57,745 nucleotides of DNA from Alphaproteobacteria bacterium (GTDB taxonomy: Bacteria > Pseudomonadota > Alphaproteobacteria > UBA2966): the NCBI GenBank assembly GCA_018650465.1, contig JABIFY010000147.1, positions 1 through 57,745 of the forward strand, given 5' to 3'. The translations under genes and the position numbers were made by a program. The first letter of the stretch is position 1; the number at the start of each line of letters is the position of its first letter. Positions 1 through 57,745 of the stretch are shown here, piece by piece. The notes under the pieces were generated by a model that worked only from the letters and a program-made list of their open reading frames with translations, was not told where the DNA came from and ran no database searches.

Positions 1-152
1 ATATGATGGCTTTATTCAAACCAAACATTCCTCGGAAACCGTTGATAGAGTTGGTGTTATGAAAAGAGTCGGGTACTGTGCCCTGACCTTTCAGATTACT
101 ACCCTGAAGGATGGGCCGACATCACGTTAATCATTCCGGGGAAGCTCATATA

Positions 153-593
153 ATGACCGAACAAGACCTGGTAGCGTCTCAACAAGACCTGGCCGCTGCC
201 TGCGAGAAAGAAGTGAATGATTTACATGATTTTTTTGTCGAATGGATGGGGGCCAAAGTTGACCGTAGCGACAAAGTATTTGAACGATTTTCAGCCACAG
301 TCGGAGACAGCTTTACCCTGATCGGCCCGGATGGTGACACGTCCGAACGCAAGGCCCTGGAGCCGGAACTGGAAGGCACTTATGGCGCTCGCCCCGAATT
401 CAAAATCTGGATCAAAAATTGCCAGTGCAAGTTTGTTGCCGACAACCTGTGTCTGATCACCTATGAAGAATGGCAAGATATTGCCGGCGTCGGCACCAGC
501 CGTCTCAGCACAGCCTTGTTTGGTCGCCGCAAAGGCGCGCCAAATGGTGTCGAATGGCTGCACGTGCACGAAACCTGGTTGCCGGGGAATTGA
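153..593 (+). CDS. NTF2-like (DUF4440/SnoaL-type) small protein
   Basis: Protein of 146 residues. An N-terminal helical stretch is followed by a strand-rich half with patterns such as FKIWIKNCQCKFV, LCLITYEEWQ and VEWLHVHETWLP, which fits the cone-shaped NTF2-like/DUF4440 fold. These proteins bind small ligands or act as accessory domains, and no catalytic function can be assigned. I chose the ATG at 153 because GGGGAAG sits about ten bases upstream; an earlier in-frame ATG at 111 has no comparable ribosome-binding site. It stands alone, facing the Liv operon that ends at 622. The first 150 bases of the window hold no recognisable gene. Confidence 0.6.
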   Translation: MTEQDLVASQQDLAAACEKEVNDLHDFFVEWMGAKVDRSDKVFERFSATVGDSFTLIGPDGDTSERKALEPELEGTYGARPEFKIWIKNCQCKFVADNLCLITYEEWQDIAGVGTSRLSTALFGRRKGAPNGVEWLHVHETWLPGN

Positions 594-621
594 ACGTTAT
601 CGTTTCAGACCAACCGGAAGT

Positions 622-1317
622 CTAAACACCCACATATTTCGTCAGCAGCGAATGATCGTCTCGCAGGACCTGGGCTTCCACGGTTTCGCGGTTGCGACCG
701 TTTTCGATAAAGGCCACGCGGTCGGCAATGGATAACACCGCATCGACGCGCTGCTCGACCAGAATGACGGCGACGCCCTCGGCTTTCATGCGCACGATAA
801 CCTGGCGGATTTGTTCGATCATGGAAGGTTGCAGGCCCTCTGTCGGCTCGTCCAGTAACAAGACTTGTGGCTCAATACACAAGGCGCGAGCGGTTGCCAG
901 CATTTGTTGTTCACCGCCCGACAAAGTTTCGGCGGCCTGATCCAGGCGCTCCCTCAGGCGCGGGAAGATATCCAGCACACGTTCACGGGTTTCAGCGCCC
1001 TTGTTGCGCGCCATCAAGCCAATTTCGATATTTTCAGCAACAGTCAATTCAGCAAACAAACGCCGACCTTGTGGAATATACCCGATACCCCGACGAGGTA
1101 CTTCGTGGGCCGCCAAACCGCTCAGGTCTTCGCCGTCCAAAACAATCGACCCGGCCTTGAGGGGCAGCAGGCCCATGATGGCCTTCATGGTCGTGGTCTT
1201 GCCGGCCCCGTTGCGGCCCAGCAAACAAAGAATTTCGCCGGGCATTGCGGTCAATGAAAACCCGTGCAGGATTTTTGCCTTGCCATAAGCCACGTCAATA
1301 TTTTGAAGCTCAAGCAT
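622..1317 (-). CDS. livF: Branched-chain amino acid-type ABC transporter ATP-binding protein (LivF-like)
   Basis: ATPase of 231 residues, the usual LivF length. Walker A (GRNGAGKTT) lies near residue 35, the signature LSGGEQQ near 133 and Walker B (VLLLDEPTEGL) just after, followed by the H-loop-position EQR motif typical of LivF (VILVEQRVD). With LivG it should power import of amino acids, amides or related solutes through LivH/LivM at the inner membrane. Its ATG overlaps the livG stop as TGATG, so translation is probably coupled. It is the last gene of the five-gene operon. The substrate cannot be read from sequence; urea and amide transporters share this architecture. Confidence 0.92.
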   Translation of the reverse strand: MLELQNIDVAYGKAKILHGFSLTAMPGEILCLLGRNGAGKTTTMKAIMGLLPLKAGSIVLDGEDLSGLAAHEVPRRGIGYIPQGRRLFAELTVAENIEIGLMARNKGAETRERVLDIFPRLRERLDQAAETLSGGEQQMLATARALCIEPQVLLLDEPTEGLQPSMIEQIRQVIVRMKAEGVAVILVEQRVDAVLSIADRVAFIENGRNRETVEAQVLRDDHSLLTKYVGV

Positions 1318-2057
1318 CAGCCTGTCCCCAGATATGCGGCCTGGACATCAGCGTTGGCGCGAATATCATCTGGTGACCCTTCGGCGAGGATTTCACCAAA
1401 ATTAAGCACTGTAATTTGCTCGGCCATTTCCATGACCACATCCATGTTGTGTTCGATCAACAGGATGGTCGTCTGCCCTGCCATGGAGCGAATCAGAGCC
1501 TTGAATTCAGCGATTTCACTGTCGGCCAGACCTTGCGTGGGTTCATCCAGAATCAGCAAGCGTGGCTTTTGGCCAAGCCCCATAGCGATTTCCAGCAAGC
1601 GTTGGTGGCCATAACTCAGGTCATCGGCGATTTGGTCGACCCGATCCATCAGGCCCACCCGTGACAACGCACTCTCGACTTCGACGTCAACTTCGTCTGC
1701 ATTTGCCGCCAATCTGCGACGCACAGCCAATGCCACATTTTCGCGCAGAGAAAGTCGGCCAAAGATCGACGTGATCTGAAAGGTATAGGCCATGCCGCGG
1801 GCAATGCGTTTATGGGCGGGCAAGGCGGTGACATCATCGCCCAGGAAAGTCACCTGGCCTGCACTGGCCGTGATACGACCGCACAACATGCCGACAAAGG
1901 TGGTTTTGCCTGCACCGTTAGGGCCGATCAGGGCGCGGACCTGGCCTTCGGGTAAATCGAAATCAACATCGGAGACAGCTTTCAGGCCACCAAAGTTGCG
2001 CGACAAACCCTTGGTCGAAAGTAAATTCGTCGTTGAGATTTGACCTAAGGCAGCCAT
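1317..2057 (-). CDS. livG: Branched-chain amino acid-type ABC transporter ATP-binding protein (LivG-like)
   Basis: ATPase of 246 residues with Walker A GPNGAGKTT near residue 45, a modified signature LSYGHQR near 150, Walker B (LLILDEPTQGL) and a switch His in LLIEHNMD. The LSYG variant in place of LSGG is normal for LivG. The start is preceded by AGGAGG. The coding region overlaps the livM 3' end by 13 bases and the livF start by one base. It forms the ATPase heterodimer with LivF. Confidence 0.92.
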   Translation of the reverse strand: MAALGQISTTNLLSTKGLSRNFGGLKAVSDVDFDLPEGQVRALIGPNGAGKTTFVGMLCGRITASAGQVTFLGDDVTALPAHKRIARGMAYTFQITSIFGRLSLRENVALAVRRRLAANADEVDVEVESALSRVGLMDRVDQIADDLSYGHQRLLEIAMGLGQKPRLLILDEPTQGLADSEIAEFKALIRSMAGQTTILLIEHNMDVVMEMAEQITVLNFGEILAEGSPDDIRANADVQAAYLGTG

Positions 2058-2989
2058 GGGGCAAACCTCCTGCGGATTTCACCAACCAGGCCCTGAGGGG
2101 CAAACAGGGTCAGCAACACCAGGGCAATACCGGCGAACAGCATATAGGCGCTGGTCAGACCGCTTGTGATATCGATCAGGTAAAACATGAACAAGGCCCC
2201 GACCAGTGGGCCAGTGACCGTGCCAGCGCCCCCCAACAGCACCCACAAAAGCGGGAAAATGGAATATTGCACGGTGGCGAAGCTTGCCCCGGCATAGCCA
2301 AACAGCAAACCGTAAAAGGCACCGGCAGCGCCGGAGATCGTACCGGAAACAACGACCGCCACCAGTTTGTGCCGGAAGATGTCATAGCCCAACATACGGG
2401 CGCGGTCTTCGTTTTCACGGATGGCAATCAGCACTTTACCAAAGGGGTTTTGAACCAGCTTCAGGATCAGTGCGAGGCAAATGGCAAAAAGGATCAGGGC
2501 CGCCATGTATCGATTAGCTGGATCACTGACATCAAACCCGGCGATCACACGGCTGGCTTTTTGAATGACAAATCCTTCGTCGCCGCGGGTCCACTCACCA
2601 AAATACAGAATGACCAAATACCCCGTTTGAGCAAACATCAGGGTGACAATCATGAAAGCCACACCTGTGGTGCGCAGGGCGAGGAGGCCCACGACCGTTG
2701 ACAGCACGAAGGCTGCAACAATGCCACTGAGCAAGGCCGCTTCGGCGGAAAAACCCAGATGTTGAATGCTCAGGCCCATGCCATACATGCCGGCAGCGAA
2801 GAACATGGCGTGCCCCAGGCTCAGCAGGCCGGTATAGCCGAACAAAACATTATAACCCATGGCATAGACGGCCAGCACCATCACCCGCGCCAGGTTACCA
2901 TGATGATAGGGCGGCAGCACAAACCCCAGGACCAACAGCAAGGCGATCAGCCCCCCGTGCAGGATAAGCGATTTGTTAATACCGCTCAT
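2045..2989 (-). CDS. livM: Branched-chain amino acid-type ABC transporter permease (LivM-like)
   Basis: Permease of 314 residues with about eight to ten hydrophobic helices, matching LivM in length and in the N-terminal pattern VLAVYAMGYNVLFGYTGLLS and the loop IRENEDRARMLGYD that contacts the ATPases. It builds half of the membrane channel with LivH. The ATG overlaps the livH stop (ATGA), consistent with coupled translation. Confidence 0.92.
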   Translation of the reverse strand: MSGINKSLILHGGLIALLLVLGFVLPPYHHGNLARVMVLAVYAMGYNVLFGYTGLLSLGHAMFFAAGMYGMGLSIQHLGFSAEAALLSGIVAAFVLSTVVGLLALRTTGVAFMIVTLMFAQTGYLVILYFGEWTRGDEGFVIQKASRVIAGFDVSDPANRYMAALILFAICLALILKLVQNPFGKVLIAIRENEDRARMLGYDIFRHKLVAVVVSGTISGAAGAFYGLLFGYAGASFATVQYSIFPLLWVLLGGAGTVTGPLVGALFMFYLIDITSGLTSAYMLFAGIALVLLTLFAPQGLVGEIRRRFAPWLP

Positions 2990-3867
2990 GATCCGCGTTT
3001 CCCGAACAGGCCATTGGGCCTGAAAATCAGCACAAAGGCCACCAGCAAGGTCGCCAGAATCTTGGCCAGGGTTGGCGTGAAAAAGACCGAAATAATACCG
3101 TCGCTCATGCCGATCAAAACAGCGGCGACAACCGTGCCCATCAAACTGCCAAGACCGCCAATGATGACCACAATGAAAGACAGCAACAAGGGATCACCAC
3201 CCATCAGGTAGTGGGCTTGCTGGATCGGCACAATAAGCACCGCCGCCATGGCCGCCAGGGCAGCACCCAGGCCAAAGACAATGGCATAGACACGCTCCAC
3301 GGGGATACCAAACGCCTGGGCCATTTCGCGGTCCAGCTGGGTAGCGCGCAAGACCAGGCCAATACGGGTTTTGGCCATCAGGGCCCACACCCCCAGCAAC
3401 AAGACGATCGCCATGCCAATGACAAACAGCTTGTAGGACGAATAACCAAACCATGGCGTATAGAAACGATGGCTGAAGGGTGCCAGAACGGGGCGGGCAT
3501 CGGGACCATAGGTCATCAGCACCACTTGTTGAATGATGTAGAGAATGCCAATTGTTGCGACGATGGTGCTTTCCGGATCGTAATTCAGACGTTTGAGAAC
3601 CGTGAGGTCAGCGGCAGCAGCAATCACGCCAGCGGTCAATGGTGCCACCAGCAAGGCAACAAGAAAACCCACAGCTGGGTGCAGGCCAACAAAGGTTGTC
3701 ACCCACCAGGCCAGCACCGCCCCCAGCATAAAAAACTCACCATGGGCCACATTGACCACACGCATGGTGCCAAAGACCAGGCTGAGGCCAACGGCGGTCA
3801 GCGCCAGGACGGCTGACTGCACCGCCCCTTCCAACGAGGCCAGTAAAAGGTAGGGACCAAAATCCAT
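2986..3867 (-). CDS. livH: Branched-chain amino acid-type ABC transporter permease (LivH-like)
   Basis: Permease of 293 residues. LivH hallmarks are GTMRVVNVAHGEFFMLGA near residue 35 and the EAA-like loop LRATQLDREMAQAFGI, which docks to the ATPases. It pairs with LivM. The gene lies about 110 bases downstream of the binding-protein gene, with a strong hairpin in the gap, so the permease and ATPase genes are probably transcribed at a lower level than the binding protein. Confidence 0.92.
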   Translation of the reverse strand: MDFGPYLLLASLEGAVQSAVLALTAVGLSLVFGTMRVVNVAHGEFFMLGAVLAWWVTTFVGLHPAVGFLVALLVAPLTAGVIAAAADLTVLKRLNYDPESTIVATIGILYIIQQVVLMTYGPDARPVLAPFSHRFYTPWFGYSSYKLFVIGMAIVLLLGVWALMAKTRIGLVLRATQLDREMAQAFGIPVERVYAIVFGLGAALAAMAAVLIVPIQQAHYLMGGDPLLLSFIVVIIGGLGSLMGTVVAAVLIGMSDGIISVFFTPTLAKILATLLVAFVLIFRPNGLFGKRGS

Positions 3868-3930
3868 ATTTGTTTCAAACTTAACAGGTGTAAATCAAGC
3901 TAACCAGATTGAGGTGTCGTGCAAAAGGAA

Positions 3931-3960
3931 CAGGCTCCGGCACAGTCGTACCGGAGCCTG
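3931..3960 (-). terminator. Hairpin between livK-like and livH genes (attenuator or partial terminator)
   Basis: CAGGCTCCGG and CCGGAGCCTG form a perfect 10-bp stem around a 10-base loop, placed 17 bases after the binding-protein stop on the minus strand. Only an imperfect T-rich stretch (TTCCTTTT) follows, so partial termination or protection of the upstream mRNA 3' end is more likely than complete termination. This arrangement is common after periplasmic binding-protein genes. Confidence 0.65.
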
Positions 3961-3976
3961 CAAATGTCGATCAGGC

Positions 3977-5281
3977 TTAGAACGACTTTTTGGTGTAATC
4001 AACTTCGTCCGGATACAAGGTATCTTCAATGGACGTGGTGTGAGCCAGCTTCAGTTTGCCGTCCGTCACCTTGGTGATGTATTGGTGACCGAAGACCTGG
4101 TGTGTCTTGCCATTAAAGAGTTTGGCCCCTTGCGGATGTTCCGCAGAATGAGGGATCGCCGACATGGCTTCCACAGCTTCAATCAGCTTGGCCCTGTCAC
4201 TCGGCCCTTTATAGCCCGATGCCTCCATACCGGCCTTGATGGTATAGAGCGTTTCCCAACAGCCAAACATGTGTGAATAGGTCGACACATCTTTGGGGTC
4301 CGAAAGGGACGCACCATTGTTATCCACCCCGACCGCCGCCCGGAAGGCCTTGTCATAAGACGACTGGTTGGCCTGGGCATAACGTGGGTTGGCTTCCCAG
4401 AAATAGGTGCCATCAAGGAATTCAAGACCGGGACTGGCCATATCGACGGCTTCCAGGCTGTCGATAAAGCCAAAGATTTGCGGCTTGTTGGGCCCGTAGA
4501 ATTCGCCCAGCTCCTTAACGAAGGTCAGCACAGCCGGCCCGACCATGACATGATAGATGACTTCTGTATCACGCGGAATTTTCGGGAAATATTTGGTGAA
4601 GGAAGATTCCGTTGGCGGGATGGCAATCTTCTGGATGACCTTGCCGCCCTGCTTTTCAATCGCTGCCGAAAAATAGTCGCGATGATCATGACCAAAGGCA
4701 AAATCGGGATAGATCATGGTGACTTTTTTGCCAAGATTATCAGCCACAAACGGGGCCATGGCCTGAACCTGGCTTTTCACATCGGTGATGCCGGGCTGCA
4801 AGGTATACCGGTTGAGCATACCACTGGCCACATGATGGCCTTCGGAGACGACAAAGTAAGGTAATTTAAGTTCGCCCGCACGCGGCGCAGAGCCGATAAC
4901 GACGTGACTGAACAAGGTACCAAAGGCGATGTCGCATTTATGCTGGGTGGCAAATTTTTCGACCACTTCTGCACCGCGCTTTGGATCCGTGCCATCATCT
5001 TCGGCAACGATCTCAACAGGTCGACCATTAATACCACCCGAGGCATTGATCATCTTGGCGGCGGCTTGCGTGGTGCGATTGTACCAACGCCCATAAGCGG
5101 CACCAATACCAGTGCGATGCACCTGGAAGCCAATGCGAATGGGTTCAGAACTTGCAGATTGAGCGTAACCAACAAGGCCTGGCAAAGTCGACATGCCGGC
5201 AAAAGCCCCCGCACCAGCGGCCAGTGTTTTCAGTGCCTTGCGACGGCTGTCAGATACAGGAATAATTTTCTTTTTTGACAT
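3977..5281 (-). CDS. ABC transporter substrate-binding protein (Peripla_BP_6, LivK-like) with Tat signal
   Basis: Periplasmic binding protein of 434 residues. The N-terminus has a twin-arginine motif (SDSRRKALKTL) followed by a hydrophobic Ala/Gly segment and a likely cleavage site near GYAQSA. The mature part starts EPIRIGFQVHRTGIGAAYG and shows the type I periplasmic fold (AAKMINASGGINGRPVEIV). The start at 5281 is supported by AGGAGG about 11 bases upstream; a longer frame to 5311 lacks such a site. It captures the solute for LivHMGF. Amide-, urea- and branched-chain-amino-acid-binding proteins look alike at this level, so the ligand is open. Confidence 0.9.
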   Translation of the reverse strand: MSKKKIIPVSDSRRKALKTLAAGAGAFAGMSTLPGLVGYAQSASSEPIRIGFQVHRTGIGAAYGRWYNRTTQAAAKMINASGGINGRPVEIVAEDDGTDPKRGAEVVEKFATQHKCDIAFGTLFSHVVIGSAPRAGELKLPYFVVSEGHHVASGMLNRYTLQPGITDVKSQVQAMAPFVADNLGKKVTMIYPDFAFGHDHRDYFSAAIEKQGGKVIQKIAIPPTESSFTKYFPKIPRDTEVIYHVMVGPAVLTFVKELGEFYGPNKPQIFGFIDSLEAVDMASPGLEFLDGTYFWEANPRYAQANQSSYDKAFRAAVGVDNNGASLSDPKDVSTYSHMFGCWETLYTIKAGMEASGYKGPSDRAKLIEAVEAMSAIPHSAEHPQGAKLFNGKTHQVFGHQYITKVTDGKLKLAHTTSIEDTLYPDEVDYTKKSF

Positions 5282-5503
5282 TAAGGATCCCCCTCCTCCT
5301 GGTATTTTCAAGTATTCTTCGTTTGATAAATTCGTTTCTATGCTAATGAGTTTCTAGACTCTCCTGGATATGAAATGGATTGTCCAGAAAATTCGTCACC
5401 ACAGCCATTAGCACTCGTGTAATCTGCGTCGAACCGTCACATTTAATTTTCGCCATTCCATACTATATTCTGATGGACCGCTTGTCGGGAGACATACGCA
5501 CTT

Positions 5504-7987
5504 ATGAACGATCAGGGCATATCATATTATCAAGCGAGCGACAGCCGGAACTTGCCGGAATGGATCGCTTTGACCGACACATCATTTTTTCGTGTCAGCA
5601 GCGGTTTAATGATTGTGTCTGCAACCGGGCAGGTTGTGATCGTGCGGGGATATTTTGCGGCTGAGGCCTCCCCGATCCTTGAAACCCTGGGCGGCACAGC
5701 CGTTTCTCCGGATTTTGAAATGCCCGGGGGTGAAAATGCCGAAGCATTGGCCGAAGCTGAAGGTGCCCTGGAAAAAGAACAGTTGGACTTGTTACAGAGC
5801 GCTGACGCCGCCGCTTTGGCGACAAAGACAGCTGCCCTGATTGACGGTGCCAGCGAGGAAGAAGCCGAACTGGCGGCGGATGACGCTTATATTGAAGTTA
5901 TTTCAGCGGCCACGGATGAAGACATACGGGTAACCGTCAGCCGCGCGGCGCTGACAGACCTAGCAGACCTACCAGACATTAAAGCAGATATATTTACCCC
6001 TGACAGGGAAGAAGCTCTCGATTTCGCCGTGAACATGCAATGGGATAACGAGGGCATATCCCCAAGCCCTGGGTCCCAGGTGCGCGAGGATGAGGGAGAA
6101 CGCAGGGACGATCCGGTTACTGACAGTGATCGTGAACCAGATTCGATTACCACACCTGTTCAAGAGCCAGAACCTGAGCCTGAGCCGGAGCCGGAGCCGG
6201 AGCCGGAGCCAGAGCCTGAGCCAGAACCAGAACCAGAACAGCCAGTCCTGTCCATCAACGATGTTTCAGGTGCGGAAGATTCATCAATACCACTGGACCT
6301 GTCAGTATCCTTGCCGGAGCCGGGCGATCAACGAAACCTGACGATTGAAATTACCGGCATTCCTGAAGGGGCCATCCTGTCTGAAGGTACGGATAACGGA
6401 GATGGTAGCTGGTCCCTGGTACCTGATGACCTGGCAGGTCTGTCTTTCACGCCGGCGTACAATGACGCGGACGACATTTCCCTTGCGGTGACAGCCACGG
6501 CAACTGACCCCGATACGGGCGACGTCCGTTCCGCGTCTGCTGACCTTGAAGTCACAGTGACCGGCGTCGCCGATGAACCGCTGCTGGCTACCGCAGATGT
6601 GGCGGGCGCAGAAGACACGGCAATCGGCCTCGATATTTCCGCAGCCCTTTCGGATACAACAGGTGAAATCCTGCTGGTGAGGATTTCGGGTGTGCCGGAA
6701 GGTGCGGTGCTCTCCGCCGGAAATGACCTTGGTGATGGCGTCTGGACCCTGAGTGTCGACCACCTTAGCGGACTGACATTGTTGCCATCTGAAAACGACA
6801 GTTCAGACATCGATTTATCGGTTGCCGTGACAGCCCTGGAAGAAGGCACGACGTCGGCCAAAACAGAAGTCTTTCAGGTGGCGGTCAGTGGCGTCGCAGA
6901 CCAGCCTGTTTTGCAGGCATCTGATGCGCAAGGGATGGAGGACACAGAAATTTCACTGGATATTTCAGCCGCCCTGGTTGACCCCTCAGAAGTCCTGGAA
7001 ATATCTGTCAGCGGCATCCCTGTCGGTGCCGTCCTGCAATCCGGTAATGATCGTTTCAAAGCAACCAGCAGGAATGACACCGCCGACATTAGCGACTGGA
7101 ACATGGACACCCTCGTCATAACGCCCCCAACGGACGACGACAGTGATTTTACGCTGGCTGTCTCAGCGGTCTCCAGCGAAGCCGACAGCGGTGACAGTGC
7201 CGGGATATCAACCGAAATTGATGTCACAGTTGAACCCTTTGAGTATGTCGGCACCGACGACGCCGACACCATCTCGGCCAGTGCAGGAGACGATGTTATC
7301 CGGGGCCTGGGCGGTGACGATGCAATCGATGCCGGTGGCGGATCTGATACCGTTTATGCCGGTAGTGGTGATGACATTGTTCTGGGCCGCGCTGGCGCAG
7401 ATATTCTGTATGGCGAAACCGGAAATGATGACCTGAAAGGCGGCTCAGGTGCAGATCTTTTATATGGCGGCGGCGGTTCTGATGATCTTGCCGGCGATGC
7501 GGGTAACGATGAAATCTATGGCGATGCCGGCAACGATTTCATCAGTGGCGGCGGCGGCGCGGATATCCTTTATGGCGGAACCGGTGAAGATATCCTTGAT
7601 GGCGGCGCCAAAGCTGATTTTCTCGTCGGTGGTGCCGGGGTTGATACCCTGACCGGCGGCAAGGGCAACGATATCTTTCACTATAACTCTCTGGACGAAA
7701 TCGGGGACACCATTACCGATTTTAAAAGTGGCAAGGATTCACTGACCTTTGATTCCAGTGCCTTCATTGCCGACTACGATCCAGATACAGGTGAACTTGA
7801 CGCAGGTGCTTTTGAAAGTCTGGTCGAGTTTGATCCCGGTGCGCCTTCCAGCACGGCTGCCTTCGTTTTTGACCAGGCTTCCGACAATCTTTATTACGAC
7901 CAAAGCGGCATCGGGGACGGCTATACCCTGATCGCAACCGTTAACGATGGCGACCTTGATCTCAGTGATATCCTGATGATCGACTAA
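5504..7987 (+). CDS. RTX calcium-binding, cadherin-like repeat protein, probable type I secretion substrate
   Basis: Acidic protein of 827 residues. Order: an N-terminal domain (1-200, with FFRVSSGLMIVSATGQVVIV); a (EP)12E hinge at 221-245; three related ~100-residue Ig/cadherin-like repeats at about 246-570, each with a GIP.GA.L..G.D and ND..DI.L.V pattern; a block of GGxGxDxLx hemolysin-type calcium repeats at about 583-725; and a C-terminal region with DTITDFKSGKDSLTFD and an acidic end typical of type I secretion signals. No Sec signal peptide is visible. It probably acts as an extracellular adhesin or matrix protein. No type I secretion genes lie nearby. GGGAG about 12 bases upstream supports the start. 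Confidence 0.88.
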   Translation: MNDQGISYYQASDSRNLPEWIALTDTSFFRVSSGLMIVSATGQVVIVRGYFAAEASPILETLGGTAVSPDFEMPGGENAEALAEAEGALEKEQLDLLQSADAAALATKTAALIDGASEEEAELAADDAYIEVISAATDEDIRVTVSRAALTDLADLPDIKADIFTPDREEALDFAVNMQWDNEGISPSPGSQVREDEGERRDDPVTDSDREPDSITTPVQEPEPEPEPEPEPEPEPEPEPEPEPEQPVLSINDVSGAEDSSIPLDLSVSLPEPGDQRNLTIEITGIPEGAILSEGTDNGDGSWSLVPDDLAGLSFTPAYNDADDISLAVTATATDPDTGDVRSASADLEVTVTGVADEPLLATADVAGAEDTAIGLDISAALSDTTGEILLVRISGVPEGAVLSAGNDLGDGVWTLSVDHLSGLTLLPSENDSSDIDLSVAVTALEEGTTSAKTEVFQVAVSGVADQPVLQASDAQGMEDTEISLDISAALVDPSEVLEISVSGIPVGAVLQSGNDRFKATSRNDTADISDWNMDTLVITPPTDDDSDFTLAVSAVSSEADSGDSAGISTEIDVTVEPFEYVGTDDADTISASAGDDVIRGLGGDDAIDAGGGSDTVYAGSGDDIVLGRAGADILYGETGNDDLKGGSGADLLYGGGGSDDLAGDAGNDEIYGDAGNDFISGGGGADILYGGTGEDILDGGAKADFLVGGAGVDTLTGGKGNDIFHYNSLDEIGDTITDFKSGKDSLTFDSSAFIADYDPDTGELDAGAFESLVEFDPGAPSSTAAFVFDQASDNLYYDQSGIGDGYTLIATVNDGDLDLSDILMID
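6164..6238 (+). repeat. Glu-Pro dipeptide repeat (microsatellite-like GAGCCN)
   Basis: Twelve and a half GAG/GAA-CCN units encode (EP)12E, residues 221-245 of the RTX protein. The six-base period makes this prone to slippage that would change hinge length in frame, in two-residue steps, without breaking the gene. Such Pro/Glu stretches are stiff spacers that hold a domain away from the cell surface. Confidence 0.9.
7250..7680 (+). repeat. Hemolysin-type calcium-binding nonapeptide repeats
   Basis: About fifteen consecutive nonapeptides of GGxGxDxLx type (for example GGSGADLLY, GDAGNDEIY, GGGGADILY). They form a calcium-loaded parallel beta roll that folds outside the cell after type I export. 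The underlying DNA is only loosely repetitive because codons vary. Confidence 0.9.
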
Positions 7988-7993
7988 AGCGTC

Positions 7994-9415
7994 TTATGCG
8001 CCTCTCGGGGCCGCCAACAAGGCCAGCCCCATCAGCGTATACATCACCATAAAGACTGCCATGGGGACTTGGCTGAGTGTGGCTTTTTTTGCATCCCGGA
8101 ACATGTCGATGGCGATAGCGTGGGAGACCAATACCGCAACGATGTGCCCGACAACAATTATCCCTGCCTGGCTTAACCAGATGACTTCAACACTGTCACG
8201 GCTGTTGAAAAAACCCGTGGTCACATGGAACTCTCCGAGGCCGAGATAGTCAGCCCCCCGCGCCCAGGGGTCGCTGACGGCCTTGATCGCATATTGACCA
8301 TTGACCAGCAGAGCCGACAGAAAATGGGCGGCATGGTAAGCCAGGGTAATGGGCAAAATGGCCAGGGCCAGACGACCAAATGCTTGTCTAAAACGAGCCC
8401 GCTCACCGACCAGCCACAGACCTGAATAAAGGGTGCCGACAAAAGCCAGGATTAACAGAACGTTGGCGCCAATGAGCCCTGCCAGGGTTTGCCCGACAAC
8501 GGCGGAACGCCCCGGAAATGCCAGGGGGTTCACGCCGATTTGACCCAACCACCAAAAGGTTTCGTTCAATCCATCGAATGTGCCGCTACCCAGGACTAAC
8601 AACACAAACACGCCACCACTCAAAGACAAGGCCGGAGACTCGATCAAGGGAGCGCCCGGCATTGAAATCCGCAAGCCGTCCTGGTGGCACTGAAAAAGTC
8701 CAAGGGTGGAAAAATGACGCAGCAATATGGTGAAACATTCACAGCGACTTAACCAGGCCTCGCCGCCAAAAATGATCATGCCGACCAGGGTATAGAGCCA
8801 GTATCCAGAGACAAACCACGCCAGGCGGGCGGGATCATCCGGGGCAAGATCAGCCAGGGCAAAGGCCATAAAACCAAGGAATGCGACGACACCTGGCCAG
8901 CTGCCCAGTCGCTCCGGCAACCCCCATCGAGGCCGCAAACCAAGAGCGTTGACCAGCAGTTGATACAAACCCGTCCACGGGTTGAGCCAGTGCCAGAGGT
9001 CGCCCACAAGGCCCTGCAGGACCACAAAGGCAATCCACCAGGCCGTCCAGATTATCAGCGGCAAAAGATTTGCCAGTGGATCGCGCGAACCAAACAATCC
9101 GATCATGACCAGAGCCGCCAACATCGCCAAAGTGACCAGACTGGTCATGACCTCCAGGCCACTGGCCCGCGGTTGGCCCAGAACTTTATGGGCGAACAGG
9201 TTGGTCGTCCTGGCGGCTGGCAACAAAGCTAAAATCAATACAGTCAAGGCGACCGCTGCAACCCCGAAGGGGATGTAAATATCGGTAGGTAACAAAAGAA
9301 CAAAGCCCTGCTCCGAAGCATGTGCAAAGGCGGGGCCGGGGTTAGACAAAGCAGTAATGGCGACGATAATCACGACGGCAAAAAATCCGCACCACCAGAC
9401 AGCTTTAAGTCTCAT
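7994..9415 (-). CDS. Polytopic inner-membrane protein of unknown function
   Basis: Protein of 473 residues with a cleavable-looking signal (AVWWCGFFAVVIIV... ending PAFA/HASEQGF) and about ten further hydrophobic segments. The conserved mature start HASEQGFVLLLPTDIYIP recalls a family of alphaproteobacterial membrane proteins that, from memory, is sometimes labelled fenitrothion hydrolase-like; I would not transfer that activity. I chose the start at 9415 because its ATG overlaps the stop of the response-regulator gene as ATGA, with AAGG just upstream; an upstream ATG at 9433 is less well placed. It is the last gene of a histidine kinase/response regulator operon, so it may be a sensory partner or a target. 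Confidence 0.7.
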   Translation of the reverse strand: MRLKAVWWCGFFAVVIIVAITALSNPGPAFAHASEQGFVLLLPTDIYIPFGVAAVALTVLILALLPAARTTNLFAHKVLGQPRASGLEVMTSLVTLAMLAALVMIGLFGSRDPLANLLPLIIWTAWWIAFVVLQGLVGDLWHWLNPWTGLYQLLVNALGLRPRWGLPERLGSWPGVVAFLGFMAFALADLAPDDPARLAWFVSGYWLYTLVGMIIFGGEAWLSRCECFTILLRHFSTLGLFQCHQDGLRISMPGAPLIESPALSLSGGVFVLLVLGSGTFDGLNETFWWLGQIGVNPLAFPGRSAVVGQTLAGLIGANVLLILAFVGTLYSGLWLVGERARFRQAFGRLALAILPITLAYHAAHFLSALLVNGQYAIKAVSDPWARGADYLGLGEFHVTTGFFNSRDSVEVIWLSQAGIIVVGHIVAVLVSHAIAIDMFRDAKKATLSQVPMAVFMVMYTLMGLALLAAPRGA

Positions 9416-10578
9416 GCCTTGTTTTCTATCCACAATGTCGAGGCTATTTTTTCCAGGTCAGACAAGTCTTTCAGCACGTCGACCATACGTGAGGTGACCA
9501 CCGCACCGGATTTTCCATACAAGCGACCGTCGGACGTAAAAACGGTTCGGGCCAGCACATTACCAGCCACGATTTCACTTGCTTGTACGGCTTGCATGGC
9601 CAGCCCGGCGGACGGATCATAGCCCGATACGGGGGCCTTGCCATTTGCGGGAACCGGTGGTGGCAAATCCAGTGGATCGAGTCCCAGCTGCTTGATTTTT
9701 TCAGCAGAAAGCGAAATCGCCCCGACCTCTTTCAGGTCACCGACGATTGCCGCAATCGGTTTTGTCACCAGCGTCCCCGACCGGAACAATATTTCATTGT
9801 CGACCGTGCGAATGTCATCAGCCAAAAAGACCTCGGGTGAGCGGGTCATTTTTTCAGGCACGGCGAGCATACTGGCGATATCCTGCATGGTCAGAACTTC
9901 ATGACGTTCGAGGGCTTCGAATATGGCCAGCATATTGCTGACATCCACTTCACCCAAATTGCCGATCAGACGCCCGACAGCGGCGACGACGGCATCCCCC
10001 AGATCGGTATCGTCGTATCGTTCTTGCAGGACCGGCAACCGGGCCAAAACCCGTTTGACCTTGTCCGGTGCCGCATCAATACCACCTTCAGAACTACGCG
10101 GATATTGGGGCGGGGCAATTTTCACATCCACATCAATGCGGTCATAGACCACCGGTGCAGACAGCCAGCTTTGATCCGTGGTGATTTCCAGCAAGCGCTG
10201 CAACCGGTCGCCCAACGTATTGCGGGATATGGGTTTGACCAGAAAAGCATTTACATCCAGTGCCAGAGCCACTTCCACCAGGGATTTTTCGGAAAATCCC
10301 GTCAGCATGGCGATAGGTGTGCCGCGGTTCACAGCCGCATTGCCGGTTCGGATCGCCTTGACCAGATTGAGGCCATTGTCATCCGGCATACTAAAGTCCG
10401 CGATGACAATGTGCACGCGTTCCATTTGTGTCAGCACATTCATGGCCTGCGAAACATTTGAGGCCTGGTGGACGTTCTGGCAGCCCAGACTGCGCAACAA
10501 TTGCGCGACAATCTGGCGGGTAAAACCTTCGTCATCAACAAATAAGATGGAATAAGGCGACAGGTCAAATTCACTCAT
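9412..10578 (-). CDS. Response regulator with REC domain and HD-GYP-like C-terminal extension
   Basis: Protein of 388 residues. An N-terminal receiver domain covers about residues 8-130: the acidic pair is in ILFVDDEG, the phosphoacceptor Asp in VIADFSMPD (about residue 61), and the conserved Lys in FLVKPIS. The rest is not a DNA-binding domain. The C-terminal part (AGNVLARTVFTSDGRLYGKSGAVVTSRM) resembles the segment that precedes or follows HD-GYP/HDOD modules, but no HD or GYP motif is present, so the output is unknown. It sits six bases after the hybrid kinase gene and is probably its cognate partner. Confidence 0.8.
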   Translation of the reverse strand: MSEFDLSPYSILFVDDEGFTRQIVAQLLRSLGCQNVHQASNVSQAMNVLTQMERVHIVIADFSMPDDNGLNLVKAIRTGNAAVNRGTPIAMLTGFSEKSLVEVALALDVNAFLVKPISRNTLGDRLQRLLEITTDQSWLSAPVVYDRIDVDVKIAPPQYPRSSEGGIDAAPDKVKRVLARLPVLQERYDDTDLGDAVVAAVGRLIGNLGEVDVSNMLAIFEALERHEVLTMQDIASMLAVPEKMTRSPEVFLADDIRTVDNEILFRSGTLVTKPIAAIVGDLKEVGAISLSAEKIKQLGLDPLDLPPPVPANGKAPVSGYDPSAGLAMQAVQASEIVAGNVLARTVFTSDGRLYGKSGAVVTSRMVDVLKDLSDLEKIASTLWIENKA

Positions 10579-10584
10579 ACCACC

Positions 10585-13500
10585 TCACCCCAAGCTTTCA
10601 TGGATAAAGGCTTCCACACGCCTGAACTCACGCTCAACCGACATAATCTGGATTTCCAGATAAGCCCAGTCACCCGCCAGGGACGATATCTCAAGTTCTT
10701 TCAACTGATTGTGCAAGGTAATCGCGGCGGCATTGGCGGCGGCACCCTTGGCAGTATGGGCAGCTTCGCGCAACGTTGTCTTGTCTCTGGCGTCATAAGC
10801 ACTGCGCAGGGATTTTGACAGGGGGTCCAGATATCCAAGCAACATACCCAGCACGTCGTCCAGCGCCTTGACTTCATCCGTGCCGATGATATCGGCCAGT
10901 TTACCAAGGTCGATGGCCTGACCATTTTCAGCGCCGGCTTCGTTGGCAGCTTTCAGGGCATCAAATTCAGAAGCGTGCAGCCAATGGGCAAGAGAAGCAG
11001 ACAAGTCTTCGAACACAACGGGCTTGACCAGAAAATCATCACCACCAACATTGCGAAAGGCTTCTTCTTCACCGTCATCGACAAAGCCTGTCATGGCAAT
11101 AATGGGTCGTCGATCAAAATCCTTTTCAATTTCCATGTGACGAATCGCTGTGGTCAGTTCGATGCCATCCATGTTCGGCATCATGATGTCGACCAGAACG
11201 GCGGCATAGTCATTTTCTGCGTAGGCCGCCAGGGCCTCAGGGCCACTGCTGAATACATGACAATCCAACCCCAGGCGCGTCAGCTGGGCGTCAGCAACGA
11301 TCAAATTGATCGGTGTATCATCAACGACAAGAATGGGGTGATCTGCCACCAGCACGGCTGCCCTTGCGCCATTTTGCGCCAGTCGCCCGATGGTGGCACA
11401 CAGCTCACGTCCATCCACGGGCTTGGTCAGCACAACATTAAACCCGGCGTCCAGACATTCCTGTAGTTCGTCTTCCCTGGCACCGGCGGTAATACCGATA
11501 ATCGGCAGATCAGCCTCCAGGCCCTTCATCCGGCGAATGCGCTTTGTTGTTTCGATGCCGTTCAGATTTGGCATATGTCGATCCATCAAAATCAGATCAA
11601 AGTTCCGTTTTTGCAACATCGCCAGTGCTTCCAGGCCGTCGCCGACACTGCGTACACTGTGCCCAACTTTGGCAAGCGTTTGCTCAATCACGGTCCGGCT
11701 GATGTCATCGTCTTCGACCTGTAGTATATTCAGCGGTCGGTCACCCTTGCGCAGATTTGTGCGTTCAACCACCACATCCGAGGCTTCGCGCAAACTGGCA
11801 GGATCGGCCTGGCTGTCTATGGGCAAGGTCAGGGTGAACCAGAAGGTACTGCCTTTGCCCGGGTGAGACTCAACATTAATCTTGCCGCCCATGCCTTCTA
11901 CAAGTTGGCGGCTAATGGTCAGGCCAAGCCCGGTGCCGCCATATTTGCGCGCCACCTGGGCACCACCTTGTTCATAGGCCGAAAACAGTTTTTCCTGGAT
12001 TTCCGGAGCGATACCCTTGCCATTGTCAGTCACCGCAAAGCGCACAGTGGCTGAATTATCAATCACTTCCACCAGTTCGATGGACAGGGCCACAGCGCCA
12101 CTTTCCGTAAATTTAACGGCATTGCTGATCAGGTTCACCAACACCTGGCGAATGCGATGAGCGTCACCGATCAGAACGGGTGGTACATTTTGATCGATCT
12201 CATCTTGCAGGATCAGGCCCTTTTCCCGCGTCATACCTGACAACAAGGCGACGGCATGTTCGGCAATATCGGTTGGCAGAAACGGGGCCATATCATATTC
12301 GATTTTGTCGGCTTCCAGTTTGGACAAGTCCAGCAAGTCGTCCAGAATTCGAACCAATGATTCAGAAGCCGAAATGATCACGTCGACATTTTGCGCGTGG
12401 TCAGGCCTCAGGTCGGCGTCTTGCAACAACCTGGCCATGCCAAGGACACCGTTCATGGGCGTGCGGACTTCGTGACTGACGACGGCCACAAACTGGGTTT
12501 TGGCCTCCGCCAGGGCCTGGGCCTGATCGCGGGCGTTGCGCAGAATCTCTTCCACCTTTTTTTGTTCAGAAATATCCGTCAGGGTGACAACACAGCCGCC
12601 GGTCTTCAAAGGTGATTTACGGGCCAGAACAACCCGGCCATCGGGTGATATGACTTCCACCTCGTCATAGTCTGGACTGCGCAGAAAATCGAGCCTGGCC
12701 TTGACGATCGTGTCCACATCACCTTCACCATAATAGCCGCTTTGGACCAGCTGACGGATCACCGTTTCATTGGGGTCGCCAATCTTTATGGCGCCCATGG
12801 GCAGATCGACTAACTCAAGGTATTTGTTGTTGAAGGCCAAATAGCAAGTGTCGGCATCCAGCACATACATCCCGTCGGTCATGCTCTCCATGGCCAGACG
12901 AAGCAAAGCCTCTTTTTCTGCCACCTCGCGTTCGGCTTCCTTGCGGGCAGTAATATCGGCGAAGGTGCTGACGAAGCCGCCACCCGGCAGCGGCCCACCG
13001 CGAACCTCGATAAACGTGCCATCGTTGCGTTGGCGCTCAAAGGCGTGAGGGGTAAATTCGCTGGCTTTTGATATCTTGTTCAGCAACATCTCTTCCGGAT
13101 CGCCTGCCCCAAACTCGTGGCGGGCGATGTCATGTTGCATCAGGCGTTCAAAGGCAACACCTTCGCCCACAAGATCATCCGGATAGTCCCGGATCGTTTT
13201 CAGTTTTTCGTTCCAGGCGATCATGCTCAGGTCGCCATCAAAGGCAAAGATACCTTGATCCAGGCTGTCCAGCACCGTCACCAAAATGGCATTCTTGGCT
13301 TCGATCTCTTTGCGGATGCGATGGTTTTCCGTCACATCCATGACGATGCCCACCAGCCGCCCGTCGGACAGCCGTGAATAGCGGGTTTCCAAAATACGAC
13401 CTTCGTGGGAGGACGTGTCGGTGCGACGATCTGTAATGGATTTGATGGTGTCCAGAACGTCCTTCAGCCTCTCTTCGACCGGACCTTTGCCAAAATCACC

Positions 13501-13974
13501 GCGTTCAACCATGACCCGGAAAATGGGTTCGGCACTGCCCCCCATGCTGCCCAAACCCTGGGGGATACTCAACAGGTCAAACAAGCGTTGATTACGGGCG
13601 ATTATTTCAAAATCAGGCGACAGGGTGAAAACCCCGCCTTCCATATTTGTCAGCAGATCCGCCAGCAAAGATCCCCGCGCCGCAGCATGGGTGCGCATAT
13701 TGCCCATAACCGCATAAAAGCCGGCCAGACCAAAGGGCGCAAAATCAACAATATAATGAACAAAATTTTCCTGGTGAAAACGGGCGATGGTCTCCCAAGA
13801 CCAGCCCGCACCTGAAAAATAGATATCTAGGCTCCAGGCAGCCAGCGGGAACAGCGTACCAAACAGGAAACCGCCAACCGAATAAATCAGGACATAGTTT
13901 TTACCCATCCCGAATTTATGACGCTCGGTTGAACCTTCCACCGGTCCGACCTGATTATGCTGGCCGTCAGCCAT
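10585..13974 (-). CDS. Hybrid sensor histidine kinase with three PAS domains, two receivers and Hpt
   Basis: Membrane kinase of 1129 residues. Order: two transmembrane helices (about 28-50 and 82-105), three PAS-type domains (about 115-475, each ending in ...DVTENHRI, ...DITARKEAE or ...DISEQKKVE), HisKA with the phospho-His in VVSHEVRTPMNG (His501), HATPase with NLISNAVKF and GTGLGLTIS, a first receiver (LILMDRHMPNLNG), a second receiver (AVLVDIMMPNMDG) and a C-terminal Hpt (AAHTAKGAAANA). This is a complete intramolecular phosphorelay. The start at 13974 follows a GGGGGAGGGG ribosome-binding site; a frame opening at 13995 has the site inside it. The input signal is unknown. Confidence 0.9.
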   Translation of the reverse strand: MADGQHNQVGPVEGSTERHKFGMGKNYVLIYSVGGFLFGTLFPLAAWSLDIYFSGAGWSWETIARFHQENFVHYIVDFAPFGLAGFYAVMGNMRTHAAARGSLLADLLTNMEGGVFTLSPDFEIIARNQRLFDLLSIPQGLGSMGGSAEPIFRVMVERGDFGKGPVEERLKDVLDTIKSITDRRTDTSSHEGRILETRYSRLSDGRLVGIVMDVTENHRIRKEIEAKNAILVTVLDSLDQGIFAFDGDLSMIAWNEKLKTIRDYPDDLVGEGVAFERLMQHDIARHEFGAGDPEEMLLNKISKASEFTPHAFERQRNDGTFIEVRGGPLPGGGFVSTFADITARKEAEREVAEKEALLRLAMESMTDGMYVLDADTCYLAFNNKYLELVDLPMGAIKIGDPNETVIRQLVQSGYYGEGDVDTIVKARLDFLRSPDYDEVEVISPDGRVVLARKSPLKTGGCVVTLTDISEQKKVEEILRNARDQAQALAEAKTQFVAVVSHEVRTPMNGVLGMARLLQDADLRPDHAQNVDVIISASESLVRILDDLLDLSKLEADKIEYDMAPFLPTDIAEHAVALLSGMTREKGLILQDEIDQNVPPVLIGDAHRIRQVLVNLISNAVKFTESGAVALSIELVEVIDNSATVRFAVTDNGKGIAPEIQEKLFSAYEQGGAQVARKYGGTGLGLTISRQLVEGMGGKINVESHPGKGSTFWFTLTLPIDSQADPASLREASDVVVERTNLRKGDRPLNILQVEDDDISRTVIEQTLAKVGHSVRSVGDGLEALAMLQKRNFDLILMDRHMPNLNGIETTKRIRRMKGLEADLPIIGITAGAREDELQECLDAGFNVVLTKPVDGRELCATIGRLAQNGARAAVLVADHPILVVDDTPINLIVADAQLTRLGLDCHVFSSGPEALAAYAENDYAAVLVDIMMPNMDGIELTTAIRHMEIEKDFDRRPIIAMTGFVDDGEEEAFRNVGGDDFLVKPVVFEDLSASLAHWLHASEFDALKAANEAGAENGQAIDLGKLADIIGTDEVKALDDVLGMLLGYLDPLSKSLRSAYDARDKTTLREAAHTAKGAAANAAAITLHNQLKELEISSLAGDWAYLEIQIMSVEREFRRVEAFIHESLG

Positions 13975-14106
13975 TTCCCCTCCCCCTTCGATCATCGCCA
14001 GGCGATGTTCGGCAAGCCTCGCATTTTGTCAGAAGGGCGTCCAGTAGCTGAAACACAACTGAAACACGATTTTTCAGGGCGGCTCAGGTCGTCATGTTAA
14101 CTCAAA

Positions 14107-14202
14107 CTAATCGACGAAGGGGTCTTCATATCAATCGGCGACGGGATATTCATATCAATCCGCGAAGGGATCTGCATATCAATCCGCGAAGGGATCTTCG
14201 AC
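14107..14202. repeat. Four-copy 24-bp tandem repeat of the mlrC 3' end, stop codon included
   Basis: Units start at 14107, 14131, 14155 and 14179. Read on the minus strand, each contains a variant of the last coding bases of the MlrC gene plus a stop (EDPFAD-stop in the used copy at 14179; the outermost copy reads EDPFVD-stop). The three extra copies lie beyond the functional stop codon. The exact 24-bp period and the presence of stop codons indicate repeated tandem duplication of the gene end. No hairpin is obvious. Confidence 0.9.
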
Positions 14203-15639
14203 ATTAGGCCAAAAAGCAGAATTCAGGTTTTTGAAAGGAATGGTTCCAAATTCCACATTCAGGCAGCCTGGACTGGTGGCATAGATCACGTCGCTGGCGA
14301 TAGGGGCAAAACCTGCATAAAAGTGCTGCGAAGACTTTGGAATGACAATCTTCAAAACAGAAAGGTCGATGCCGAACTGGGTAAAGGCATCCGGATTGAA
14401 GGTCTGGCCCCGGATCGTATTCAGGACAATGTTGACGTTGCCTGCTGCTTGCAACCAGACCGCATCGCCGATGGGCGATTTCACATCGCCAAAAGACTGC
14501 GAGGCATTTTCGATGAGGCGCATGACTTTAACATCAATGTCGATGGGCGCACCGGATTCACGACATAATTTGCCGCCAATACGTAAATTCAGGGACGACC
14601 CCTCACCGGCTTCCTTGCACAAACGCACCGCACCGGGGTCGCAATAAAGCCCACTGACATTATCCGTCAAACCCTGGTCAAGAATTTCCTGCAGCAGGAA
14701 CGTGGAATCAGATGGCGCACCACCGCCTGCATTATCAGCCACATCAGCCACCACAACGGGGCCGGATGCCGCCCCGGCAGCCTTGGCCAGGGCTTCTTTG
14801 TAGGGCGTCATGACCGGCGCTGTTTCATGGCGCAGATCGAATATCTCGCGGCCCAGTTTTTTGGCAAGTGCTTCAGCTTTTGTCTCATCGCCATCGGCAA
14901 CGACCATCATACGGGCTGTACCGTAAGGTACATCGCCCCAGGGAAAGCCGTGGGCAAAAGAAACAGACAATATACCGTCCTTGCCTTCCAGGTCCTGCAT
15001 ACGGGTGACGAAAGACTTCATGGGTTCAACCGGTGTGCGCCAGGTATTGACCATGCGGCAGTTAAACACGGCCATGACGGGATTGATCTTGCCCGCCGCC
15101 TTGTCACGACACAGGGCATAGATTTCTTCTGCCCGTTCTGCCGAATCAATATGGGGATATTCCTTGAAAGAAATCAGCACATCGGCTGCCCCGGTCATTT
15201 CAGGCGTGACGCTGCAATGTAAATCCAGCTCGCCGCCGATGGCCGCATCTGGTCCTGCAACCTCACGACAACGGGCCAACAGATCACCTTCACAATCTCC
15301 ATATCCATCGGCCACCATGGCACCGTGCATACTGACCAGCACCATATCAACCGGCAAAGCCGCTTTCAGATCGGCCAACAATTCATCGCGAAAACCTTCG
15401 TAAACCTTGCGCACTGTGATACCGGCGGGCTGGGCAAAGGCAGAAATGCTTTCCACAACAGTGTGACCTTCGGCTTCGGCATTTTTGCGCCAGACATGAA
15501 GTGGTGCCGTAAACAGGTCAGGTGTGTGTTGGGTCGCATCACCACGAAACAACAACGTTTCCGCATAGTTTTCCATGCCCGTCGGGATGGGCGAAAAGGT
15601 ATTGGTCTCGGTGCCCAGACAGGCGATAAAAACTTTCAT
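14179..15639 (-). CDS. mlrC: M81 family metallopeptidase, MlrC (microcystinase C)-like
   Basis: Protein of 486 residues, full length for M81. Family features are the opening FIACLGTETNTFSP, SMHGAMVADGYGDCEGDLL, the metal-site region GGELDLHCSVTPEM, FKEYPHIDSAERA, and VVADVADNAGGGAPSDSTF. MlrC cleaves linear peptides in microcystin breakdown, but most homologues are in amine or amino-acid-derivative catabolic operons with unknown substrates. Here it is the last gene after a TRAP transporter, aminotransferase and FAD oxidoreductase, so hydrolysis of an imported N-acyl or amide compound is more likely than toxin degradation. Its 3' end has been tandemly duplicated. Confidence 0.85.
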   Translation of the reverse strand: MKVFIACLGTETNTFSPIPTGMENYAETLLFRGDATQHTPDLFTAPLHVWRKNAEAEGHTVVESISAFAQPAGITVRKVYEGFRDELLADLKAALPVDMVLVSMHGAMVADGYGDCEGDLLARCREVAGPDAAIGGELDLHCSVTPEMTGAADVLISFKEYPHIDSAERAEEIYALCRDKAAGKINPVMAVFNCRMVNTWRTPVEPMKSFVTRMQDLEGKDGILSVSFAHGFPWGDVPYGTARMMVVADGDETKAEALAKKLGREIFDLRHETAPVMTPYKEALAKAAGAASGPVVVADVADNAGGGAPSDSTFLLQEILDQGLTDNVSGLYCDPGAVRLCKEAGEGSSLNLRIGGKLCRESGAPIDIDVKVMRLIENASQSFGDVKSPIGDAVWLQAAGNVNIVLNTIRGQTFNPDAFTQFGIDLSVLKIVIPKSSQHFYAGFAPIASDVIYATSPGCLNVEFGTIPFKNLNSAFWPNVEDPFAD

Positions 15640-15642
15640 GAA

Positions 15643-16167
15643 TCAGGTCTCTTTTTCAGTCGGCACAATGCCGGTTTGATCACCGGCAAGGCGTGCGGCC
15701 AGATGGATAAGGATAACAGATGCGGCGATGGGCACGGCAACCGCGACATAGATCATTGGGAAACCAAGAGTATCAGCTGTGCGCAACAGCGAGCGCCCGA
15801 GGAAACCACGGGCTGGCGTCATATTGGGCCCAAACAGGCTGAAGTAAAGAACCGGCCCCAGGAACATGACCACAGTCAGACTGCGCAATGTTCCTGCAAG
15901 GAACATGACCACAGGTGACTTGTTCTCGGGTGCCTTGACCAGGGTCGGATCATAGCGGGATTTGAAGGCCACGGTTGCCCCCAACAAGCCGCCCCAGACC
16001 ATGGCATAGCGCGCCAATTCTTCCGTCCAGGTCGGTGGGCTTTGCAAAAGATAACGGGCCACCACCTGGATCGAGATAAACACAAGCATGGCAATAAAAC
16101 ATATGCCCGCGCCTGTCCGGCAGCCCAGATCGAGGCCGTCGCTGATCCTGGTGATGACCGTTCTCAT
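15643..16167 (-). CDS. TRAP transporter small permease (DctQ-type)
   Basis: Membrane protein of 174 residues with four hydrophobic helices and the DctQ pattern VFISIQVVARYLLQSPPTWTEELARYAMVW in the first half. DctQ subunits join DctM to form the Na+-driven importer. Three bases separate its stop from the MlrC start. Unusually for TRAP operons, the order is M, P, Q in transcription direction, with Q last. Confidence 0.88.
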   Translation of the reverse strand: MRTVITRISDGLDLGCRTGAGICFIAMLVFISIQVVARYLLQSPPTWTEELARYAMVWGGLLGATVAFKSRYDPTLVKAPENKSPVVMFLAGTLRSLTVVMFLGPVLYFSLFGPNMTPARGFLGRSLLRTADTLGFPMIYVAVAVPIAASVILIHLAARLAGDQTGIVPTEKET

Positions 16168-16173
16168 TTGCCG

Positions 16174-17160
16174 TTACCGTGTTGCATTGGCCGCATCAAC
16201 CCAGATTTTCACCTGTGCGGGCGTCAACACACCATCCGTATAAACCTTCTTCGAAAGTTCCTGGAATTCAGCACGGGCTTTTGCCGTCAATTGCACGATG
16301 CTGACACCAGCCTTTTCCAGGCCTTTCAACATGCCGGGCTCTGCTTTTTTCAACCAGGCGCGGTTGGCTTTGGTGGCAGCAGCCGAGGCATTATCGACAA
16401 TGGTGCGTTCCTTGTCGGACAGCCCCATGTACCAGTCGTTGGATGCAATCGCCAAGCGACCACCCACGATAGACTTGGCGTCGGTGAAGTGCTTGATGAA
16501 GTCAGTGTGACCGAACATTACCGGCACGAAGCTGGGGTTCATATAGCCATGGGCAACACCGGTTTGCAGGGCATTGGGCACTTCTTTCCAGGCCACAATC
16601 GTGCCGTTTGATCCCCATGCCTTGTACAAGGCGATCTGGTTTTCATCCAGCGCCCGCATGCGCAGGTCTGCCATATCCTTGACGTTATGAATGGGTCGTT
16701 TGGTATTGAAGATACCGGAAGCCGGGCCAACAACCGTCATGGCCAGAATGCGGATACCGCCTTTGGCAATGTTTTTGTTGATTTGCTTCAGCAGTCCGGC
16801 ATGGGCAACCGCCCGATCCTGGTGAGCATTGTCTTCGTAAAGATAGGGCAGATACAAGCCAAAAATCAGCTTGTCGACCTTACCGGCAGATTTGACATCG
16901 GCCATGTTAACTTCGAGCAAGCCCTGACTGGTCTGGTCCAGACGTTCGGCTTCACCACCCAAGGCACCACGGGGAAATTCCTTCGCGGCCATGCCATGTT
17001 TTTTCAACTCTTCGGCAAATGTATGCGACCAGACGTACGATCCGGCCTTTTCCATGTCCGGCGGACTATCCAGGGCTATTTTGACTTCAGCGGCCTGGAC
17101 CGATGCCGCGGCCAGCAAGGCCCCCGCAGCAACAAGGCTCGTAATTGACAGTTTATTCAT
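16174..17160 (-). CDS. TRAP transporter substrate-binding protein (DctP-type)
   Basis: Periplasmic protein of 328 residues with a Sec signal (LSITSLVAAGALLAAASVQA, cleavage after VQA). The DctP fold is shown by EFPRGALGGEAERLDQTSQG and by DLRMRALDENQ, which contains the conserved Arg that normally binds the ligand carboxylate, followed by WKEVPNALQTGVAHGY. The ligand is therefore probably a carboxylate or zwitterion. It belongs to the operon with the aminotransferase and FAD oxidoreductase, which suggests an amino-acid-like solute. Confidence 0.88.
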   Translation of the reverse strand: MNKLSITSLVAAGALLAAASVQAAEVKIALDSPPDMEKAGSYVWSHTFAEELKKHGMAAKEFPRGALGGEAERLDQTSQGLLEVNMADVKSAGKVDKLIFGLYLPYLYEDNAHQDRAVAHAGLLKQINKNIAKGGIRILAMTVVGPASGIFNTKRPIHNVKDMADLRMRALDENQIALYKAWGSNGTIVAWKEVPNALQTGVAHGYMNPSFVPVMFGHTDFIKHFTDAKSIVGGRLAIASNDWYMGLSDKERTIVDNASAAATKANRAWLKKAEPGMLKGLEKAGVSIVQLTAKARAEFQELSKKVYTDGVLTPAQVKIWVDAANATR

Positions 17161-17184
17161 TTTCGTTCTCCCGGTTAGAAATAT

Positions 17185-18471
17185 TCAGCCAGCCAACAGG
17201 CCAACAAGACGAGGCAGAAAAAGACTTATGTCCGGGACAAGCACCAGGGCAGCAAGCACCAGCACTTCAACCAGGGCAAAGGGCAAAATTGCCCGCGCCA
17301 GTTTCCAGTAATTTACACCTGTCACAGTCGATGTGATGATCAGGCAACCGCCCAAAGGCGGTGTAATCAATCCGATACACAAATTAAAACAAAGCACGAT
17401 ACCAAGATGGGTGGGATCGATCCCCTGCGAGAGGGCCAGCGGCGCCATAATCGGCACCAGCAGGGTCAACGCCACCGGTATATCCATGATCATTCCGGCG
17501 ACCAGAAAAACCACGTTCATCACAAACAGATATTGAAGACCGCTCAACCCGGCGCCGGTTACAAGGTCGGCCAGCATCTGCGGCCATTGCATCAACCCGG
17601 CGATATAACCAAGCGTCGCAACGGCGCTGAGGATCATGAAAATTGATCCGGTCAAGCGGGCCGTGTTCTGCACAGCACCCCACAAGACCTCAAAATTTAT
17701 GCCGCCATACAAGCGCCCGACGATTGTGGCTGTCACCACGGCGACAGCGGCGGCTTCTGTTGGTGTGGTCAGGCCGACAACAATGCCACCCACAATGATG
17801 ATCGGCAGGGTCAAGGCCGGAGCTGCCTTGACGAAAGAAGGCCAGAGTTTCGGCACAACTTCTGTCTTGCCGCCGGGATGATCATCCCGGTGAGCAAAGA
17901 AAAAATTGACGCCGAACAGGGCAAAAGCCAGCAATAGACCCGGAATAACCCCGGCAATGAACAAGGCCGCCACCGAGGTTTGCATTAGCGCGCCATAAAC
18001 GATCAGGATAATGCTGGGCGGGATGATCGGGCCGATGATGGAAGACGCTGCCGTGATGGCCGCCGCATAGGTTTTGTCGTAACCTTTTTCCACCATGGCC
18101 GGGACAAGGGTATTGGAAAGCGCTGCTGAATCAGCCACAGCGGAGCCAGAAATTCCGGCAAAAAATACGCTGGTCAAAATGTTGACGTGCCCCAGCCCGC
18201 CCTTCATACGTCCCACAAGGGCCATGGAAAAATCGATCATCACGCGGGTAATGCCAGACCGGTTCATGATGTCGCCGGTGAGAATAAACAGCGGCATGGC
18301 CATCAGGGCAAAGACATCGATCTGGGCAAAGATGCGTTGGGGAATAATTGCCAGATACCGGGCCTGATCGTTCAACACATAGGTCAGGATCGACGAGGCC
18401 CCAATGACATAGGCAATGGCTGTCCCGCACATCAGGAAAACGAAGCCCGCGCCGAGGATAAACCAACCCAT
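17185..18471 (-). CDS. TRAP transporter large permease (DctM-type)
   Basis: Membrane protein of 428 residues with about twelve helices and DctM signatures (MPLFILTGDIMNRSGI, FFAGISGSAVADSAAL, SSIIGPIIPPSIILIVYG, GLTTPTEAAAVAV). It is the transport channel subunit working with DctQ and the binding protein. Its start overlaps the aminotransferase stop by one base. Confidence 0.92.
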   Translation of the reverse strand: MGWFILGAGFVFLMCGTAIAYVIGASSILTYVLNDQARYLAIIPQRIFAQIDVFALMAMPLFILTGDIMNRSGITRVMIDFSMALVGRMKGGLGHVNILTSVFFAGISGSAVADSAALSNTLVPAMVEKGYDKTYAAAITAASSIIGPIIPPSIILIVYGALMQTSVAALFIAGVIPGLLLAFALFGVNFFFAHRDDHPGGKTEVVPKLWPSFVKAAPALTLPIIIVGGIVVGLTTPTEAAAVAVVTATIVGRLYGGINFEVLWGAVQNTARLTGSIFMILSAVATLGYIAGLMQWPQMLADLVTGAGLSGLQYLFVMNVVFLVAGMIMDIPVALTLLVPIMAPLALSQGIDPTHLGIVLCFNLCIGLITPPLGGCLIITSTVTGVNYWKLARAILPFALVEVLVLAALVLVPDISLFLPRLVGLLAG

Positions 18472-19772
18472 CAGATATTTCCCGTCAACAAGCTGGAACG
18501 ACTGTCAACAAATTCAGCGAAGGCATCGACCAGTCCGTCTGTATCTGCGTCAGTCATGGGCAGGGACAGGACAACCATGCCGCGCCGGGCGATATACTGG
18601 CCCGCCGCAATCAGGTCGAGCTGCAATAGTTTCAGAAGATCAGGATCATTATCTTTCACATGGATTGTCATCAGGGAACCAATGCCGGTGACATTGACCG
18701 GCACTCCGGCTTTGTCTGCAACGGCATTCAGTTGGTCCCGCAGGCGATCGCCCAGATCATTAATCCGGTTCAGCGCTTCGTCTGTCAGAACCTCGGTCAC
18801 AGCAGCCAGGCCTGCAGCCATGGTCAGCACGTTATTATTGAAAGTCCCGGCATGCATCCAGGCATCAGGGTTGCGAGGATCAAAGCGATCCATAATCTCT
18901 GCCCGACCACCAAAAGCACCAAAAGACATGCCGCCACCGAGATATTTTCCCAGCGTCGTCAGATCGGGTGCCAGCCCCAGTTTCTGTTGCAGGCCGCCCG
19001 GCGACAAGCGCGACGTCATCACTTCATCCAGAATAAACAGTGCCCCGCAGGATTGTGACTCACTTTGCAGCATTTCAAGAAATTCAATGTCCCCCGGCAC
19101 ACATCCGCCTGAACCCAGCATGGGTTCAATCAGCACGGCCGCCAGAGTGTCCTTGTGTTGGGCAATAAGGGCGCGTGCCTTTGCCGCATCGTTATAAGGG
19201 CAGACAATTGTATCGAACGGCAGCCCAAAGCTGGAACCACCCTTTGGGAAGGACAAACCACTGCCGTGATAAGCACCTTCAAAAACCATGATGACGTCCC
19301 GCCCGGTCCAGGCCCGGGCCGTATTTAAGGCCAGCAGGTTGGCCTCGGTGCCGGAATTACAAAATCGCACCCGTTCCAGTGACGGAAACCGATTGCATAA
19401 AGCCGCCGCAAAGGCCGCATCATGAATACCTGGTCCGCCCATGTTGATGCCATTTTGCAGTTTCTTTTCCAGGGCCGCTTTTACAATGGCATTGGAATGA
19501 CCCAACAGCCCGCAGGTATATTCACCCAGAAAATCAAGGTAAGCATGCCCGTCAGCATCATGAACGACAGCGTCTTCGCCGCGCACAAGGGTCAGGGGGA
19601 ATGGGTCAAAATACAGAACCGTGCGGGTATTTCCGCCTGGCATGGCGGTACAGGCTTCCTGCCACGCAGACCGGCTTTCAGGATTGGCAGCGATGAAGCC
19701 ATCTTCGGCTTCGCGTACTGCATCCTGAAGGCTGATGTTGGCCCTGATGTTGTGGGGCGCGGGCAGGCTCAT
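18471..19772 (-). CDS. Class III PLP-dependent aminotransferase, glutamate-1-semialdehyde aminomutase-like
   Basis: Protein of 433 residues, normal for class III. Visible elements are MPGGNTRT near the start, FCNSGTEANLLALNTARAWTG (phosphate-binding loop), VFEGAYHGSG, FILDEVMTSR with the PLP-ring Asp, and LTTLGKYLGGGMSFGAFGG with the Schiff-base Lys. The pattern is closer to the HemL-like subgroup than to diaminobutyrate aminotransferase (DoeD), and the gene is away from the ectoine-like operon, so haem synthesis or ectoine use are not implied. A catabolic amino-group transfer on the TRAP-imported compound is the best guess. Confidence 0.85.
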   Translation of the reverse strand: MSLPAPHNIRANISLQDAVREAEDGFIAANPESRSAWQEACTAMPGGNTRTVLYFDPFPLTLVRGEDAVVHDADGHAYLDFLGEYTCGLLGHSNAIVKAALEKKLQNGINMGGPGIHDAAFAAALCNRFPSLERVRFCNSGTEANLLALNTARAWTGRDVIMVFEGAYHGSGLSFPKGGSSFGLPFDTIVCPYNDAAKARALIAQHKDTLAAVLIEPMLGSGGCVPGDIEFLEMLQSESQSCGALFILDEVMTSRLSPGGLQQKLGLAPDLTTLGKYLGGGMSFGAFGGRAEIMDRFDPRNPDAWMHAGTFNNNVLTMAAGLAAVTEVLTDEALNRINDLGDRLRDQLNAVADKAGVPVNVTGIGSLMTIHVKDNDPDLLKLLQLDLIAAGQYIARRGMVVLSLPMTDADTDGLVDAFAEFVDSRSSLLTGNI

Positions 19773-20899
19773 CAGGCAAATCTCTCCGGTGAGAGTTCCG
19801 CTTTTGAGGCCCCCAGATCGACCAGGTCAGACGGGATTTCTTCACCGGAGGCCAGGGCTGCCGACGTCCGGCCCATTCCTGGTGCCGTCTGAATGCCATA
19901 GCCACCCTGCCCGGCCAGCCAGAAAAACCCTTCTGCTTCCGGATCAAAACCCACAACCGGTGTTTTATCGGCAACAAAAGACCGCAATCCGGCCCAGCTT
20001 CGGGTGATGCGTTTGATCTCCAGCGTTGTCGCCTGTTGCAAACGATCCACGGCAATGGCGATATCCAGCTCTTCCGGCTGCACATCGCAGGGGTCCATGG
20101 GTGTTTCGTCGGCGGGCGAGCCCATCATGGCACCGCTTTCCGGGCGGCAATAGAATTCTTCGTCTACATCAACAAAGGCTGGCCAGTCGCTGAAACTGAT
20201 ATCTGTCGGGCCGTCAAAAATGATCGCCGTGCGACGCTTGGGCACCAGGCCGACGCGCTTTGCACCGGCCAGGTCAGCCACTTGATCGCACCAGGCACCA
20301 GCGGCATTGATCACGACCTTGCTCTTATATGTTTCGCCGCCAGCCGTTACCTGCCAGTCGCCGTTTTCACGGTTCAAACTTTCCACTTTGGCACTTGTGA
20401 CCTGTTCCGTGCCATTGGCACGGCTGCCGCGCAAAAAACCCTGATGAATGGCATTTACGTCCATGTCCATGGATTCGATATCAAGCAACCCTCCGGCCAC
20501 ATAGTCTTCGCGGATCACAGGCACCAGTTCACGCACCTGGGCCACGTCCAGTTTCTGAACCGTTTTCAGAACACTGGACACATCGTCATAGACGTCATTC
20601 ATGGTCTGCATCTGTTCGTTGCGGGCGATGAACAAAGCGCCGCGCGGTGTCAGCAAGGGTGCTTCACAAAAACCTGCCGGGGGTTCAAAAAAGAAGGGTT
20701 GGCCGCCGATGGACAAGGCCCTGATTTGAGCATTGCCGTAGGACGGCGCAAACAGGGCTGCTGAGCGACCTGTCGTGTGATAGCCGGGCTGGGATTCCAT
20801 TTCCAGCAGCAGCACACTGCCCTTGCCTGAGAGAAAATACGCGCAAGAGGCACCGGCCATGCCGCCACCGATAATAATGAAGTCAAAATTTTTGGACAC
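19772..20899 (-). CDS. FAD-dependent oxidoreductase (DAO/sarcosine oxidase family)
   Basis: Protein of 375 residues opening with the dinucleotide-binding motif FIIIGGGMAGASCAYFLS and a ribityl-binding GRSAALFAPSYG. The C-terminal FAD motif includes WLAGQGGYGIQTAPGMG. The DAO family oxidises secondary or primary amines and amino acids (glycine, sarcosine, D-amino acids). I read GTG at 20899 as the start. It is the first gene of the operon with aminotransferase, TRAP transporter and MlrC, so it probably acts on the same imported amine. It faces a divergent XRE-cupin regulator. Confidence 0.87.
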   Translation of the reverse strand: MSKNFDFIIIGGGMAGASCAYFLSGKGSVLLLEMESQPGYHTTGRSAALFAPSYGNAQIRALSIGGQPFFFEPPAGFCEAPLLTPRGALFIARNEQMQTMNDVYDDVSSVLKTVQKLDVAQVRELVPVIREDYVAGGLLDIESMDMDVNAIHQGFLRGSRANGTEQVTSAKVESLNRENGDWQVTAGGETYKSKVVINAAGAWCDQVADLAGAKRVGLVPKRRTAIIFDGPTDISFSDWPAFVDVDEEFYCRPESGAMMGSPADETPMDPCDVQPEELDIAIAVDRLQQATTLEIKRITRSWAGLRSFVADKTPVVGFDPEAEGFFWLAGQGGYGIQTAPGMGRTSAALASGEEIPSDLVDLGASKAELSPERFA

Positions 20900-20995
20900 G
20901 TTGTACCCGCCACTTTCGTGGCGATCTCCTGATATAATGACTGAAAGCAGGGGCCGGGAAACAAGGCCCTTGCAGGAATGTCTCAGACAGCATAG

Positions 20996-21039
20996 TTTTC
21001 CTATAAGAAAAATGTCAACAAAATTTTCTTATCGGAAAA
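20996..21039. promoter_or_regulatory. Paired inverted 16-bp operator-like sites upstream of the XRE-cupin gene
   Basis: TTTTCCTATAAGAAAA at 20996-21011 and TTTTCTTATCGGAAAA at 21024-21039 are reverse complements at 15 of 16 positions, with centres 28 bases apart. They lie just upstream of the regulator ATG at 21046 and within reach of the divergent oxidoreductase promoter, as expected for an autoregulated operator. Which protein binds is inferred from position only. Confidence 0.55.
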
Positions 21040-21045
21040 TTATTA

Positions 21046-21666
21046 ATGCCCTTAAGCCTGCAAGCAAAAGAAACAACTGACGATAGCCTGCCTCTGGATC
21101 GGGTCACGTTGGGGCAGCGTTTGCGCCAGATCAGGAAAGAAAACGGCTGGACCCTGGCCGAAGTCGCCAAACGCTCCAGTCTCGCTACATCGACCGTCTC
21201 CAAGGTGGAGCGCGGCTTGATGAGCCTGACCTATGACCGCTTCATGCAATTGGCGGATGGTTTGGGCGTAGATGTCAGTGAACTGTTCACACCGGCTGGT
21301 GAAAGCTTCGCACCGCAATCTTTTGCCGTGACCCGCGACGGTGAAGCCGGACATCATGAAACCAACCTTTATGTCTATGACATGCTGGAATCGGAGCTGT
21401 TGAATAAACAGATGGTGCCCATGACCGGGATCATCCGGGCCCACGATGTGCAGGACTTTTCCGAGTTCGTCAAACATCCCGGCGAAGAATTTCTTATGGT
21501 GCTGGACGGCGAGCTTGAAGTTCACATCGAGGGCCGCGAGCCCGTACATCTGTCTGTGCATGACAGCATCTATTTCGACAGCAACATGGGACACCTTTAT
21601 GTCTCGGCAGGCAAAAAAGACGCAAAAATCGTTGTTGTTTGCGCCACGTCCGGAGAAAAAAAGTAA
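21046..21666 (+). CDS. XRE family transcriptional regulator with C-terminal cupin
   Basis: Protein of 206 residues. The helix-turn-helix (GQRLRQIRKENGWTLAEVAK, then SSLATSTVSKVERGLMSL) spans about 20-75, and a double-stranded beta-helix cupin follows (about 120-200, with HPGEEFLMVLDGELEVHI and DSIYFDSNMGHLYVSAG). This MerR-free XRE-cupin type (PuuR-like) typically senses the substrate of a neighbouring catabolic operon. It is divergent from the oxidoreductase/aminotransferase/TRAP/MlrC operon and probably controls it. Its stop overlaps the next ATG (TAATG). Confidence 0.9.
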   Translation: MPLSLQAKETTDDSLPLDRVTLGQRLRQIRKENGWTLAEVAKRSSLATSTVSKVERGLMSLTYDRFMQLADGLGVDVSELFTPAGESFAPQSFAVTRDGEAGHHETNLYVYDMLESELLNKQMVPMTGIIRAHDVQDFSEFVKHPGEEFLMVLDGELEVHIEGREPVHLSVHDSIYFDSNMGHLYVSAGKKDAKIVVVCATSGEKK

Positions 21667-22472
21667 TGCCCACCCTGATAGAGGCCATCGACAAGTTCCG
21701 GCAAAAGACATCGACCGAACCGATTATCCTGCGTGGTCGCAAATGGAAGATGATCGACACAAAAAGCAAAGGCCCGGTATTGATCATGCTGCCAGGCACG
21801 CTGGGGAACGCCGACATTTTTTTTAACCAGATCAACAAGCTGGGCACCAAGATCCGCATCATCGCTCTGGCCTATCCCTTAATCACGGATATCGATCTGA
21901 TCTGCGGAGATATCGCCAGCTTGCTGGACCGGCTGGGCATCGAAAAAGCCAGTGTTCTGGGCTCGTCCTATGGCGGGTTCGTGGCTCAAGTTTTTGCAGA
22001 AAACCATCCAGACCGGGTGAACACATTGTTCGTTGGCAATTCCATGAATGATGTAGACATCATCCGACCGGGATTTCCCCCCATCAAAGAGCTACAGAAA
22101 ACGCCGCCCGGGGCCTTGCGCGCCCACATCGCCGGACAGATGGCCAACTGGCCTGAACCTGAAAAAATCTTTGCCCAGATCAAGGCTTTCCTGCACCGGG
22201 AACTGATGGAATATCTGCCACCGCGCGGGCCCAAAATGCGCCTGTCAGCAATTTTCCTGCGCAAGAGTACGCCGAAGCCAGCTATCCCGGACAAGCAGAT
22301 CGTGATTATCGACTGCGAAGACGACCCGCTAATTCCGGCAGTTGTGCGTAAGGATATCCGTAAGCGATACCCCAAGGCAGAACTGAACAGATTTCCCACC
22401 GGCGGGCATTTTCCTTATCTGACCAGAAGTGCGGAATATAACGAGATATTGCTTAGGCGGATTTTAGTGTGA
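21666..22472 (+). CDS. Alpha/beta hydrolase
   Basis: Protein of 268 residues. Oxyanion region LPGTLGNADIFF near residue 40, nucleophile elbow LGSSYGGFVAQVF (Ser near 100), acid in VIIDCEDDPLIP and catalytic His in PTGGHFPYLTRS. All three triad positions are present. Substrate unknown; the family includes esterases, carbon-carbon hydrolases and ACP-linked enzymes. The ATG at 21666 overlaps the stop of the XRE-cupin gene, so the two are probably co-transcribed and translationally coupled. Confidence 0.87.
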   Translation: MPTLIEAIDKFRQKTSTEPIILRGRKWKMIDTKSKGPVLIMLPGTLGNADIFFNQINKLGTKIRIIALAYPLITDIDLICGDIASLLDRLGIEKASVLGSSYGGFVAQVFAENHPDRVNTLFVGNSMNDVDIIRPGFPPIKELQKTPPGALRAHIAGQMANWPEPEKIFAQIKAFLHRELMEYLPPRGPKMRLSAIFLRKSTPKPAIPDKQIVIIDCEDDPLIPAVVRKDIRKRYPKAELNRFPTGGHFPYLTRSAEYNEILLRRILV

Positions 22473-22536
22473 TTGCGGGGGTTCGGACAAGACAACGCTT
22501 TGTCTCCAGTTTCGGCTAGCCCATCCCTATGCACGC

Positions 22537-22628
22537 CGTCATGCCGGACTTGATCCGGCATCCATGCCAACGCCTGAAGGTATGTCTAAAACCAGAAGCG
22601 TAGACCCCGCATCAAGTGCGGGGTGACG
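22537..22628. repeat. Dispersed palindromic intergenic repeat, copy 1
   Basis: The element starts CGTCATGCCGGACTTGATCC and ends TCAAGTGCGGGGTGACG. It contains two hairpins, TGCCGGA/TCCGGCA with loop CTTGA and CCCCGCA/TGCGGGG with loop TCAAG. The loops and outer ends are complementary to each other, so the whole unit is a large imperfect palindrome. A second copy is at 44928-45020. It lies between convergent genes and may also serve as a transcription terminator. Confidence 0.85.
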
Positions 22629-22673
22629 TGTAGTTTGTGGAACTGCCGGGTCCCTTCCACCAATCAACATCAA

Positions 22674-23336
22674 TCAAAGCTGCTTCAGTCCCAGGTCTTC
22701 CAGCAAGTCGATCAACATGGCGGCACTTTTTTCGCGGTGTTGTCGGTGGATGCGGCGGGCGGCGTCTGGGTCACGGCGGCGGATCGCCTCCAGAACAGCG
22801 GCATGATCGGCATTTGATCTATCAGGCCGTGGCCGTAATTTCAGCGTCAGCATACGACAGCGGTGCGACTGGTCCATAAAATTATTGACCAGCGTTTGCA
22901 TGCGCACGTTGCCGTGCAGAGAGACCAGCAAGCTGTGGAAATCTTTATCAGCCTCGGCCCAGGCAACCAGATCGTCAGCCTTCAGGGCCGCGTCCATGTC
23001 CGCAACAGCCGACGATAGTTCCTTCAACTCGGCATCAGCCAAACCCTTTTGCGCGATCTGACCGGCGGCCATGGATTCCAGCGAGGTCAGGATATCGTAA
23101 ATCTCGCGCATATCATCGACCGACACGGGCAACACCCGCATGCCGTGACGCGGGCGCACTTCCACCAAACCTTCATTTTGCAATCGCATCAGAGCTTCGC
23201 GTGTGGGCGTGCGGCTCATGCCCAGTTGCCGGGCGATCTCTTCTTCCGTTGCCTGATACCCGGCGGCAAGTTCGTTTTGAAGTATTTGTGCCTTCAACTT
23301 ACTGTAAGCGATTTCACTGCTGGATTGTTTGGCCAT
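22674..23336 (-). CDS. GntR family transcriptional regulator, FCD subfamily
   Basis: Protein of 220 residues. The winged helix covers about 8-75 (EEEIARQLGMSRTPTREALMRLQNEGLVEVRPRHGMRV) and the all-helical FCD ligand domain about 85-210, with likely metal-binding His residues in DKDFHSLL, SLHGNV and ADHAAV. FCD regulators usually repress sugar-acid, amino-acid or nucleobase catabolic genes and bind GT..AC palindromes. It closes an operon with the oxidoreductase and dehydrogenase. A GTATAC palindrome in the divergent promoter region at 25.55 kb makes autoregulation likely, and related sites recur further on. Confidence 0.9.
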   Translation of the reverse strand: MAKQSSSEIAYSKLKAQILQNELAAGYQATEEEIARQLGMSRTPTREALMRLQNEGLVEVRPRHGMRVLPVSVDDMREIYDILTSLESMAAGQIAQKGLADAELKELSSAVADMDAALKADDLVAWAEADKDFHSLLVSLHGNVRMQTLVNNFMDQSHRCRMLTLKLRPRPDRSNADHAAVLEAIRRRDPDAARRIHRQHREKSAAMLIDLLEDLGLKQL

Positions 23337-24373
23337 CAGGAAATGCCGATATCCAAACGCCGGCCCTCGCTGGCGGACTGATATACAGCTTCTTCGATCG
23401 CAAGGTTCTTGAGATAATCTTCGGCGCTGTTCATCAAGGCCGTACCGTGTAGCAAATGATCCACCACGTGCTGTTGCAAAAGCCGCACGCAGTCGCCGCC
23501 AAAGCCGGTGTTTTCCCAGGCGTAGTCAATGGCACTCTCGTCATTGCTGGCGTGGGCGCGCAAATAAATCTGCCCGTCACCATCCAGGCGTAATGTGGCT
23601 TTTGATCCATCGATCAACATTTCACCCATGGTCAGACGGCGGTTATCGGCGGCGTGGTCTGCCAGGCGATTACCGTCGAACAAACCGCGCTTACCATTGG
23701 CAAAATCAAACACAATGATGCCAGCATCCTCCCCGGCAATGACCGGGTTCAGTTTGCTCAATTGGGCATAAACAGACGTGACCTCACCAAACAAATAGCG
23801 AAAGACATCAATGAGATGGATCGCCGTTTCATGCACCAAAAACCGTTCCATCTGCTGGAAATAAGGCTGGCGTTCCAGATAGGCCTCAGGCCCCTGCCCG
23901 TCGCCTGGCCGGAGGCGAAACGACACCTGGTACAAATCCCCCAGCTGTCCACTTTCCAGCATAGTTTTGATCTGGCCGTACCAGGGCTGGAAACGAAAAT
24001 TTTCGTGAATGACAACTTTGCCAACGGATGCCTGGATATCATCGACCAATGCCCTGGCATCAGCCTGGTTCGGCGTGAAAGGTTTTTGGCAGATGACGGT
24101 CAGATCGTGCCCCAACGCCATCCGGACAAAATCCGGATGGGTTACAGGCGGGGTAATGACATCCAGAATATCCAGTTGGTTTTCCGCCAGCATCGTCGGC
24201 AAATCATCATAGACACCGGCGATTTCATAGCGGCGGGAAAATTCTTCCGCCTGGCCTCGGCTTCTGTTGTAAACAGCGACCAGTTCAACGTCTTCCATGC
24301 TGGACCAGGCGTCATAATGGAACTGACTGAAATAGCCGGTCCCCGCCGTGGCCACCCGAAGTTTACGGCTCAT
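23336..24373 (-). CDS. Gfo/Idh/MocA family oxidoreductase
   Basis: Protein of 345 residues with an N-terminal NAD(P)-binding Rossmann motif (RVATAGTGYFSQFHYDAW), the characteristic QKPFT segment with the cofactor-site Lys (ICQKPFTPNQADA) and a C-terminal alpha/beta domain with ERFLVHETAIHLID. The family oxidises or reduces sugars, inositols and related polyols. The substrate is unknown. It overlaps the dehydrogenase gene by four bases and the GntR gene by one, so all three are one transcript. Confidence 0.87.
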   Translation of the reverse strand: MSRKLRVATAGTGYFSQFHYDAWSSMEDVELVAVYNRSRGQAEEFSRRYEIAGVYDDLPTMLAENQLDILDVITPPVTHPDFVRMALGHDLTVICQKPFTPNQADARALVDDIQASVGKVVIHENFRFQPWYGQIKTMLESGQLGDLYQVSFRLRPGDGQGPEAYLERQPYFQQMERFLVHETAIHLIDVFRYLFGEVTSVYAQLSKLNPVIAGEDAGIIVFDFANGKRGLFDGNRLADHAADNRRLTMGEMLIDGSKATLRLDGDGQIYLRAHASNDESAIDYAWENTGFGGDCVRLLQQHVVDHLLHGTALMNSAEDYLKNLAIEEAVYQSASEGRRLDIGIS

Positions 24374-25491
24374 TCTGCGGCTGCCTGCGCTGCAAGTAAT
24401 TGCTCGATGGCCGCATAAACGGCCTTGAATATGACGTCTGTTCCGGCATCACCACCCAATTCATTTGGCACCAGGTCGCCGCCTTCAAAAGCGCGATCCA
24501 CGGCGGCAACGATCAGGTCTGCGGCCTGGTTACAGGCGGCATTCTCATGTTTGTCACCCAGCCAATCCAGCATCATGGCCGCCGACAGGATCATGGCCGT
24601 CGGGTTGGCTTTGCCGGTACCGACAATATCGGGGGCGGTGCCATGACACGGCTGGAAAACCGCGTGATTGTCACCAATATCTGCCGAGGGTGCCATGCCC
24701 ATACCGCCGATCAGGCCAGCGCCCAGGTCGGAGAGGATATCACCAAACATGTTTTCCGTGACCAGCACGTCAAAGGCCCAAGGGCCACGCACCATATTCA
24801 GGGCGGTGGCATCGACGTAAGCATGATCCGCACCCAGGTCCGGGTTCAGGGCAGCGCGTTCATCAAAGATGCTGCGGAAGAAGGCGAAGGAGCGAAAGAC
24901 ATTGGCTTTGTCGACACAGGTAACATTGCCCGGATGGCCCTTTTCCTTGCGCCGTCTGGCCAGGTCAAAAGAAAAATCAAACAGCTTTTCCGAGACATCG
25001 CGGGTGATGACCAGGGTATCGGTTGCGATTTGATTGTCTTCCAGTGTGCCTTTACCACGGGAGGCAAACAGGCCTTCAATGGATTCCCGGATCAGGACAA
25101 AATCGAGCGTTTTGGCACGTGGGTCGGCCAGAGGATAATTCAAGCCAGGCACTGCCCGCACGGGTCGCACACCCGCATAAAGTTCCAGATCAAAGCGCAA
25201 GTCCAGTTGTGGTGAGATTTCGGTGCCGTCGGGGTAGCGCACATCGGGCAGCCCCATGGCCCCCAACAATATGGCGTCGGCAGAGGCTGCAACAGCGCGC
25301 GAGGTATCAGGGTAGGCAACGCCGGTGTCGCGGTAATGGGCTGCCCCGGCGGGCAGGGTTTCAAAGCGCAGGGCAAAGCCACCGACTTTCGATGCCACAT
25401 GGTCCAGCAGGCCTTGGCAGGGTGCCATGACTTCGGGGCCGATGCCGTCACCAGGCAAGACGGCGATGTGGAATTCAGAAGGATTGCTCAT
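24370..25491 (-). CDS. Isocitrate/isopropylmalate dehydrogenase family protein (tartrate/D-malate dehydrogenase-like)
   Basis: Protein of 373 residues. Family motifs are LPGDGIGPEVM near the start, the substrate-binding Arg region (LELYAGVRPVRAVPG, FVLIRESIEGLF), the Lys/Asp metal site region (CVDKANVFRS, DATALNMVRGP) and the signature TENMFGDILSDLGAGLIGG. It oxidises and usually decarboxylates a 2-hydroxy acid with an adjacent carboxylate, using NAD. Context in a GntR-controlled catabolic operon rather than leucine genes argues for a tartrate- or malate-type substrate, not leucine synthesis. It is the first gene of its operon, facing the ectoine-like operon. Confidence 0.85.
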   Translation of the reverse strand: MSNPSEFHIAVLPGDGIGPEVMAPCQGLLDHVASKVGGFALRFETLPAGAAHYRDTGVAYPDTSRAVAASADAILLGAMGLPDVRYPDGTEISPQLDLRFDLELYAGVRPVRAVPGLNYPLADPRAKTLDFVLIRESIEGLFASRGKGTLEDNQIATDTLVITRDVSEKLFDFSFDLARRRKEKGHPGNVTCVDKANVFRSFAFFRSIFDERAALNPDLGADHAYVDATALNMVRGPWAFDVLVTENMFGDILSDLGAGLIGGMGMAPSADIGDNHAVFQPCHGTAPDIVGTGKANPTAMILSAAMMLDWLGDKHENAACNQAADLIVAAVDRAFEGGDLVPNELGGDAGTDVIFKAVYAAIEQLLAAQAAAE

Positions 25492-25544
25492 GTCATGCTC
25501 CGTTGAGGTTAGAGCGGCAAACTAGCCCTGGGTTTCGGATAAGT

Positions 25545-25560
25545 CAATAATGTATACGTT
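25545..25560. promoter_or_regulatory. GTATAC palindrome site 1 (dehydrogenase operon / ectoine-like operon promoter region)
   Basis: AATAATGTATACGTTA, with TAAT and GTTA arms around the GTATAC core at 25551-25556. It lies between divergent operons starting at 25491 (minus) and 25665 (plus). Its position is suitable for GntR autoregulation and control of the catabolic operon. Confidence 0.5.
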
Positions 25561-25664
25561 AATAAATTCGTTATTTTTTGTTTTCCCGCCTTGCATATGG
25601 CTGGACGAAAGCGATTTGTCCGTCCATCTTAATCGCCTTAAACGGGGGCTTGCGAAAAAATCAT

Positions 25665-26753
25665 ATGCGCTACATTTCCAATCCATTTTTTGGCCAGGGA
25701 CTGCCATCAGAAGACGGTATGGCAACAGGCGATGTCTCGACGGATGCGGCTGCGGCCCAGGCGCTTTTCAAGCTCTGCCCGGCAGCCCATGTGACCCCTC
25801 TGGCCGACTATCCTGATCTGGCAAAAAGCCTGGGCATCGGGCATCTCTATATCAAGGACGAGCGCAAGCGCATGGGCCTGGGCAGTTTCAAATCCCTGGG
25901 CGCAGCCTACGCCATCGCCAAGACCGCCGATCAGCAAGTCAAAAGCGGCGCGGCCAGCGACTATGATACCGCGCTGAAGGGATCGACCTATGTTTGCGCC
26001 AGCGCCGGCAACCACGGCCTTTCCATGGCGGCGGGCGCAAAATTATTCGGGGCCCGCGCTGTTGTTTACCTGGCCGCCACGGTGCCCGAAGCCTTTGCCG
26101 ACCGCTTGCGGGCCAAGGGCGCTGATGTGGTCCGGGCCGGAGATAATTACGAGGCCAGCATGACCGCCGCCGTCAAGGCTGCTGCCGATGAAGGCTGGAA
26201 TTTGTTGTCAGACAGTTCCTGGGTTGGTTACAGCGACCCGGCGCGCGATGTCATGGAAGGTTATTTAATCATGGGTATGGAGGTCGCCGAACAAGTGCCC
26301 GTACCCCCCAGCCATATCTTCCTGCAAGCTGGCGTTGGCGGCCTGGCGGCGGCCTGCGCGGTTGCGGCCCGTACCTGTTGGGGACGTGACCCGGTCATCT
26401 GTGTTGTAGAGCCCGATGCCGCCCCGGCATTGCTGGCCAGTATCAACGCCGGTAAAGCAGTCGCAGCGAGTGGGCCTGCATCGAACATGGGACGCCTTGA
26501 TTGCAAGGAGCCATCACACCTGGCCCTGAAATATCTCGCCCGCGAGGCCAATACTTTCATGCTGGTCAGTGATGCCGAAGCCGTGGTAGCCGTAACAACC
26601 CTGGAAAATACTGGCATTGCCTCTACGCCGTCCGGTGTGGCCGGATTTGCCGGTCTGCAATATGCGGTCGCCAATGACATTGACCTGAAGCTTGATCAAA
26701 ATTCACGCGTTCTGGTTTATGTTTCCGAAGGTCCCGAAGATGACGGGGTCTGA
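25665..26753 (+). CDS. PLP-dependent diaminopropionate ammonia-lyase-like protein
   Basis: Protein of 362 residues, fold type II. The Schiff-base Lys lies in MGLGSFKSLGAAYA; the phosphate-side loop is CASAGNHGLSMAAGA; SNMGRLDCKEPSHLAL is typical of DpaL/YgeX. These enzymes eliminate ammonia from 2,3-diaminopropionate; hydroxyectoine operons carry a related PLP enzyme, EutB, acting on a hydroxylated diaminobutyrate. The ATG at 25665 starts where homologous sequence begins (MRYISNPFF), though the ribosome-binding site is weak. First gene of a five-gene operon; two bases separate it from the next. Confidence 0.8.
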   Translation: MRYISNPFFGQGLPSEDGMATGDVSTDAAAAQALFKLCPAAHVTPLADYPDLAKSLGIGHLYIKDERKRMGLGSFKSLGAAYAIAKTADQQVKSGAASDYDTALKGSTYVCASAGNHGLSMAAGAKLFGARAVVYLAATVPEAFADRLRAKGADVVRAGDNYEASMTAAVKAAADEGWNLLSDSSWVGYSDPARDVMEGYLIMGMEVAEQVPVPPSHIFLQAGVGGLAAACAVAARTCWGRDPVICVVEPDAAPALLASINAGKAVAASGPASNMGRLDCKEPSHLALKYLAREANTFMLVSDAEAVVAVTTLENTGIASTPSGVAGFAGLQYAVANDIDLKLDQNSRVLVYVSEGPEDDGV

Positions 26754-26755
26754 GA

Positions 26756-27904
26756 ATGACGCTAGCTGATTTTCCAACCGCCGAATTTGAAGCCCGCCTG
26801 GCCAAAGCCCAGGCCGCCATGCACGCCCAGGGCCTGGACGCCTTGCTGTTCACTACCGAAGCCGAGATGCGTTATTTCACCGGCTTTCGGACCTTGTTCT
26901 GGCAAAGTCCGACCCGGCCCTGGTTTCTGGTTCTGCCCGCCAGCGGCAAACCGGTCGCTATCATCCCGGAGATCGGCGCGGCCTTGATGCGCAAAACCTG
27001 GCTTGACGACATTCGTACCTGGGCGTCACCCCATGCCGATGACGACGGTGTTTCCTTGCTGGTCGATAGCCTGAACGGCTTTTCCAAAATTGGCGTGATG
27101 ATGGGGCGGGAAAGTTATTTGCGCATGCCCCTGGCCGATTATCAGAAACTGGCCGACCGTTTGCCTGGTGCCAACTTTATCAATGCCAGTGATCTGGTCC
27201 AGGCTTTGCGCATGGTGAAGTCACCTGCCGAAATTGAAAAAACCCGGGCCATCTGTGCCATTGCCTCAAACAGTTTTGCCAATGCGGAAAACCTTTTCCA
27301 TGAAGGCCAGCCCCTGAACGAAGCCTTCCGGGCCTTCAAGATTGACCTGCTGGAACAGGGGGCCGAAGATGTGCCCTATCTGGTAGGCGGGGCCGGACAA
27401 GGAGGCTATGCCGATGTGATCTCGCCGCCGTCCACCGATCCCCTGCGGGCCGGGGACGTGTTGATGCTGGATACCGGTGCCACCCTGGCCGGGTACTATT
27501 GTGACTTTGATCGCAACTATGCCTTTGGCCATGCTGACGATACCGCCAAGTCAGCCTACCGGACTTTGTATCGGGCAACACAAGCCGCCCTTGAAATCGC
27601 AAGGCCCGGCACGCGTTGCTGTGATCTGTATGCCGCCATGGGCAAGGTCATCGAACAGGAAGGCAGCGACGTCGGGCGATACGGTCATGGTCTTGGCATT
27701 CAGTTGACGGAATCGCCGTCGATCATTTCCTTTGATCAAACTGTATTGAAGGATGGCATGGTCATGACCCTGGAACCAGGTATGTCAATTGGTAGTGGCA
27801 AGATCATGGTGCATGAAGAAAATATTCTGATTTGTGACGGCCCGCCGCAAATGCTGAGCGAACGGGCCGCGCCTGAACTGCCGGTCTTTGGAGGTACGGG
27901 ATGA
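26756..27904 (+). CDS. M24 family metallopeptidase (Xaa-Pro peptidase-like), first of two
   Basis: Protein of 382 residues. A creatinase-type N-terminal domain (about 1-160, with LDALLFTTEAEMRYFTGFRT) precedes a pita-bread domain with metal-ligand regions DVLMLDTGATLAGYYCDFDRN, GRYGHGLGIQLTE, MTLEPGM and HEENILI. All five expected ligands appear present, so it should be an active dinuclear hydrolase or a creatinase-like C-N hydrolase. It differs from the second M24 protein in the same operon, which is the clearer DoeA/EutD. It overlaps the racemase-like gene by four bases. Confidence 0.85.
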   Translation: MTLADFPTAEFEARLAKAQAAMHAQGLDALLFTTEAEMRYFTGFRTLFWQSPTRPWFLVLPASGKPVAIIPEIGAALMRKTWLDDIRTWASPHADDDGVSLLVDSLNGFSKIGVMMGRESYLRMPLADYQKLADRLPGANFINASDLVQALRMVKSPAEIEKTRAICAIASNSFANAENLFHEGQPLNEAFRAFKIDLLEQGAEDVPYLVGGAGQGGYADVISPPSTDPLRAGDVLMLDTGATLAGYYCDFDRNYAFGHADDTAKSAYRTLYRATQAALEIARPGTRCCDLYAAMGKVIEQEGSDVGRYGHGLGIQLTESPSIISFDQTVLKDGMVMTLEPGMSIGSGKIMVHEENILICDGPPQMLSERAAPELPVFGGTG

Positions 27905-28644
27905 AGCTATCCTTCGACGTTGATCAAGGAGCCGGATCGAAAGCCGCCCTTGGCCTGATCGTGCTGCAAAGTGACGAAAGCATGGAGGCCGAACTCAGGT
28001 CCGTTTTCGATCAACCAGGTTTGGCGCTTTATCACAGTCGCATTACAAGTGCGCCAGAAGTCACGCCGGAAACCTTGGCGCAAATGGAACTGGATTTGCC
28101 CGTGGCGGCAGCCTTGTTGCCAACGGCCCAGCCGCTCGATGTGGTGGGCTATGGCTGCACATCGGGGGCCACGGTCATCGGGGCTGATAAAATATCCGCC
28201 ATCATTCGTGCCGCCCAACCAACAAGTAAAACCACCGATCCCATATCAGCCGTCATGGCGGCCAGTCGGCATTTGGGTGTCAAACGAATTGGCTTCGTGA
28301 CGCCCTATGTGGCCGATGTATCTGAAGCTATGCGCGCCCTGCTGGAGCAAAACGGACTTGAAGTTGCGGCCTTTGGCTCCTTCGAACAAATAGAAGAATC
28401 CGTCGTCTCGCGCATCACTGAACAATCTGTCCTGGAGGCCGTCTGTGCCGTGGGCGAAAATGAAGATGTCGAGGCGGTCTTTGCTTCCTGCACCAACTTA
28501 CGCAGTTTTGGCATTATTGATGAAGCTGAAAAAAAGCTCGGCAAGCCGATCATTTCCAGCAACCAGGCCCTCGCCTGGCACATGCTGACGCTGGCCGGAT
28601 TACCTACCGCTGGCCATGGCCCTGGCCGGTTATTTCAATCTTGA
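27901..28644 (+). CDS. Asp/Glu racemase superfamily protein, EutA / maleate isomerase-like
   Basis: Protein of 247 residues. Two conserved Cys positions of the superfamily are visible, VVGYGCTSGATVIG (about residue 85) and VFASCTNLRSFG (about 200), with a Rossmann-like segment RIGFVTPYVADVSEAM between them. Relatives include arylmalonate decarboxylase, maleate cis-trans isomerase and EutA of hydroxyectoine utilisation. With DoeA/EutD and DoeB/EutE just downstream, EutA-like action on a hydroxyectoine derivative is the best reading, though this rests on context. It is coupled to the upstream M24 gene by an ATGA overlap. Confidence 0.78.
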   Translation: MKLSFDVDQGAGSKAALGLIVLQSDESMEAELRSVFDQPGLALYHSRITSAPEVTPETLAQMELDLPVAAALLPTAQPLDVVGYGCTSGATVIGADKISAIIRAAQPTSKTTDPISAVMAASRHLGVKRIGFVTPYVADVSEAMRALLEQNGLEVAAFGSFEQIEESVVSRITEQSVLEAVCAVGENEDVEAVFASCTNLRSFGIIDEAEKKLGKPIISSNQALAWHMLTLAGLPTAGHGPGRLFQS

Positions 28645-28665
28645 AACCTGAATTTAGAGGCACCT

Positions 28666-29847
28666 ATGCCAGACGTTGAATTGCCTTTCTCACGCGCTGA
28701 ATATGCCGATCGCCTCGCCAAGGTCCGTAAGGCCATGGCGTCCAAAAATATTGATCTGCTGATCTCCTCTGACCCGTCCAATATGGCCTGGCTGACCGGC
28801 TATGACGGTTGGTCTTTTTATGTGCACCAATGTGTGCTGGTGCCTATGGAGGGAGAACCCTTCTGGTTTGGTCGCCTGCAAGATGGCAACGGGGCCATTC
28901 GCACGGTCTATATGGACCCGGCCAATATCCTGACCTATCCCGACCATTATGTGCAGTCACCGGACCGCCACCCCATGGATGTGCTCTCCAGTCTGATTAC
29001 GGACCGCGGCTGGGGCAGTTTGGCGGTTGGTGTGGAAATGGATAACTATTATTTTTCCGCCGCAGCATTTGCCAGCCTGTTGAAACATTTGCCCAATGCC
29101 AAATTTCAGGATGCAACGGCCCTGGTCAACTGGTGCCGGGCAGTGAAGTCAGACCAGGAACTGACTTACATGCGCCGGGCCGGGGCCATTGTCAGTGAAA
29201 TGCACCAGCGCATTTTTGACGTCATCGAACCGGGCATGCGCAAGTGCGATCTGGTGGCGGAAATATTTGATGCAGGCATTCGCGGCGCAGACGGTCATGG
29301 CGGAGACTACCCGGCGATCGTGCCCCTGCTGCCCTCAGGCTCAGACGCCGCCGCCCCGCATCTGACCTGGGATGATAAACCCATGCAGTCGGGCATGGGT
29401 ACTTTCTTTGAAATTGCGGGCTGTTACCGGCGCTACCATGCGCCCCTGTCGCGCACGGTCTATCTTGGTAAACCATCAGACACTTTTCTGGATGCAGACA
29501 AGGCCGTGCAGGAAGGCATGGTTGCCGGTCTTGAAAAGGCCCGCGCCGGGAACGCCTGCGAAGATATCGCCAATGCCTTTTTTGCCGTGCTGGAAAAATA
29601 CAACATCGCCAAGAGCAATCGCGCCGGTTATGCCATCGGCCTAAGCTATCCGCCGGACTGGGGCGAGCGTACCATGAGCCTGCGCCCCGGCGATGAAACT
29701 ATCCTGGAGCCCGGCATGACCTTCCATTTCATGACGGGACTTTGGATGGACGACTGGGGCATGGAAACCACAGAAAGTATCGTCATCACCAACGGCGAGC
29801 CTGAATGCCTGGCAAACGTGCCCCGGAAAATGATGGTGAAGGATTAA
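28666..29847 (+). CDS. doeA: Ectoine hydrolase DoeA/EutD (M24 family)
   Basis: Protein of 393 residues. N-terminal PFSRAEYADRLAKVRKAM and SNMAWLTGYDGWSFYVHQ are characteristic of DoeA/EutD, the enzyme that opens the ectoine ring to N-acetyl-diaminobutyrate. The pita-bread domain follows (GTFFEIAGCYRRYHAPLSRT, GYAIGLSYPPDWGE, ILEPGMTFHFM, TTESIVIT). As in characterised DoeA-type proteins, the classical aminopeptidase metal ligands are largely replaced (for example FEIAG instead of a DxG pair), consistent with a non-peptidase reaction. It is followed after five bases by the DoeB gene. Confidence 0.88.
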   Translation: MPDVELPFSRAEYADRLAKVRKAMASKNIDLLISSDPSNMAWLTGYDGWSFYVHQCVLVPMEGEPFWFGRLQDGNGAIRTVYMDPANILTYPDHYVQSPDRHPMDVLSSLITDRGWGSLAVGVEMDNYYFSAAAFASLLKHLPNAKFQDATALVNWCRAVKSDQELTYMRRAGAIVSEMHQRIFDVIEPGMRKCDLVAEIFDAGIRGADGHGGDYPAIVPLLPSGSDAAAPHLTWDDKPMQSGMGTFFEIAGCYRRYHAPLSRTVYLGKPSDTFLDADKAVQEGMVAGLEKARAGNACEDIANAFFAVLEKYNIAKSNRAGYAIGLSYPPDWGERTMSLRPGDETILEPGMTFHFMTGLWMDDWGMETTESIVITNGEPECLANVPRKMMVKD

Positions 29848-29852
29848 GGCTG

Positions 29853-30842
29853 ATGCAAAACTCCCCCATTACCGCCACCGTCAATTTTGAAGCCGACGGC
29901 ATCCAGCATGGCTTCCTGAAACTGCCGCATTCCCATGACGGTTCGGCCTGGGGGTCAATCATGATCCCTGTAACTGTTGCCAAGAACGGCACTGGTCCGA
30001 CGGTCCTGTTTACGGGCGGTAATCATGGTGATGAATATGAAGGCCCGATTGCCCTGTTTGATCTGGCGGCAACAATCCGGGCTGAGGATATCTCAGGCCG
30101 CGTAATAATTGTGCCGGGCATGAATTACCCGGCGTTTCAGGCAGGCACACGCACATCGCCCATCGACAAGGGGAACCTGAACCGGGTTTTCCCCGGAAAC
30201 CCGACGGGTAGTATCACGGAAAAAATTGCGGACTATTTCCAGCGCACGTTGCTGCCCCTGGCGGACTATGTGGTCGACATCCATTCCGGCGGCAAGACCC
30301 TGGATTTTGTGCCTTTCTGTGCGGCCCATGTGCTGGACGACAAGGACCAGCAAGCGCGATGCGTGGCGGCCATGCAAGCCTTTAACGCACCATACTCCAT
30401 GATGCTGCTGGAGATCGACGCGACCGGCATGTATGACACCGCCGCTGAGGACATGGGCAAGGTTTTTATTTCCACTGAGCTCGGAGGTGGCGGCTCAGCC
30501 CGTGCCTCAACCGTAGCCATCGCCAAAAAGGGTGTGCAGAACATTTTGAAACACGCATGCGTGCTGGCAGGTGATTTGGACATCGCCCCGACCATCAATA
30601 TTGACATGCCGGATGATCGTTGTTTTGTAACCTGCGAGACCAGCGGCTTGCTCGAAATCTGTGTGGAATTGGGCGACAAGGTGAGCGCCGGTCAGACCCT
30701 GGCCCGCGTCCACGATATGGAACGCACGGGCGCCGAACCTGTCGTCTACACCGCTCCCATAGATGGCCTGTTTGCAGCCCGGCATTTTCCCGGCCTGATA
30801 AACATGGGTGATATCGTGACGGTGATTGCGGTTAGGACCTAA
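29853..30842 (+). CDS. doeB: N-acetyl-2,4-diaminobutyrate deacetylase DoeB/EutE (AstE/AspA family)
   Basis: Protein of 329 residues in the succinylglutamate desuccinylase/aspartoacylase family. The zinc site is in GGNHGDEYEGPIAL (H and E ligands) and in YVVDIHSGGKTLDFVPF (third His). The N-terminal pattern GIQHGFLKLPHSHDGSAWGS matches DoeB/EutE. It should release acetate and diaminobutyrate from the DoeA product. The ATG at 29853 follows the DoeA stop closely, with AAGG upstream. The DoeC dehydrogenase and DoeD aminotransferase that complete the route to aspartate are not seen in the window. Its stop overlaps the stop of the convergent small gene. Confidence 0.88.
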   Translation: MQNSPITATVNFEADGIQHGFLKLPHSHDGSAWGSIMIPVTVAKNGTGPTVLFTGGNHGDEYEGPIALFDLAATIRAEDISGRVIIVPGMNYPAFQAGTRTSPIDKGNLNRVFPGNPTGSITEKIADYFQRTLLPLADYVVDIHSGGKTLDFVPFCAAHVLDDKDQQARCVAAMQAFNAPYSMMLLEIDATGMYDTAAEDMGKVFISTELGGGGSARASTVAIAKKGVQNILKHACVLAGDLDIAPTINIDMPDDRCFVTCETSGLLEICVELGDKVSAGQTLARVHDMERTGAEPVVYTAPIDGLFAARHFPGLINMGDIVTVIAVRT

Positions 30843-31093
30843 ACCAGGTTGACCTGATCAACCGGCATCAAGGCGTCCGGTACCTGTCCCGCCTCGACCT
30901 TGTCGACGATATCCCGCAAGCGTGCCATGCCAGTCTCGCCGTCATCTTTCAATGATTGCAGAGAACGGAAAGGCTTGTAAGGGCGTCGATTAATCGCAAC
31001 CTCGGCGGCCTGGACGTCGACGACAAATGTGCCGTCCCGGACCAGGACGCCGACGCGGGCCTTGCCGTCGGCATCAAAGCTGACGAGTTCCAT
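30839..31093 (-). CDS. Small protein resembling the N-terminal domain of fumarylacetoacetate hydrolase family
   Basis: Protein of 84 residues. MELVSFDADGKARVGVLVRDGTFVVD fits the opening beta domain of FAH-family hydrolases (MKLV.F...G..RVGVL..D..VVDL), and the sequence stops just where the linker to the catalytic barrel begins (PVDQVNLV). The metal-binding catalytic domain is absent. It is the last gene of the hyuA-hyuB minus-strand operon, 20 bases after hyuB. It could be a decayed FAH gene or a free-standing accessory domain; the intact frame and clean position argue that it is still made. Confidence 0.6.
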   Translation of the reverse strand: MELVSFDADGKARVGVLVRDGTFVVDVQAAEVAINRRPYKPFRSLQSLKDDGETGMARLRDIVDKVEAGQVPDALMPVDQVNLV

Positions 31094-31113
31094 CAATTGA
31101 CCTGACGCCTATC

Positions 31114-33015
31114 CTATTCAGCGGCTTCCCGCTGGCCGACGTCTTCCCGGCCCATCCATTTCTGGAAGATCGGGGTGGTCGGGGGGTCAAGATGGGTGTC
31201 GGCTTTGCAGCGGGCTTTCAATTCTTCCATGGTGCCACCACGGTCAAAGAGCTGGACTTCACCGCGCTCGGATCTCATGCGATTGCGCAGATCGTCGGTG
31301 GCGCGCTGGTCGACATTAAACTTGTCATCCAGCACCACGCCGTAACGTTTTGCCCCTTCGATGGAGACCAGTCCACGGCTGGTATCCAGGGCTACTTGCG
31401 CCGCTTCACGCTCAAACGGATCGCCCCAGCCACCGCCGCCCCAGGTATTGAAATAGAGCGTATCGCCGTTGGCCACCTTGATGCGGTCACATTTGGAGAC
31501 CATCCATTCGCGTGTGCCATCGGCCCGCACCATCAGCTTGTCGCTGCGCTGACCGGGTAAGCCGCCATTCACACCCCAGGGATGGCTGAGCCAGCGATCA
31601 TCGTGGATGGATATCTCGCCGGGTTCGAGGAACATATAACCCATGGACAAGCCATTGCCGCCGCGATGCAAACCAGGTCCGCCGGAATCAACGATGGTTT
31701 CATAGGTCACAATACGTAAGGGGAAATAGGCCTCAAGGAATTCGTTAGGCACGTTGGTGAAGGCCGGCCACAGGGAGTGGCCATCAGGACCATCACCAGC
31801 AGGTCGCCCCGGTACGCCACCAAAGCCGATTTGATAGAGCTGGTACCATTCGCCATTTTTGTCATAGCCGGAATACATGAAGTGCGGGCTGTCGGAGAAA
31901 CCGGCGGCGCACAAGGCATCAGGCGAGCCCTGACCCAACACACCACTCATGATATCAAAAATACGCGACAGCAAATGGGTGCGCGATGACAGGGCTGCGG
32001 GGCGAATAGGCTTGAGGATGGTGCCGCGCGGAATGCGCACATCCACCAGATCATAAAAACCGTCGTTGAACAAAATCTGCGGATCGAACAGATTGATGAA
32101 AAAAGCGCCAAGGAACATCTTGAACATTTCTTCGTTCAGCAAAAAGTTCACCGAACTAATGGATTGCGGATCGGTGCCGCCGAAATCAAAGATCACCCGG
32201 TCGCCTTCGCGCCACAGAGTGCATGCGATTTTGTAGGGGCCCATGCCCATGCCGTCATCGTCAATATAATCTTCGAAATAGACCTTCTTTTCCGGCACGA
32301 CCATATTCAGGATCGCGCTCATGGCGATGCGGTTGCGATCCAGCATGTTTTCCATGGCCCCGACCAGTTGGTCCGTCCCGAACCGTTCTGACATCTCAAC
32401 AACCCGGCGTTCCGCCAGGCGCAAGGCGGCGATAATGGCGTTGAAATCTGACTTGTTCCATTCCGGCAGGCGACAGTTGCGCAGGATTACATTGAGCAGT
32501 TCCTGGTTCAGCTTACCCTTGTGGTAAATCTTCACAGGCGGCAGCTGAATGCCTTCTTCAAAGATTTGCGCGGCGTCTGTTGGCAAACTGCCAGGCACCT
32601 TGCCGCCCACATCGGTCATGTGACCAAACATGGCGGCCCAGGCAACAATGCGACCGTCAATATAAATCGGCATCATGGTCAGCCAGTCGTTCAGGTGACT
32701 GATGGCACCATTACAGCTGTAGGGATCATTGGTCAGGAAAATGTCACCTTCTTCGATCTCGCCGTCATAGCCTTCCTTGAAACCGGAAAAGAACGAGCCG
32801 AACTGTCCCACAACCATCTTGCCGTCAGGATTGGCAATCATGGGAAAGGCGTCGTGCTGTTCACGGATACCCGGCGACATAGCCGTGCGGAACAGCACGG
32901 CGTCCATCTCGGTCCGGGCATTTTTCAGAGCATTTTCAATAATATCCAGAGTGATCGGATCGATATCGACGTTCTCGAACGGCCTGGTGTTAGTTTGAAT
33001 AATTTTTGCGGGCAT
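31114..33015 (-). CDS. hyuB: Hydantoinase B/oxoprolinase family protein (HyuB), copy 1
   Basis: Protein of 633 residues, slightly longer than the usual 520-600. Core HyuB motifs are IDPITLDIIENALKNARTEMD, FRTAMSPGIREQHDAFPMI, NDPYSCNGAISHLNDW, GHMTDVGGKVPGS and the C-terminal DRIKVANGDTLYFNTWGGGGWGDP. With HyuA it forms ATP-dependent hydantoinase, N-methylhydantoinase, 5-oxoprolinase or acetone/acetophenone carboxylase-type complexes. The start is preceded by AGGAGG. It follows the tagged HyuA gene by 26 bases. Its core is clearly paralogous to the second HyuB at 49090-51351 but lacks that protein's 166-residue N-terminal addition. Confidence 0.9.
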   Translation of the reverse strand: MPAKIIQTNTRPFENVDIDPITLDIIENALKNARTEMDAVLFRTAMSPGIREQHDAFPMIANPDGKMVVGQFGSFFSGFKEGYDGEIEEGDIFLTNDPYSCNGAISHLNDWLTMMPIYIDGRIVAWAAMFGHMTDVGGKVPGSLPTDAAQIFEEGIQLPPVKIYHKGKLNQELLNVILRNCRLPEWNKSDFNAIIAALRLAERRVVEMSERFGTDQLVGAMENMLDRNRIAMSAILNMVVPEKKVYFEDYIDDDGMGMGPYKIACTLWREGDRVIFDFGGTDPQSISSVNFLLNEEMFKMFLGAFFINLFDPQILFNDGFYDLVDVRIPRGTILKPIRPAALSSRTHLLSRIFDIMSGVLGQGSPDALCAAGFSDSPHFMYSGYDKNGEWYQLYQIGFGGVPGRPAGDGPDGHSLWPAFTNVPNEFLEAYFPLRIVTYETIVDSGGPGLHRGGNGLSMGYMFLEPGEISIHDDRWLSHPWGVNGGLPGQRSDKLMVRADGTREWMVSKCDRIKVANGDTLYFNTWGGGGWGDPFEREAAQVALDTSRGLVSIEGAKRYGVVLDDKFNVDQRATDDLRNRMRSERGEVQLFDRGGTMEELKARCKADTHLDPPTTPIFQKWMGREDVGQREAAE

Positions 33016-33041
33016 GTCTAAAAGCCTCCTATTGGTCCGGG

Positions 33042-35465
33042 TTATGCAGGGTTGATAATGATGTTGCCAACATCATCAACTTCGCCCACATGGTCGGGCA
33101 AGATCAGCGTGGTTGAATCCATTTCGGTGACAACCGCCGGACCCTTGATGCGGTCCCCGGCTTTCAGCAAACTGCGGTCGTAAATCTTTGCCGCGTGGTT
33201 TTGTCCGTTTGCAAAAACGTTGGTATCTTCATAGACGGCCGCCGAACCATCGCCGCCGCCTTGCGGCAGTCTTTCGGCTGTGGCAGTGCTCTCGCCTCCC
33301 TGAACCATGGCGCGCAGGTTATATAATTCCCGCGGCGCATCCAGTTTAAAGGTAAAGAGCTGCTCATGTAGATCATCAAACTGGCGACCCAGTTCTTTCA
33401 GGCCCTGGGTGCGGAATTCTTCCGGCGTCATATCGACTGTCAGGCGCATACCTTGCCCGGCATAACGCAAGTCAATCTGATAAAGCGTTGTTTGTTCCTC
33501 ACGCGGCACGCCTTCATCATTGAGGGCTTCGGCGGCTTGGGCCGCCAACTCTTCCAGAACACCCAGAACTTCAGAATCCGATGTTTCGTCGAAGCGGCGT
33601 ACATAGGTGCGGGCGGCTTCGTTACGCACCCGCGTGGTGGCGTCGCCATAGGCGCACAAAACGCCCGGCCCCGGCGGAATAATTACCGGCCAGGAATTCA
33701 TTAGTTTACCCAGGGCATTGGCGTGAATGGGACCCGCGCCGCCAAAGCCAATCAAGGCAAAATCGCGTGGATCGAAACCCTGCTCAACCGAAACAAGGCG
33801 CAGGGCACCAAACATGTTTTCGTTGACGATATTAACGATGCCCTCTGCGGCTTCCAACATGGAAAGCCCCATGGCGTCGGCAACATTTTTCACGGCCTTT
33901 TCCGAGGCTGCCTTGTCCAGCTGCATGTCACCACCCAGCTTGGCGGTGGAAGGTAAATAGCCCAGCACCACATTGGCATCCGTCACGGTTGGTTCCGTAC
34001 CGCCATTGCCGTAAGCCGCGGGGCCTGGTTCGGCACCGGCACTTTGTGGACCAACGCGCAGGGCCTTGGTAAGTTCCGGCACATAAGCAATGGAGCCACC
34101 GCCAGCGCCAACGGTGCGCACATCAACGGACGAGGCCCGCACGGTGACATCCGCCACCCGCGTCTCGCGGCGTGTTTTGGCCACACCATCCTGGATCAGC
34201 GCCACATCTGTGGATGTCCCGCCCATATCAAAGGTCAGCAAGTCTTTATATCCGGCCTGTTTGGCCATCCAGATGGCACCGGACACGCCGCCCGCCGGAC
34301 CGGACATAAGCAGGTTCACCGGCAATTCCTTGGCCGCATCAGCAGAGGACAATCCACCGTCCGAGCGCAGGATGTGCAATTGCGTGCCGCCGGTTCGACG
34401 ATCCAGTTCCGACATCAGGTTTTCAATATATTTCCCCACCACCGGACGGATGTAGGAGTTCACGACCGTGGTTTCGGCCCGTTCATATTCATACATTTCC
34501 GGCACAATTTCCGAGGAAATCGAAATCGGCACGCCGGGCATGACTTCCTGGGCGATCTCACGAATGCGACGTTCGTGGGCCCCATTAGTATAGGAATTCA
34601 TCAGGGAGACGGTCAGGGCTTCAATACCATGCTTGGCCAGGTCCGCCAGATCAGTGCGCAGTTTTTGTTCGTTCAGGGGATCAACTGTTTCGCCCTTGGC
34701 GCTCATGCGCTCGTCAGCTTCGATGGTTAATTCCAGCGGGGCCAGCGGATCGGTTTTGTTGAAAATCACCCAGCCACCCAGACCACCCGGCACGTACGAT
34801 CGGGCAATTTGCAGGGTTTGTTTATAGCCTTTGGTCATGACCAGGCCGACTTTGGCACCTGAGCCTGTCAGCACCGTATTAGTGGCAACAGTTGTGCCAT
34901 GCATGACCTGGCCAATGGCTGTGGGTTCAATCCCGGCCAGGCCGCAAATCTTTTCAACGCCGTTCAATACACCCACGGATGAATCCTGCGGGGTCGACGG
35001 CACTTTGGCCGTGAAGGTCTGACCACTGGCTTCTTCAATCAGCAGCAAATCGGTAAATGTCCCGCCAACGTCAACGCCCAACAGGTAATCCCCACCCGCG
35101 GGCGTGCGCTTGCGCGGTGCGGGCCCGGAACTTGCCACGGGCTTTGCTGTTGCCTTGGCTGGTGGCGATGACTTGCGGGCTTCAGGTGCCGGCGCGGGCT
35201 CACGGCTTTGTGGCTGCGGCGTGTAGGCAGCGGGTGCGCTGCCGCCTTTGGAGGCAGGTGCCACAACCGGTGTCGGGGCGATCACGGGGGCGATAGAAGA
35301 TGGAGACGTTGAGGAGGTAGAAGAACTTGACGCGCCCGCTGATCTGGCTTGCGTACTTCCACTTGAACTCGACTTCTTGACGCCGCCCAGTTTGTCAAAT
35401 TCGCTTTTGTAGCCGTCCAGTTGGGAATCAAACCAGTCAGTCAGGTCTTTTTTGTCGCTCGTCAT
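33042..35465 (-). CDS. hyuA: Hydantoinase A/oxoprolinase family protein (HyuA), copy 1, with N-terminal tag and disordered linker
   Basis: Protein of 807 residues against about 690 for normal HyuA. Residues 1-28 form a charged helix-like segment (LTDWFDSQLDGYKSEFDKL). Residues 29-126 are a Ser/Pro/Ala-rich, probably disordered linker. The HyuA core starts at about 127 (YLLGVDVGGTFTDLLLIEE) and contains the ATP-site motifs VMHGTTVATNTVL, LLTFDMGGTSTDVALI and VGAGGGSIAYV. The start at 35465 is supported by GGTGG/AAAAAAG upstream. The tag resembles N-termini of the second HyuB and of a 69-residue protein in this window. First gene of the hyuA-hyuB pair, 84 bases after the isochorismatase-fold gene. 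Confidence 0.9.
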   Translation of the reverse strand: MTSDKKDLTDWFDSQLDGYKSEFDKLGGVKKSSSSGSTQARSAGASSSSTSSTSPSSIAPVIAPTPVVAPASKGGSAPAAYTPQPQSREPAPAPEARKSSPPAKATAKPVASSGPAPRKRTPAGGDYLLGVDVGGTFTDLLLIEEASGQTFTAKVPSTPQDSSVGVLNGVEKICGLAGIEPTAIGQVMHGTTVATNTVLTGSGAKVGLVMTKGYKQTLQIARSYVPGGLGGWVIFNKTDPLAPLELTIEADERMSAKGETVDPLNEQKLRTDLADLAKHGIEALTVSLMNSYTNGAHERRIREIAQEVMPGVPISISSEIVPEMYEYERAETTVVNSYIRPVVGKYIENLMSELDRRTGGTQLHILRSDGGLSSADAAKELPVNLLMSGPAGGVSGAIWMAKQAGYKDLLTFDMGGTSTDVALIQDGVAKTRRETRVADVTVRASSVDVRTVGAGGGSIAYVPELTKALRVGPQSAGAEPGPAAYGNGGTEPTVTDANVVLGYLPSTAKLGGDMQLDKAASEKAVKNVADAMGLSMLEAAEGIVNIVNENMFGALRLVSVEQGFDPRDFALIGFGGAGPIHANALGKLMNSWPVIIPPGPGVLCAYGDATTRVRNEAARTYVRRFDETSDSEVLGVLEELAAQAAEALNDEGVPREEQTTLYQIDLRYAGQGMRLTVDMTPEEFRTQGLKELGRQFDDLHEQLFTFKLDAPRELYNLRAMVQGGESTATAERLPQGGGDGSAAVYEDTNVFANGQNHAAKIYDRSLLKAGDRIKGPAVVTEMDSTTLILPDHVGEVDDVGNIIINPA

Positions 35466-35549
35466 ATCTTTTTTCCACCTTCGCAAGCGACCCGTTGATC
35501 GCTCTGTTTTTGGAATTTCAGAAAATATTTTTGCAATTTTGTAAATTTA

Positions 35550-36197
35550 TCAGGCGCTGTTACGTCCTCGCCACTCTTCAATCCACTTGATGACACTGTC
35601 CGTATCGGTAATATCTGCATATCGGCGCCCGACATCGCGTAAATTGTCATTGTGGGGTCGCTCGTCATGATCGCCGACGCCATCTTCCGGCACAATCGTG
35701 CGATAGCCAAACTGAAAACTGTCGATGACCGATGCCCGAATACAGCCCGATGTCACGCAGCCAACAAGAATAACCGTATCGACCTTCTGTCTGACCAGAA
35801 ATGGTACAATGGGTGTCTGAAAAAAGATCGACGCGCCGGTCTTGCAGAATTTCACATCATAGTCGGGATCATAAATCCGGGGATCCAGTTCAGTGCAGGG
35901 ATGACCATGAATCAAATCCTCACGCACTGCCGCCACTTTCCAGTAGGGCATGTCCTCCAGCGATTTATAGGCGGTGTAACAGGTTGCCACCGGCACTTCG
36001 CAACGCCGGGCCACCTCCAGCAAGCGGGCAGCATTATCCACGGCACGATCAATCAAGGGGGCACCACCCAGGGGATATTTTTCTTCCGTGAAGGCCGTCT
36101 GAAAATCCACGACAACAACAGCAGGGCGGTCACCGTAGCCGATAACTTCACTGCCATAGGTCCGCTCGTGATAGGTCGCTTCGGAAACGTCGCTCAT
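35550..36197 (-). CDS. Isochorismatase-fold amidohydrolase (N-carbamoylsarcosine amidase/maleamate amidase-like), copy 1
   Basis: Protein of 215 residues. The catalytic triad positions are visible: Asp in AVVVVDFQTAF, Lys in DVKFCKTGASIFFQT and Cys in VILVGCVTSGCIRAS. The family hydrolyses carbamoyl and amide bonds (N-carbamoylsarcosine, maleamate, biuret, nicotinamide). Immediately upstream of a HyuA/HyuB pair, removal of the carbamoyl group from a ring-opened hydantoin is a natural role. The start at 36197 follows AGGGGAAAAATC; a frame opening at 36221 has no such site. A GTATAC palindrome lies in the divergent promoter region. Confidence 0.88.
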   Translation of the reverse strand: MSDVSEATYHERTYGSEVIGYGDRPAVVVVDFQTAFTEEKYPLGGAPLIDRAVDNAARLLEVARRCEVPVATCYTAYKSLEDMPYWKVAAVREDLIHGHPCTELDPRIYDPDYDVKFCKTGASIFFQTPIVPFLVRQKVDTVILVGCVTSGCIRASVIDSFQFGYRTIVPEDGVGDHDERPHNDNLRDVGRRYADITDTDSVIKWIEEWRGRNSA

Positions 36198-36261
36198 GAT
36201 TTTTCCCCTGTCCACGCACATGCTTGCGCGCTTTGGCGCTGATTACGCCATTCGGCGCTAA

Positions 36262-36276
36262 TTTGTATACTATAAT
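36262..36276. promoter_or_regulatory. GTATAC palindrome site 2, abutting TATAAT
   Basis: TTTGTATACTATAAT: the GTATAC core at 36265-36270 runs directly into a consensus -10 hexamer TATAAT (36271-36276) on the plus strand. It sits between the divergent isochorismatase-fold gene (start 36197) and membrane-protein gene (start 36442). A protein bound here would block polymerase. Confidence 0.55.
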
Positions 36277-36441
36277 GACCCAAAGGTTTTGGTCGCGAAA
36301 GACACAATGTCGTTAAAAACATTCTTTCTTTTGATATCGCATTTTAGCATTGCACCAATCGACAGGCCGTAATTCCAATGCTAGCCTTCGCTCCGAACAC
36401 CTGACGGAAAGCTATTCCGGACCCAGCTTGAGGACATATTC

Positions 36442-37557
36442 GTGGACAGCAAGTCAATCGCGTTTCTGGAAGTCATGATTGCCCTCGGCGTCATTGGTAT
36501 TCTTGCCTTTTTGGTATACCTGATTTCCCGTTTTGCCATGCATAACAAGGCAAAATCCCTAGCTGGAAAGACAGTCAGTTATACCCCGCAATGGTACGAA
36601 TTCCTGCTGGCTGCGATCATTGTGATCATCGCCGCGATCCTGTTTTTGTGGCAATTCCCACCCGGTGGACGTGCGGATTGGGGCGAAGATTCACGATCGA
36701 TGACCTTCTTTGTCATTATGATGGTGATCTGCGCCATCGGCGTTATTGTATTCCTTTTGAGCATTTTCTGGCGTTTTTCACAGCGTCCTGGCGAGGTTGT
36801 TGAAGATTCAGCTATTATCGCCGCGGCAATGCGGGCCCCTGCCACAGCCGATGCTCCCGCCCAGGATGCTGCCCCGGCTGAACCGGTAAAAGCTCAGAAC
36901 GAATCCCCGTCAGCGGTGCGATTGCTGGGGCTTTTGGGCTTTATCGTCTCGTTTTTGATTTTGAACTGGGCCTGGGTGCCGCAAACTGACCAGTATTTTC
37001 TGATGCTGAACCTGATATATCCCGCCGGTCTGGTCGTGGCGCTGGTCATGCTGTTCGACAAGGCCAGCCGGGCCTGGAACGTCAAATTACCGGGCGAGAG
37101 CATCCGCGAGTGGTTTTATCTGGATGCAATATTGTTTCTTTATATATTGGGTTATCTGAACCTGAAGCAGGCCGGTGGTGGTGAAGCTTATGCCGCCATG
37201 TTCTGGGATGTGGTCAATGTCGTCGGATTTTTGTTCATCTTCTGGATGATCGACCGCAAAACCACAGGCCTGAGGTTTCTGGTCACCCATATTTATTTCC
37301 TGGCGCTGCCGATTCTGTTACTGATCTGGCGCACGGCGCAGGACATCAAAATCCCGGAAAATGTGGAAATATCCTGGTGGAGCACCATCTGGCCATTTTT
37401 TGCCCTCGCCGCTGTCTTCCTGGTGCTGGAATTCATCATCCTTATCGTCAATCGCGGAAATAACAATCAGACAGTGGGCACAGTCAAGGACGTCATATTC
37501 CTGATCCTCTATGTCATTCTTTTGCTAGCCGCCCGCCCGGAGGTAGCTGCAACATGA
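36442..37557 (+). CDS. Polytopic membrane protein of unknown family
   Basis: Protein of 371 residues that I do not recognise. About ten hydrophobic helices are arranged as an N-terminal group of three (about 8-30, 50-70, 85-110), a cytoplasm-type linker rich in Ala/Pro (about 125-155), and a C-terminal group of six to seven. There is no transporter signature. Translation probably starts at GTG (36442), preceded by TTGAGGAC. The last codons overlap the amidase start (ATGA), so the two proteins are made together; an uptake or membrane-anchoring role for the amidase is possible but unproven. Confidence 0.75.
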   Translation: MDSKSIAFLEVMIALGVIGILAFLVYLISRFAMHNKAKSLAGKTVSYTPQWYEFLLAAIIVIIAAILFLWQFPPGGRADWGEDSRSMTFFVIMMVICAIGVIVFLLSIFWRFSQRPGEVVEDSAIIAAAMRAPATADAPAQDAAPAEPVKAQNESPSAVRLLGLLGFIVSFLILNWAWVPQTDQYFLMLNLIYPAGLVVALVMLFDKASRAWNVKLPGESIREWFYLDAILFLYILGYLNLKQAGGGEAYAAMFWDVVNVVGFLFIFWMIDRKTTGLRFLVTHIYFLALPILLLIWRTAQDIKIPENVEISWWSTIWPFFALAAVFLVLEFIILIVNRGNNNQTVGTVKDVIFLILYVILLLAARPEVAAT

Positions 37558-38966
37558 CCGATCTGGCCCGTATGACGATCTCTGAACTGGGTGACTTGAT
37601 CCAGGAACGCAAAGTTTCGCCTGTCGAAGTTGTGCAAGCAACGCTTGATCGCGTTGATCGCCTGAACGGCGGCCTGAATGCCTTTATTTCCGTTTATCCG
37701 GATCTGGCCATGGAAGCCGCCCGCAAAGCGACAAGTGAAATCCAAAGTGGCAACTCTCGTGGGCCCCTGCATGGCGTGCCCTTGGGTATCAAGGACTTGT
37801 TTGAAGTCGAAGGCATGACCCGGACCTGCGGATCAAACATCATGCAGGAGCCACCGGCTGAAAAAGATGCGACATCGGTTGCCCGCCTGAAGGACGCCGG
37901 TGCCATCGTCATCGGCCTGTTGAACCTGAACGAATTTGCCTATGGCGCCACCGGTATCAACATTCACAAAGGTTCTGCCCGCAATCCCTGGGATCGGGAT
38001 TCTGCCTGTGGTGGTTCCAGTGCCGGGTCAGGTTGTGCGGTTGCTGCTCAGTTAGTGCCAGGTGCCATGGGCACCGACACAGGGGGGTCAGTCCGGCTTC
38101 CAGCCGCGATTTGCGGGGTTGTCGGCCTGAAACAAACATTTGGTTTGGCCAGTCGCCAAGGCATATATCCGCTTTGCAACAGTTTTGATCATCCCGGCCC
38201 GCTAACCCGGACAGTGCGGGATACGGCCTTGATGCTGCAAGCTTTTGCCGGTGAAGACCCACTGGACCCGACGACGCGCGTTGCCCGCACAGATGATTAT
38301 TCAAGGTACCTTGGCAAAACTGCCAAGGGCCTGAAAGTTGGTGTGCCCAAGGCGGTTTTCTTCGATGACCTGCACCCGGATGTGGAAAAGTCGGTTCGCG
38401 CCGCCATTCAAATATTCACAGACCTGGGTGCAGAAGTTCGCGAGATTGACCTGCCTTTTGCCCAGTCCGACATCGACAACTGGAATACCATGGCCCTGGC
38501 CGAGGCTTTTGTTGTGCATGAAGGCCACATGGCCACAAACGCACAAGACCTGGCACCTGAAGTCAGCAGCCGCCTTGAACTGGGCCGCAACATCAGCGCC
38601 CGCGATTATCTGAATGCCCGCGATCACCAAATGGAATTGCAGCACAAGTTTGCGGCCTTTATGGAAGACTTTGATGTGTTGGCCATGCCAACTGCCCCTA
38701 TTCCAGCCGTTTCAATTAAAACAGGCACGGTCGATGTTCAGGGGAGGCAAGTTGAAGGTGCACCCATCATGGGTCGACTGACCCGCATGGCCGTGTTTAC
38801 CGGACAACCGGCGATCAGCGTACCTTGTGGCTTTACCGAAACGGGCTTGCCTGTCGGTCTGCAACTTGTCGGGCACTGGTTTGGCGAGGCAGCCTTGCTC
38901 GGCGTGGCTGATGCCTATGAACAGGCAACACTCTGGCACACAATGCTGCCACCGGATATTGATTGA
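37554..38966 (+). CDS. Amidase signature family hydrolase
   Basis: Protein of 470 residues, full length for the family. The Ser-cisSer-Lys triad is visible: Lys in VPLGIKDLFEVEGM (about 79), Ser in CGGSSAGSGCAV and Ser in GTDTGGSVRLPAAICG, with the family signature complete. It hydrolyses amide bonds; relatives include GatA, mandelamide hydrolase and allophanate hydrolase. GatA is unlikely because GatB/GatC are absent and the setting is catabolic. It follows the 371-residue membrane protein with a four-base overlap. Confidence 0.88.
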   Translation: MTDLARMTISELGDLIQERKVSPVEVVQATLDRVDRLNGGLNAFISVYPDLAMEAARKATSEIQSGNSRGPLHGVPLGIKDLFEVEGMTRTCGSNIMQEPPAEKDATSVARLKDAGAIVIGLLNLNEFAYGATGINIHKGSARNPWDRDSACGGSSAGSGCAVAAQLVPGAMGTDTGGSVRLPAAICGVVGLKQTFGLASRQGIYPLCNSFDHPGPLTRTVRDTALMLQAFAGEDPLDPTTRVARTDDYSRYLGKTAKGLKVGVPKAVFFDDLHPDVEKSVRAAIQIFTDLGAEVREIDLPFAQSDIDNWNTMALAEAFVVHEGHMATNAQDLAPEVSSRLELGRNISARDYLNARDHQMELQHKFAAFMEDFDVLAMPTAPIPAVSIKTGTVDVQGRQVEGAPIMGRLTRMAVFTGQPAISVPCGFTETGLPVGLQLVGHWFGEAALLGVADAYEQATLWHTMLPPDID

Positions 38967-38995
38967 CAAAGCAGGCTTGGGGTAGGGTATACAAT
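38963..38995 (+). promoter_or_regulatory. Promoter-like TTGACA with GTATAC palindrome site 3
   Basis: TTGACA at 38963-38968 is followed after 19 bases by TATACA (38988-38993), which is part of GTATACAAT; GTATAC is at 38987-38992. Read on the other strand the site is ATTGTATACCC. It lies just upstream of the small membrane-protein gene at 39034. The spacing is slightly long for a sigma70 promoter. Confidence 0.45.
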
Positions 38996-39033
38996 ATGCA
39001 AGCGAAATATTTAAATGTGCAGGGGATAAGTGA

Positions 39034-39513
39034 ATGAGTGGCTGGCAATGGTTCTGGACCCTGGTGGGCTTCATCGTTTACATCATCGTTTTGATATTCC
39101 TGTATTTCTACGAGCCCTTCGCAGACCTGTTCAATCTGGTCGTCTACGGTCTCAGCTATAGCAACGCCATCTTCTGGGCCGGTGTGATTATTGGCATCGT
39201 CGGCTTTTGCACCTTCCACTGGCGCGCTTATCGATTACACATCGTGAAACAAAAGAGCGTCGAATCCATGGTGCTCAGCTCACTCAGGGGCTCCACCTTT
39301 GTGGCTATTTTACTGAGTGCCAGCGCTACCTTGCAGGCCGTACAGATGTTGTGTGTTCACTTGCTGCAACCAGGCTATGCGCTTGACGCCGCCTTCGGCA
39401 AACGCCTGACGGCGGTTCTGGCCTTGCTAATTCTGACCGGCTTGTTCTGCATCCTCTTCTGGCTGCTGAAGATCATGCGGTCCGCAAATTCATCGACGCC
39501 GAAGACAGTCTAA
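39034..39513 (+). CDS. Small four-helix membrane protein, paralogue of the protein at 53756-54280
   Basis: Protein of 159 residues, function unknown. Four hydrophobic helices are predicted by eye at about 8-25, 43-65, 85-105 and 122-145. Shared with the 174-residue protein at 53756: LIFLYFY.PF, SN.IFW, GI.....HW...R, ATLQAV.ML..HL and a final R-containing tail. Conserved aromatic and His residues between helices may mark a ligand or partner site. It is convergent with the dihydropyrimidinase gene and separated from it by a strong hairpin. GGGGAT precedes the ATG. Confidence 0.75.
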   Translation: MSGWQWFWTLVGFIVYIIVLIFLYFYEPFADLFNLVVYGLSYSNAIFWAGVIIGIVGFCTFHWRAYRLHIVKQKSVESMVLSSLRGSTFVAILLSASATLQAVQMLCVHLLQPGYALDAAFGKRLTAVLALLILTGLFCILFWLLKIMRSANSSTPKTV

Positions 39514-39522
39514 AGCGACCAA

Positions 39523-39550
39523 CGTCATACTGGTTTTCACCAGAATGACG
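39523..39550. terminator. Hairpin between convergent genes
   Basis: CGTCAT-A-CTGGT, loop TTTC, ACCAG-A-ATGACG gives an 11-bp stem with one A/A mismatch. It is placed between the stops of the small membrane-protein gene (39513) and the dihydropyrimidinase gene (39577), so it could end transcription from both sides. No long T-run follows. Confidence 0.6.
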
Positions 39551-39576
39551 ACGAACTATTGGGCTGCATTTAACCC

Positions 39577-41028
39577 TTAACCACCATTACGTGACCCGGG
39601 TGCGCGTGAGGGGATATCGCCCGACTTGCTTGGTTTGTACATACCACCATAGGCACCGCGTTTGATAAAATTGCCGTCACCTTTGCGGCCCAGATACTGG
39701 CCCTTGTCGATAATCATGCGGCCGCGACTGAACACGGTTTCAGTGAAACCCTTGACCGGCATACCTTCGTAGGCGTTGTAGTCAACGTTCATATGGTGGG
39801 TGTGACTGTTCCAATAGCTGATGATCTCCTCACGCTCAGGGTCAAAGATCACGATATCGGCATCACTGCCGACAGCGATGGTACCCTTTTTCGGAAACAT
39901 GCCAAAAATCTTTGCCGGGCCTGTTGAGGTCAGTTCTACAAAGCGGTTGATATCGATGTAACCGCCATTGACGCCATAATGATAGATCAGGCTCATGCGG
40001 TTTTCGATGCCGGGCCCCCCATTGGGGATCTGGCTGAAATCATCTTTACCGATTTCCTTCTGTTCTTTTAGGCAAAACGGGCAATGATCGGTCGAGATGG
40101 CATTCAGGGCATTGCCACGCAGGCCGCGCCAAAGTTCTTCCTGGTTCCACTTTTCGCGCAAGGGCGGGGTCAGAACATATTTGGCGCCATCAAAACCCGG
40201 CTCGTCATATTTATCGACATCCAGCAGTAAATATTGTGGGCAGGTTTCGGCATGGGCCATGACGCCACGGGACTGGGCCATGCGCAATTCCTGCAAGCTG
40301 TCATAACTGCTGAGGTGGACAATATAGACCGGCGATTTAGCGACCTCGGCGATGGCAAGTGCCCGATGCACGCCTTCTGCTTCCAGACGTGTGGGCCGGG
40401 TAAGTGCATGGTATTTAGGCTCAATATGACCTTCTGCGAGGGCGATCTTGATCAATTCATCAATCACCACACCGTTTTCAGCGTGCATACAAATCAGGGT
40501 GCCGTCTTCACCGGCCTGGCGCATAGCCCGGAAGATGGTGCCATCATCCGACATCATGGCACCGGGATAGGCCATGAACATTTTGTAGCTGGAGACGCCT
40601 TCATCGGCCAGGGCCCGCATTTCCTTTGTACGAGCCTCCGGCATGTCGGTCAAAATCATGTGAAAGGCATAATCGATGGCGGTCTCGCCAGCGGCTTTGG
40701 CGTGCCATGTCTCCAGGGCTTCCAGCGAAGACTGGCCCTTCATCTGCACGGCAAAATCAATAATACAGGTCGTGCCACCAAAGGCTGCAGCGCGGGTGCC
40801 GGTCTCGAAGGTATCCGACGTGGTGGTGCCGCCAAAGGGCAGTTCCAGATGGGTGTGGGGATCGATGCCGCCGGGAATCACCAGCTTGCCTGCCGCATCC
40901 ACGACAACATCGGCATCAATCGCCAGATCGGTTCCGATGAGATCAATTGTCTCATCATTGATAAAGATATCAGCGTGGTAGTCATCCGTAGCCGTAACGA
41001 TGCGACCATTCTTGATTAATACACTCAC
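39577..41028 (-). CDS. hydA: Dihydropyrimidinase / D-hydantoinase
   Basis: Amidohydrolase of 483 residues, typical length. The metal site is shown by GGIDPHTHLELPFGGTTTSD, the carboxylated Lys by VSSYKMFMAYPG, and further His ligands by ICMHAENG and VYIVHLSSYD; the catalytic Asp lies in NAISTDHCPF. It opens six-membered dihydropyrimidines or five-membered hydantoins to N-carbamoyl amino acids. The GTG at 41028 is preceded by GGGGAGG; a frame reaching 41091 would run through the promoter. It is divergent from the PotABCD-like binding-protein gene, with a GTATAC palindrome between them. Confidence 0.92.
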   Translation of the reverse strand: MSVLIKNGRIVTATDDYHADIFINDETIDLIGTDLAIDADVVVDAAGKLVIPGGIDPHTHLELPFGGTTTSDTFETGTRAAAFGGTTCIIDFAVQMKGQSSLEALETWHAKAAGETAIDYAFHMILTDMPEARTKEMRALADEGVSSYKMFMAYPGAMMSDDGTIFRAMRQAGEDGTLICMHAENGVVIDELIKIALAEGHIEPKYHALTRPTRLEAEGVHRALAIAEVAKSPVYIVHLSSYDSLQELRMAQSRGVMAHAETCPQYLLLDVDKYDEPGFDGAKYVLTPPLREKWNQEELWRGLRGNALNAISTDHCPFCLKEQKEIGKDDFSQIPNGGPGIENRMSLIYHYGVNGGYIDINRFVELTSTGPAKIFGMFPKKGTIAVGSDADIVIFDPEREEIISYWNSHTHHMNVDYNAYEGMPVKGFTETVFSRGRMIIDKGQYLGRKGDGNFIKRGAYGGMYKPSKSGDIPSRAPGSRNGG

Positions 41029-41058
41029 AAAACGCCTCCCCTGATCAATCTGGTTTGC

Positions 41059-41071
41059 TATAATTGTATAC
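41059..41071. promoter_or_regulatory. GTATAC palindrome site 4, overlapping a TATAAT
   Basis: TATAATTGTATAC: TATAAT at 41059-41064 and GTATAC at 41066-41071, between the divergent dihydropyrimidinase (start 41028) and ABC binding-protein (start 41209) genes. It is within 45 bases of the dihydropyrimidinase start. Confidence 0.55.
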
Positions 41072-41208
41072 TGTTGTATCATCTTACACACTACGTGATC
41101 GAAGAAATCATTAATTGGCTTTCAGCGAATGACCAAATAATAGAGTTAGAGATCGTGTTCATTCGAGTTAAGGCCAGCAATAAAACAATCGCTCCAGGGA
41201 GGACGAAG

Positions 41209-42477
41209 ATGGCCAAGAACAAGAAGACAAGTAGCAAAGTATCGCGTCGCCAGTTTGTAGGTGGTGCGGCGGGTGCCGTAGCCGCCAGCTCGGTAGTGGG
41301 CTTTCCGGCAATCGTCTCGGCAGCTGACCCCATCCGCGCAATCGGTCTCGGCGTCAGTATCATCAACGAAATCCAAAGCCGTGCCGCCAAGGATATTGGT
41401 TTTGGTATTCGGGGACAGGCGTTGGGTTATGGTGCCCTGTTCGGTAAAACCCTGAACCAGAATGATCAGTACGAAGTATCGGAATGTTATTTCGATATGT
41501 TCGATGCCATGGTGCCTTCAAAGGTTTTCCAGCCCATTGATACAAAGCGTATCCGCGACTGGGATAAAGTTTCCAATCTCGTCAAAACAGGCATGCTGAC
41601 ACCGGGTTCACAAATTGGTCAGGGCGATGCGCCAGTGACCAAGCTTTGGGTCGACAAGGATGGCAACCCGACGGATGGTCCATCCCGTTATATTTCGGCT
41701 GTACCAGCGGCCCACAATGCTGATTCGCTGGGATACAATCCGGACGACACCGGCCGGGCAATTGACAGTTGGGGTGAGCTTTACAGCCCTGACTTTAAAG
41801 GCAAGGTCGCTTTGATCAACGTGCCTCAGGTAGGTGTTATGGATGCGGCCATGGGTATGGAAGCATTGGGTCTGGCGAAGTTTGGCGACAAGGGTGATAT
41901 GACCCGCGCCGAAATCGACACTTTGATCGAATTCCTGATCGTCAAGAAAAAAGAAGGCCACTTCCGTGCTTTCTGGGAAACTTTTGGCCAGTCCGTCAAC
42001 CTGATGGTCAGTGGCGAAGTTGCCCTGCAAAGCATGTGGTCACCGGCAGTAACTGCGGTAAATGCTGAAGGTGTGAAATGTGTTTACGCCTCACCAAAAG
42101 AAGGCATGCGTGGCTGGCACGGTGCGTTGGCAATCTCCGCCAAGGCATCTGGCAAGAAGCTTGATCAGGCTTATGAGTACATTAACTGGTGGCTGGATGG
42201 CTGGGCCGGTGCCTTTGTGGCGCGTCAGGGCTACTATTTCTCCACACCGGCAAATACTCAAAAGCATTTACCGAAAGCAGACTGGGACTTCTGGTATGAA
42301 GGCAAGCCTGCTTCCATGGAACTGAACGATCCGTTTGGTACGCCACTGATTGCCAAAGGTGCGGTTCGTGATGGTGGTTCTTATGAGCAGCGTTTCAAGA
42401 AGATCGCTGTCTGGAACTCGATCATGAAAGAAAACGATTATCTGGTGAAACGCTGGACTGAATTCCTGGGCGCCTAA
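41209..42477 (+). CDS. Spermidine/putrescine-type ABC transporter substrate-binding protein (PotD-like) with Tat signal
   Basis: Protein of 422 residues. The N-terminus KVSRRQFVGGAAGAVAASS is a twin-arginine signal, with likely cleavage near VSAADP. The mature part fits the PotD/SBP_bac_8 fold (IDSWGELYSPDFKGKVALIN, YEYINWWLDGWAGAFVARQG). The ATG at 41209 follows AGGGAGGA; the frame is open upstream without a good site. It should deliver a polyamine-like or ureide solute to the two permeases downstream. A strong terminator-like hairpin follows the gene. Confidence 0.9.
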   Translation: MAKNKKTSSKVSRRQFVGGAAGAVAASSVVGFPAIVSAADPIRAIGLGVSIINEIQSRAAKDIGFGIRGQALGYGALFGKTLNQNDQYEVSECYFDMFDAMVPSKVFQPIDTKRIRDWDKVSNLVKTGMLTPGSQIGQGDAPVTKLWVDKDGNPTDGPSRYISAVPAAHNADSLGYNPDDTGRAIDSWGELYSPDFKGKVALINVPQVGVMDAAMGMEALGLAKFGDKGDMTRAEIDTLIEFLIVKKKEGHFRAFWETFGQSVNLMVSGEVALQSMWSPAVTAVNAEGVKCVYASPKEGMRGWHGALAISAKASGKKLDQAYEYINWWLDGWAGAFVARQGYYFSTPANTQKHLPKADWDFWYEGKPASMELNDPFGTPLIAKGAVRDGGSYEQRFKKIAVWNSIMKENDYLVKRWTEFLGA

Positions 42478-42525
42478 GGCTCGTGAGAACCAGCGTTCCA
42501 AAGCCAGGAACGTAACGACAAGACT

Positions 42526-42561
42526 GGTGCCGGTACGGCCTTGCTGTACCGGCACCTTTTT
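42526..42561 (+). terminator. Intrinsic terminator/attenuator after the binding-protein gene
   Basis: GGTGCCGGTAC and GTACCGGCACC form a perfect 11-bp stem with a nine-base loop, followed by TTTTT. It lies 48 bases after the binding-protein stop and before the permease genes. Partial read-through would give more binding protein than permease. Confidence 0.88.
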
Positions 42562-42633
42562 CGACAATGAAATACAGTAAAAAGTCCTGCTTAACAGTCT
42601 GGACACGATACTTTGGAACCACGAAAATAAGAT

Positions 42634-43614
42634 ATGACCGAAGTACGCGAAACACATCATAGTGGATTGATCGGCAGCCAGCCTGTTCCCGATGAAACGG
42701 TAATCCGGGCAAAAATCATCAACCCCGAAGAAGGCTTTTCGACCGGCTGGCTCATCGCCCCGGCGACGATCTGGCTGTTTCTGATCCTTGTTGTGCCTTT
42801 GGCCGCCATTATAGTTTTCAGCTTTTTTAAATCCACGCCGCACGGCATGGTCTTTGAATTGACGACGCATTCCTACGCTGAATTTTTTATCACTGAGGGC
42901 TTTTTCGATAGTGAATCGAATAGCTTCCTGAAACTCAGCGTTTTTATCAAGACCCTGGGCGCGACGATCTACTTCACTCTGTTGACCATGATCTTGTGTC
43001 TGATTGTGGGTTATCCCATTGCCTATTTTCTGGCCATGCAGGTGCAACAGTTCAAGTGGCAGTTGGCCCTGTTCCTGTTGTGCATGGTGCCCTTCTGGAC
43101 CAGTTATCTGATCCGCGCTGTGGCCTGGCTGCCCATGTTGGGGCGCCGTGGATTGATCAATCAAGCCCTGTTGAGCATGGGTATTGTCGACAAGCCTGTG
43201 AGCTTTCTGTTCTATTCTGAATTTGGCTACATGATGGCGCTGGTGCAGATTTATGTGGTGCTGGGCATTGGCCCGATCTTTTTCTCCCTGGCCAAAATCG
43301 ACAAGGCCTTCCTGGAAGCCGCCGTCGATATGGGCGCCACACCTTTCCAGATTTTCCGCGAAATCATTGGCCCCATGTCCCTGCCCGGTGTGGCTATCGG
43401 CATGATCTTTATCTTCGTCATGATCATGGGTGAATTTGCCACAGCTGTTGTTGTTTATGGCGGCAAAACCAGTACGACGGGCACCGTGATCCTGAACTAT
43501 TACGGCATTGCCAATTATCCCTTCGCAGCCGTAAACGCCTTGATGTTGATGGTGGCCATGATTGTGGGCATCGTGATTATTCTGCGCGTCGTTGATATCC
43601 GGAAAGAGTTGTAA
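42634..43614 (+). CDS. ABC transporter permease (PotB-like)
   Basis: Permease of 326 residues with six main helices and the EAA loop (FLEAAVDMGATPFQIFREIIGPMSLPG) that docks to the ATPase. PotB-type regions YPIAYFLAM and MVPFWTSYLIRAVAW are present. It pairs with the PotC-like permease. The matching ATPase gene is not in this operon but on the other strand at 45088-46188. The ribosome-binding site is weak. Confidence 0.9.
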   Translation: MTEVRETHHSGLIGSQPVPDETVIRAKIINPEEGFSTGWLIAPATIWLFLILVVPLAAIIVFSFFKSTPHGMVFELTTHSYAEFFITEGFFDSESNSFLKLSVFIKTLGATIYFTLLTMILCLIVGYPIAYFLAMQVQQFKWQLALFLLCMVPFWTSYLIRAVAWLPMLGRRGLINQALLSMGIVDKPVSFLFYSEFGYMMALVQIYVVLGIGPIFFSLAKIDKAFLEAAVDMGATPFQIFREIIGPMSLPGVAIGMIFIFVMIMGEFATAVVVYGGKTSTTGTVILNYYGIANYPFAAVNALMLMVAMIVGIVIILRVVDIRKEL

Positions 43615-43615
43615 T

Positions 43616-44443
43616 ATGGCCAGGTGGACGCCAGAGAGAAAACGAAAGTTACGGATCAAGACGGGCTTCAGTCTCTATTACATTATCTTTTTGATCTTCA
43701 TCTACGGCCCCATGATTGCCATGTTTATCCTGTCATTCCAGGGGCGACGTGGTGGTACCAGTTTCCCCATGCGCGGCTGGAGCCTTCACTGGTGGAAAAA
43801 ACTGTTCGAGCCTTCCCTGGTCGGCGACATGCAGGGGGCGATGGGAAGATCGATCATATTGGCTATCATGGTGATGATCGTCATCGCCCTGTTTTCGACC
43901 ATGCTGGCCATGGCCTTTCGCAAGAAATTCCGTTTTTCAAACGTGCTGTTTTACACCATCCTCGCCGGCCTGATGGTGCCGGGCATTTTGCTCAGCCTGG
44001 GTCTCGCCATGGTCTTGCGCCAATTAGGCATCTCCCCCAACTGGTACACATCTGCTTTTGCCGTGCATGTGGTTTGGGCCCTGCCCTTTGGCTTTTTGGT
44101 CATGATGGCCGTGTTCAACAGATTTGATTCAAGTGTTGAGGAGGCGGCCCGCGACATGGGAGCCAGCGAATGGGTGGTGTTCAAGGAGGTCACCCTGCCC
44201 CTGATCACGCCAGGCATTGTCGCCGCGGGTCTGTTTGGCTTTACCTTGTCCTATGACGAGTTTGCCCGAACGACCTTGCTATCAGGTGAGTTCAATACGT
44301 TGCCGCTGGATATCAATGCCTCCATGACGCAGCGCATTCGACCGACACTATTTGCGCTTGGCACGGTCTCGACCCTGTTTTCCCTGGTCATGATTGGATT
44401 GTTCCTGGGCATCTATACGATTTTATATCGTCGTTCTCACTAG
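43616..44443 (+). CDS. ABC transporter permease (PotC-like)
   Basis: Permease of 275 residues with about six helices and an EAA loop (EEAARDMGASEWVVFKEVTLPLITPG). The PotC-like end includes FTLSYDEFARTTLLSGEFNTLPL. The ATG at 43616 lies one base after the stop of the PotB-like gene, with GGAAAGAG upstream. It forms the channel with the PotB-like subunit. Confidence 0.9.
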   Translation: MARWTPERKRKLRIKTGFSLYYIIFLIFIYGPMIAMFILSFQGRRGGTSFPMRGWSLHWWKKLFEPSLVGDMQGAMGRSIILAIMVMIVIALFSTMLAMAFRKKFRFSNVLFYTILAGLMVPGILLSLGLAMVLRQLGISPNWYTSAFAVHVVWALPFGFLVMMAVFNRFDSSVEEAARDMGASEWVVFKEVTLPLITPGIVAAGLFGFTLSYDEFARTTLLSGEFNTLPLDINASMTQRIRPTLFALGTVSTLFSLVMIGLFLGIYTILYRRSH

Positions 44444-44475
44444 GCCTTTGTCGCCGTTTACACCAGGAGTCCGAT

Positions 44476-44898
44476 TTGAGCATTTCAAACCAAACCGACA
44501 AATACGCCCCGGCCGGTTTCGCCAAGGGAAAATTGTCCGTAGCCCACGAAAAAGACGCTGAATGGGACGAAGGCTTACGCGAATACTTTGCCTATCGGGA
44601 CCTGGATATTTTTAAGCAAACCGGTGGCAAAATGCGGGCCCATGTCATTCGCCCCACCAAGCCCGGCGAAGAACAAGGCGACAAACATTTTCATAAAGTA
44701 GACTTCCAGATGGTCTATGTCCTGAAGGACTGGGCCTTGATGCATTTTGACGGTGTTGGCGAAGTGCGCCTGGAAGAAGGCTCATGCATGTATCAGGAGC
44801 CGGAAATCGAGCATCGGCTGATTGAGTGGTCTGATGATTACACGGTCATTGAGTTGCTGGTGCCAGGTGATCCGGAGACGATCAGCACTGCACCTTGA
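44476..44898 (+). CDS. Cupin-domain protein
   Basis: Protein of 140 residues with one cupin fold: motif 1 around GDKHFHKVDFQMVYVLKDWALM and motif 2 around MYQEPEIEHRLIEWSDDYTVIEL. Candidate metal ligands are the His pair in KHFHK and the His in EHRL. It may be a small isomerase, a lyase or a ligand-binding protein for the transported solute. TTG at 44476 is the likely start, with AGGAG eight bases upstream. It is the last gene of the transporter operon and is followed by a palindromic repeat. Confidence 0.8.
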   Translation: MSISNQTDKYAPAGFAKGKLSVAHEKDAEWDEGLREYFAYRDLDIFKQTGGKMRAHVIRPTKPGEEQGDKHFHKVDFQMVYVLKDWALMHFDGVGEVRLEEGSCMYQEPEIEHRLIEWSDDYTVIELLVPGDPETISTAP

Positions 44899-44927
44899 TT
44901 TTTATCTAACTTTGAACCTGAACACAC

Positions 44928-45020
44928 CGTCATGCCGGACTTGATCCGGCATCCATGCCTGTGCATCAAGGGATACCTTTAAACCAAACGTGTAGACCTC
45001 GCTTCAAGTGCGGGGTGACC
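44928..45020. repeat. Dispersed palindromic intergenic repeat, copy 2
   Basis: Starts CGTCATGCCGGACTTGATCC and ends TTCAAGTGCGGGGTGACC. It has the same two-hairpin layout and near-identical ends as the copy at 22537-22628, with a more divergent middle. Like the first copy it lies in the gap between convergent genes (cupin, 44898; PotA-like ATPase, 45088). Confidence 0.85.
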
Positions 45021-45087
45021 GCGTGTTTGATGGCAGATGGTGGTCTCAATTTCAGTGGACGGATGCCGGATAGGACTGGCGTTCAGG

Positions 45088-46188
45088 TCACCGGTTCGCG
45101 GTTACGACATCCAGCAAGATTCCGGATTCAGCGCCCCAGCTGATCGTTTCCCGGTCACCGTATTTGCGCATGGAATCCGATAATTTCCGGTGCTGTTCAA
45201 CAGAAACATAATGCTTTGGGGCGATTTCAAAAACGTCGGTTTCCAGGGTGCCGAGATATTCCGTGTTGACGTAGACGCCTTCGATTGAATTGGCCATATC
45301 GCCGTTTTCACCGGTATGCATGAGATCGGCGCGCACGGAGAAAGTTACCTTCTGGCCAATTGATACCTCGGGCAAATAATCCGGCTTGCGCACATAATAG
45401 AGTTTTTCCCCGGACTCAACAAAAACAATGGAGCCACTGCGCGACTTGATGACGCCATCAAACAGATTGTTGTTTCCAATGAAGTCAGCCACAAAGCGGG
45501 TGCGCGGGGCTTCGGCGATTTCGCGTGAGGTACCGATCTGTTGCACGAGGCTGTCACTCATGACGATAACCTTGTCGGCCATGGCCATGGCCTCCTGCTG
45601 AGAGTGCGTGACCATGATAAAGGTCATCTCAAGGTCACGCTGAATGCGCTTCAGTTCGATCATCATGGTCTGGCGCAAGGAATAATCCAGAGCACCCAGT
45701 GGTTCGTCCAGTAGCAACAAGGTCGGGTTACTGATCAGGGCACGAGCCAGGGCCACACGCTGTTGCTGACCACCCGAAAGATCGGCCGGGCGGCGCGTGG
45801 CAAAGTCCCCAAGGCCCACCATTTCAACCATTTCCCAGGCCTGGCGGGAGCGCTCCAGCGGCTCAATCCCCTTCATCTTGAGACTGAATTCAACGTTCTC
45901 CAAAACGTTGCGGTGCGGAAACAAAGCAAAGCTCTGAAACATCATGGCCGTATCGCGCTTGGATGGCGGCAGGTCGGTGACATCCTCACCCTGGATTTCG
46001 ATCGAACCGGAGGTGACTTCCTCCAGCCCGCCAATCATGCGCAAGGTCGTGGTTTTGCCACAGCCCGAAGGCCCCAGCATGGCCACGAACTCGCCCCGCT
46101 CAATCTCGGCGTTGAAGTCGATAACCGCGCGCACACCGCCGGGATAGGTTTTGTCGACGTTCCTCAGAACGACGTCAATTTCGGCCAT
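45088..46188 (-). CDS. potA: Spermidine/putrescine-type ABC transporter ATP-binding protein (PotA-like)
   Basis: ATPase of 366 residues. Walker A GPSGCGKTT near residue 38, signature LSGGQQQRVALARAL near 135, Walker B LLLLDEPLGALD, switch His in IMVTHSQQEA, and a C-terminal TOBE/OB regulatory domain (about 240-366). It should energise the PotB/PotC-like permeases at 42634-44443, which lack their own ATPase. It is expressed from the opposite strand as the last gene of the hyuA-hyuB-flotillin transcript, 12 bases after the flotillin gene. Confidence 0.92.
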   Translation of the reverse strand: MAEIDVVLRNVDKTYPGGVRAVIDFNAEIERGEFVAMLGPSGCGKTTTLRMIGGLEEVTSGSIEIQGEDVTDLPPSKRDTAMMFQSFALFPHRNVLENVEFSLKMKGIEPLERSRQAWEMVEMVGLGDFATRRPADLSGGQQQRVALARALISNPTLLLLDEPLGALDYSLRQTMMIELKRIQRDLEMTFIMVTHSQQEAMAMADKVIVMSDSLVQQIGTSREIAEAPRTRFVADFIGNNNLFDGVIKSRSGSIVFVESGEKLYYVRKPDYLPEVSIGQKVTFSVRADLMHTGENGDMANSIEGVYVNTEYLGTLETDVFEIAPKHYVSVEQHRKLSDSMRKYGDRETISWGAESGILLDVVTANR

Positions 46189-46200
46189 AAACCTTGCCCG

Positions 46201-49014
46201 TTAATCAGCTGCTTTGGCGGTAGCCTGCAACAATGACCAGACCGTCTCAAACGGCAGGTCATTGAAAGCACCGCCTTCGTTGGCATTTTTCAACAAGCCA
46301 AGGGCCTGGGTTTGCGCTTCGTTATTCCCGGCCTTCTTTTCCAGAACCTTCAACGCATCACTGAAGGAAACTTCGCGAGACTTCTTGGTGCCGAAGTTAT
46401 CGCGCACCAGGTCGGCTAGCTGTTCTGCCATCTCACGGAATTCACCACCCCGGCCCGGCTTGCCCCAAATGCCCCGAATGCCGTTACTGGCAAAGCGGTT
46501 CTTCAGGCCTTCCGGCAGAGACTGGGCGACACCTTCAAGGACTTCACCAATTGAGAAACCTGAAGTGAACATATTCCGGATGTTATCGACAGTGTCATCA
46601 CCGCCGCCATACATGCGGATCTGGGCCTGACTAAGGGCGTTGCCCATGGCTTTGGCTTGATCTATATGCACATCACGTTCAGCTTCGATTTGCAGTTTGG
46701 AAAGTTCAAGGAAGGCCGCAGCGTCGTTATATTTCTTGAGGGCTTCGGCCTTGGCTTCCATACCACTGGCTTCGGCTTCCAACATACGCTGGGTGTTGTT
46801 GACCCGTAATTCCTCGACCTCAGCCTCGGCGCGGCCGCGTGCGGCAGCCTCTTGAGTGATACCTTCCGCAGAGATGACCTGGGCTTCACTGGTAGCTTTG
46901 GCCCGGATCAGGGTGGCATCGGATTCCTCTGAAGCTGACTTCTTGCGGGCCGAGGCCTGACTGACCATATGCATGGAAGACACCGCAGCATCGGCTTCTT
47001 CGGAAATTTTCTTTGTTTCCGCAGATTGTTCCGCCGCAATGCGTTCCACTTCTTTGGTACGCGTTGCATCAGCGACAATCCTGACAGATTCGACACCATG
47101 CTCTGCTTTGGCTTTTTCAGCTGTTGTCTTCAGACGCTTGACTTCAGCATCTTCCAGCTCGCGGGTTTTGTTGACGAGCACGATTTCACGATCACGCTCT
47201 TCTTCCTCACGGGCCAGGAAGCGCAGGATATCTGCCTTCTCGCGTTCCTGTTCCTTGGCGATGATCTTGATTTCATCTTCCTTGGTTGCCAGCTCCTGGG
47301 CTGTGCGTGAAACGCGGGCTGCAGCGTAATATTCGCCCTCCTTGTTGACCAAGGCGATTTCGCGATCCTTTTCCTCGGCTTCGCGGGCCGTTTGGCGACG
47401 AATTTCCGCTCGCTCCAGCTGCTCCGCCTTGGCAACAAGCGCAATATCGCGATCCCGCTCTTCAGCTTCACGGGCCAGAGACCGGCGAATTTCAGCCGCT
47501 TCGCGAGCCTTGCTCTCGTCGATCACGGTCGCATCACGCTGGATACGTGCCTGTTCGATGGTCAGTTCCGTGGCGATTTCGTCCTGTTCAACTTCCAGGC
47601 GACGGCTCAGAATGATGCGCTGCTTTTCACTGAGAACACGGGCTTTTTCTTCCGCGATCTGCTTTTCCTGTTCAGCCATCGCAAGGGCTTCGTCCTTGTC
47701 GATATTCAGAACATTCAGCTTGGTTTCCAGGGCGCGTTTGCGCATGGTCAGCGATGTTGCTTCTGTCACCTTGTGGCGGGCATCACGGGCGGCTTCTTCT
47801 GCCTTCATGACTTCGGTTGTCTGGGCAATATCAGCTTCCTGACGCTCGCGCTCCTTACCCGACAATTGAATGGCGCGATCTTTTTCCGCCGCTTCACGGG
47901 CCAATGATCGATCGATCTCGGCCAGTTCATTTTGTTTGGCCTTTTCGACCAGGGCGATTTGGCGGTCGCGCTCGGCTTCTTCCAGGGCAAGGTTACGCTC
48001 GATATTGGAAAGCTCTTCTTCCTTGGCCTTCTTGATCAGTGCGATTTCCTTGTTGCGACGCTCTTTTTCCAGCGTCAGAGTACGGTCAATTTCCGACAGT
48101 TCGCGCTTTTTGGCTTCTTCTGTAATGGCCACTTCACGATCTGTGCGCTGGCGTTCCAGTTCAACCTCGTTGGCGATTTCGCGTTCTTCCACGGACTTGC
48201 GCTGATCCAACATATAAATCTGTTTCTGACCCAGTTGCAGTGCCTGTTCGTTGGAGACGTCTTTGTCTTGACTGGCGTTGGCAAATGCTTCTTTACGCTC
48301 GATTTCCAGCAAATCAAGTTGCGTATCCAGATCCTTTTGGCGGATGGCAACGGTGGTGCGTTTTTCAGTTTCGTGCACCTTGCGTTTGGCGGCAGAGGTA
48401 ATCTCGGTAATGATCTTCAGACCTTCAGCATCGAAGATGTTGTTGGAATTGAAGTATTCCTTGCCGGCCTGTTCCAGGGTCACGATGGTGACTTCTTCCA
48501 GCAATAAACCGTTGACCTGAAAACTTGCAATGACGTTTTCTTTGACCGCTGTGGCAAATTCTTCACGATTTTCGTGCAATTCGCTCAGGGTCTTGGTCGC
48601 TGCATAGCTGCGCAGGGCACTGACCACTTTGGCTTCCAGCAAGTTGCGAACTTTTTCAGCATCGAACGTTTTGTCACCCAAACTGCGACTGGCAGTGAGC
48701 AAATCATCTTCTGTCCGCCCCACATGGGCGTACAGTTCTGTGACGATATCGATGCGGATTTTGTCGGCGGTCAAAACGGCTTGTTCTCGAGACCGGCTGA
48801 CGATCAGTTTGATGGTCTCCAGTGATATCCACGAAACTTCGTGAAAAACCGGCAGAACAACTGCACCGCGACCCAAGCATACCTTGGTGCCACCAAAACC
48901 GGTGCGAATGAAGCCCATGTTGGCTGGCGCTCTTTTGTACACCCAAATCGAGATGACATAAAGAATGGCCAGAACAACGATTGCCGTGAAGAAAATTCCA
49001 ATCCAAAGTTCCAT
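46201..49014 (-). CDS. Giant flotillin (SPFH/band 7) with expanded coiled-coil repeats
   Basis: Protein of 937 residues against about 500-700 for usual flotillins. One N-terminal membrane helix (LWIGIFFTAIVVLAILYVIS), an SPFH domain (about 30-220, GFGGTKVCLGRGAVVLPVFH), a long heptad-rich coiled coil, and a flotillin-type end (DQAKAMGNALSQAQIRMYGGG, VAQSLPEGLKNRF). Within about 289-625, blocks of 29 residues recur, built on DR.IALV.KA....LAEI.R.LARE. Flotillins scaffold membrane microdomains and recruit protein complexes. Here the gene is embedded in the hyuA-hyuB operon before the PotA-like ATPase, suggesting a scaffold for the transporter or the enzymes. Confidence 0.9.
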   Translation of the reverse strand: MELWIGIFFTAIVVLAILYVISIWVYKRAPANMGFIRTGFGGTKVCLGRGAVVLPVFHEVSWISLETIKLIVSRSREQAVLTADKIRIDIVTELYAHVGRTEDDLLTASRSLGDKTFDAEKVRNLLEAKVVSALRSYAATKTLSELHENREEFATAVKENVIASFQVNGLLLEEVTIVTLEQAGKEYFNSNNIFDAEGLKIITEITSAAKRKVHETEKRTTVAIRQKDLDTQLDLLEIERKEAFANASQDKDVSNEQALQLGQKQIYMLDQRKSVEEREIANEVELERQRTDREVAITEEAKKRELSEIDRTLTLEKERRNKEIALIKKAKEEELSNIERNLALEEAERDRQIALVEKAKQNELAEIDRSLAREAAEKDRAIQLSGKERERQEADIAQTTEVMKAEEAARDARHKVTEATSLTMRKRALETKLNVLNIDKDEALAMAEQEKQIAEEKARVLSEKQRIILSRRLEVEQDEIATELTIEQARIQRDATVIDESKAREAAEIRRSLAREAEERDRDIALVAKAEQLERAEIRRQTAREAEEKDREIALVNKEGEYYAAARVSRTAQELATKEDEIKIIAKEQEREKADILRFLAREEEERDREIVLVNKTRELEDAEVKRLKTTAEKAKAEHGVESVRIVADATRTKEVERIAAEQSAETKKISEEADAAVSSMHMVSQASARKKSASEESDATLIRAKATSEAQVISAEGITQEAAARGRAEAEVEELRVNNTQRMLEAEASGMEAKAEALKKYNDAAAFLELSKLQIEAERDVHIDQAKAMGNALSQAQIRMYGGGDDTVDNIRNMFTSGFSIGEVLEGVAQSLPEGLKNRFASNGIRGIWGKPGRGGEFREMAEQLADLVRDNFGTKKSREVSFSDALKVLEKKAGNNEAQTQALGLLKNANEGGAFNDLPFETVWSLLQATAKAAD
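47130..48150 (-). repeat. 29-residue coiled-coil repeats in the flotillin
   Basis: Tandem and dispersed 87-base units encode blocks such as NKEIALIKKAKEEELSNIER and DRQIALVEKAKQNELAEIDR, each continuing for nine residues like SLAREAAEK. At least seven blocks can be recognised, some separated by diverged sequence. The pattern implies growth of the coiled coil by unequal exchange. Confidence 0.8.
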
Positions 49015-49089
49015 AATCGTCCCTACACTTGTCTTTTAAATTTGAGTTTCCGAAACATGTTCATCAAAACGTCGTCAAAAAAGCTTTAC

Positions 49090-51351
49090 TCATGATACAC
49101 CTGATCGTCCTTCGCCGAAATCAAACAATTCCAGCGATTTTCGACTGAGTTTTGTGGCTTCGCGCAAGTCTGTTGTAGCCCGTAAATCCAGCTCATAATG
49201 TCGACCAGTGAGGATGACACCATAGGCGACACGGGCCTTCTCCTGGGTCATCAATTTGCGGGCGACGTCGTTTCTGACACGTCTGGGATCACGTTCAAGC
49301 GGATCGCCCCAACCACCACCACCGGCAGTTATGAAGACAATACGATCTCCGGCCTCGACGCGCACATTATCAATCTTTGACGGCAAGGGTTCAGGTTCCG
49401 CAGTGCCGCGAATAATCCATTTTTCTGAACAGGCCCCAGGCTGGCCACCCAGAATACCCCAAGGCTGTGATTCCTGGCGATCGTCGTGGATGGAGACGTC
49501 ACCGGGTTCCAGCAAGCGATAGACTTTTTCGATACCGTTGCCGCCGCGATGTTTACCGGCCCCGCCCGTGTCCGCCACACTTCCGTAGCGTTCAATCACC
49601 ATGGGGAAAAAGTTTTCCAGATATTCGGTCGGGATATTTTCAAACAGTGGCCACCAGGAATGACCATCCATGCCATCGCCCACGGGCCGCCCCGGAATAC
49701 CGCCATAAAGAATTTCCATCAGCTGGAACGGTCGTTTGTGACTGTCCACGCCGGAAAACAGGAAATGCGGGCTGGAGCCATAACCGGCGGCCGTTGCCAT
49801 CTCTGGTGCATGTTTGCTCAGCGCCCCACCCATGACATCAAACTGACGCGACAGGGCGTGGGTGCGGCAACCAAGTGGTGCCGGGAATTCAGGATTAACC
49901 AGCGAACCCTTTGGCAGGTTCACATGGATCAAATCGTAAAAGCCGTCATTGAACAAAATTTGTGGATCAAAAACCATGATCATGTAAACGCCGATGAACA
50001 TCTTGAACATGCCATCATGCAGATAGAAATTGATCGGGCCTGGTGCCTGTGCCGATGTACCGGTCCAGTCGAAATAGGCGTGATCGCCTTCCCGCCAGAC
50101 CGTTAGTTTCATCTTGAACGGTCCGTTACCCAGACCATCGTCATCCACATAATCTTCAAAAGACTGCGGCTCTATCGGCAGGTTTTGCACGATCAATTTG
50201 CGCATGGCCCGGTTGGTACGCTCCAGCAAGGCTTCGCAAGCCTGGGTATAGGTACCGGTGCCAAAGCGTTCACAGATTTCCACCACCCGACGTTCCCCGG
50301 CGCGACACCCGGCCACAATGGCCATCAGGTCGCTGTAGTTCATTTCCGGCGTGCGGGTATTGTTCATCAAGATATCAAGGGCGGCTTTATTCAACACACC
50401 TTCGGCATAAATCTTGACCGGCGGAATACGCATGCCTTCGCCAAAGATCGAGGTCGCCGCCGTCGGCATGCTGCCGGGTACGGGGCCACCCACGTCCATC
50501 ATATGACCAAACATGGAAGAAAAGCCGACAAGGTCGCGTCCGACGAAAATCGGGATCAGCACCATCCAGTCATTGATGTGGCTGATGGCGCCGCCGCATT
50601 TATAAGGATCGCTTTGCAGAATAACGTCGCCCGGCTTGAGGTCGAAATCCTGCTGTTTGAGCATTTCAGATATATAAGAGCCGAACTGGCCCACAATCAT
50701 GCGGCCTTCGGCGTCCGTGATCATGGGAAATTCGTCATGCTGTTCACGAATGACCGGCGACATGGCCGAACGGAACAATATGGCATCCATTTCATGCCGG
50801 GCATTGCGCAGGGCATTTTCAATCAAGTCCAGCGTGACAATGTCGATAGGCCCAACGACGGCGTCAGATTTGGCACCTGTTCGGGCAGCAGGTGCCAACG
50901 GTGCCTGGTCGCCCTGTCCTGAATCAACAGGTGCGCGCCCGGTAAACTGATCGGCGCAGCGCAAAGCGGCTTCTTCGGCAGCCTTTTCAAAGGCGAGCGC
51001 TGAATTCCCTTCCAGGGTAGCCGAACCCTGATCCGCTTTGGATTTCCCCGCGACATCAATTTTGATGCGCACAATGGCCTTGCCGTTTTCAGCTTTGGTC
51101 TCAAGAATGTCATAAGACCAATCAAAGTCGAAGCGGCGATTCAGGGCGATAATCGCATTGGTGCCCAGCTTCAATGCCCTTGGCACAAGGTCAACCGGCC
51201 CGGCTGTCGCGTTGCTTGCGGGCCGCGCACTGGGACTGAGCAAACTGGCATCATCCATCTGGCGACTGAACAACTGGTCAAACTGGTTCTTGTTGGCCGA
51301 CAGCAGATCGTCCAGGGAAATGGGGGTGCGCGTACGGGTATCGTCAGACAT
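49090..51351 (-). CDS. hyuB: Hydantoinase B/oxoprolinase family protein (HyuB), copy 2, with N-terminal tag and extra module
   Basis: Protein of 753 residues against about 520-600 normally. Residues 10-32 form a helix-like tag (ISLDDLLSANKNQFDQLFSR), 33-54 a linker, about 55-137 an extra compact domain, 138-166 a Pro/Ala linker; the HyuB core starts at about 167 (GPIDIVTLDLIENALRNARH) with NDP-like DPYKCGGAISHINDW and C-terminal FITAGGGGWGDPLERDP. It partners the HyuA encoded just upstream (TGATG overlap). Substrate unknown: hydantoin, N-methylhydantoin, oxoproline and carboxylase-type reactions are all used in this superfamily. The additions are not part of the known fold. Confidence 0.9.
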   Translation of the reverse strand: MSDDTRTRTPISLDDLLSANKNQFDQLFSRQMDDASLLSPSARPASNATAGPVDLVPRALKLGTNAIIALNRRFDFDWSYDILETKAENGKAIVRIKIDVAGKSKADQGSATLEGNSALAFEKAAEEAALRCADQFTGRAPVDSGQGDQAPLAPAARTGAKSDAVVGPIDIVTLDLIENALRNARHEMDAILFRSAMSPVIREQHDEFPMITDAEGRMIVGQFGSYISEMLKQQDFDLKPGDVILQSDPYKCGGAISHINDWMVLIPIFVGRDLVGFSSMFGHMMDVGGPVPGSMPTAATSIFGEGMRIPPVKIYAEGVLNKAALDILMNNTRTPEMNYSDLMAIVAGCRAGERRVVEICERFGTGTYTQACEALLERTNRAMRKLIVQNLPIEPQSFEDYVDDDGLGNGPFKMKLTVWREGDHAYFDWTGTSAQAPGPINFYLHDGMFKMFIGVYMIMVFDPQILFNDGFYDLIHVNLPKGSLVNPEFPAPLGCRTHALSRQFDVMGGALSKHAPEMATAAGYGSSPHFLFSGVDSHKRPFQLMEILYGGIPGRPVGDGMDGHSWWPLFENIPTEYLENFFPMVIERYGSVADTGGAGKHRGGNGIEKVYRLLEPGDVSIHDDRQESQPWGILGGQPGACSEKWIIRGTAEPEPLPSKIDNVRVEAGDRIVFITAGGGGWGDPLERDPRRVRNDVARKLMTQEKARVAYGVILTGRHYELDLRATTDLREATKLSRKSLELFDFGEGRSGVS

Positions 51352-53450
51352 CAGTGCCGCCCTCCCGCAGATTGCTTCACATTCGATTGTCCAACCAGGG
51401 CCTGGCCTTCCGGGTGGATCAGGATATTCAGATAATCATCCACATCGCCCACATGGCCGGGGTGGATGACACAGGTCGAATCTTTTTGCACCACAATGGC
51501 TGGTCCCGGAATGTGGTTACCGGCTTGCAGCTTGTTACGATCATAAACCCCGGCGCTAACAAAGCTGCCATTAAAATAGACCTGATCCTGACGGAGCAAG
51601 GCGGCGGATGCATCGGGACCGGATTTTTCGAATTTCGGGAAGGCGACCTTGTCGACTTCGCCGGTGCCGATGGCCCGCAAGTTCACAATTTCTACCGGCT
51701 GCTCCAGCTTGAAGCCATATTGGCGTTCATGGGCGACGCCAAAGCTGGCGACCAGTGAGGCCAGACCGTTATTACGCAAATGCTCAGGATCAACATCCAT
51801 GGTGAATTCATAGCCCTGGCGGAAATAACGCACATCCGCCTGATAGCGCACGTCACGCGCCCGTTCGCTCAAGCCTTCTTCTTTCAGCCATGCCTGGGCT
51901 TCTGCGCCCAGGGTCGTCAAAATATCAACCACTTGATCCACTTCAATATCATCCACTGTGCGCGCAAACGTGCGGGCAAATTCGTTTTTGATATCGGAAT
52001 ATAAAAAGCCCAGGGCCGACAAAACACCCGGTGTGGGTGGAACAATCACCGGGAAACAGCCTGCCAGAATGGCCATGGCGTTGCCATGCAAAGGCCCCGC
52101 CCCACCAAAAGCCACGAGGGCAAAATTGCGCGGATCAAGACCTTTTTGCACTGAGACAAGTCGCAAGGCACCAAACATATTTTCGTTGACGATATTCAGA
52201 ATGCCTTCAGCCGTCTGATGCAGATCCAGACCCAGGTCCTGACCCAGTTTGCCAACCGCATCTTTCGCGGCTTGCACATTCAATGACATGTCGCCGCCCA
52301 GCAAACTCGGCGGCAAGCGGCCCAGCACAACATTGGCATCCGTTACCGTTGGTAATTCGCCACCATGCCCATAACAGGCAGGCCCAGGTCGGGCACCGGC
52401 GCTATCCGGCCCCACACGTAAAGCGCCCGTCATGGGCACATGGGCGATAGAACCGCCGCCTGCACCCACGGAATGCACTTCAACAGATGGCACCTTAACA
52501 GGGTAATAGCCCAGCTGGGTCTGGCGCGACTGGGTTGGCGCACCGTCCTGGATCAGGGAAACATCGGTGGACGTCCCGCCCATATCAAAGCCCAGGGCAT
52601 TCGGGTAGCCTGCCAATGTGGCAAGGTAAGCCGCGCCTGAAACACCGCCAGCGGGACCAGACAACATGGTATGCACAGGCGATTCTGACGCCTTGGCCAC
52701 ACTCATCAAGCCACCATCGGAGCGCACAATATTAACCTTGGGGCTAAACTGGATACTGCGTAATTTTTCTTCAAAGCCTTTAAGATAGCGCCCCATACTG
52801 GGTCGCACATAGGCGTTCATGACCGTGACCAAAGTCCGTTCATATTCGCGGAATTCCGGCAGTAATTCCGATGACAAAGAGACCGGAATATCGCCGCCCA
52901 TATCCTGGATCATTGCTTTCAAGCGCTGCTCATGGGTCGGATCGGCATAGGAATGCATCAGGGAAATGGTAATTGATTCAACCCCGGCATCCAGCAATTC
53001 ACGAATGCTTTCGCGGGCCAGGGTTTCTTCCATGGGCGTAATGACGTCGCCGCGGGCCGAAATACGTTCAACAATGCCGCGGGTGAATTCCAGATCAGCC
53101 AAAGGATCGGGCTTTATCATGATCATCCAGCCCGCCAGGGGGCCAGGGGTCTGGGACCGGGCCAGGTGCAAAACCTGTTCAAAGCCTTCGCTCACCAGCA
53201 GGCCGACTTTGGCGCCTTTTTCTTCCAGCACAATATTTGTCGAAACGGTGGTGCCGTGCAGCAGGGCAGTAATGGCGGAAGGCGATACACCGGTCTCGCG
53301 CATCAGCTCTTCAATACCATTATGAATGCCAACCGATTGGTCAGCCGGAGTCGAGGGTGTTTTCAACAGATGCATGGCACCTGTTTCACCGTCGAACAGC
53401 AGGAGATCCGTAAAAGTTCCCCCGACATCAATGCCAAGACGACTTGACAT
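51351..53450 (-). CDS. hyuA: Hydantoinase A/oxoprolinase family protein (HyuA), copy 2
   Basis: Protein of 699 residues, the normal length, starting directly at the ATPase core: LGIDVGGTFTDLLLFDGE, then LLHGTTVSTNIVLEEKGAKV, LGFDMGGTSTDVSLIQDG and VGAGGGSIAHV. It provides the ATP-using half of the HyuAB enzyme. The ATG at 53450 follows GGGAGG; the frame continues upstream to 53507 without a site. Unlike HyuA copy 1 it has no tag; in this pair the tag is on HyuB. First gene of the operon hyuA-hyuB-flotillin-potA. Confidence 0.92.
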   Translation of the reverse strand: MSSRLGIDVGGTFTDLLLFDGETGAMHLLKTPSTPADQSVGIHNGIEELMRETGVSPSAITALLHGTTVSTNIVLEEKGAKVGLLVSEGFEQVLHLARSQTPGPLAGWMIMIKPDPLADLEFTRGIVERISARGDVITPMEETLARESIRELLDAGVESITISLMHSYADPTHEQRLKAMIQDMGGDIPVSLSSELLPEFREYERTLVTVMNAYVRPSMGRYLKGFEEKLRSIQFSPKVNIVRSDGGLMSVAKASESPVHTMLSGPAGGVSGAAYLATLAGYPNALGFDMGGTSTDVSLIQDGAPTQSRQTQLGYYPVKVPSVEVHSVGAGGGSIAHVPMTGALRVGPDSAGARPGPACYGHGGELPTVTDANVVLGRLPPSLLGGDMSLNVQAAKDAVGKLGQDLGLDLHQTAEGILNIVNENMFGALRLVSVQKGLDPRNFALVAFGGAGPLHGNAMAILAGCFPVIVPPTPGVLSALGFLYSDIKNEFARTFARTVDDIEVDQVVDILTTLGAEAQAWLKEEGLSERARDVRYQADVRYFRQGYEFTMDVDPEHLRNNGLASLVASFGVAHERQYGFKLEQPVEIVNLRAIGTGEVDKVAFPKFEKSGPDASAALLRQDQVYFNGSFVSAGVYDRNKLQAGNHIPGPAIVVQKDSTCVIHPGHVGDVDDYLNILIHPEGQALVGQSNVKQSAGGRH

Positions 53451-53506
53451 TGCACCTCCCTTTTTCGCAGCCTTCGAACCTTTTGAGCCGAATACCCCTG
53501 ACCTCA

Positions 53507-53520
53507 AAATGTATACAACA
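53507..53520. promoter_or_regulatory. GTATAC palindrome site 5 upstream of hyuA copy 2
   Basis: AAATGTATACAACA (GTTGTATACAT on the minus strand), core 53511-53516, about 60 bases upstream of the hyuA start at 53450. It lies in the 305-base gap 53451-53755, which otherwise holds only the plus-strand promoter-like sequence and the palindrome listed next. Confidence 0.5.
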
Positions 53521-53662
53521 CTTTTGGTCTTCGATATTCAGCACATACCCTGGTTACTTGATTTATTGGCTGGTGATTGTGAATTGGGCACCTGTATGAT
53601 TCTCTAACCAGCGTCCCGGGTCAACGCCCGAATAGACTTTGTATGCAAAATATCGTCTTCAG

Positions 53663-53724
53663 TTTGACAGAATAACAATTATCTGTACCATTCAGGCATC
53701 TTGACGTGCCCGAAATTTTCGGGC
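53663..53724 (+). promoter_or_regulatory. Promoter-like sequence and GCCCGAAA palindrome upstream of the 174-residue membrane protein
   Basis: TTGACA at 53663-53668 is followed after 16 bases by TACCAT (53685-53690). Just downstream, GCCCGAAA-T-TTTCGGGC (53708-53724) is a perfect 8-bp inverted repeat. It could be an operator at the transcription start region or a 5' leader hairpin. The gene start is at 53756. Confidence 0.4.
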
Positions 53725-53755
53725 GAATGCATATAAAGAACGGAAACAGATAACG

Positions 53756-54280
53756 ATGTCGAATGAAATTGCAGATCGCCGTCGGCCCCGCTTCTGGATT
53801 GGCCTGCTTGCTTTTATTATTTTGCTGATATTCCTGTATTTTTATACACCGTTCGAGACCCTGGTGAAGGGCAGCATTCCCAAGATTCACTTTAGTAATG
53901 TGATATTCTGGTTTGCCTCGGTGGTAGGCATCATTGCCTACGCCGTGTCGCATTGGCAGTCGTTCCGCAATAATTTGTCCAAACATGTAACGTCGCTGGA
54001 TGTGCCGGTTCTGGTGTTTGATACGCTTCAGGTATCAATTCTGATCGCCGTGATCTTTTGTGCCGGAGCCACATTGCAGGCCGTCGCCATGCTGTCGGAA
54101 CATCTTATGAGCGCTGCCCCGATCATTGGATCGGGCCTGGGTGAAAATCTGCTGGCGATTGTGCTGCTGGTCGTGATGGCAGTGCTGTTTTATTTGCTGC
54201 ACCACGTGGTTCGCGCCTTCCGTGACGGCTGGCAAACCCGCAGGCCACCTCGCTTTACCACGTCATCCTCTGACGGCTGA
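53756..54280 (+). CDS. Small four-helix membrane protein, paralogue of the protein at 39034-39513
   Basis: Protein of 174 residues, function unknown. A basic N-terminus (ADRRRPRFW) leads into four hydrophobic helices. It shares LIFLYFYTPFETL, FSNVIFWFASVVGII, HWQSFR, ATLQAVAMLSEHL and LFYLLHHVVRAF-type segments with the protein at 39034, across the full length, so the two are paralogues. Both stand beside hydantoinase genes and both have their own promoter region. It is convergent with the CobW gene, only two bases between stops. Confidence 0.75.
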   Translation: MSNEIADRRRPRFWIGLLAFIILLIFLYFYTPFETLVKGSIPKIHFSNVIFWFASVVGIIAYAVSHWQSFRNNLSKHVTSLDVPVLVFDTLQVSILIAVIFCAGATLQAVAMLSEHLMSAAPIIGSGLGENLLAIVLLVVMAVLFYLLHHVVRAFRDGWQTRRPPRFTTSSSDG

Positions 54281-54282
54281 CT

Positions 54283-55335
54283 TCAGGCCGAAATCCGCCC
54301 AAGACCAGCGTTTACCGGGCTAGTGTTCGCTAAACCGTTAAAGGCTGCGAGTGACGCTTCGATGCGCGCCTGATCCATGCCCCGCACAATAAAGACCAGA
54401 CGGGAGCGCTGATCCGCGTCGGGCCAGCTTTCCAGATGTACGGGCGGGTGGACCACATGCTGCACGCCGTTAATCAACACCGGCGTGGCAACGCCCAACA
54501 CATTCAACATCCCCTTGATTCTTAACACTTTATCGCCGTAGTGGTTCAGCAGCATGGTCATCCAGATGCCATAGGCGGTCCAGTCCAGGGGCTGATCAAA
54601 GGTCAGGGCAAAGGATGTGACGCCCGAAGTATGTTTGTGATCTGTATGGTCGTCGGCTTCGGCCTCGGCAACGGACATCAGATGTTTGATTTCCTGGCCC
54701 TTGCCTTTTGGATCGTGAATATCTTCCGTGATCAGACGCTGCGGGCTGAGGTCATCGACGGCGGCATCAAACAGCGGTGCCGAAATATTCAGGCGCTGCA
54801 ATGCGAGACGTAATTCGTCGGCCTGCCCCGGTTCGGCAATATCGGTTTTGGTGATAATCAAACGATCCGCCACGGCGACCTGCTTCACTGGCTCGTCAAA
54901 TTCCGCCAGTTGCTTCAGGCCGTTCACCGCATCTATTGTGGTGATGACATTGCCAAGGCGAAAATGATGCTGCAACACAGGTTCGGCCAGCACCGTATAG
55001 GCGATGGGGACAGGATCGGCGAGACCGGATGTTTCGATAATCACGCGTTTGAAAGCCGGTATCTCCGCCCGCTCCCGACGGTCAAACAAATCCCGCAAAC
55101 TGTCTTTCAGGTCACCACGAATGGCACAGCACAAACAGCCGTTGTCCATCAACAAGGTGCTCTCGGTCGCGGTTTCCAGTAAATGATGATCCAGCCCCAC
55201 CTCGCCAAACTCATTGACCAGCACAGCCGTGTCATCCAGCAAAGGTGAATGCAGTAACTTCTGCAACAAGGTCGTCTTGCCACTGCCGAGGAAGCCGGTC
55301 ACCACATTGACAGGTATGAAGGTATCGTATGCCAT
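54283..55335 (-). CDS. CobW/P47K (COG0523) family GTPase, probable metallochaperone
   Basis: Protein of 350 residues. Walker A GFLGSGKTTLLQKLL near residue 13, the metal-binding CxCC motif in DNGCLCCAIRGDL, Walker B/switch in VIIETSGLADPVP, the base-recognition ITKTD and a C-terminal CobW_C domain (about 240-340). A His-rich loop (DHTDHKHTSG) precedes that domain. COG0523 proteins insert or supply Zn, Co or other metals to client enzymes. The clients here could be the metal-dependent dihydropyrimidinase or the deacetylase-like enzyme. Its start directly follows the stop of the 107-residue MCGLCG protein. Confidence 0.9.
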   Translation of the reverse strand: MAYDTFIPVNVVTGFLGSGKTTLLQKLLHSPLLDDTAVLVNEFGEVGLDHHLLETATESTLLMDNGCLCCAIRGDLKDSLRDLFDRRERAEIPAFKRVIIETSGLADPVPIAYTVLAEPVLQHHFRLGNVITTIDAVNGLKQLAEFDEPVKQVAVADRLIITKTDIAEPGQADELRLALQRLNISAPLFDAAVDDLSPQRLITEDIHDPKGKGQEIKHLMSVAEAEADDHTDHKHTSGVTSFALTFDQPLDWTAYGIWMTMLLNHYGDKVLRIKGMLNVLGVATPVLINGVQHVVHPPVHLESWPDADQRSRLVFIVRGMDQARIEASLAAFNGLANTSPVNAGLGRISA

Positions 55336-55659
55336 CTAGCGGCCCGTCAAATCAGCGATCAGATCGTCATCCAGGGGGTCAAAGCTGCGGCCAGTCAGGG
55401 TTTCCGCCTGGGCCCACATTTGTGCAAGGTTGTCGACAATGGCTGTTTTACCGGTATTGCCTTTAAGGATATAGGCGTTACCGGACCAGTCTTTCAGGCC
55501 AAGGCCATAATGTCCCAGCACCTGGTTTACGATACGGGTGCGCTGCTGACGTTCCCGCAAAGGCGTACCGGGATCACTTTGTGCGGCGAAGGCATCGGGA
55601 TTGGTGGTACTGTCCGTCCAGTGCCCCCGCCCGCCCAATACGCCGCACAAACCACACAT
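55336..55659 (-). CDS. Small MCGLCG-motif protein of unknown function
   Basis: Protein of 107 residues. It opens MCGLCGVLGGRGHWTD, giving a CxxC pair plus a nearby His, and the rest is mixed helical (RERQQRTRIVNQVLGHYGLGL, AIVDNLAQMWAQAETLTGRS). The Cys at position 2 superficially recalls class II glutamine amidotransferases, but the protein is too short for that fold. A CxxC next to a CobW-type metallochaperone gene suggests metal handling. It sits between the deacetylase-like and CobW genes, five bases and zero bases away, so all three are one operon. Confidence 0.7.
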   Translation of the reverse strand: MCGLCGVLGGRGHWTDSTTNPDAFAAQSDPGTPLRERQQRTRIVNQVLGHYGLGLKDWSGNAYILKGNTGKTAIVDNLAQMWAQAETLTGRSFDPLDDDLIADLTGR

Positions 55660-55664
55660 ATCAA

Positions 55665-56684
55665 CTAGCGCGGATTCCGGGCGGCAAAGTCATCCGCAAT
55701 TTCATCAAATGTGCAAAAGCGCACCCCGGTATGGGCGCTGATATGATCAAAAACCCGCTGCAACATCATCTGCACCTGGGGCCGGCCCGAAACATCCGGG
55801 TGGATGGTCAGGGTGAAAACGGCATAATCATATTCGTTATATACCCAGTCGAACTGGTCGATCCACAACTGTTCAATATCGCGCGGATTGACAAAACCAT
55901 GACTGTTGGGCGCGCCCTTGATGAACATCATCGGCGGCAGATCATCCAGATACCAGCTGCCAGGAATATCGATCAGGTCGGTTTCGTGACCACGCACCAG
56001 CGGCTTCATCCATTCGTCGGGATGTTTGGAATAATCGATCTTGGTCCAGCTGTCGCCGACGCGGGCATAAAAGGGATGAAAATCATCATTCATCAAGCTG
56101 TGGTCGTACTTGATGCCCTTGGCCAACAACAATTCGTTGGTAATGGGTGAAAACTCCCACCAGGGTGCCACATAGCCCGTGGGCCGACGACCGGAGACCT
56201 TTTCGATCAGGTCGATACATTTGTCCATGACAGCTTCTTCTTGCACGGGTGTCATGGCGATGGGGTTTTCGTGGCTATAGCCGTGCATACCGATTTCGTG
56301 ACCGGCATCGACCACCATTTGCGTTTCCGCCGGAAAGGTTTCGATGGAATGGCCAGGAATAAACCAGGTCGTGGGGATTTGCCATTTATCGAACAGGCGA
56401 ACCATACGCGGCACCCCGACTTCACCGGCGAACAGGCCACGGGAGATATCGCAAGGCGAATCTTCACCCCCATAAGACCCAAGCCAACCGGCCACGGCGT
56501 CAACATCCACACCCACGGCACAAAGGATTTCTTTTTTCCCGCCGTTGGCCACTGAACGATGAGAGATGGAGCTGGAGCTGGAACCTGCGCTGGAAGAAAA
56601 AGTCGGGCGCGGCTGATATCGCCCACCTGAGACACTGCCGGTTACACCCTGTGTTGGTCGACCAGACCCTGAATTATTGTTCAT
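55665..56684 (-). CDS. Polysaccharide deacetylase family protein (allantoinase PuuE/peptidoglycan deacetylase-like) with Ser/Gly-rich N-terminus
   Basis: Protein of 339 residues. Residues 1-50 are a Ser/Gly/Asn-rich, probably disordered leader containing [10 protein letters not shown]. The NodB-type catalytic domain starts at about 51 ([16 protein letters not shown]), has the metal motif MHGYSHENP, the substrate-side [11 protein letters not shown] and a final [13 protein letters not shown] His. There is no signal peptide, so it is cytoplasmic. Cytoplasmic members hydrolyse cyclic ureides or similar C-N bonds. The ATG at 56684 is chosen because GGGGAG lies ten bases upstream; a TTG at 56705 is possible. 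Operon with the MCGLCG protein and CobW. Confidence 0.85.
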
Positions 56685-56758
56685 TCCCCGAATGCTCCCC
56701 GTCAATCAATTGCGATTTTTTTTAATCTTGAATCTGTTCTTAGGCGATCAGATGAGTT

Positions 56759-56770
56759 TATTGTATACTA
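56759..56770. promoter_or_regulatory. GTATAC palindrome site 6 between deacetylase-like and isochorismatase-fold genes
   Basis: TATTGTATACTA, core 56763-56768, in the 115-base gap between divergent genes starting at 56684 (minus) and 56800 (plus). TATACT at 56764-56769 could itself be the -10 element of the plus-strand promoter. Confidence 0.55.
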
Positions 56771-56799
56771 GAAACCCGGAATGAACAGGGAGATGATCG

Positions 56800-57525
56800 T
56801 TGAGCGACTGGAAAGACGAAACGCTGCAAAGCTACCAGAGCAAAGGATTTGCATCCCGCGCCGGATTTGGCAAGCGACCTGCCTTGTTAATCGTTGATTT
56901 TATCAATGGCTTTACGGACCCCTCTTCGCCCCTGGGTGGTGATTTTTCAAGCCAGTTAGGCGTCACCAGCCAATTGCTGGAAGTTTTTCGCCGCGAACGC
57001 CTGCCCATTGCCTATACCACCATCGAATATGATGCCGACTTCCGCGACGCTGGTGTCTTCATCAAAAAGGTGCCGTCCCTGTCCGTGCTTTTGCGTGGCT
57101 CGCCCATGTGCAAGATCGACGACCGCATCCGTCCGGAAACCGGTGAATATGTCGTCTCCAAGAAATACGCCAGCAGCTTCTTTGGCACGAACCTGGATAC
57201 CTGGATCAGAAACAACGATGCCGACACAGTGGTCATTGTTGGTTGTACCACAAGCGGTTGCGTGCGCGCCTCAGCCGTCGATTCCCTGCAACACGGGTTT
57301 TACACAATCGTTGTGGCTGAGGGCTGTGGCGACAGGGCGGACGGTCCGCACGAAGCCAATTTGTTTGACATGGATGCCAAATATGCCGACGTGGTTTCAA
57401 CCGCTGAAGCCCTGGATTATGTCAACGGACTGAGCCGCAAGCCAGAGTCCCGGTCTGCCCGTGTCGCCGGCCGGAATTTCAAGCGCTGGTGGGCCGATGG
57501 CGACGGCGCCGAAAAAGAGGGATAA
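56800..57525 (+). CDS. Isochorismatase-fold amidohydrolase (N-carbamoylsarcosine amidase-like), copy 2
   Basis: Protein of 241 residues. Catalytic Asp in ALLIVDFINGFTD, Lys in VVSKKYASSFFGT and Cys in VIVGCTTSGCVRAS are all present. It resembles N-carbamoylsarcosine amidase and maleamate amidase. The last 30 residues are a basic, Ser/Arg-rich tail (SRKPESRSARVAGRNFKRW) not needed for the fold. Translation starts at TTG (56800), with GGGAG seven bases upstream. It is a paralogue of the enzyme at 35550. The 69-residue tag-like protein follows after four bases. Confidence 0.88.
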   Translation: MSDWKDETLQSYQSKGFASRAGFGKRPALLIVDFINGFTDPSSPLGGDFSSQLGVTSQLLEVFRRERLPIAYTTIEYDADFRDAGVFIKKVPSLSVLLRGSPMCKIDDRIRPETGEYVVSKKYASSFFGTNLDTWIRNNDADTVVIVGCTTSGCVRASAVDSLQHGFYTIVVAEGCGDRADGPHEANLFDMDAKYADVVSTAEALDYVNGLSRKPESRSARVAGRNFKRWWADGDGAEKEG

Positions 57526-57529
57526 ACAA

Positions 57530-57739
57530 ATGTCGGGAAAATATTCATCACCATTCGACGACCTGCTGGCCAGCAATCAAAAACAAATGGATGACGTGCT
57601 GGGTGGACCAGGCCGATCTTATGCTCCACGCCCCGCTGCACCGACCTCTGTCACAGCCAGCCCGCCCCCATCTGACAACACCGGCGGTAACACAATTTCA
57701 GGCACGGCGAACGGCATTCCATTCAGTCTCAAAGTCTGA
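57530..57739 (+). CDS. 69-residue tag-like protein: helix motif plus Pro/Ser-rich tail
   Basis: Complete small protein with start and stop in the window. Residues 7-26 (SPFDDLLASNQKQMDDVLGG) look like an amphipathic helix; the remainder is Pro/Ala/Ser/Thr-rich (RSYAPRPAAP) and ends ISGTANGIPFSLKV. The helix resembles the N-terminal tag of HyuB copy 2 (LDDLLSANKNQFDQLF) and less closely that of HyuA copy 1. I do not recognise a family. It may be a free-standing targeting or adaptor peptide or the first gene of more tagged proteins beyond the window edge. It lies four bases after the isochorismatase-fold gene, so translation is probably coupled. Confidence 0.6.
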   Translation: MSGKYSSPFDDLLASNQKQMDDVLGGPGRSYAPRPAAPTSVTASPPPSDNTGGNTISGTANGIPFSLKV

Positions 57740-57745
57740 ACAAAT

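What the first reader, a model, noticed from the sequence alone, without database searches (positions are those of the whole stretch)
33042..57739. Shared N-terminal helix tag plus disordered linker on cyclic-amide enzymes
HyuB copy 2 (LDDLLSANKNQFDQLF), the 69-residue protein (FDDLLASNQKQMDDVL) and, more weakly, HyuA copy 1 (FDSQLDGYKSEFDKL) begin with a similar short helix-like segment, each followed by a Pro/Ser/Ala-rich linker that the families normally lack. The layout is that of an encapsulation, docking or condensate-targeting peptide. One member of each HyuA/HyuB pair carries it, and one copy exists alone as a small protein. This suggests co-localisation of a hydantoin/ureide pathway. 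No microcompartment or encapsulin shell gene is visible in the window.
Basis: partly seen in the sequence, partly recalled or inferred. Interest (0 to 1): 0.85.

Follow-up and report, generated by a model that had tools for sequence, protein, structure and literature searches.

The report
Conserved docking tag in flotillin-linked enzymes
Two proteins of a cyclic-amide pathway in bacteria known from environmental genomes start with the same strongly conserved short helix on a flexible leash, found next to a giant membrane scaffold protein, which suggests that bacteria may gather these enzymes at the membrane without a known protein shell.

Summary
The 17-residue N-terminal helix of HyuB copy 2 (SLDDLLxANKxQFDxxF) recurs in 32 further genomes (Alphaproteobacteria, Gammaproteobacteria, SAR324), almost as conserved as the catalytic core, while the linkers behind it are not. 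The 69-residue protein is a true relative: scanning those 33 genomes found the tag in one further family, a small protein in 18 of 33, beside the isochorismatase-type gene ich2 in 17 of these. Its long form is tag + linker + a RAD52/dsRBD-like domain that HyuB2 also carries. HyuA copy 1 has its own conserved N-terminal motif (17 of 17 readable orthologues); kinship with the tag is not proven. The genome shows no BMC or encapsulin shell gene. What travels with the tag is the neighbouring 937-residue flotillin-like protein: beside tagged hyuB in 29 of 29 readable clusters, in 0 of 54 untagged loci, although the trees show one origin, not many. Best reading: a docking peptide of a membrane-bound enzyme assembly whose scaffold is probably that flotillin. 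Docking itself is inferred; no complex could be modelled.

The parts
49090..51351 (-). hyuB copy 2: hydantoinase B / N-methylhydantoinase-type subunit with N-terminal tag module
   Evidence: PF02538 at residues 170-684, E 3.6e-149
51247..51324 (-). Docking tag of HyuB2 (26 aligned residues PISLDDLLSANKNQFDQLFSRQMDDA; core residues 12-28), predicted helix 13-36
   Evidence: 27-row alignment A1, S, L, F, D invariant; helix in AlphaFold2 model, block pLDDT only 67-68 over residues 11-30; conservation 0.77
51172..51237 (-). First flexible linker of HyuB2 (about residues 39-60)
   Evidence: pLDDT below 50 at residues 39-52; low conservation
50941..51171 (-). RAD52/dsRBD-like alpha-beta-beta-beta-alpha domain of HyuB2 (about residues 61-137); absent in L017 and L019-L024
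   Evidence: AlphaFold2 block pLDDT 79-92 over residues 61-140; Foldseek best 8rjw_G human RAD52, E 7.6e-5; absence seen
50848..50940 (-). Second linker of HyuB2 (residues 138-168)
   Evidence: conservation 0.33; pLDDT below 50 at 141-168
57530..57739 (+). 69-residue tagged small protein, short form of a family found beside ich2
57545..57622 (+). Tag of the small protein (SSPFDDLLASNQKQMDDVLGGPGRSY)
   Evidence: alignment A5; A1 vs A5 E 5.1e-9; E 6.1e-11 with model A6, which includes it
57698..57736 (+). C-terminal motif SGTANGIPFSLKV of the small protein, resembling the loop (such as GSAGGVAFSF) inside the RAD52-like domain of 9 of 11 long forms
   Evidence: seen by eye in the family members listed
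33042..35486 (-). hyuA copy 1 with N-terminal motif and long Pro/Ala/Ser-rich linker
   Evidence: first Pfam domain (PF05378) starts at residue 136
35367..35450 (-). Conserved N-terminal motif of HyuA1 (KDLTDWFDSQLDGYKSEFDKLGGVKKSS)
   Evidence: 17-row alignment A4; orthologues
46201..49014 (-). Flotillin-like SPFH protein, 937 aa: N-terminal hydrophobic segment, Band_7 domain 36-181, long coiled coil with 29-residue repeat, C-terminal helical domain
   Evidence: PF01145 E 4.6e-14; repeat lag 29; adjacency to tagged hyuB in 29 of 29 readable clusters
46213..46512 (-). C-terminal helical domain of the flotillin (residues 835-934); candidate tag receptor (inferred only)
   Evidence: block pLDDT 60-85, the best-modelled part of an otherwise poor model
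51351..53507 (-). hyuA copy 2, partner of tagged HyuB2; shares one base with hyuB2
   Evidence: coordinates; domains
55665..56705 (-). Polysaccharide-deacetylase-family hydrolase (distant PuuE match) with conserved N-terminal YxP motif (RYQPRP, 56604-56621) and Gly/Ser-rich linker
   Evidence: PF01522 E 4.6e-16; TIGR03212 E 2.8e-21, below cut-off; motif
56800..57525 (+). ich2: isochorismatase-type amidohydrolase, upstream neighbour of the small tagged protein
   Evidence: biuret amidohydrolase/RutB-type matches, below cut-offs; adjacency
35550..36221 (-). ich1: isochorismatase-type hydrolase
   Evidence: weak hydrolase match, below cut-off
31114..33015 (-). hyuB copy 1 (no N-terminal tag)
   Evidence: CapB-type match from residue 18, below cut-off
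39577..41091 (-). Dihydropyrimidinase / D-hydantoinase
   Evidence: TIGR02033 above cut-off
37554..38966 (+). Amidase (AtzE/GatA-like)
   Evidence: matches below cut-offs
41074..44443 (+). Spermidine/putrescine-type ABC importer: binding protein and two permeases
   Evidence: gene order; weak PotD-like match, far below cut-off; names partly from sequence reading
45088..46188 (-). ABC transporter ATPase (potA-like), directly downstream of the flotillin gene
   Evidence: name from sequence reading
53756..54280 (+). tm174: small hydrophobic, presumably membrane, protein conserved beside hyuA2
   Evidence: membrane nature read by eye

Best explanation
The N-terminal helix of HyuB2 and of the small protein is a docking peptide. 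It works like an encapsulation peptide, as a helix on a flexible leash, and brings the HyuA2/HyuB2 enzyme and a small adaptor to a common assembly at the inner membrane. The scaffold is most likely the giant flotillin-like SPFH protein encoded next to hyuB2. Its N-terminus presumably sits in the membrane, its long coiled coil would form the wall of a dome or ring, and its C-terminal helical domain is the best candidate receptor. The cluster's ABC importer would feed substrate to hydantoinase/N-methylhydantoinase-type enzymes held there. HyuA1 and the deacetylase-family hydrolase carry their own conserved N-terminal motifs and linkers, and may be clients through other sites.

Shown here: conservation of the tag, its presence on two protein families, the predicted helix-linker-domain layout, gene neighbourhood with the flotillin, and no known shell found in the own genome. 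Inferred: that the tag binds anything, that the receptor is the flotillin, and the order of the pathway.
For: In 33 distinct genomes chosen because they carry the tagged HyuB or its cluster, a genome-wide scan finds the HyuB2 tag in all 33 (partly by construction) and one other tagged family, in 18 of 33, beside ich2 in 17 of those 18; 6 of the 18 were in the model, 12 were not. Tag conservation 0.77 against 0.33-0.47 for flanks and linkers. In L017 and L019-L024 the RAD52-like domain is gone and the linker replaced, yet the tag stays. Helix 13-36 followed by a disordered stretch in the model.

Flotillin adjoins tagged hyuB in 29 of 29 clusters with readable downstream DNA: the window, 23 loci, L125, L127, L128, L179 and L180. 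It is in none of 54 untagged loci, 47 of which have at least 1.5 kb downstream. In a sample of 398 genomes of the phylum a flotillin match at E <= 1e-60 was found in 1, the own one; two first-look candidates per genome were scored in the rows listed.

In family f67, HyuA2/HyuB2 keep only 112-133 of 208 and 144-148 of 239 near-invariant core columns, on a very long branch placed inside the tagged clade, while tag, RAD52-like domain and flotillin (56% identity) persist. Selection there seems to hold the tag rather than the enzyme.
Against: No physical interaction was tested: no complex prediction is offered, and the flotillin model is poor (mean pLDDT 58; no match at E <= 0.001). On the trees all tagged rows form one clade, so tag and flotillin co-occur by one shared origin plus conservation, not by repeated independent gain; the program flags the f67 rows as long-branched and of unusual composition, so their place is unsure. 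HyuA1's motif is not significantly similar to the tag. 15 of 33 genomes show no small tagged protein at E <= 1. The tag helix is modelled with middling confidence (block pLDDT 67-68). Hydrophobic moments are only modestly above shuffles (fractions 0.035-0.114). BMC genes occur in 7 of 33 genomes, including 3 of 4 of f67.
Confidence: 0.55

Rival explanations
1. Homotypic condensate tag: the helices bundle with each other, as reported for PduP-type encapsulation peptides, and concentrate HyuB2 and the small protein without a dedicated receptor; the flotillin is only a neighbour in the same pathway.
For: Same layout as peptides reported to drive condensation through trimeric helix bundles (passages of PMC12339742). 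A stand-alone tagged small protein suits a nucleator. The HyuA1 linker is long and Pro/Ala-rich.
Against: Does not explain the flotillin directly beside tagged hyuB in 29 of 29 readable clusters and in 0 of 54 untagged loci, except as inheritance of one cluster.
Confidence: 0.2
2. Subunit-assembly element: the helix packs on HyuA2, on the RAD52-like domain or on another subunit, and is part of the enzyme's quaternary structure rather than a targeting signal.
For: HyuA/HyuB-type enzymes work as multi-subunit complexes (recalled). The tag has near-core conservation.
Against: The tag is separated from the enzyme by linkers of changing length and content. It occurs on a small protein without an enzyme. 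It stays when the RAD52-like domain is lost. Untagged HyuB of 59-68% identity do without it.
Confidence: 0.15
3. Encapsulation peptide for a bacterial microcompartment or encapsulin encoded elsewhere.
For: The layout matches the definition of such peptides. 7 of 33 cluster-bearing genomes do hold BMC shell genes; in G776 a BMC locus with a distant HyuB (33% identity) lies about 30 kb from the tagged gene.
Against: 26 of 33 have no PF00936 match, the own genome included. PF03319 and PF04454 are also absent from the own genome. Scanned stretches around BMC genes of 4 of the 7 genomes show no tag above noise (best 3.0 bits).
Confidence: 0.03
4. Chance resemblance of short helical N-termini.
For: The HyuA1 motif against the HyuB2 tag would fit this (E 0.0066).
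Against: Invariant residues over 27 rows from three major groups, A1 vs A5 E 5.1e-9 and 0 of 5000 shuffles, 12 small proteins found that were not in the model.
Confidence: 0.02

Closest known systems
Encapsulation peptides of bacterial microcompartments (PduP, PduD, EutC, CcmN)
   Different: No BMC shell gene found in 26 of 33 cluster-bearing genomes, the own one included; one small family carries the tag without any enzyme; the neighbour is an SPFH protein.
Flotillin / SPFH cages (FLOT1/FLOT2; HflK/C enclosing AAA+ proteases)
   Same: SPFH domain plus long coiled coil; known relatives form membrane-attached cages, and HflK/C cages can hold an enzyme inside (passages and section 11 of PMC11260169).
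   Different: About 937 residues with 29-residue coil repeats and a C-terminal helical domain of its own; no PDB chain matched by the sequence profile. Recruitment of soluble enzymes by a short tag was not seen in the listings.
N-methylhydantoinase / caprolactamase HyuB-CapB family
   Same: Catalytic core matches 7hk5 (172-731, E 2e-70) and 6yra (168-726, E 2.7e-61).
   Different: The N-terminal module of about 168 residues (tag, linker, RAD52-like domain, linker) is not covered by any of the 5 solved relatives.
RAD52 / dsRBD fold
   Same: alpha-beta-beta-beta-alpha domain; best Foldseek matches are human RAD52 and dsRBDs.
   Different: Fused to a metabolic enzyme; query-normalised TM-scores low (0.25-0.30 for the 11 best), other small folds (Rv1738/HPF type) follow; no evidence of nucleic-acid binding.

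Membership tests
BMC encapsulation peptide | Short (15-20 aa) terminal amphipathic helix on a poorly conserved disordered linker | tested here: met
   helix 13-36, disordered 39-52, linker conservation 0.33-0.47; amphipathicity only modest
BMC encapsulation peptide | BMC shell (PF00936, PF03319) present to be targeted to | tested here: not met
   0 in own genome; PF00936 absent in 26 and present in 7 of 33 cluster-bearing genomes
Encapsulin cargo peptide | Encapsulin shell gene (PF04454) in the genome | tested here: not met
   0 in own genome, control rings in 3 of 14; not tested in the other genomes
Flotillin / SPFH family (46201-49014) | Band_7/SPFH domain, N-terminal membrane segment, coiled coil | tested here: met
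   PF01145 E 4.6e-14; coil repeat 29; helix 2-28, hydrophobic by eye
Flotillin / SPFH family (46201-49014) | Assembles into a membrane-attached cage or ring | not testable with these tools
   single-chain model only, pLDDT 58
FloT (NCBIfam NF058507) | Score over the curated cut-off 700 | tested here: not met
   26 bits: an SPFH relative, not a FloT
HyuB / hydantoinase B | PF02538 domain full length over cut-off | tested here: met
   498 bits, profile 1-519 of 519
RAD52 family | RAD52-like fold | tested here: inconclusive
   Foldseek E 7.6e-5, probability 1.00, but low TM-scores; a dsRBD fits nearly as well (E 3.0e-4)
RAD52 family | Sequence match to a known family model | tested here: not met
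   no Pfam match for residues 61-137
Small tagged protein belongs with the HyuB2 N-terminal module | Homologous tag, and RAD52-like domain in long forms | tested here: met
   A1 vs A5 E 5.1e-9; domain model hits L014, L016, L018 at 37.8-39.8 bits; further long forms in L184-L188, L193-L195
HyuA1 motif is the same tag | Significant profile similarity to the HyuB2 tag | tested here: inconclusive
   to HyuB2 E 0.0066 and 368 of 5000 shuffles; to the small protein E 1.9e-4 and 4 of 5000

The most novel reading that the evidence does not exclude
A new kind of bacterial enzyme compartment: a membrane-seated cage built from one giant flotillin, loaded with soluble hydantoin/cyclic-amide enzymes by a short docking tag, with a small tagged adaptor and an importer feeding it, independent of BMC and encapsulin shells and shared by Alphaproteobacteria, Gammaproteobacteria and SAR324.
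Probability: 0.35. Interest if true: 0.95.

Novelty: new variant of a known kind. Interest (0 to 1): 0.8.

Why it matters
Bacterial flotillins are held to organise proteins at membranes, but how soluble clients would be chosen is, to my knowledge, largely open. Here a conserved 17-residue tag, a small tagged protein and a candidate scaffold are encoded together, so recruitment can be tested with a fusion and a pull-down. If it holds, SPFH proteins join BMC shells and encapsulins as cargo-loading compartments, and the tag becomes a tool for placing enzymes at membranes. Family f67, where the enzyme looks decayed but tag and scaffold persist, gives a natural experiment.

Tried and rejected
BMC and encapsulin targeting: rejected for the own genome. 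The 7 of 33 genomes with BMC genes were followed in 4 of them: no tag above noise in those stretches. An independent regain of the tag by a foreign HyuB in family f67 was suspected from 33-42% identity. The trees place those rows inside the tagged clade, so this idea was dropped, with the program's warning on long branches noted. A fold search on the flotillin gave nothing usable. HyuA1 as carrier of the very same tag: not established. Literature: 'flotillin + hydantoinase' (0 papers), 'bacterial microcompartment + hydantoinase + isochorismatase' (0), 'bacterial microcompartment + encapsulation peptide + hydantoin' (1 paper, on protein scaffolds); the listings showed no title or abstract start describing such a system. 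Only open-licence PMC papers were searched; of papers I saw passages of three and one section of one.

Choice of rows. The 33 genomes were not drawn blindly: 26 come from the HyuB2 scan because their locus is tagged, 4 (f67) from the tag search, G390 and G391 from the HyuA search, and the own genome. One search left out L129-L132 (truncated, or the same genomes as other loci). A2 left out L016 and the loci without the RAD52-like domain. A3 left out the flotillins of L012 (truncated) and L016, L018 (unread bases). The trees used 22 randomly kept untagged rows each, and the HyuB tree is the quick version. In one search the near-invariant columns were defined without the f67 rows but with the control rows, which flatters the controls. 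HyuA1: 19 of 29 genomes gave a hit; L151 is HyuA2-like, L142, L146, L148 have no readable N-terminus, and the 15 others show the motif, one (L147) with L for W. One search gave 27 of 385 genomes with a match at E <= 0.1: 9 at E <= 1.8e-5, all HyuB, and 18 weaker ones (E 0.014-0.097) not followed. In one search, 18 distinct weak matches (E 0.0018-0.95) remain besides HyuB2 and the small protein; one was read (L196, internal to another protein), 17 were not, among them the best, G768:C14 at E 0.0018 with a stop inside. G393 and G763 give identical matches and are counted as one genome, so 34 handles are 33 genomes. G194, G001, G187, G281 are taken as the genomes of L001, L002, L005, L008 from equal contig lengths.


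Full report
WHAT WAS CLAIMED. The sequences are at the stated places. The window is contig C29 of a 4.8-Mb genome, 98.9% complete; the contig ends at 57745.

THE TAG ON HYUB2. A scan of the genome-contig collection returned the best 80 of 285 HyuB2 relatives. 26 of these 80 carry the tag. With the window they give the consensus xxSLDDLLxANKAQFDxxFxxQM, with S, L, F and D invariant. All 26 records are titled as metagenome-assembled genomes. Over 30 tagged rows, including three of family f67, the tag keeps 0.77 of the commonest residue per column, its flanks and linkers 0.33-0.47, the RAD52-like domain 0.51, the C-terminal tail 0.59 and the catalytic core 0.83. In L017 and L019-L024 the region between tag and enzyme is a wholly different Pro/Ala/Gly-rich stretch, and the tag remains. 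hyuB2 shares one base with hyuA2, so the conservation is not borrowed from an overlapping gene. A search of 385 genomes of the class found strong tag matches (E <= 1.8e-5) in 9, all on HyuB, and 18 weaker ones that I did not follow.

WHAT LIES BETWEEN TAG AND ENZYME. An AlphaFold2 model of residues 1-172 (mean pLDDT 68) shows a helix at 13-36 with middling confidence, a disordered stretch, and an alpha-beta-beta-beta-alpha domain with block pLDDT 79-92, followed by a second disordered stretch. Foldseek ranks human RAD52 first (8rjw_G, E 7.6e-5), with dsRNA-binding domains close behind. TM-scores are low, so the fold class is likely but no function follows. None of the 5 solved relatives of HyuB2 covers this module.

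THE SMALL PROTEIN. A tag model built from HyuB2 rows only, run over 23,173 reading frames of the loci, ranked three members of the small-protein family directly behind the true HyuB2 tags: L014 at 14.0, L002 at 6.5 and the window at 5.9 bits; noise begins at 5.5, and the fourth member, L001 at 5.0, lies within it. Profile comparison gives E 5.1e-9 and 0 of 5000 shuffles. A mixed model (A6) was then searched through 34 handles, which are 33 distinct genomes chosen for carrying the tagged HyuB or its cluster. The tag is on HyuB2 in 33 of 33, which is largely by choice of genomes, and on the small protein in 18 of 33, 12 of which were not in the model. Some of these 18 scored only E 0.1-0.2 (G759, G764, G393) and were accepted for their neighbour gene and, in G764 and G393, their RAD52-like domain. 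Eighteen other weak matches remain (E 0.0018-0.95); one was read and is internal to another protein, 17 were not followed. The small protein lies beside ich2 in 17 of 18 genomes; in G769 it lies beside the deacetylase-family gene. Eleven long forms are tag + linker + RAD52-like domain. Seven short forms (window, L001, L002, L189-L192; the frame of L191 runs on) keep the tag, a linker and a C-terminal motif resembling a loop (such as GSAGGVAFSF) present in 9 of the 11 long forms, not in L016 and L018 (by eye). A two-motif adaptor is the natural reading; that is inference.

HYUA1. The search gave hits in 19 of 29 genomes; 18 are HyuA1-type and 15 have a readable N-terminus. These 15, L118 and the window show a motif close to [ST]xWFxxQLxxLKxxxxxL (W and F in at least 90% of rows) and then a variable Pro/Ala-rich linker. 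Its similarity to the HyuB2 tag is not significant (E 0.0066; 368 of 5000 shuffles), and to the small-protein tag it is suggestive (E 1.9e-4; 4 of 5000). I treat it as a second, conserved N-terminal motif. The deacetylase-family enzyme has a further conserved motif (YxP within GxRYQPRPL) and linker; my strict pattern matched 5 of 8 rows, the other three reading IYQPKPL or TYQPQSL.

THE SCAFFOLD CANDIDATE. Immediately downstream of hyuB2 lies a 937-residue SPFH protein (PF01145, E 4.6e-14). It adjoins the tagged hyuB in 29 of 29 clusters with readable downstream DNA: window, 23 loci, L125, L127, L128, L179, L180. L006, L046, L076 and G357 end too early to tell. None of 54 untagged loci has it; 47 of them reach at least 1.5 kb downstream. 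The own genome has one other, shorter SPFH match (34% identity). Its coil repeats every 29 residues, with further lags at 11, 18, 40 and 58, as I would expect for a right-handed coil. Its length is exactly 937 in 12 of 24 rows, 852 in two and 963 in two; others are 935-939, and two rows are cut off. Lengths thus differ by roughly whole repeats. The structure model is poor (mean pLDDT 58) except for a C-terminal helical domain at 835-934 (block pLDDT 60-85), and the fold search found nothing at E <= 0.001. A profile search of the PDB found no relative. Human flotillins form membrane-attached, closed-walled cages, and HflK/C cages hold AAA+ proteases (passages and section 11 of PMC11260169).

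INDEPENDENCE OF THE EVIDENCE. On the trees all tagged HyuA2 and HyuB2 form one clade (100/100 in the careful HyuA tree; 99 in the quick HyuB tree). Tag and flotillin were therefore probably gained once and then kept together; 29 against 0 is not 29 independent events. The f67 family adds weight. Its HyuA2 and HyuB2 lie inside that clade on branches of 2.46 and 2.53 changes per site (the program flags them as long-branched and of unusual composition). They keep only 112-133 of 208 (HyuA2) and 144-148 of 239 (HyuB2) near-invariant core columns. They still have the tag, the RAD52-like domain and the adjacent flotillin at 56% identity. A well-conserved HyuA1/HyuB1 pair is present in the cluster of G279 (71% and 84% identity). 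The tag seems to have outlived its enzyme's conservation.

WHAT IT IS NOT. No BMC (PF00936, PF03319) or encapsulin (PF04454) gene was found in the own genome. Seven of 33 cluster-bearing genomes hold BMC genes, three of them among the four of f67. Stretches around them in 4 genomes show no tag above noise. In G776 one such locus holds a distant HyuB and lies about 30 kb from the tagged gene, while G771, whose HyuA2/HyuB2 are nearly the same, has the cluster and no BMC match.

HOW IT MOST LIKELY WORKS. The importer brings in a cyclic amide or ureide. Dihydropyrimidinase, HyuA/HyuB, amidases and the deacetylase-family hydrolase open and split it. HyuB2 and the small protein dock by their helix to an assembly at the membrane, most likely the flotillin. 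Shown: the anatomy, conservation and neighbourhood. Inferred: binding, receptor and substrate. Confidence that the helix is a docking or assembly peptide of some kind: about 0.85; that the flotillin is its scaffold: about 0.5.

NOVELTY. The layout is that of known encapsulation peptides (passages of PMC12339742 and PMC8217296). A tag paired with an SPFH protein was not seen in the listings of the paper searches (limited to open-licence PMC). Filed as a new variant of a known kind; a categorically new compartment is possible but unproven.

Noticed in passing
L125, L127, L128 (family f67): HyuA2/HyuB2 appear decayed (DVGGTFTD to DIG[KA]TFTD, EQHDEFP lost, about 40% of near-invariant columns changed) while the cluster, tag and flotillin persist: possible pseudo-enzymes with a structural role.
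   Followed up: partly
L016:21356-22255 (-): The C-terminal part of a HyuB carries a RAD52-like domain at its C-terminus (26.6 bits, E 5.6e-6), so this domain is attached to HyuB in more than one way.
   Followed up: no
window 55665-56705 (-): Deacetylase-family enzyme has a conserved N-terminal YxP motif (GxRYQPRPL) before a Gly/Ser-rich linker; possibly a third kind of docking motif.
   Followed up: partly
window 35103-35381 (-), HyuA1 linker: The HyuA1 linker holds an IAP-type repeat (SIAPVIAPTPVVAPA) that recurs in several relatives as PPTIAPPPTIAPTPTIAPP.
   Followed up: no
L201:14194-15900 and G776:C1:335656-336966: A bacterial microcompartment shell locus with a distant HyuB (33% identity) and no tag, about 30 kb from the tagged cluster of the same genome.
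   Followed up: partly
window 39034-39513 (+) and 53756-54280 (+): Two small hydrophobic proteins without Pfam assignment over cut-off, both conserved in the cluster and alike by eye; possible membrane partners.
   Followed up: no
window 46201-49014 (-): Flotillin lengths 852, 937 and 963 differ by roughly whole 29-residue coil repeats.
   Followed up: partly

Follow-up and report, generated by a model that had tools for sequence, protein, structure and literature searches.

Results

Gene content of the locus

The window, as we call the whole stretch of 57,745 nucleotides that was analysed, carries a hydantoinase locus in which HyuA, HyuB, an SPFH protein and an ABC transporter ATPase follow one another on the reverse strand, together with a divergent gene for a small membrane protein, p5, and with a CobW GTPase, a PuuE-like deacetylase, and an isochorismatase-like hydrolase accompanied by a small tagged protein. 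A D-hydantoinase/dihydropyrimidinase, an amidase, a solute-binding protein, a permease and a first copy of HyuAB are also encoded nearby, and this gene content suggests that the locus serves the uptake and ATP-driven opening of cyclic amides. HyuAB copy 1 (31114-36221, reverse strand) has its own isochorismatase-like gene and is without the tag, the module or an SPFH gene; HyuA1 as called has an N-terminal extension of roughly 110 aa, which may be a start-codon artefact.

HyuA copy 2 (51351..53507, reverse strand; Pfam Hydantoinase_A, E 2.1e-95) is the ATP-binding partner subunit of HyuB copy 2. About 75 bp downstream of HyuB lies the gene for a 937-aa SPFH/Band_7 protein (46201..49014, reverse strand; Pfam Band_7, E 4.6e-14), which has one N-terminal membrane segment in a hydrophobicity scan and a long, highly repetitive charged coiled coil; phmmer, run with the first 300 residues as the query, found no match among PDB chains. 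It is followed by an ABC transporter ATPase of the PotA/polyamine type (45088..46188, reverse strand). On the forward strand, p5 (53756..54280) has 3-4 hydrophobic segments and is conserved at most tagged loci, making it a second candidate partner; a p5 paralogue (39034-39513, forward strand), with no Pfam match, lies near the amidase and the D-hydantoinase. The isochorismatase-like hydrolase (56800..57525, forward strand; Pfam PF00857, E 3.9e-34) is biuret-amidohydrolase-like and matched NCBIfam BiuH with an E-value of 2.4e-12, below the cut-off.

Architecture of HyuB copy 2

HyuB copy 2 (753 aa; 49090..51351, reverse strand, as are all its parts) consists of a tag, a linker, a module with a predicted Rad52/dsRBD-type fold, a second linker and the Hydantoinase_B core. 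Since the Pfam Hydantoinase_B domain (PF02538, E 3.6e-149) spans residues 170-684 only, residues 1-168 are an extension. The catalytic core (residues 169-753; 49093..50847) keeps intact the D, H, D and H metal ligands as defined for CapB (PMC8453981). The tag, ISLDDLLSANKNQFDQLFSRQ (residues 11-31; 51259..51321), is conserved across tagged HyuB proteins and is predicted as a 24-residue helix (13-36) in an AF2 model of residues 1-171. A more specific reading of the tag as a strongly amphipathic helix proved weak, its hydrophobic moment being only marginally above that of shuffled sequences. Linker 1 (residues 32-62; 51166..51258) is mostly disordered in the same model (pLDDT <50 at 37-52) and fast-evolving, and has a moderately conserved motif, HRPAT..DL..AS, in other members. 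Linker 2 (residues 139-168; 50848..50937) is Ala/Pro-rich, also disordered (pLDDT <50 at 142-164) and fast-evolving by dN/dS.

The module is a folded domain under selection

The module itself occupies residues 63-138 (50938..51165). The initial annotation had remarked that residues 55-137 look folded rather than disordered, and structure prediction agrees: when residues 54-143 were modelled by AF2 from 22 homologues, the mean pLDDT was 83.6 and the pTM 0.72, with the order helix, three strands, helix, while in the model of residues 1-171 the module has a pLDDT of about 92 (blocks at 89-94), with helices at 64-74 and 117-137 and strands at 78-88, 91-100 and 103-112. The coordinates, the first helix, two strands and the long helix originally described were correct, but the third strand, KSKADQGSAT, had been overlooked.

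The module is conserved in 20 HyuB sequences and 2 standalone proteins, with L17, W25, V41, G56, A67, A71 and A75 invariant. In close pairs its pairwise dN/dS is about 0.11-0.16, compared with 0.03-0.06 for the catalytic core, and the linkers reach values of about 0.7; the module is under purifying selection, constrained less than the enzyme core and more than the linkers. Disorder or an insertion artefact is ruled out by the AF2 models and dN/dS, and the module is a real, selected domain rather than a chance product. Pfam and NCBIfam searches of the window protein gave no named family for it.

The predicted fold is Rad52-like, with most nucleic-acid-binding residues lost

Rad52-type folds are known from DNA annealing. 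The resemblance to Rad52-like or double-stranded-RNA-binding folds, which had been noticed from the sequence as a loose one, was borne out by structural comparison. Human RAD52 was the top Foldseek match in the PDB (E 2.0e-4), alongside dsRBDs. With the first model, VIA returned RAD52 at Z 9.3 (rmsd 2.4, 80 aligned), yeast Mgm101 at 8.9, yeast Rad52 at 8.8 and dsRBDs at 7.9 or less; with the longer model, RAD52 (8rj3_H) scored Z 9.9 (rmsd 2.5, 78 aligned) and the best dsRBD 8.0, so that the gap between the two groups is modest. The best viral structural match was a phage protein annotated as Rad52/59/22 (E 8.9e-6). At the sequence level, Pfam Rad52_Rad22 (PF04098) was the family most often matched by homologous modules, with a weak match in 6 of 22 (best E 7.5e-4), and its curated cut-off was reached by no module in the 10 genomes scanned. 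Aligned by hhalign with RAD52 alone, the module gave an E-value of 0.007 and a probability of 5.5%; in this low-probability collinear alignment an FG..W stretch and the final helix are common to both. Profile searches of PDB sequences with alignments A1 and A2 yielded only weak, unconnected matches (RFC, HflC and AcrIF5). Because Foldseek, VIA and the independent weak Pfam match point the same way, the Rad52-like fold of the modelled domain is well supported, while membership of the Rad52_Rad22 family is not established.

In the RAD52 inner-site columns, the K152 position is a mixture of A, R and L across the modules, the R153 position is R or K in 18 of 24, and the R156 position is A in 13 of 24; of the three, only the R153 position is kept. 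Inspecting alignments A1 and A2 revealed neither the GPxH loop nor the KKxAK at the start of helix 2 that mark dsRBDs. Most modules carry no net charge or a negative one (pI 5.0 in the window), and a few members have a pI of about 9. With R153 the only position kept, no dsRBD signature present and a neutral or acidic character in most modules, nucleic-acid binding by the module is unlikely, and it probably no longer binds DNA.

Distribution of the tag and the module

Relatives were sought across 84,980 genomes, which gave 80 HyuB loci. The tag is present in L001-L024, L046 and L076, and the module also in L001-L016, L018, L046 and L076; in the seven HyuB loci L017 and L019-L024 the tag is followed only by a Pro/Ala-rich linker, and in the other 54 loci the match begins only near the start of the catalytic core. 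In the HyuB tree L017 branches within the module-bearing sequences, and L019-L024 form a clade apart (hereafter the gamma clade), which points to at least two probable losses of the module with the tag retained. The module was found in 8 of 143 relatives and 10 of 385 class members, and a search of 398 phylum members gave no credible match beyond the window's own genome. Two phylum matches (L122 and L123) were rejected as chance, being antisense-like long frames with no tag and no W/FG motif in the matched stretch.

Three settings are seen for the module. At the N-terminus of HyuB it is always preceded by the tag. It also occurs at the C-terminus of HyuB proteins of a distant clade (L100-L102; full genes L103-L105), in genomes that hold the N-terminal form as well; these genes (L103, 7968-10187, reverse strand; L104, 5513-7792, forward strand; L105, 1772-4219, reverse strand) represent a separate fusion event. 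Finally, a search for stand-alone copies, proposed at the outset, did find them, as small tag-plus-module proteins beside an isochorismatase-like hydrolase (L014, L016, L018 and L097-L099). In the genomes scanned, the tag was convincing only on HyuB and on this small standalone protein. Recurrence only in tagged enzymes, named at the outset as an informative outcome, holds in part: nearly every module genome encodes a tagged protein, but untagged HyuB C-termini carry the module too. Nor is it private in the sense of being confined to the window, although it is restricted to one HyuB subfamily and its neighbours.

The window's own small tagged protein (69 aa; 57530..57739, forward strand), recognised by the tag HMM and by its orthologues, consists of the tag SSPFDDLLASNQKQMDDVLG, a linker and a terminal SGTANGIPFSLKV. 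Orthologues elsewhere carry the Rad52-fold module, and the window protein has lost it. Its ORF directly follows the isochorismatase-like gene and ends six bases short of the contig end. A GSA.G..F motif is present between strand 3 and helix 2 of the standalone proteins L014 (3-686, reverse strand), L097, L098 and L099; it is akin to the terminal SGTANGIPFSL of module-less standalones and is a possible second binding motif.

Linkage to the SPFH gene

The same SPFH gene directly follows HyuB at 23 of 23 tagged loci with downstream DNA and at 0 of 54 untagged loci, some of which have short flanks. Searches for the C-terminal region of the SPFH protein found it in 7 of 143 relatives, with one further marginal match at E 8.5e-4, and in 9 of 385 class members; the module is carried by all 7 and all 9 of these SPFH genomes. 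Fisher p-values for the association (4e-11 and 2e-17) are inflated by shared ancestry, because the operon is inherited as a unit. Hardly any of the scanned relatives without the module have the SPFH C-terminal region. The sole module genome without it (G021) is a fragmented assembly with a standalone tag-plus-module protein and no tagged HyuB, and the HyuB genes with a C-terminal module are not adjacent to SPFH.

A lineage with a HyuB that is probably catalytically dead

One lineage (f67; genomes G079, G198 and G291) has HyuB proteins that have lost all four metal ligands, while the tag, the module and SPFH remain. The tagged, module-bearing genes concerned are L106 (6707-8956, reverse strand), L117 and L118, and the HyuA of L106 (from G079) has also lost the GGTSTD phosphate motif. 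By its sequence, the L106-type HyuAB beside SPFH is likely a pseudo-hydantoinase. That a probably dead HyuAB keeps its putative docking parts suggests a structural role for the tag, the module and SPFH, and this evidence depends less on operon inheritance than the linkage counts do.

Discussion

The reading that we prefer, although we regard the case for it as evenly balanced, is that the module serves as a protein-protein assembly domain and, together with the tag, holds HyuAB in an SPFH-organised membrane complex. The module would have the Rad52/dsRBD fold with its nucleic-acid-binding residues largely lost; the tag helix and the module, carried on flexible linkers, would tether the ATP-dependent HyuAB to a complex at the membrane, whose organiser would be the SPFH (flotillin-type) protein of the gene just downstream of HyuB. 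The small tag-plus-module protein beside the isochorismatase-like hydrolase would enter the same complex, which would bring the ring-opening enzyme next to both the following hydrolase and the ABC importer. In this reading it is by inference that the parts dock, that SPFH is their partner and that substrate is channelled. Such an assembly is consistent with the recurrence of the module in three places (N-terminally on HyuB, C-terminally in a distant HyuB clade, and in the standalone tagged proteins beside the hydrolase), with the retention of the tag where the module was lost (the L017 lineage and the gamma clade), and with the persistence of tag, module and SPFH in the lineage whose HyuAB is probably dead. 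SPFH proteins have been described to assemble into rings and cages with cargo, for example FtsH, inside (PMC13086221). Against the proposed assembly stands the fact that the tagged HyuB proteins essentially form a single clade, which makes their linkage to SPFH partly a matter of inheritance. In addition, G021 has the standalone tag-plus-module protein while SPFH and tagged HyuB are absent from its fragmented assembly, the C-terminal-module HyuB is not beside SPFH, the gamma clade HyuB has no module, and p5 is linked almost as tightly.

The module could instead oligomerise only with its own copies, HyuB with HyuB or HyuB with the standalone protein, leaving SPFH as an operon passenger. Its closest folds are indeed ring-formers (RAD52 and Mgm101) and dimerising dsRBDs (Staufen dsRBD5, Loquacious dsRBD3 and TRBP dsRBD3), and L014, L016, L018, G005 and G006 each have both a module-bearing HyuB and a standalone protein. 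We nonetheless consider this unlikely, given that the module was lost from the standalone protein in the window lineage and from HyuB in the gamma clade, and that it is the tag, common to all, that SPFH accompanies. The partner to which the module docks may be p5 or the ABC transporter rather than SPFH: p5 is found at nearly all tagged loci and at no untagged locus, a p5 paralogue occurs at two C-terminal-module loci without SPFH, and PotA-type ABC genes come after SPFH in most loci. However, p5 also occurs in G004, which has no module, SPFH or convincing tag, and it is divergently transcribed, whereas SPFH is the direct downstream gene every time; a partner other than SPFH thus seems quite unlikely.

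Two further readings dispense with an assembly role. One is that the module is a folded but functionally near-neutral decoration, a solubility aid or spacer tolerated in one HyuB subfamily, as its faster evolution relative to the core and its loss in the L017 lineage and the gamma clade might indicate. A dN/dS of about 0.11-0.16, the recruitment of the module by another HyuB clade and by small proteins belonging to this pathway, and its retention in a lineage whose HyuB is probably catalytically dead make this very unlikely. The other is that the module binds mRNA or ssDNA and gives the enzyme a regulatory moonlighting role. The fold does belong to nucleic-acid binders, the RAD52 R153 position is R or K in 18 of 24 members and the pI is about 9 in a few; this is set against K152 and R156 positions that are not kept, a GPxH loop and a KKxAK helix not visible in the alignments, a charge of zero or below in most members with a pI of 5.0 in the window, and a genomic context that is purely catabolic and transport-related, and we regard it as highly improbable.

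A bolder version of the SPFH-organised assembly, conceivable but doubtful in our view, is that an SPFH cage serves catabolism as an organelle-like scaffold: a dedicated cargo tag, SLDDLLxANKxQFDxIF, would direct its clients there, and the Rad52-fold docking domain, a relative of DNA-annealing proteins, would lock them in place. If true, this would be a peptide-addressed, membrane-bound enzyme compartment for cyclic-amide breakdown. A literature search of incomplete coverage found no paper combining a hydantoinase with SPFH or flotillin; the folds and the enzyme class are known, and it is the combination, with the linkage of tag, module and SPFH, that appears undescribed. That a Rad52 fold is conserved in a metabolic enzyme, and is seen again in partners from its pathway next to a dedicated SPFH gene, suggests a reuse of this fold in metabolism. 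It also offers a testable candidate role for an orphan bacterial SPFH protein, namely the gathering of named client enzymes through a definable tag.

Set beside known systems, the enzyme itself is familiar: it shares the core (residues 169-753) and the four conserved metal ligands with the beta subunits of ATP-dependent hydantoinases, oxoprolinases and caprolactamases (HyuB, CapB), but the untagged relatives examined start at the core and none has the 168-residue extension of tag and module. With RAD52, Mgm101 and phage Rad52-type SSAPs the module shares a helix, a three-stranded sheet and a long helix over ~80 residues (Z 8.1-9.9), collinear FG..W and A..A..A..K/R positions and a weak Pfam match, whereas it differs in being the compact core alone, without the RAD52-type basic DNA-binding set, below the Pfam cut-off and fused to a metabolic enzyme. 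Rad52-type annealing proteins have been placed in a dsRBD-like SSAP superfamily (PMC8093625). The alpha-beta-beta-beta-alpha topology is also that of dsRBDs, including the protein-binding, dimerising Staufen dsRBD5 and TRBP dsRBD3 (Z up to 8.0); unlike these, the module has no GPxH or KKxAK signature, a Z somewhat below that for Rad52 and no RNA-related context. The tag recalls the cargo-loading peptides of encapsulins and bacterial microcompartments in being a short conserved helix on a flexible linker common to different pathway proteins, but no shell-protein gene was identified among the locus genes examined, and the sole linked assembly-type protein is SPFH. The closest parallel for the latter is the SPFH cage around a client enzyme in HflK/C-FtsH. 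The SPFH family here is a different one, and its client would be a hydantoinase with a putative targeting tag; as in HflK/C-FtsH, however, an SPFH gene is tightly linked to one enzyme, and a membrane-organised client assembly is conceivable.
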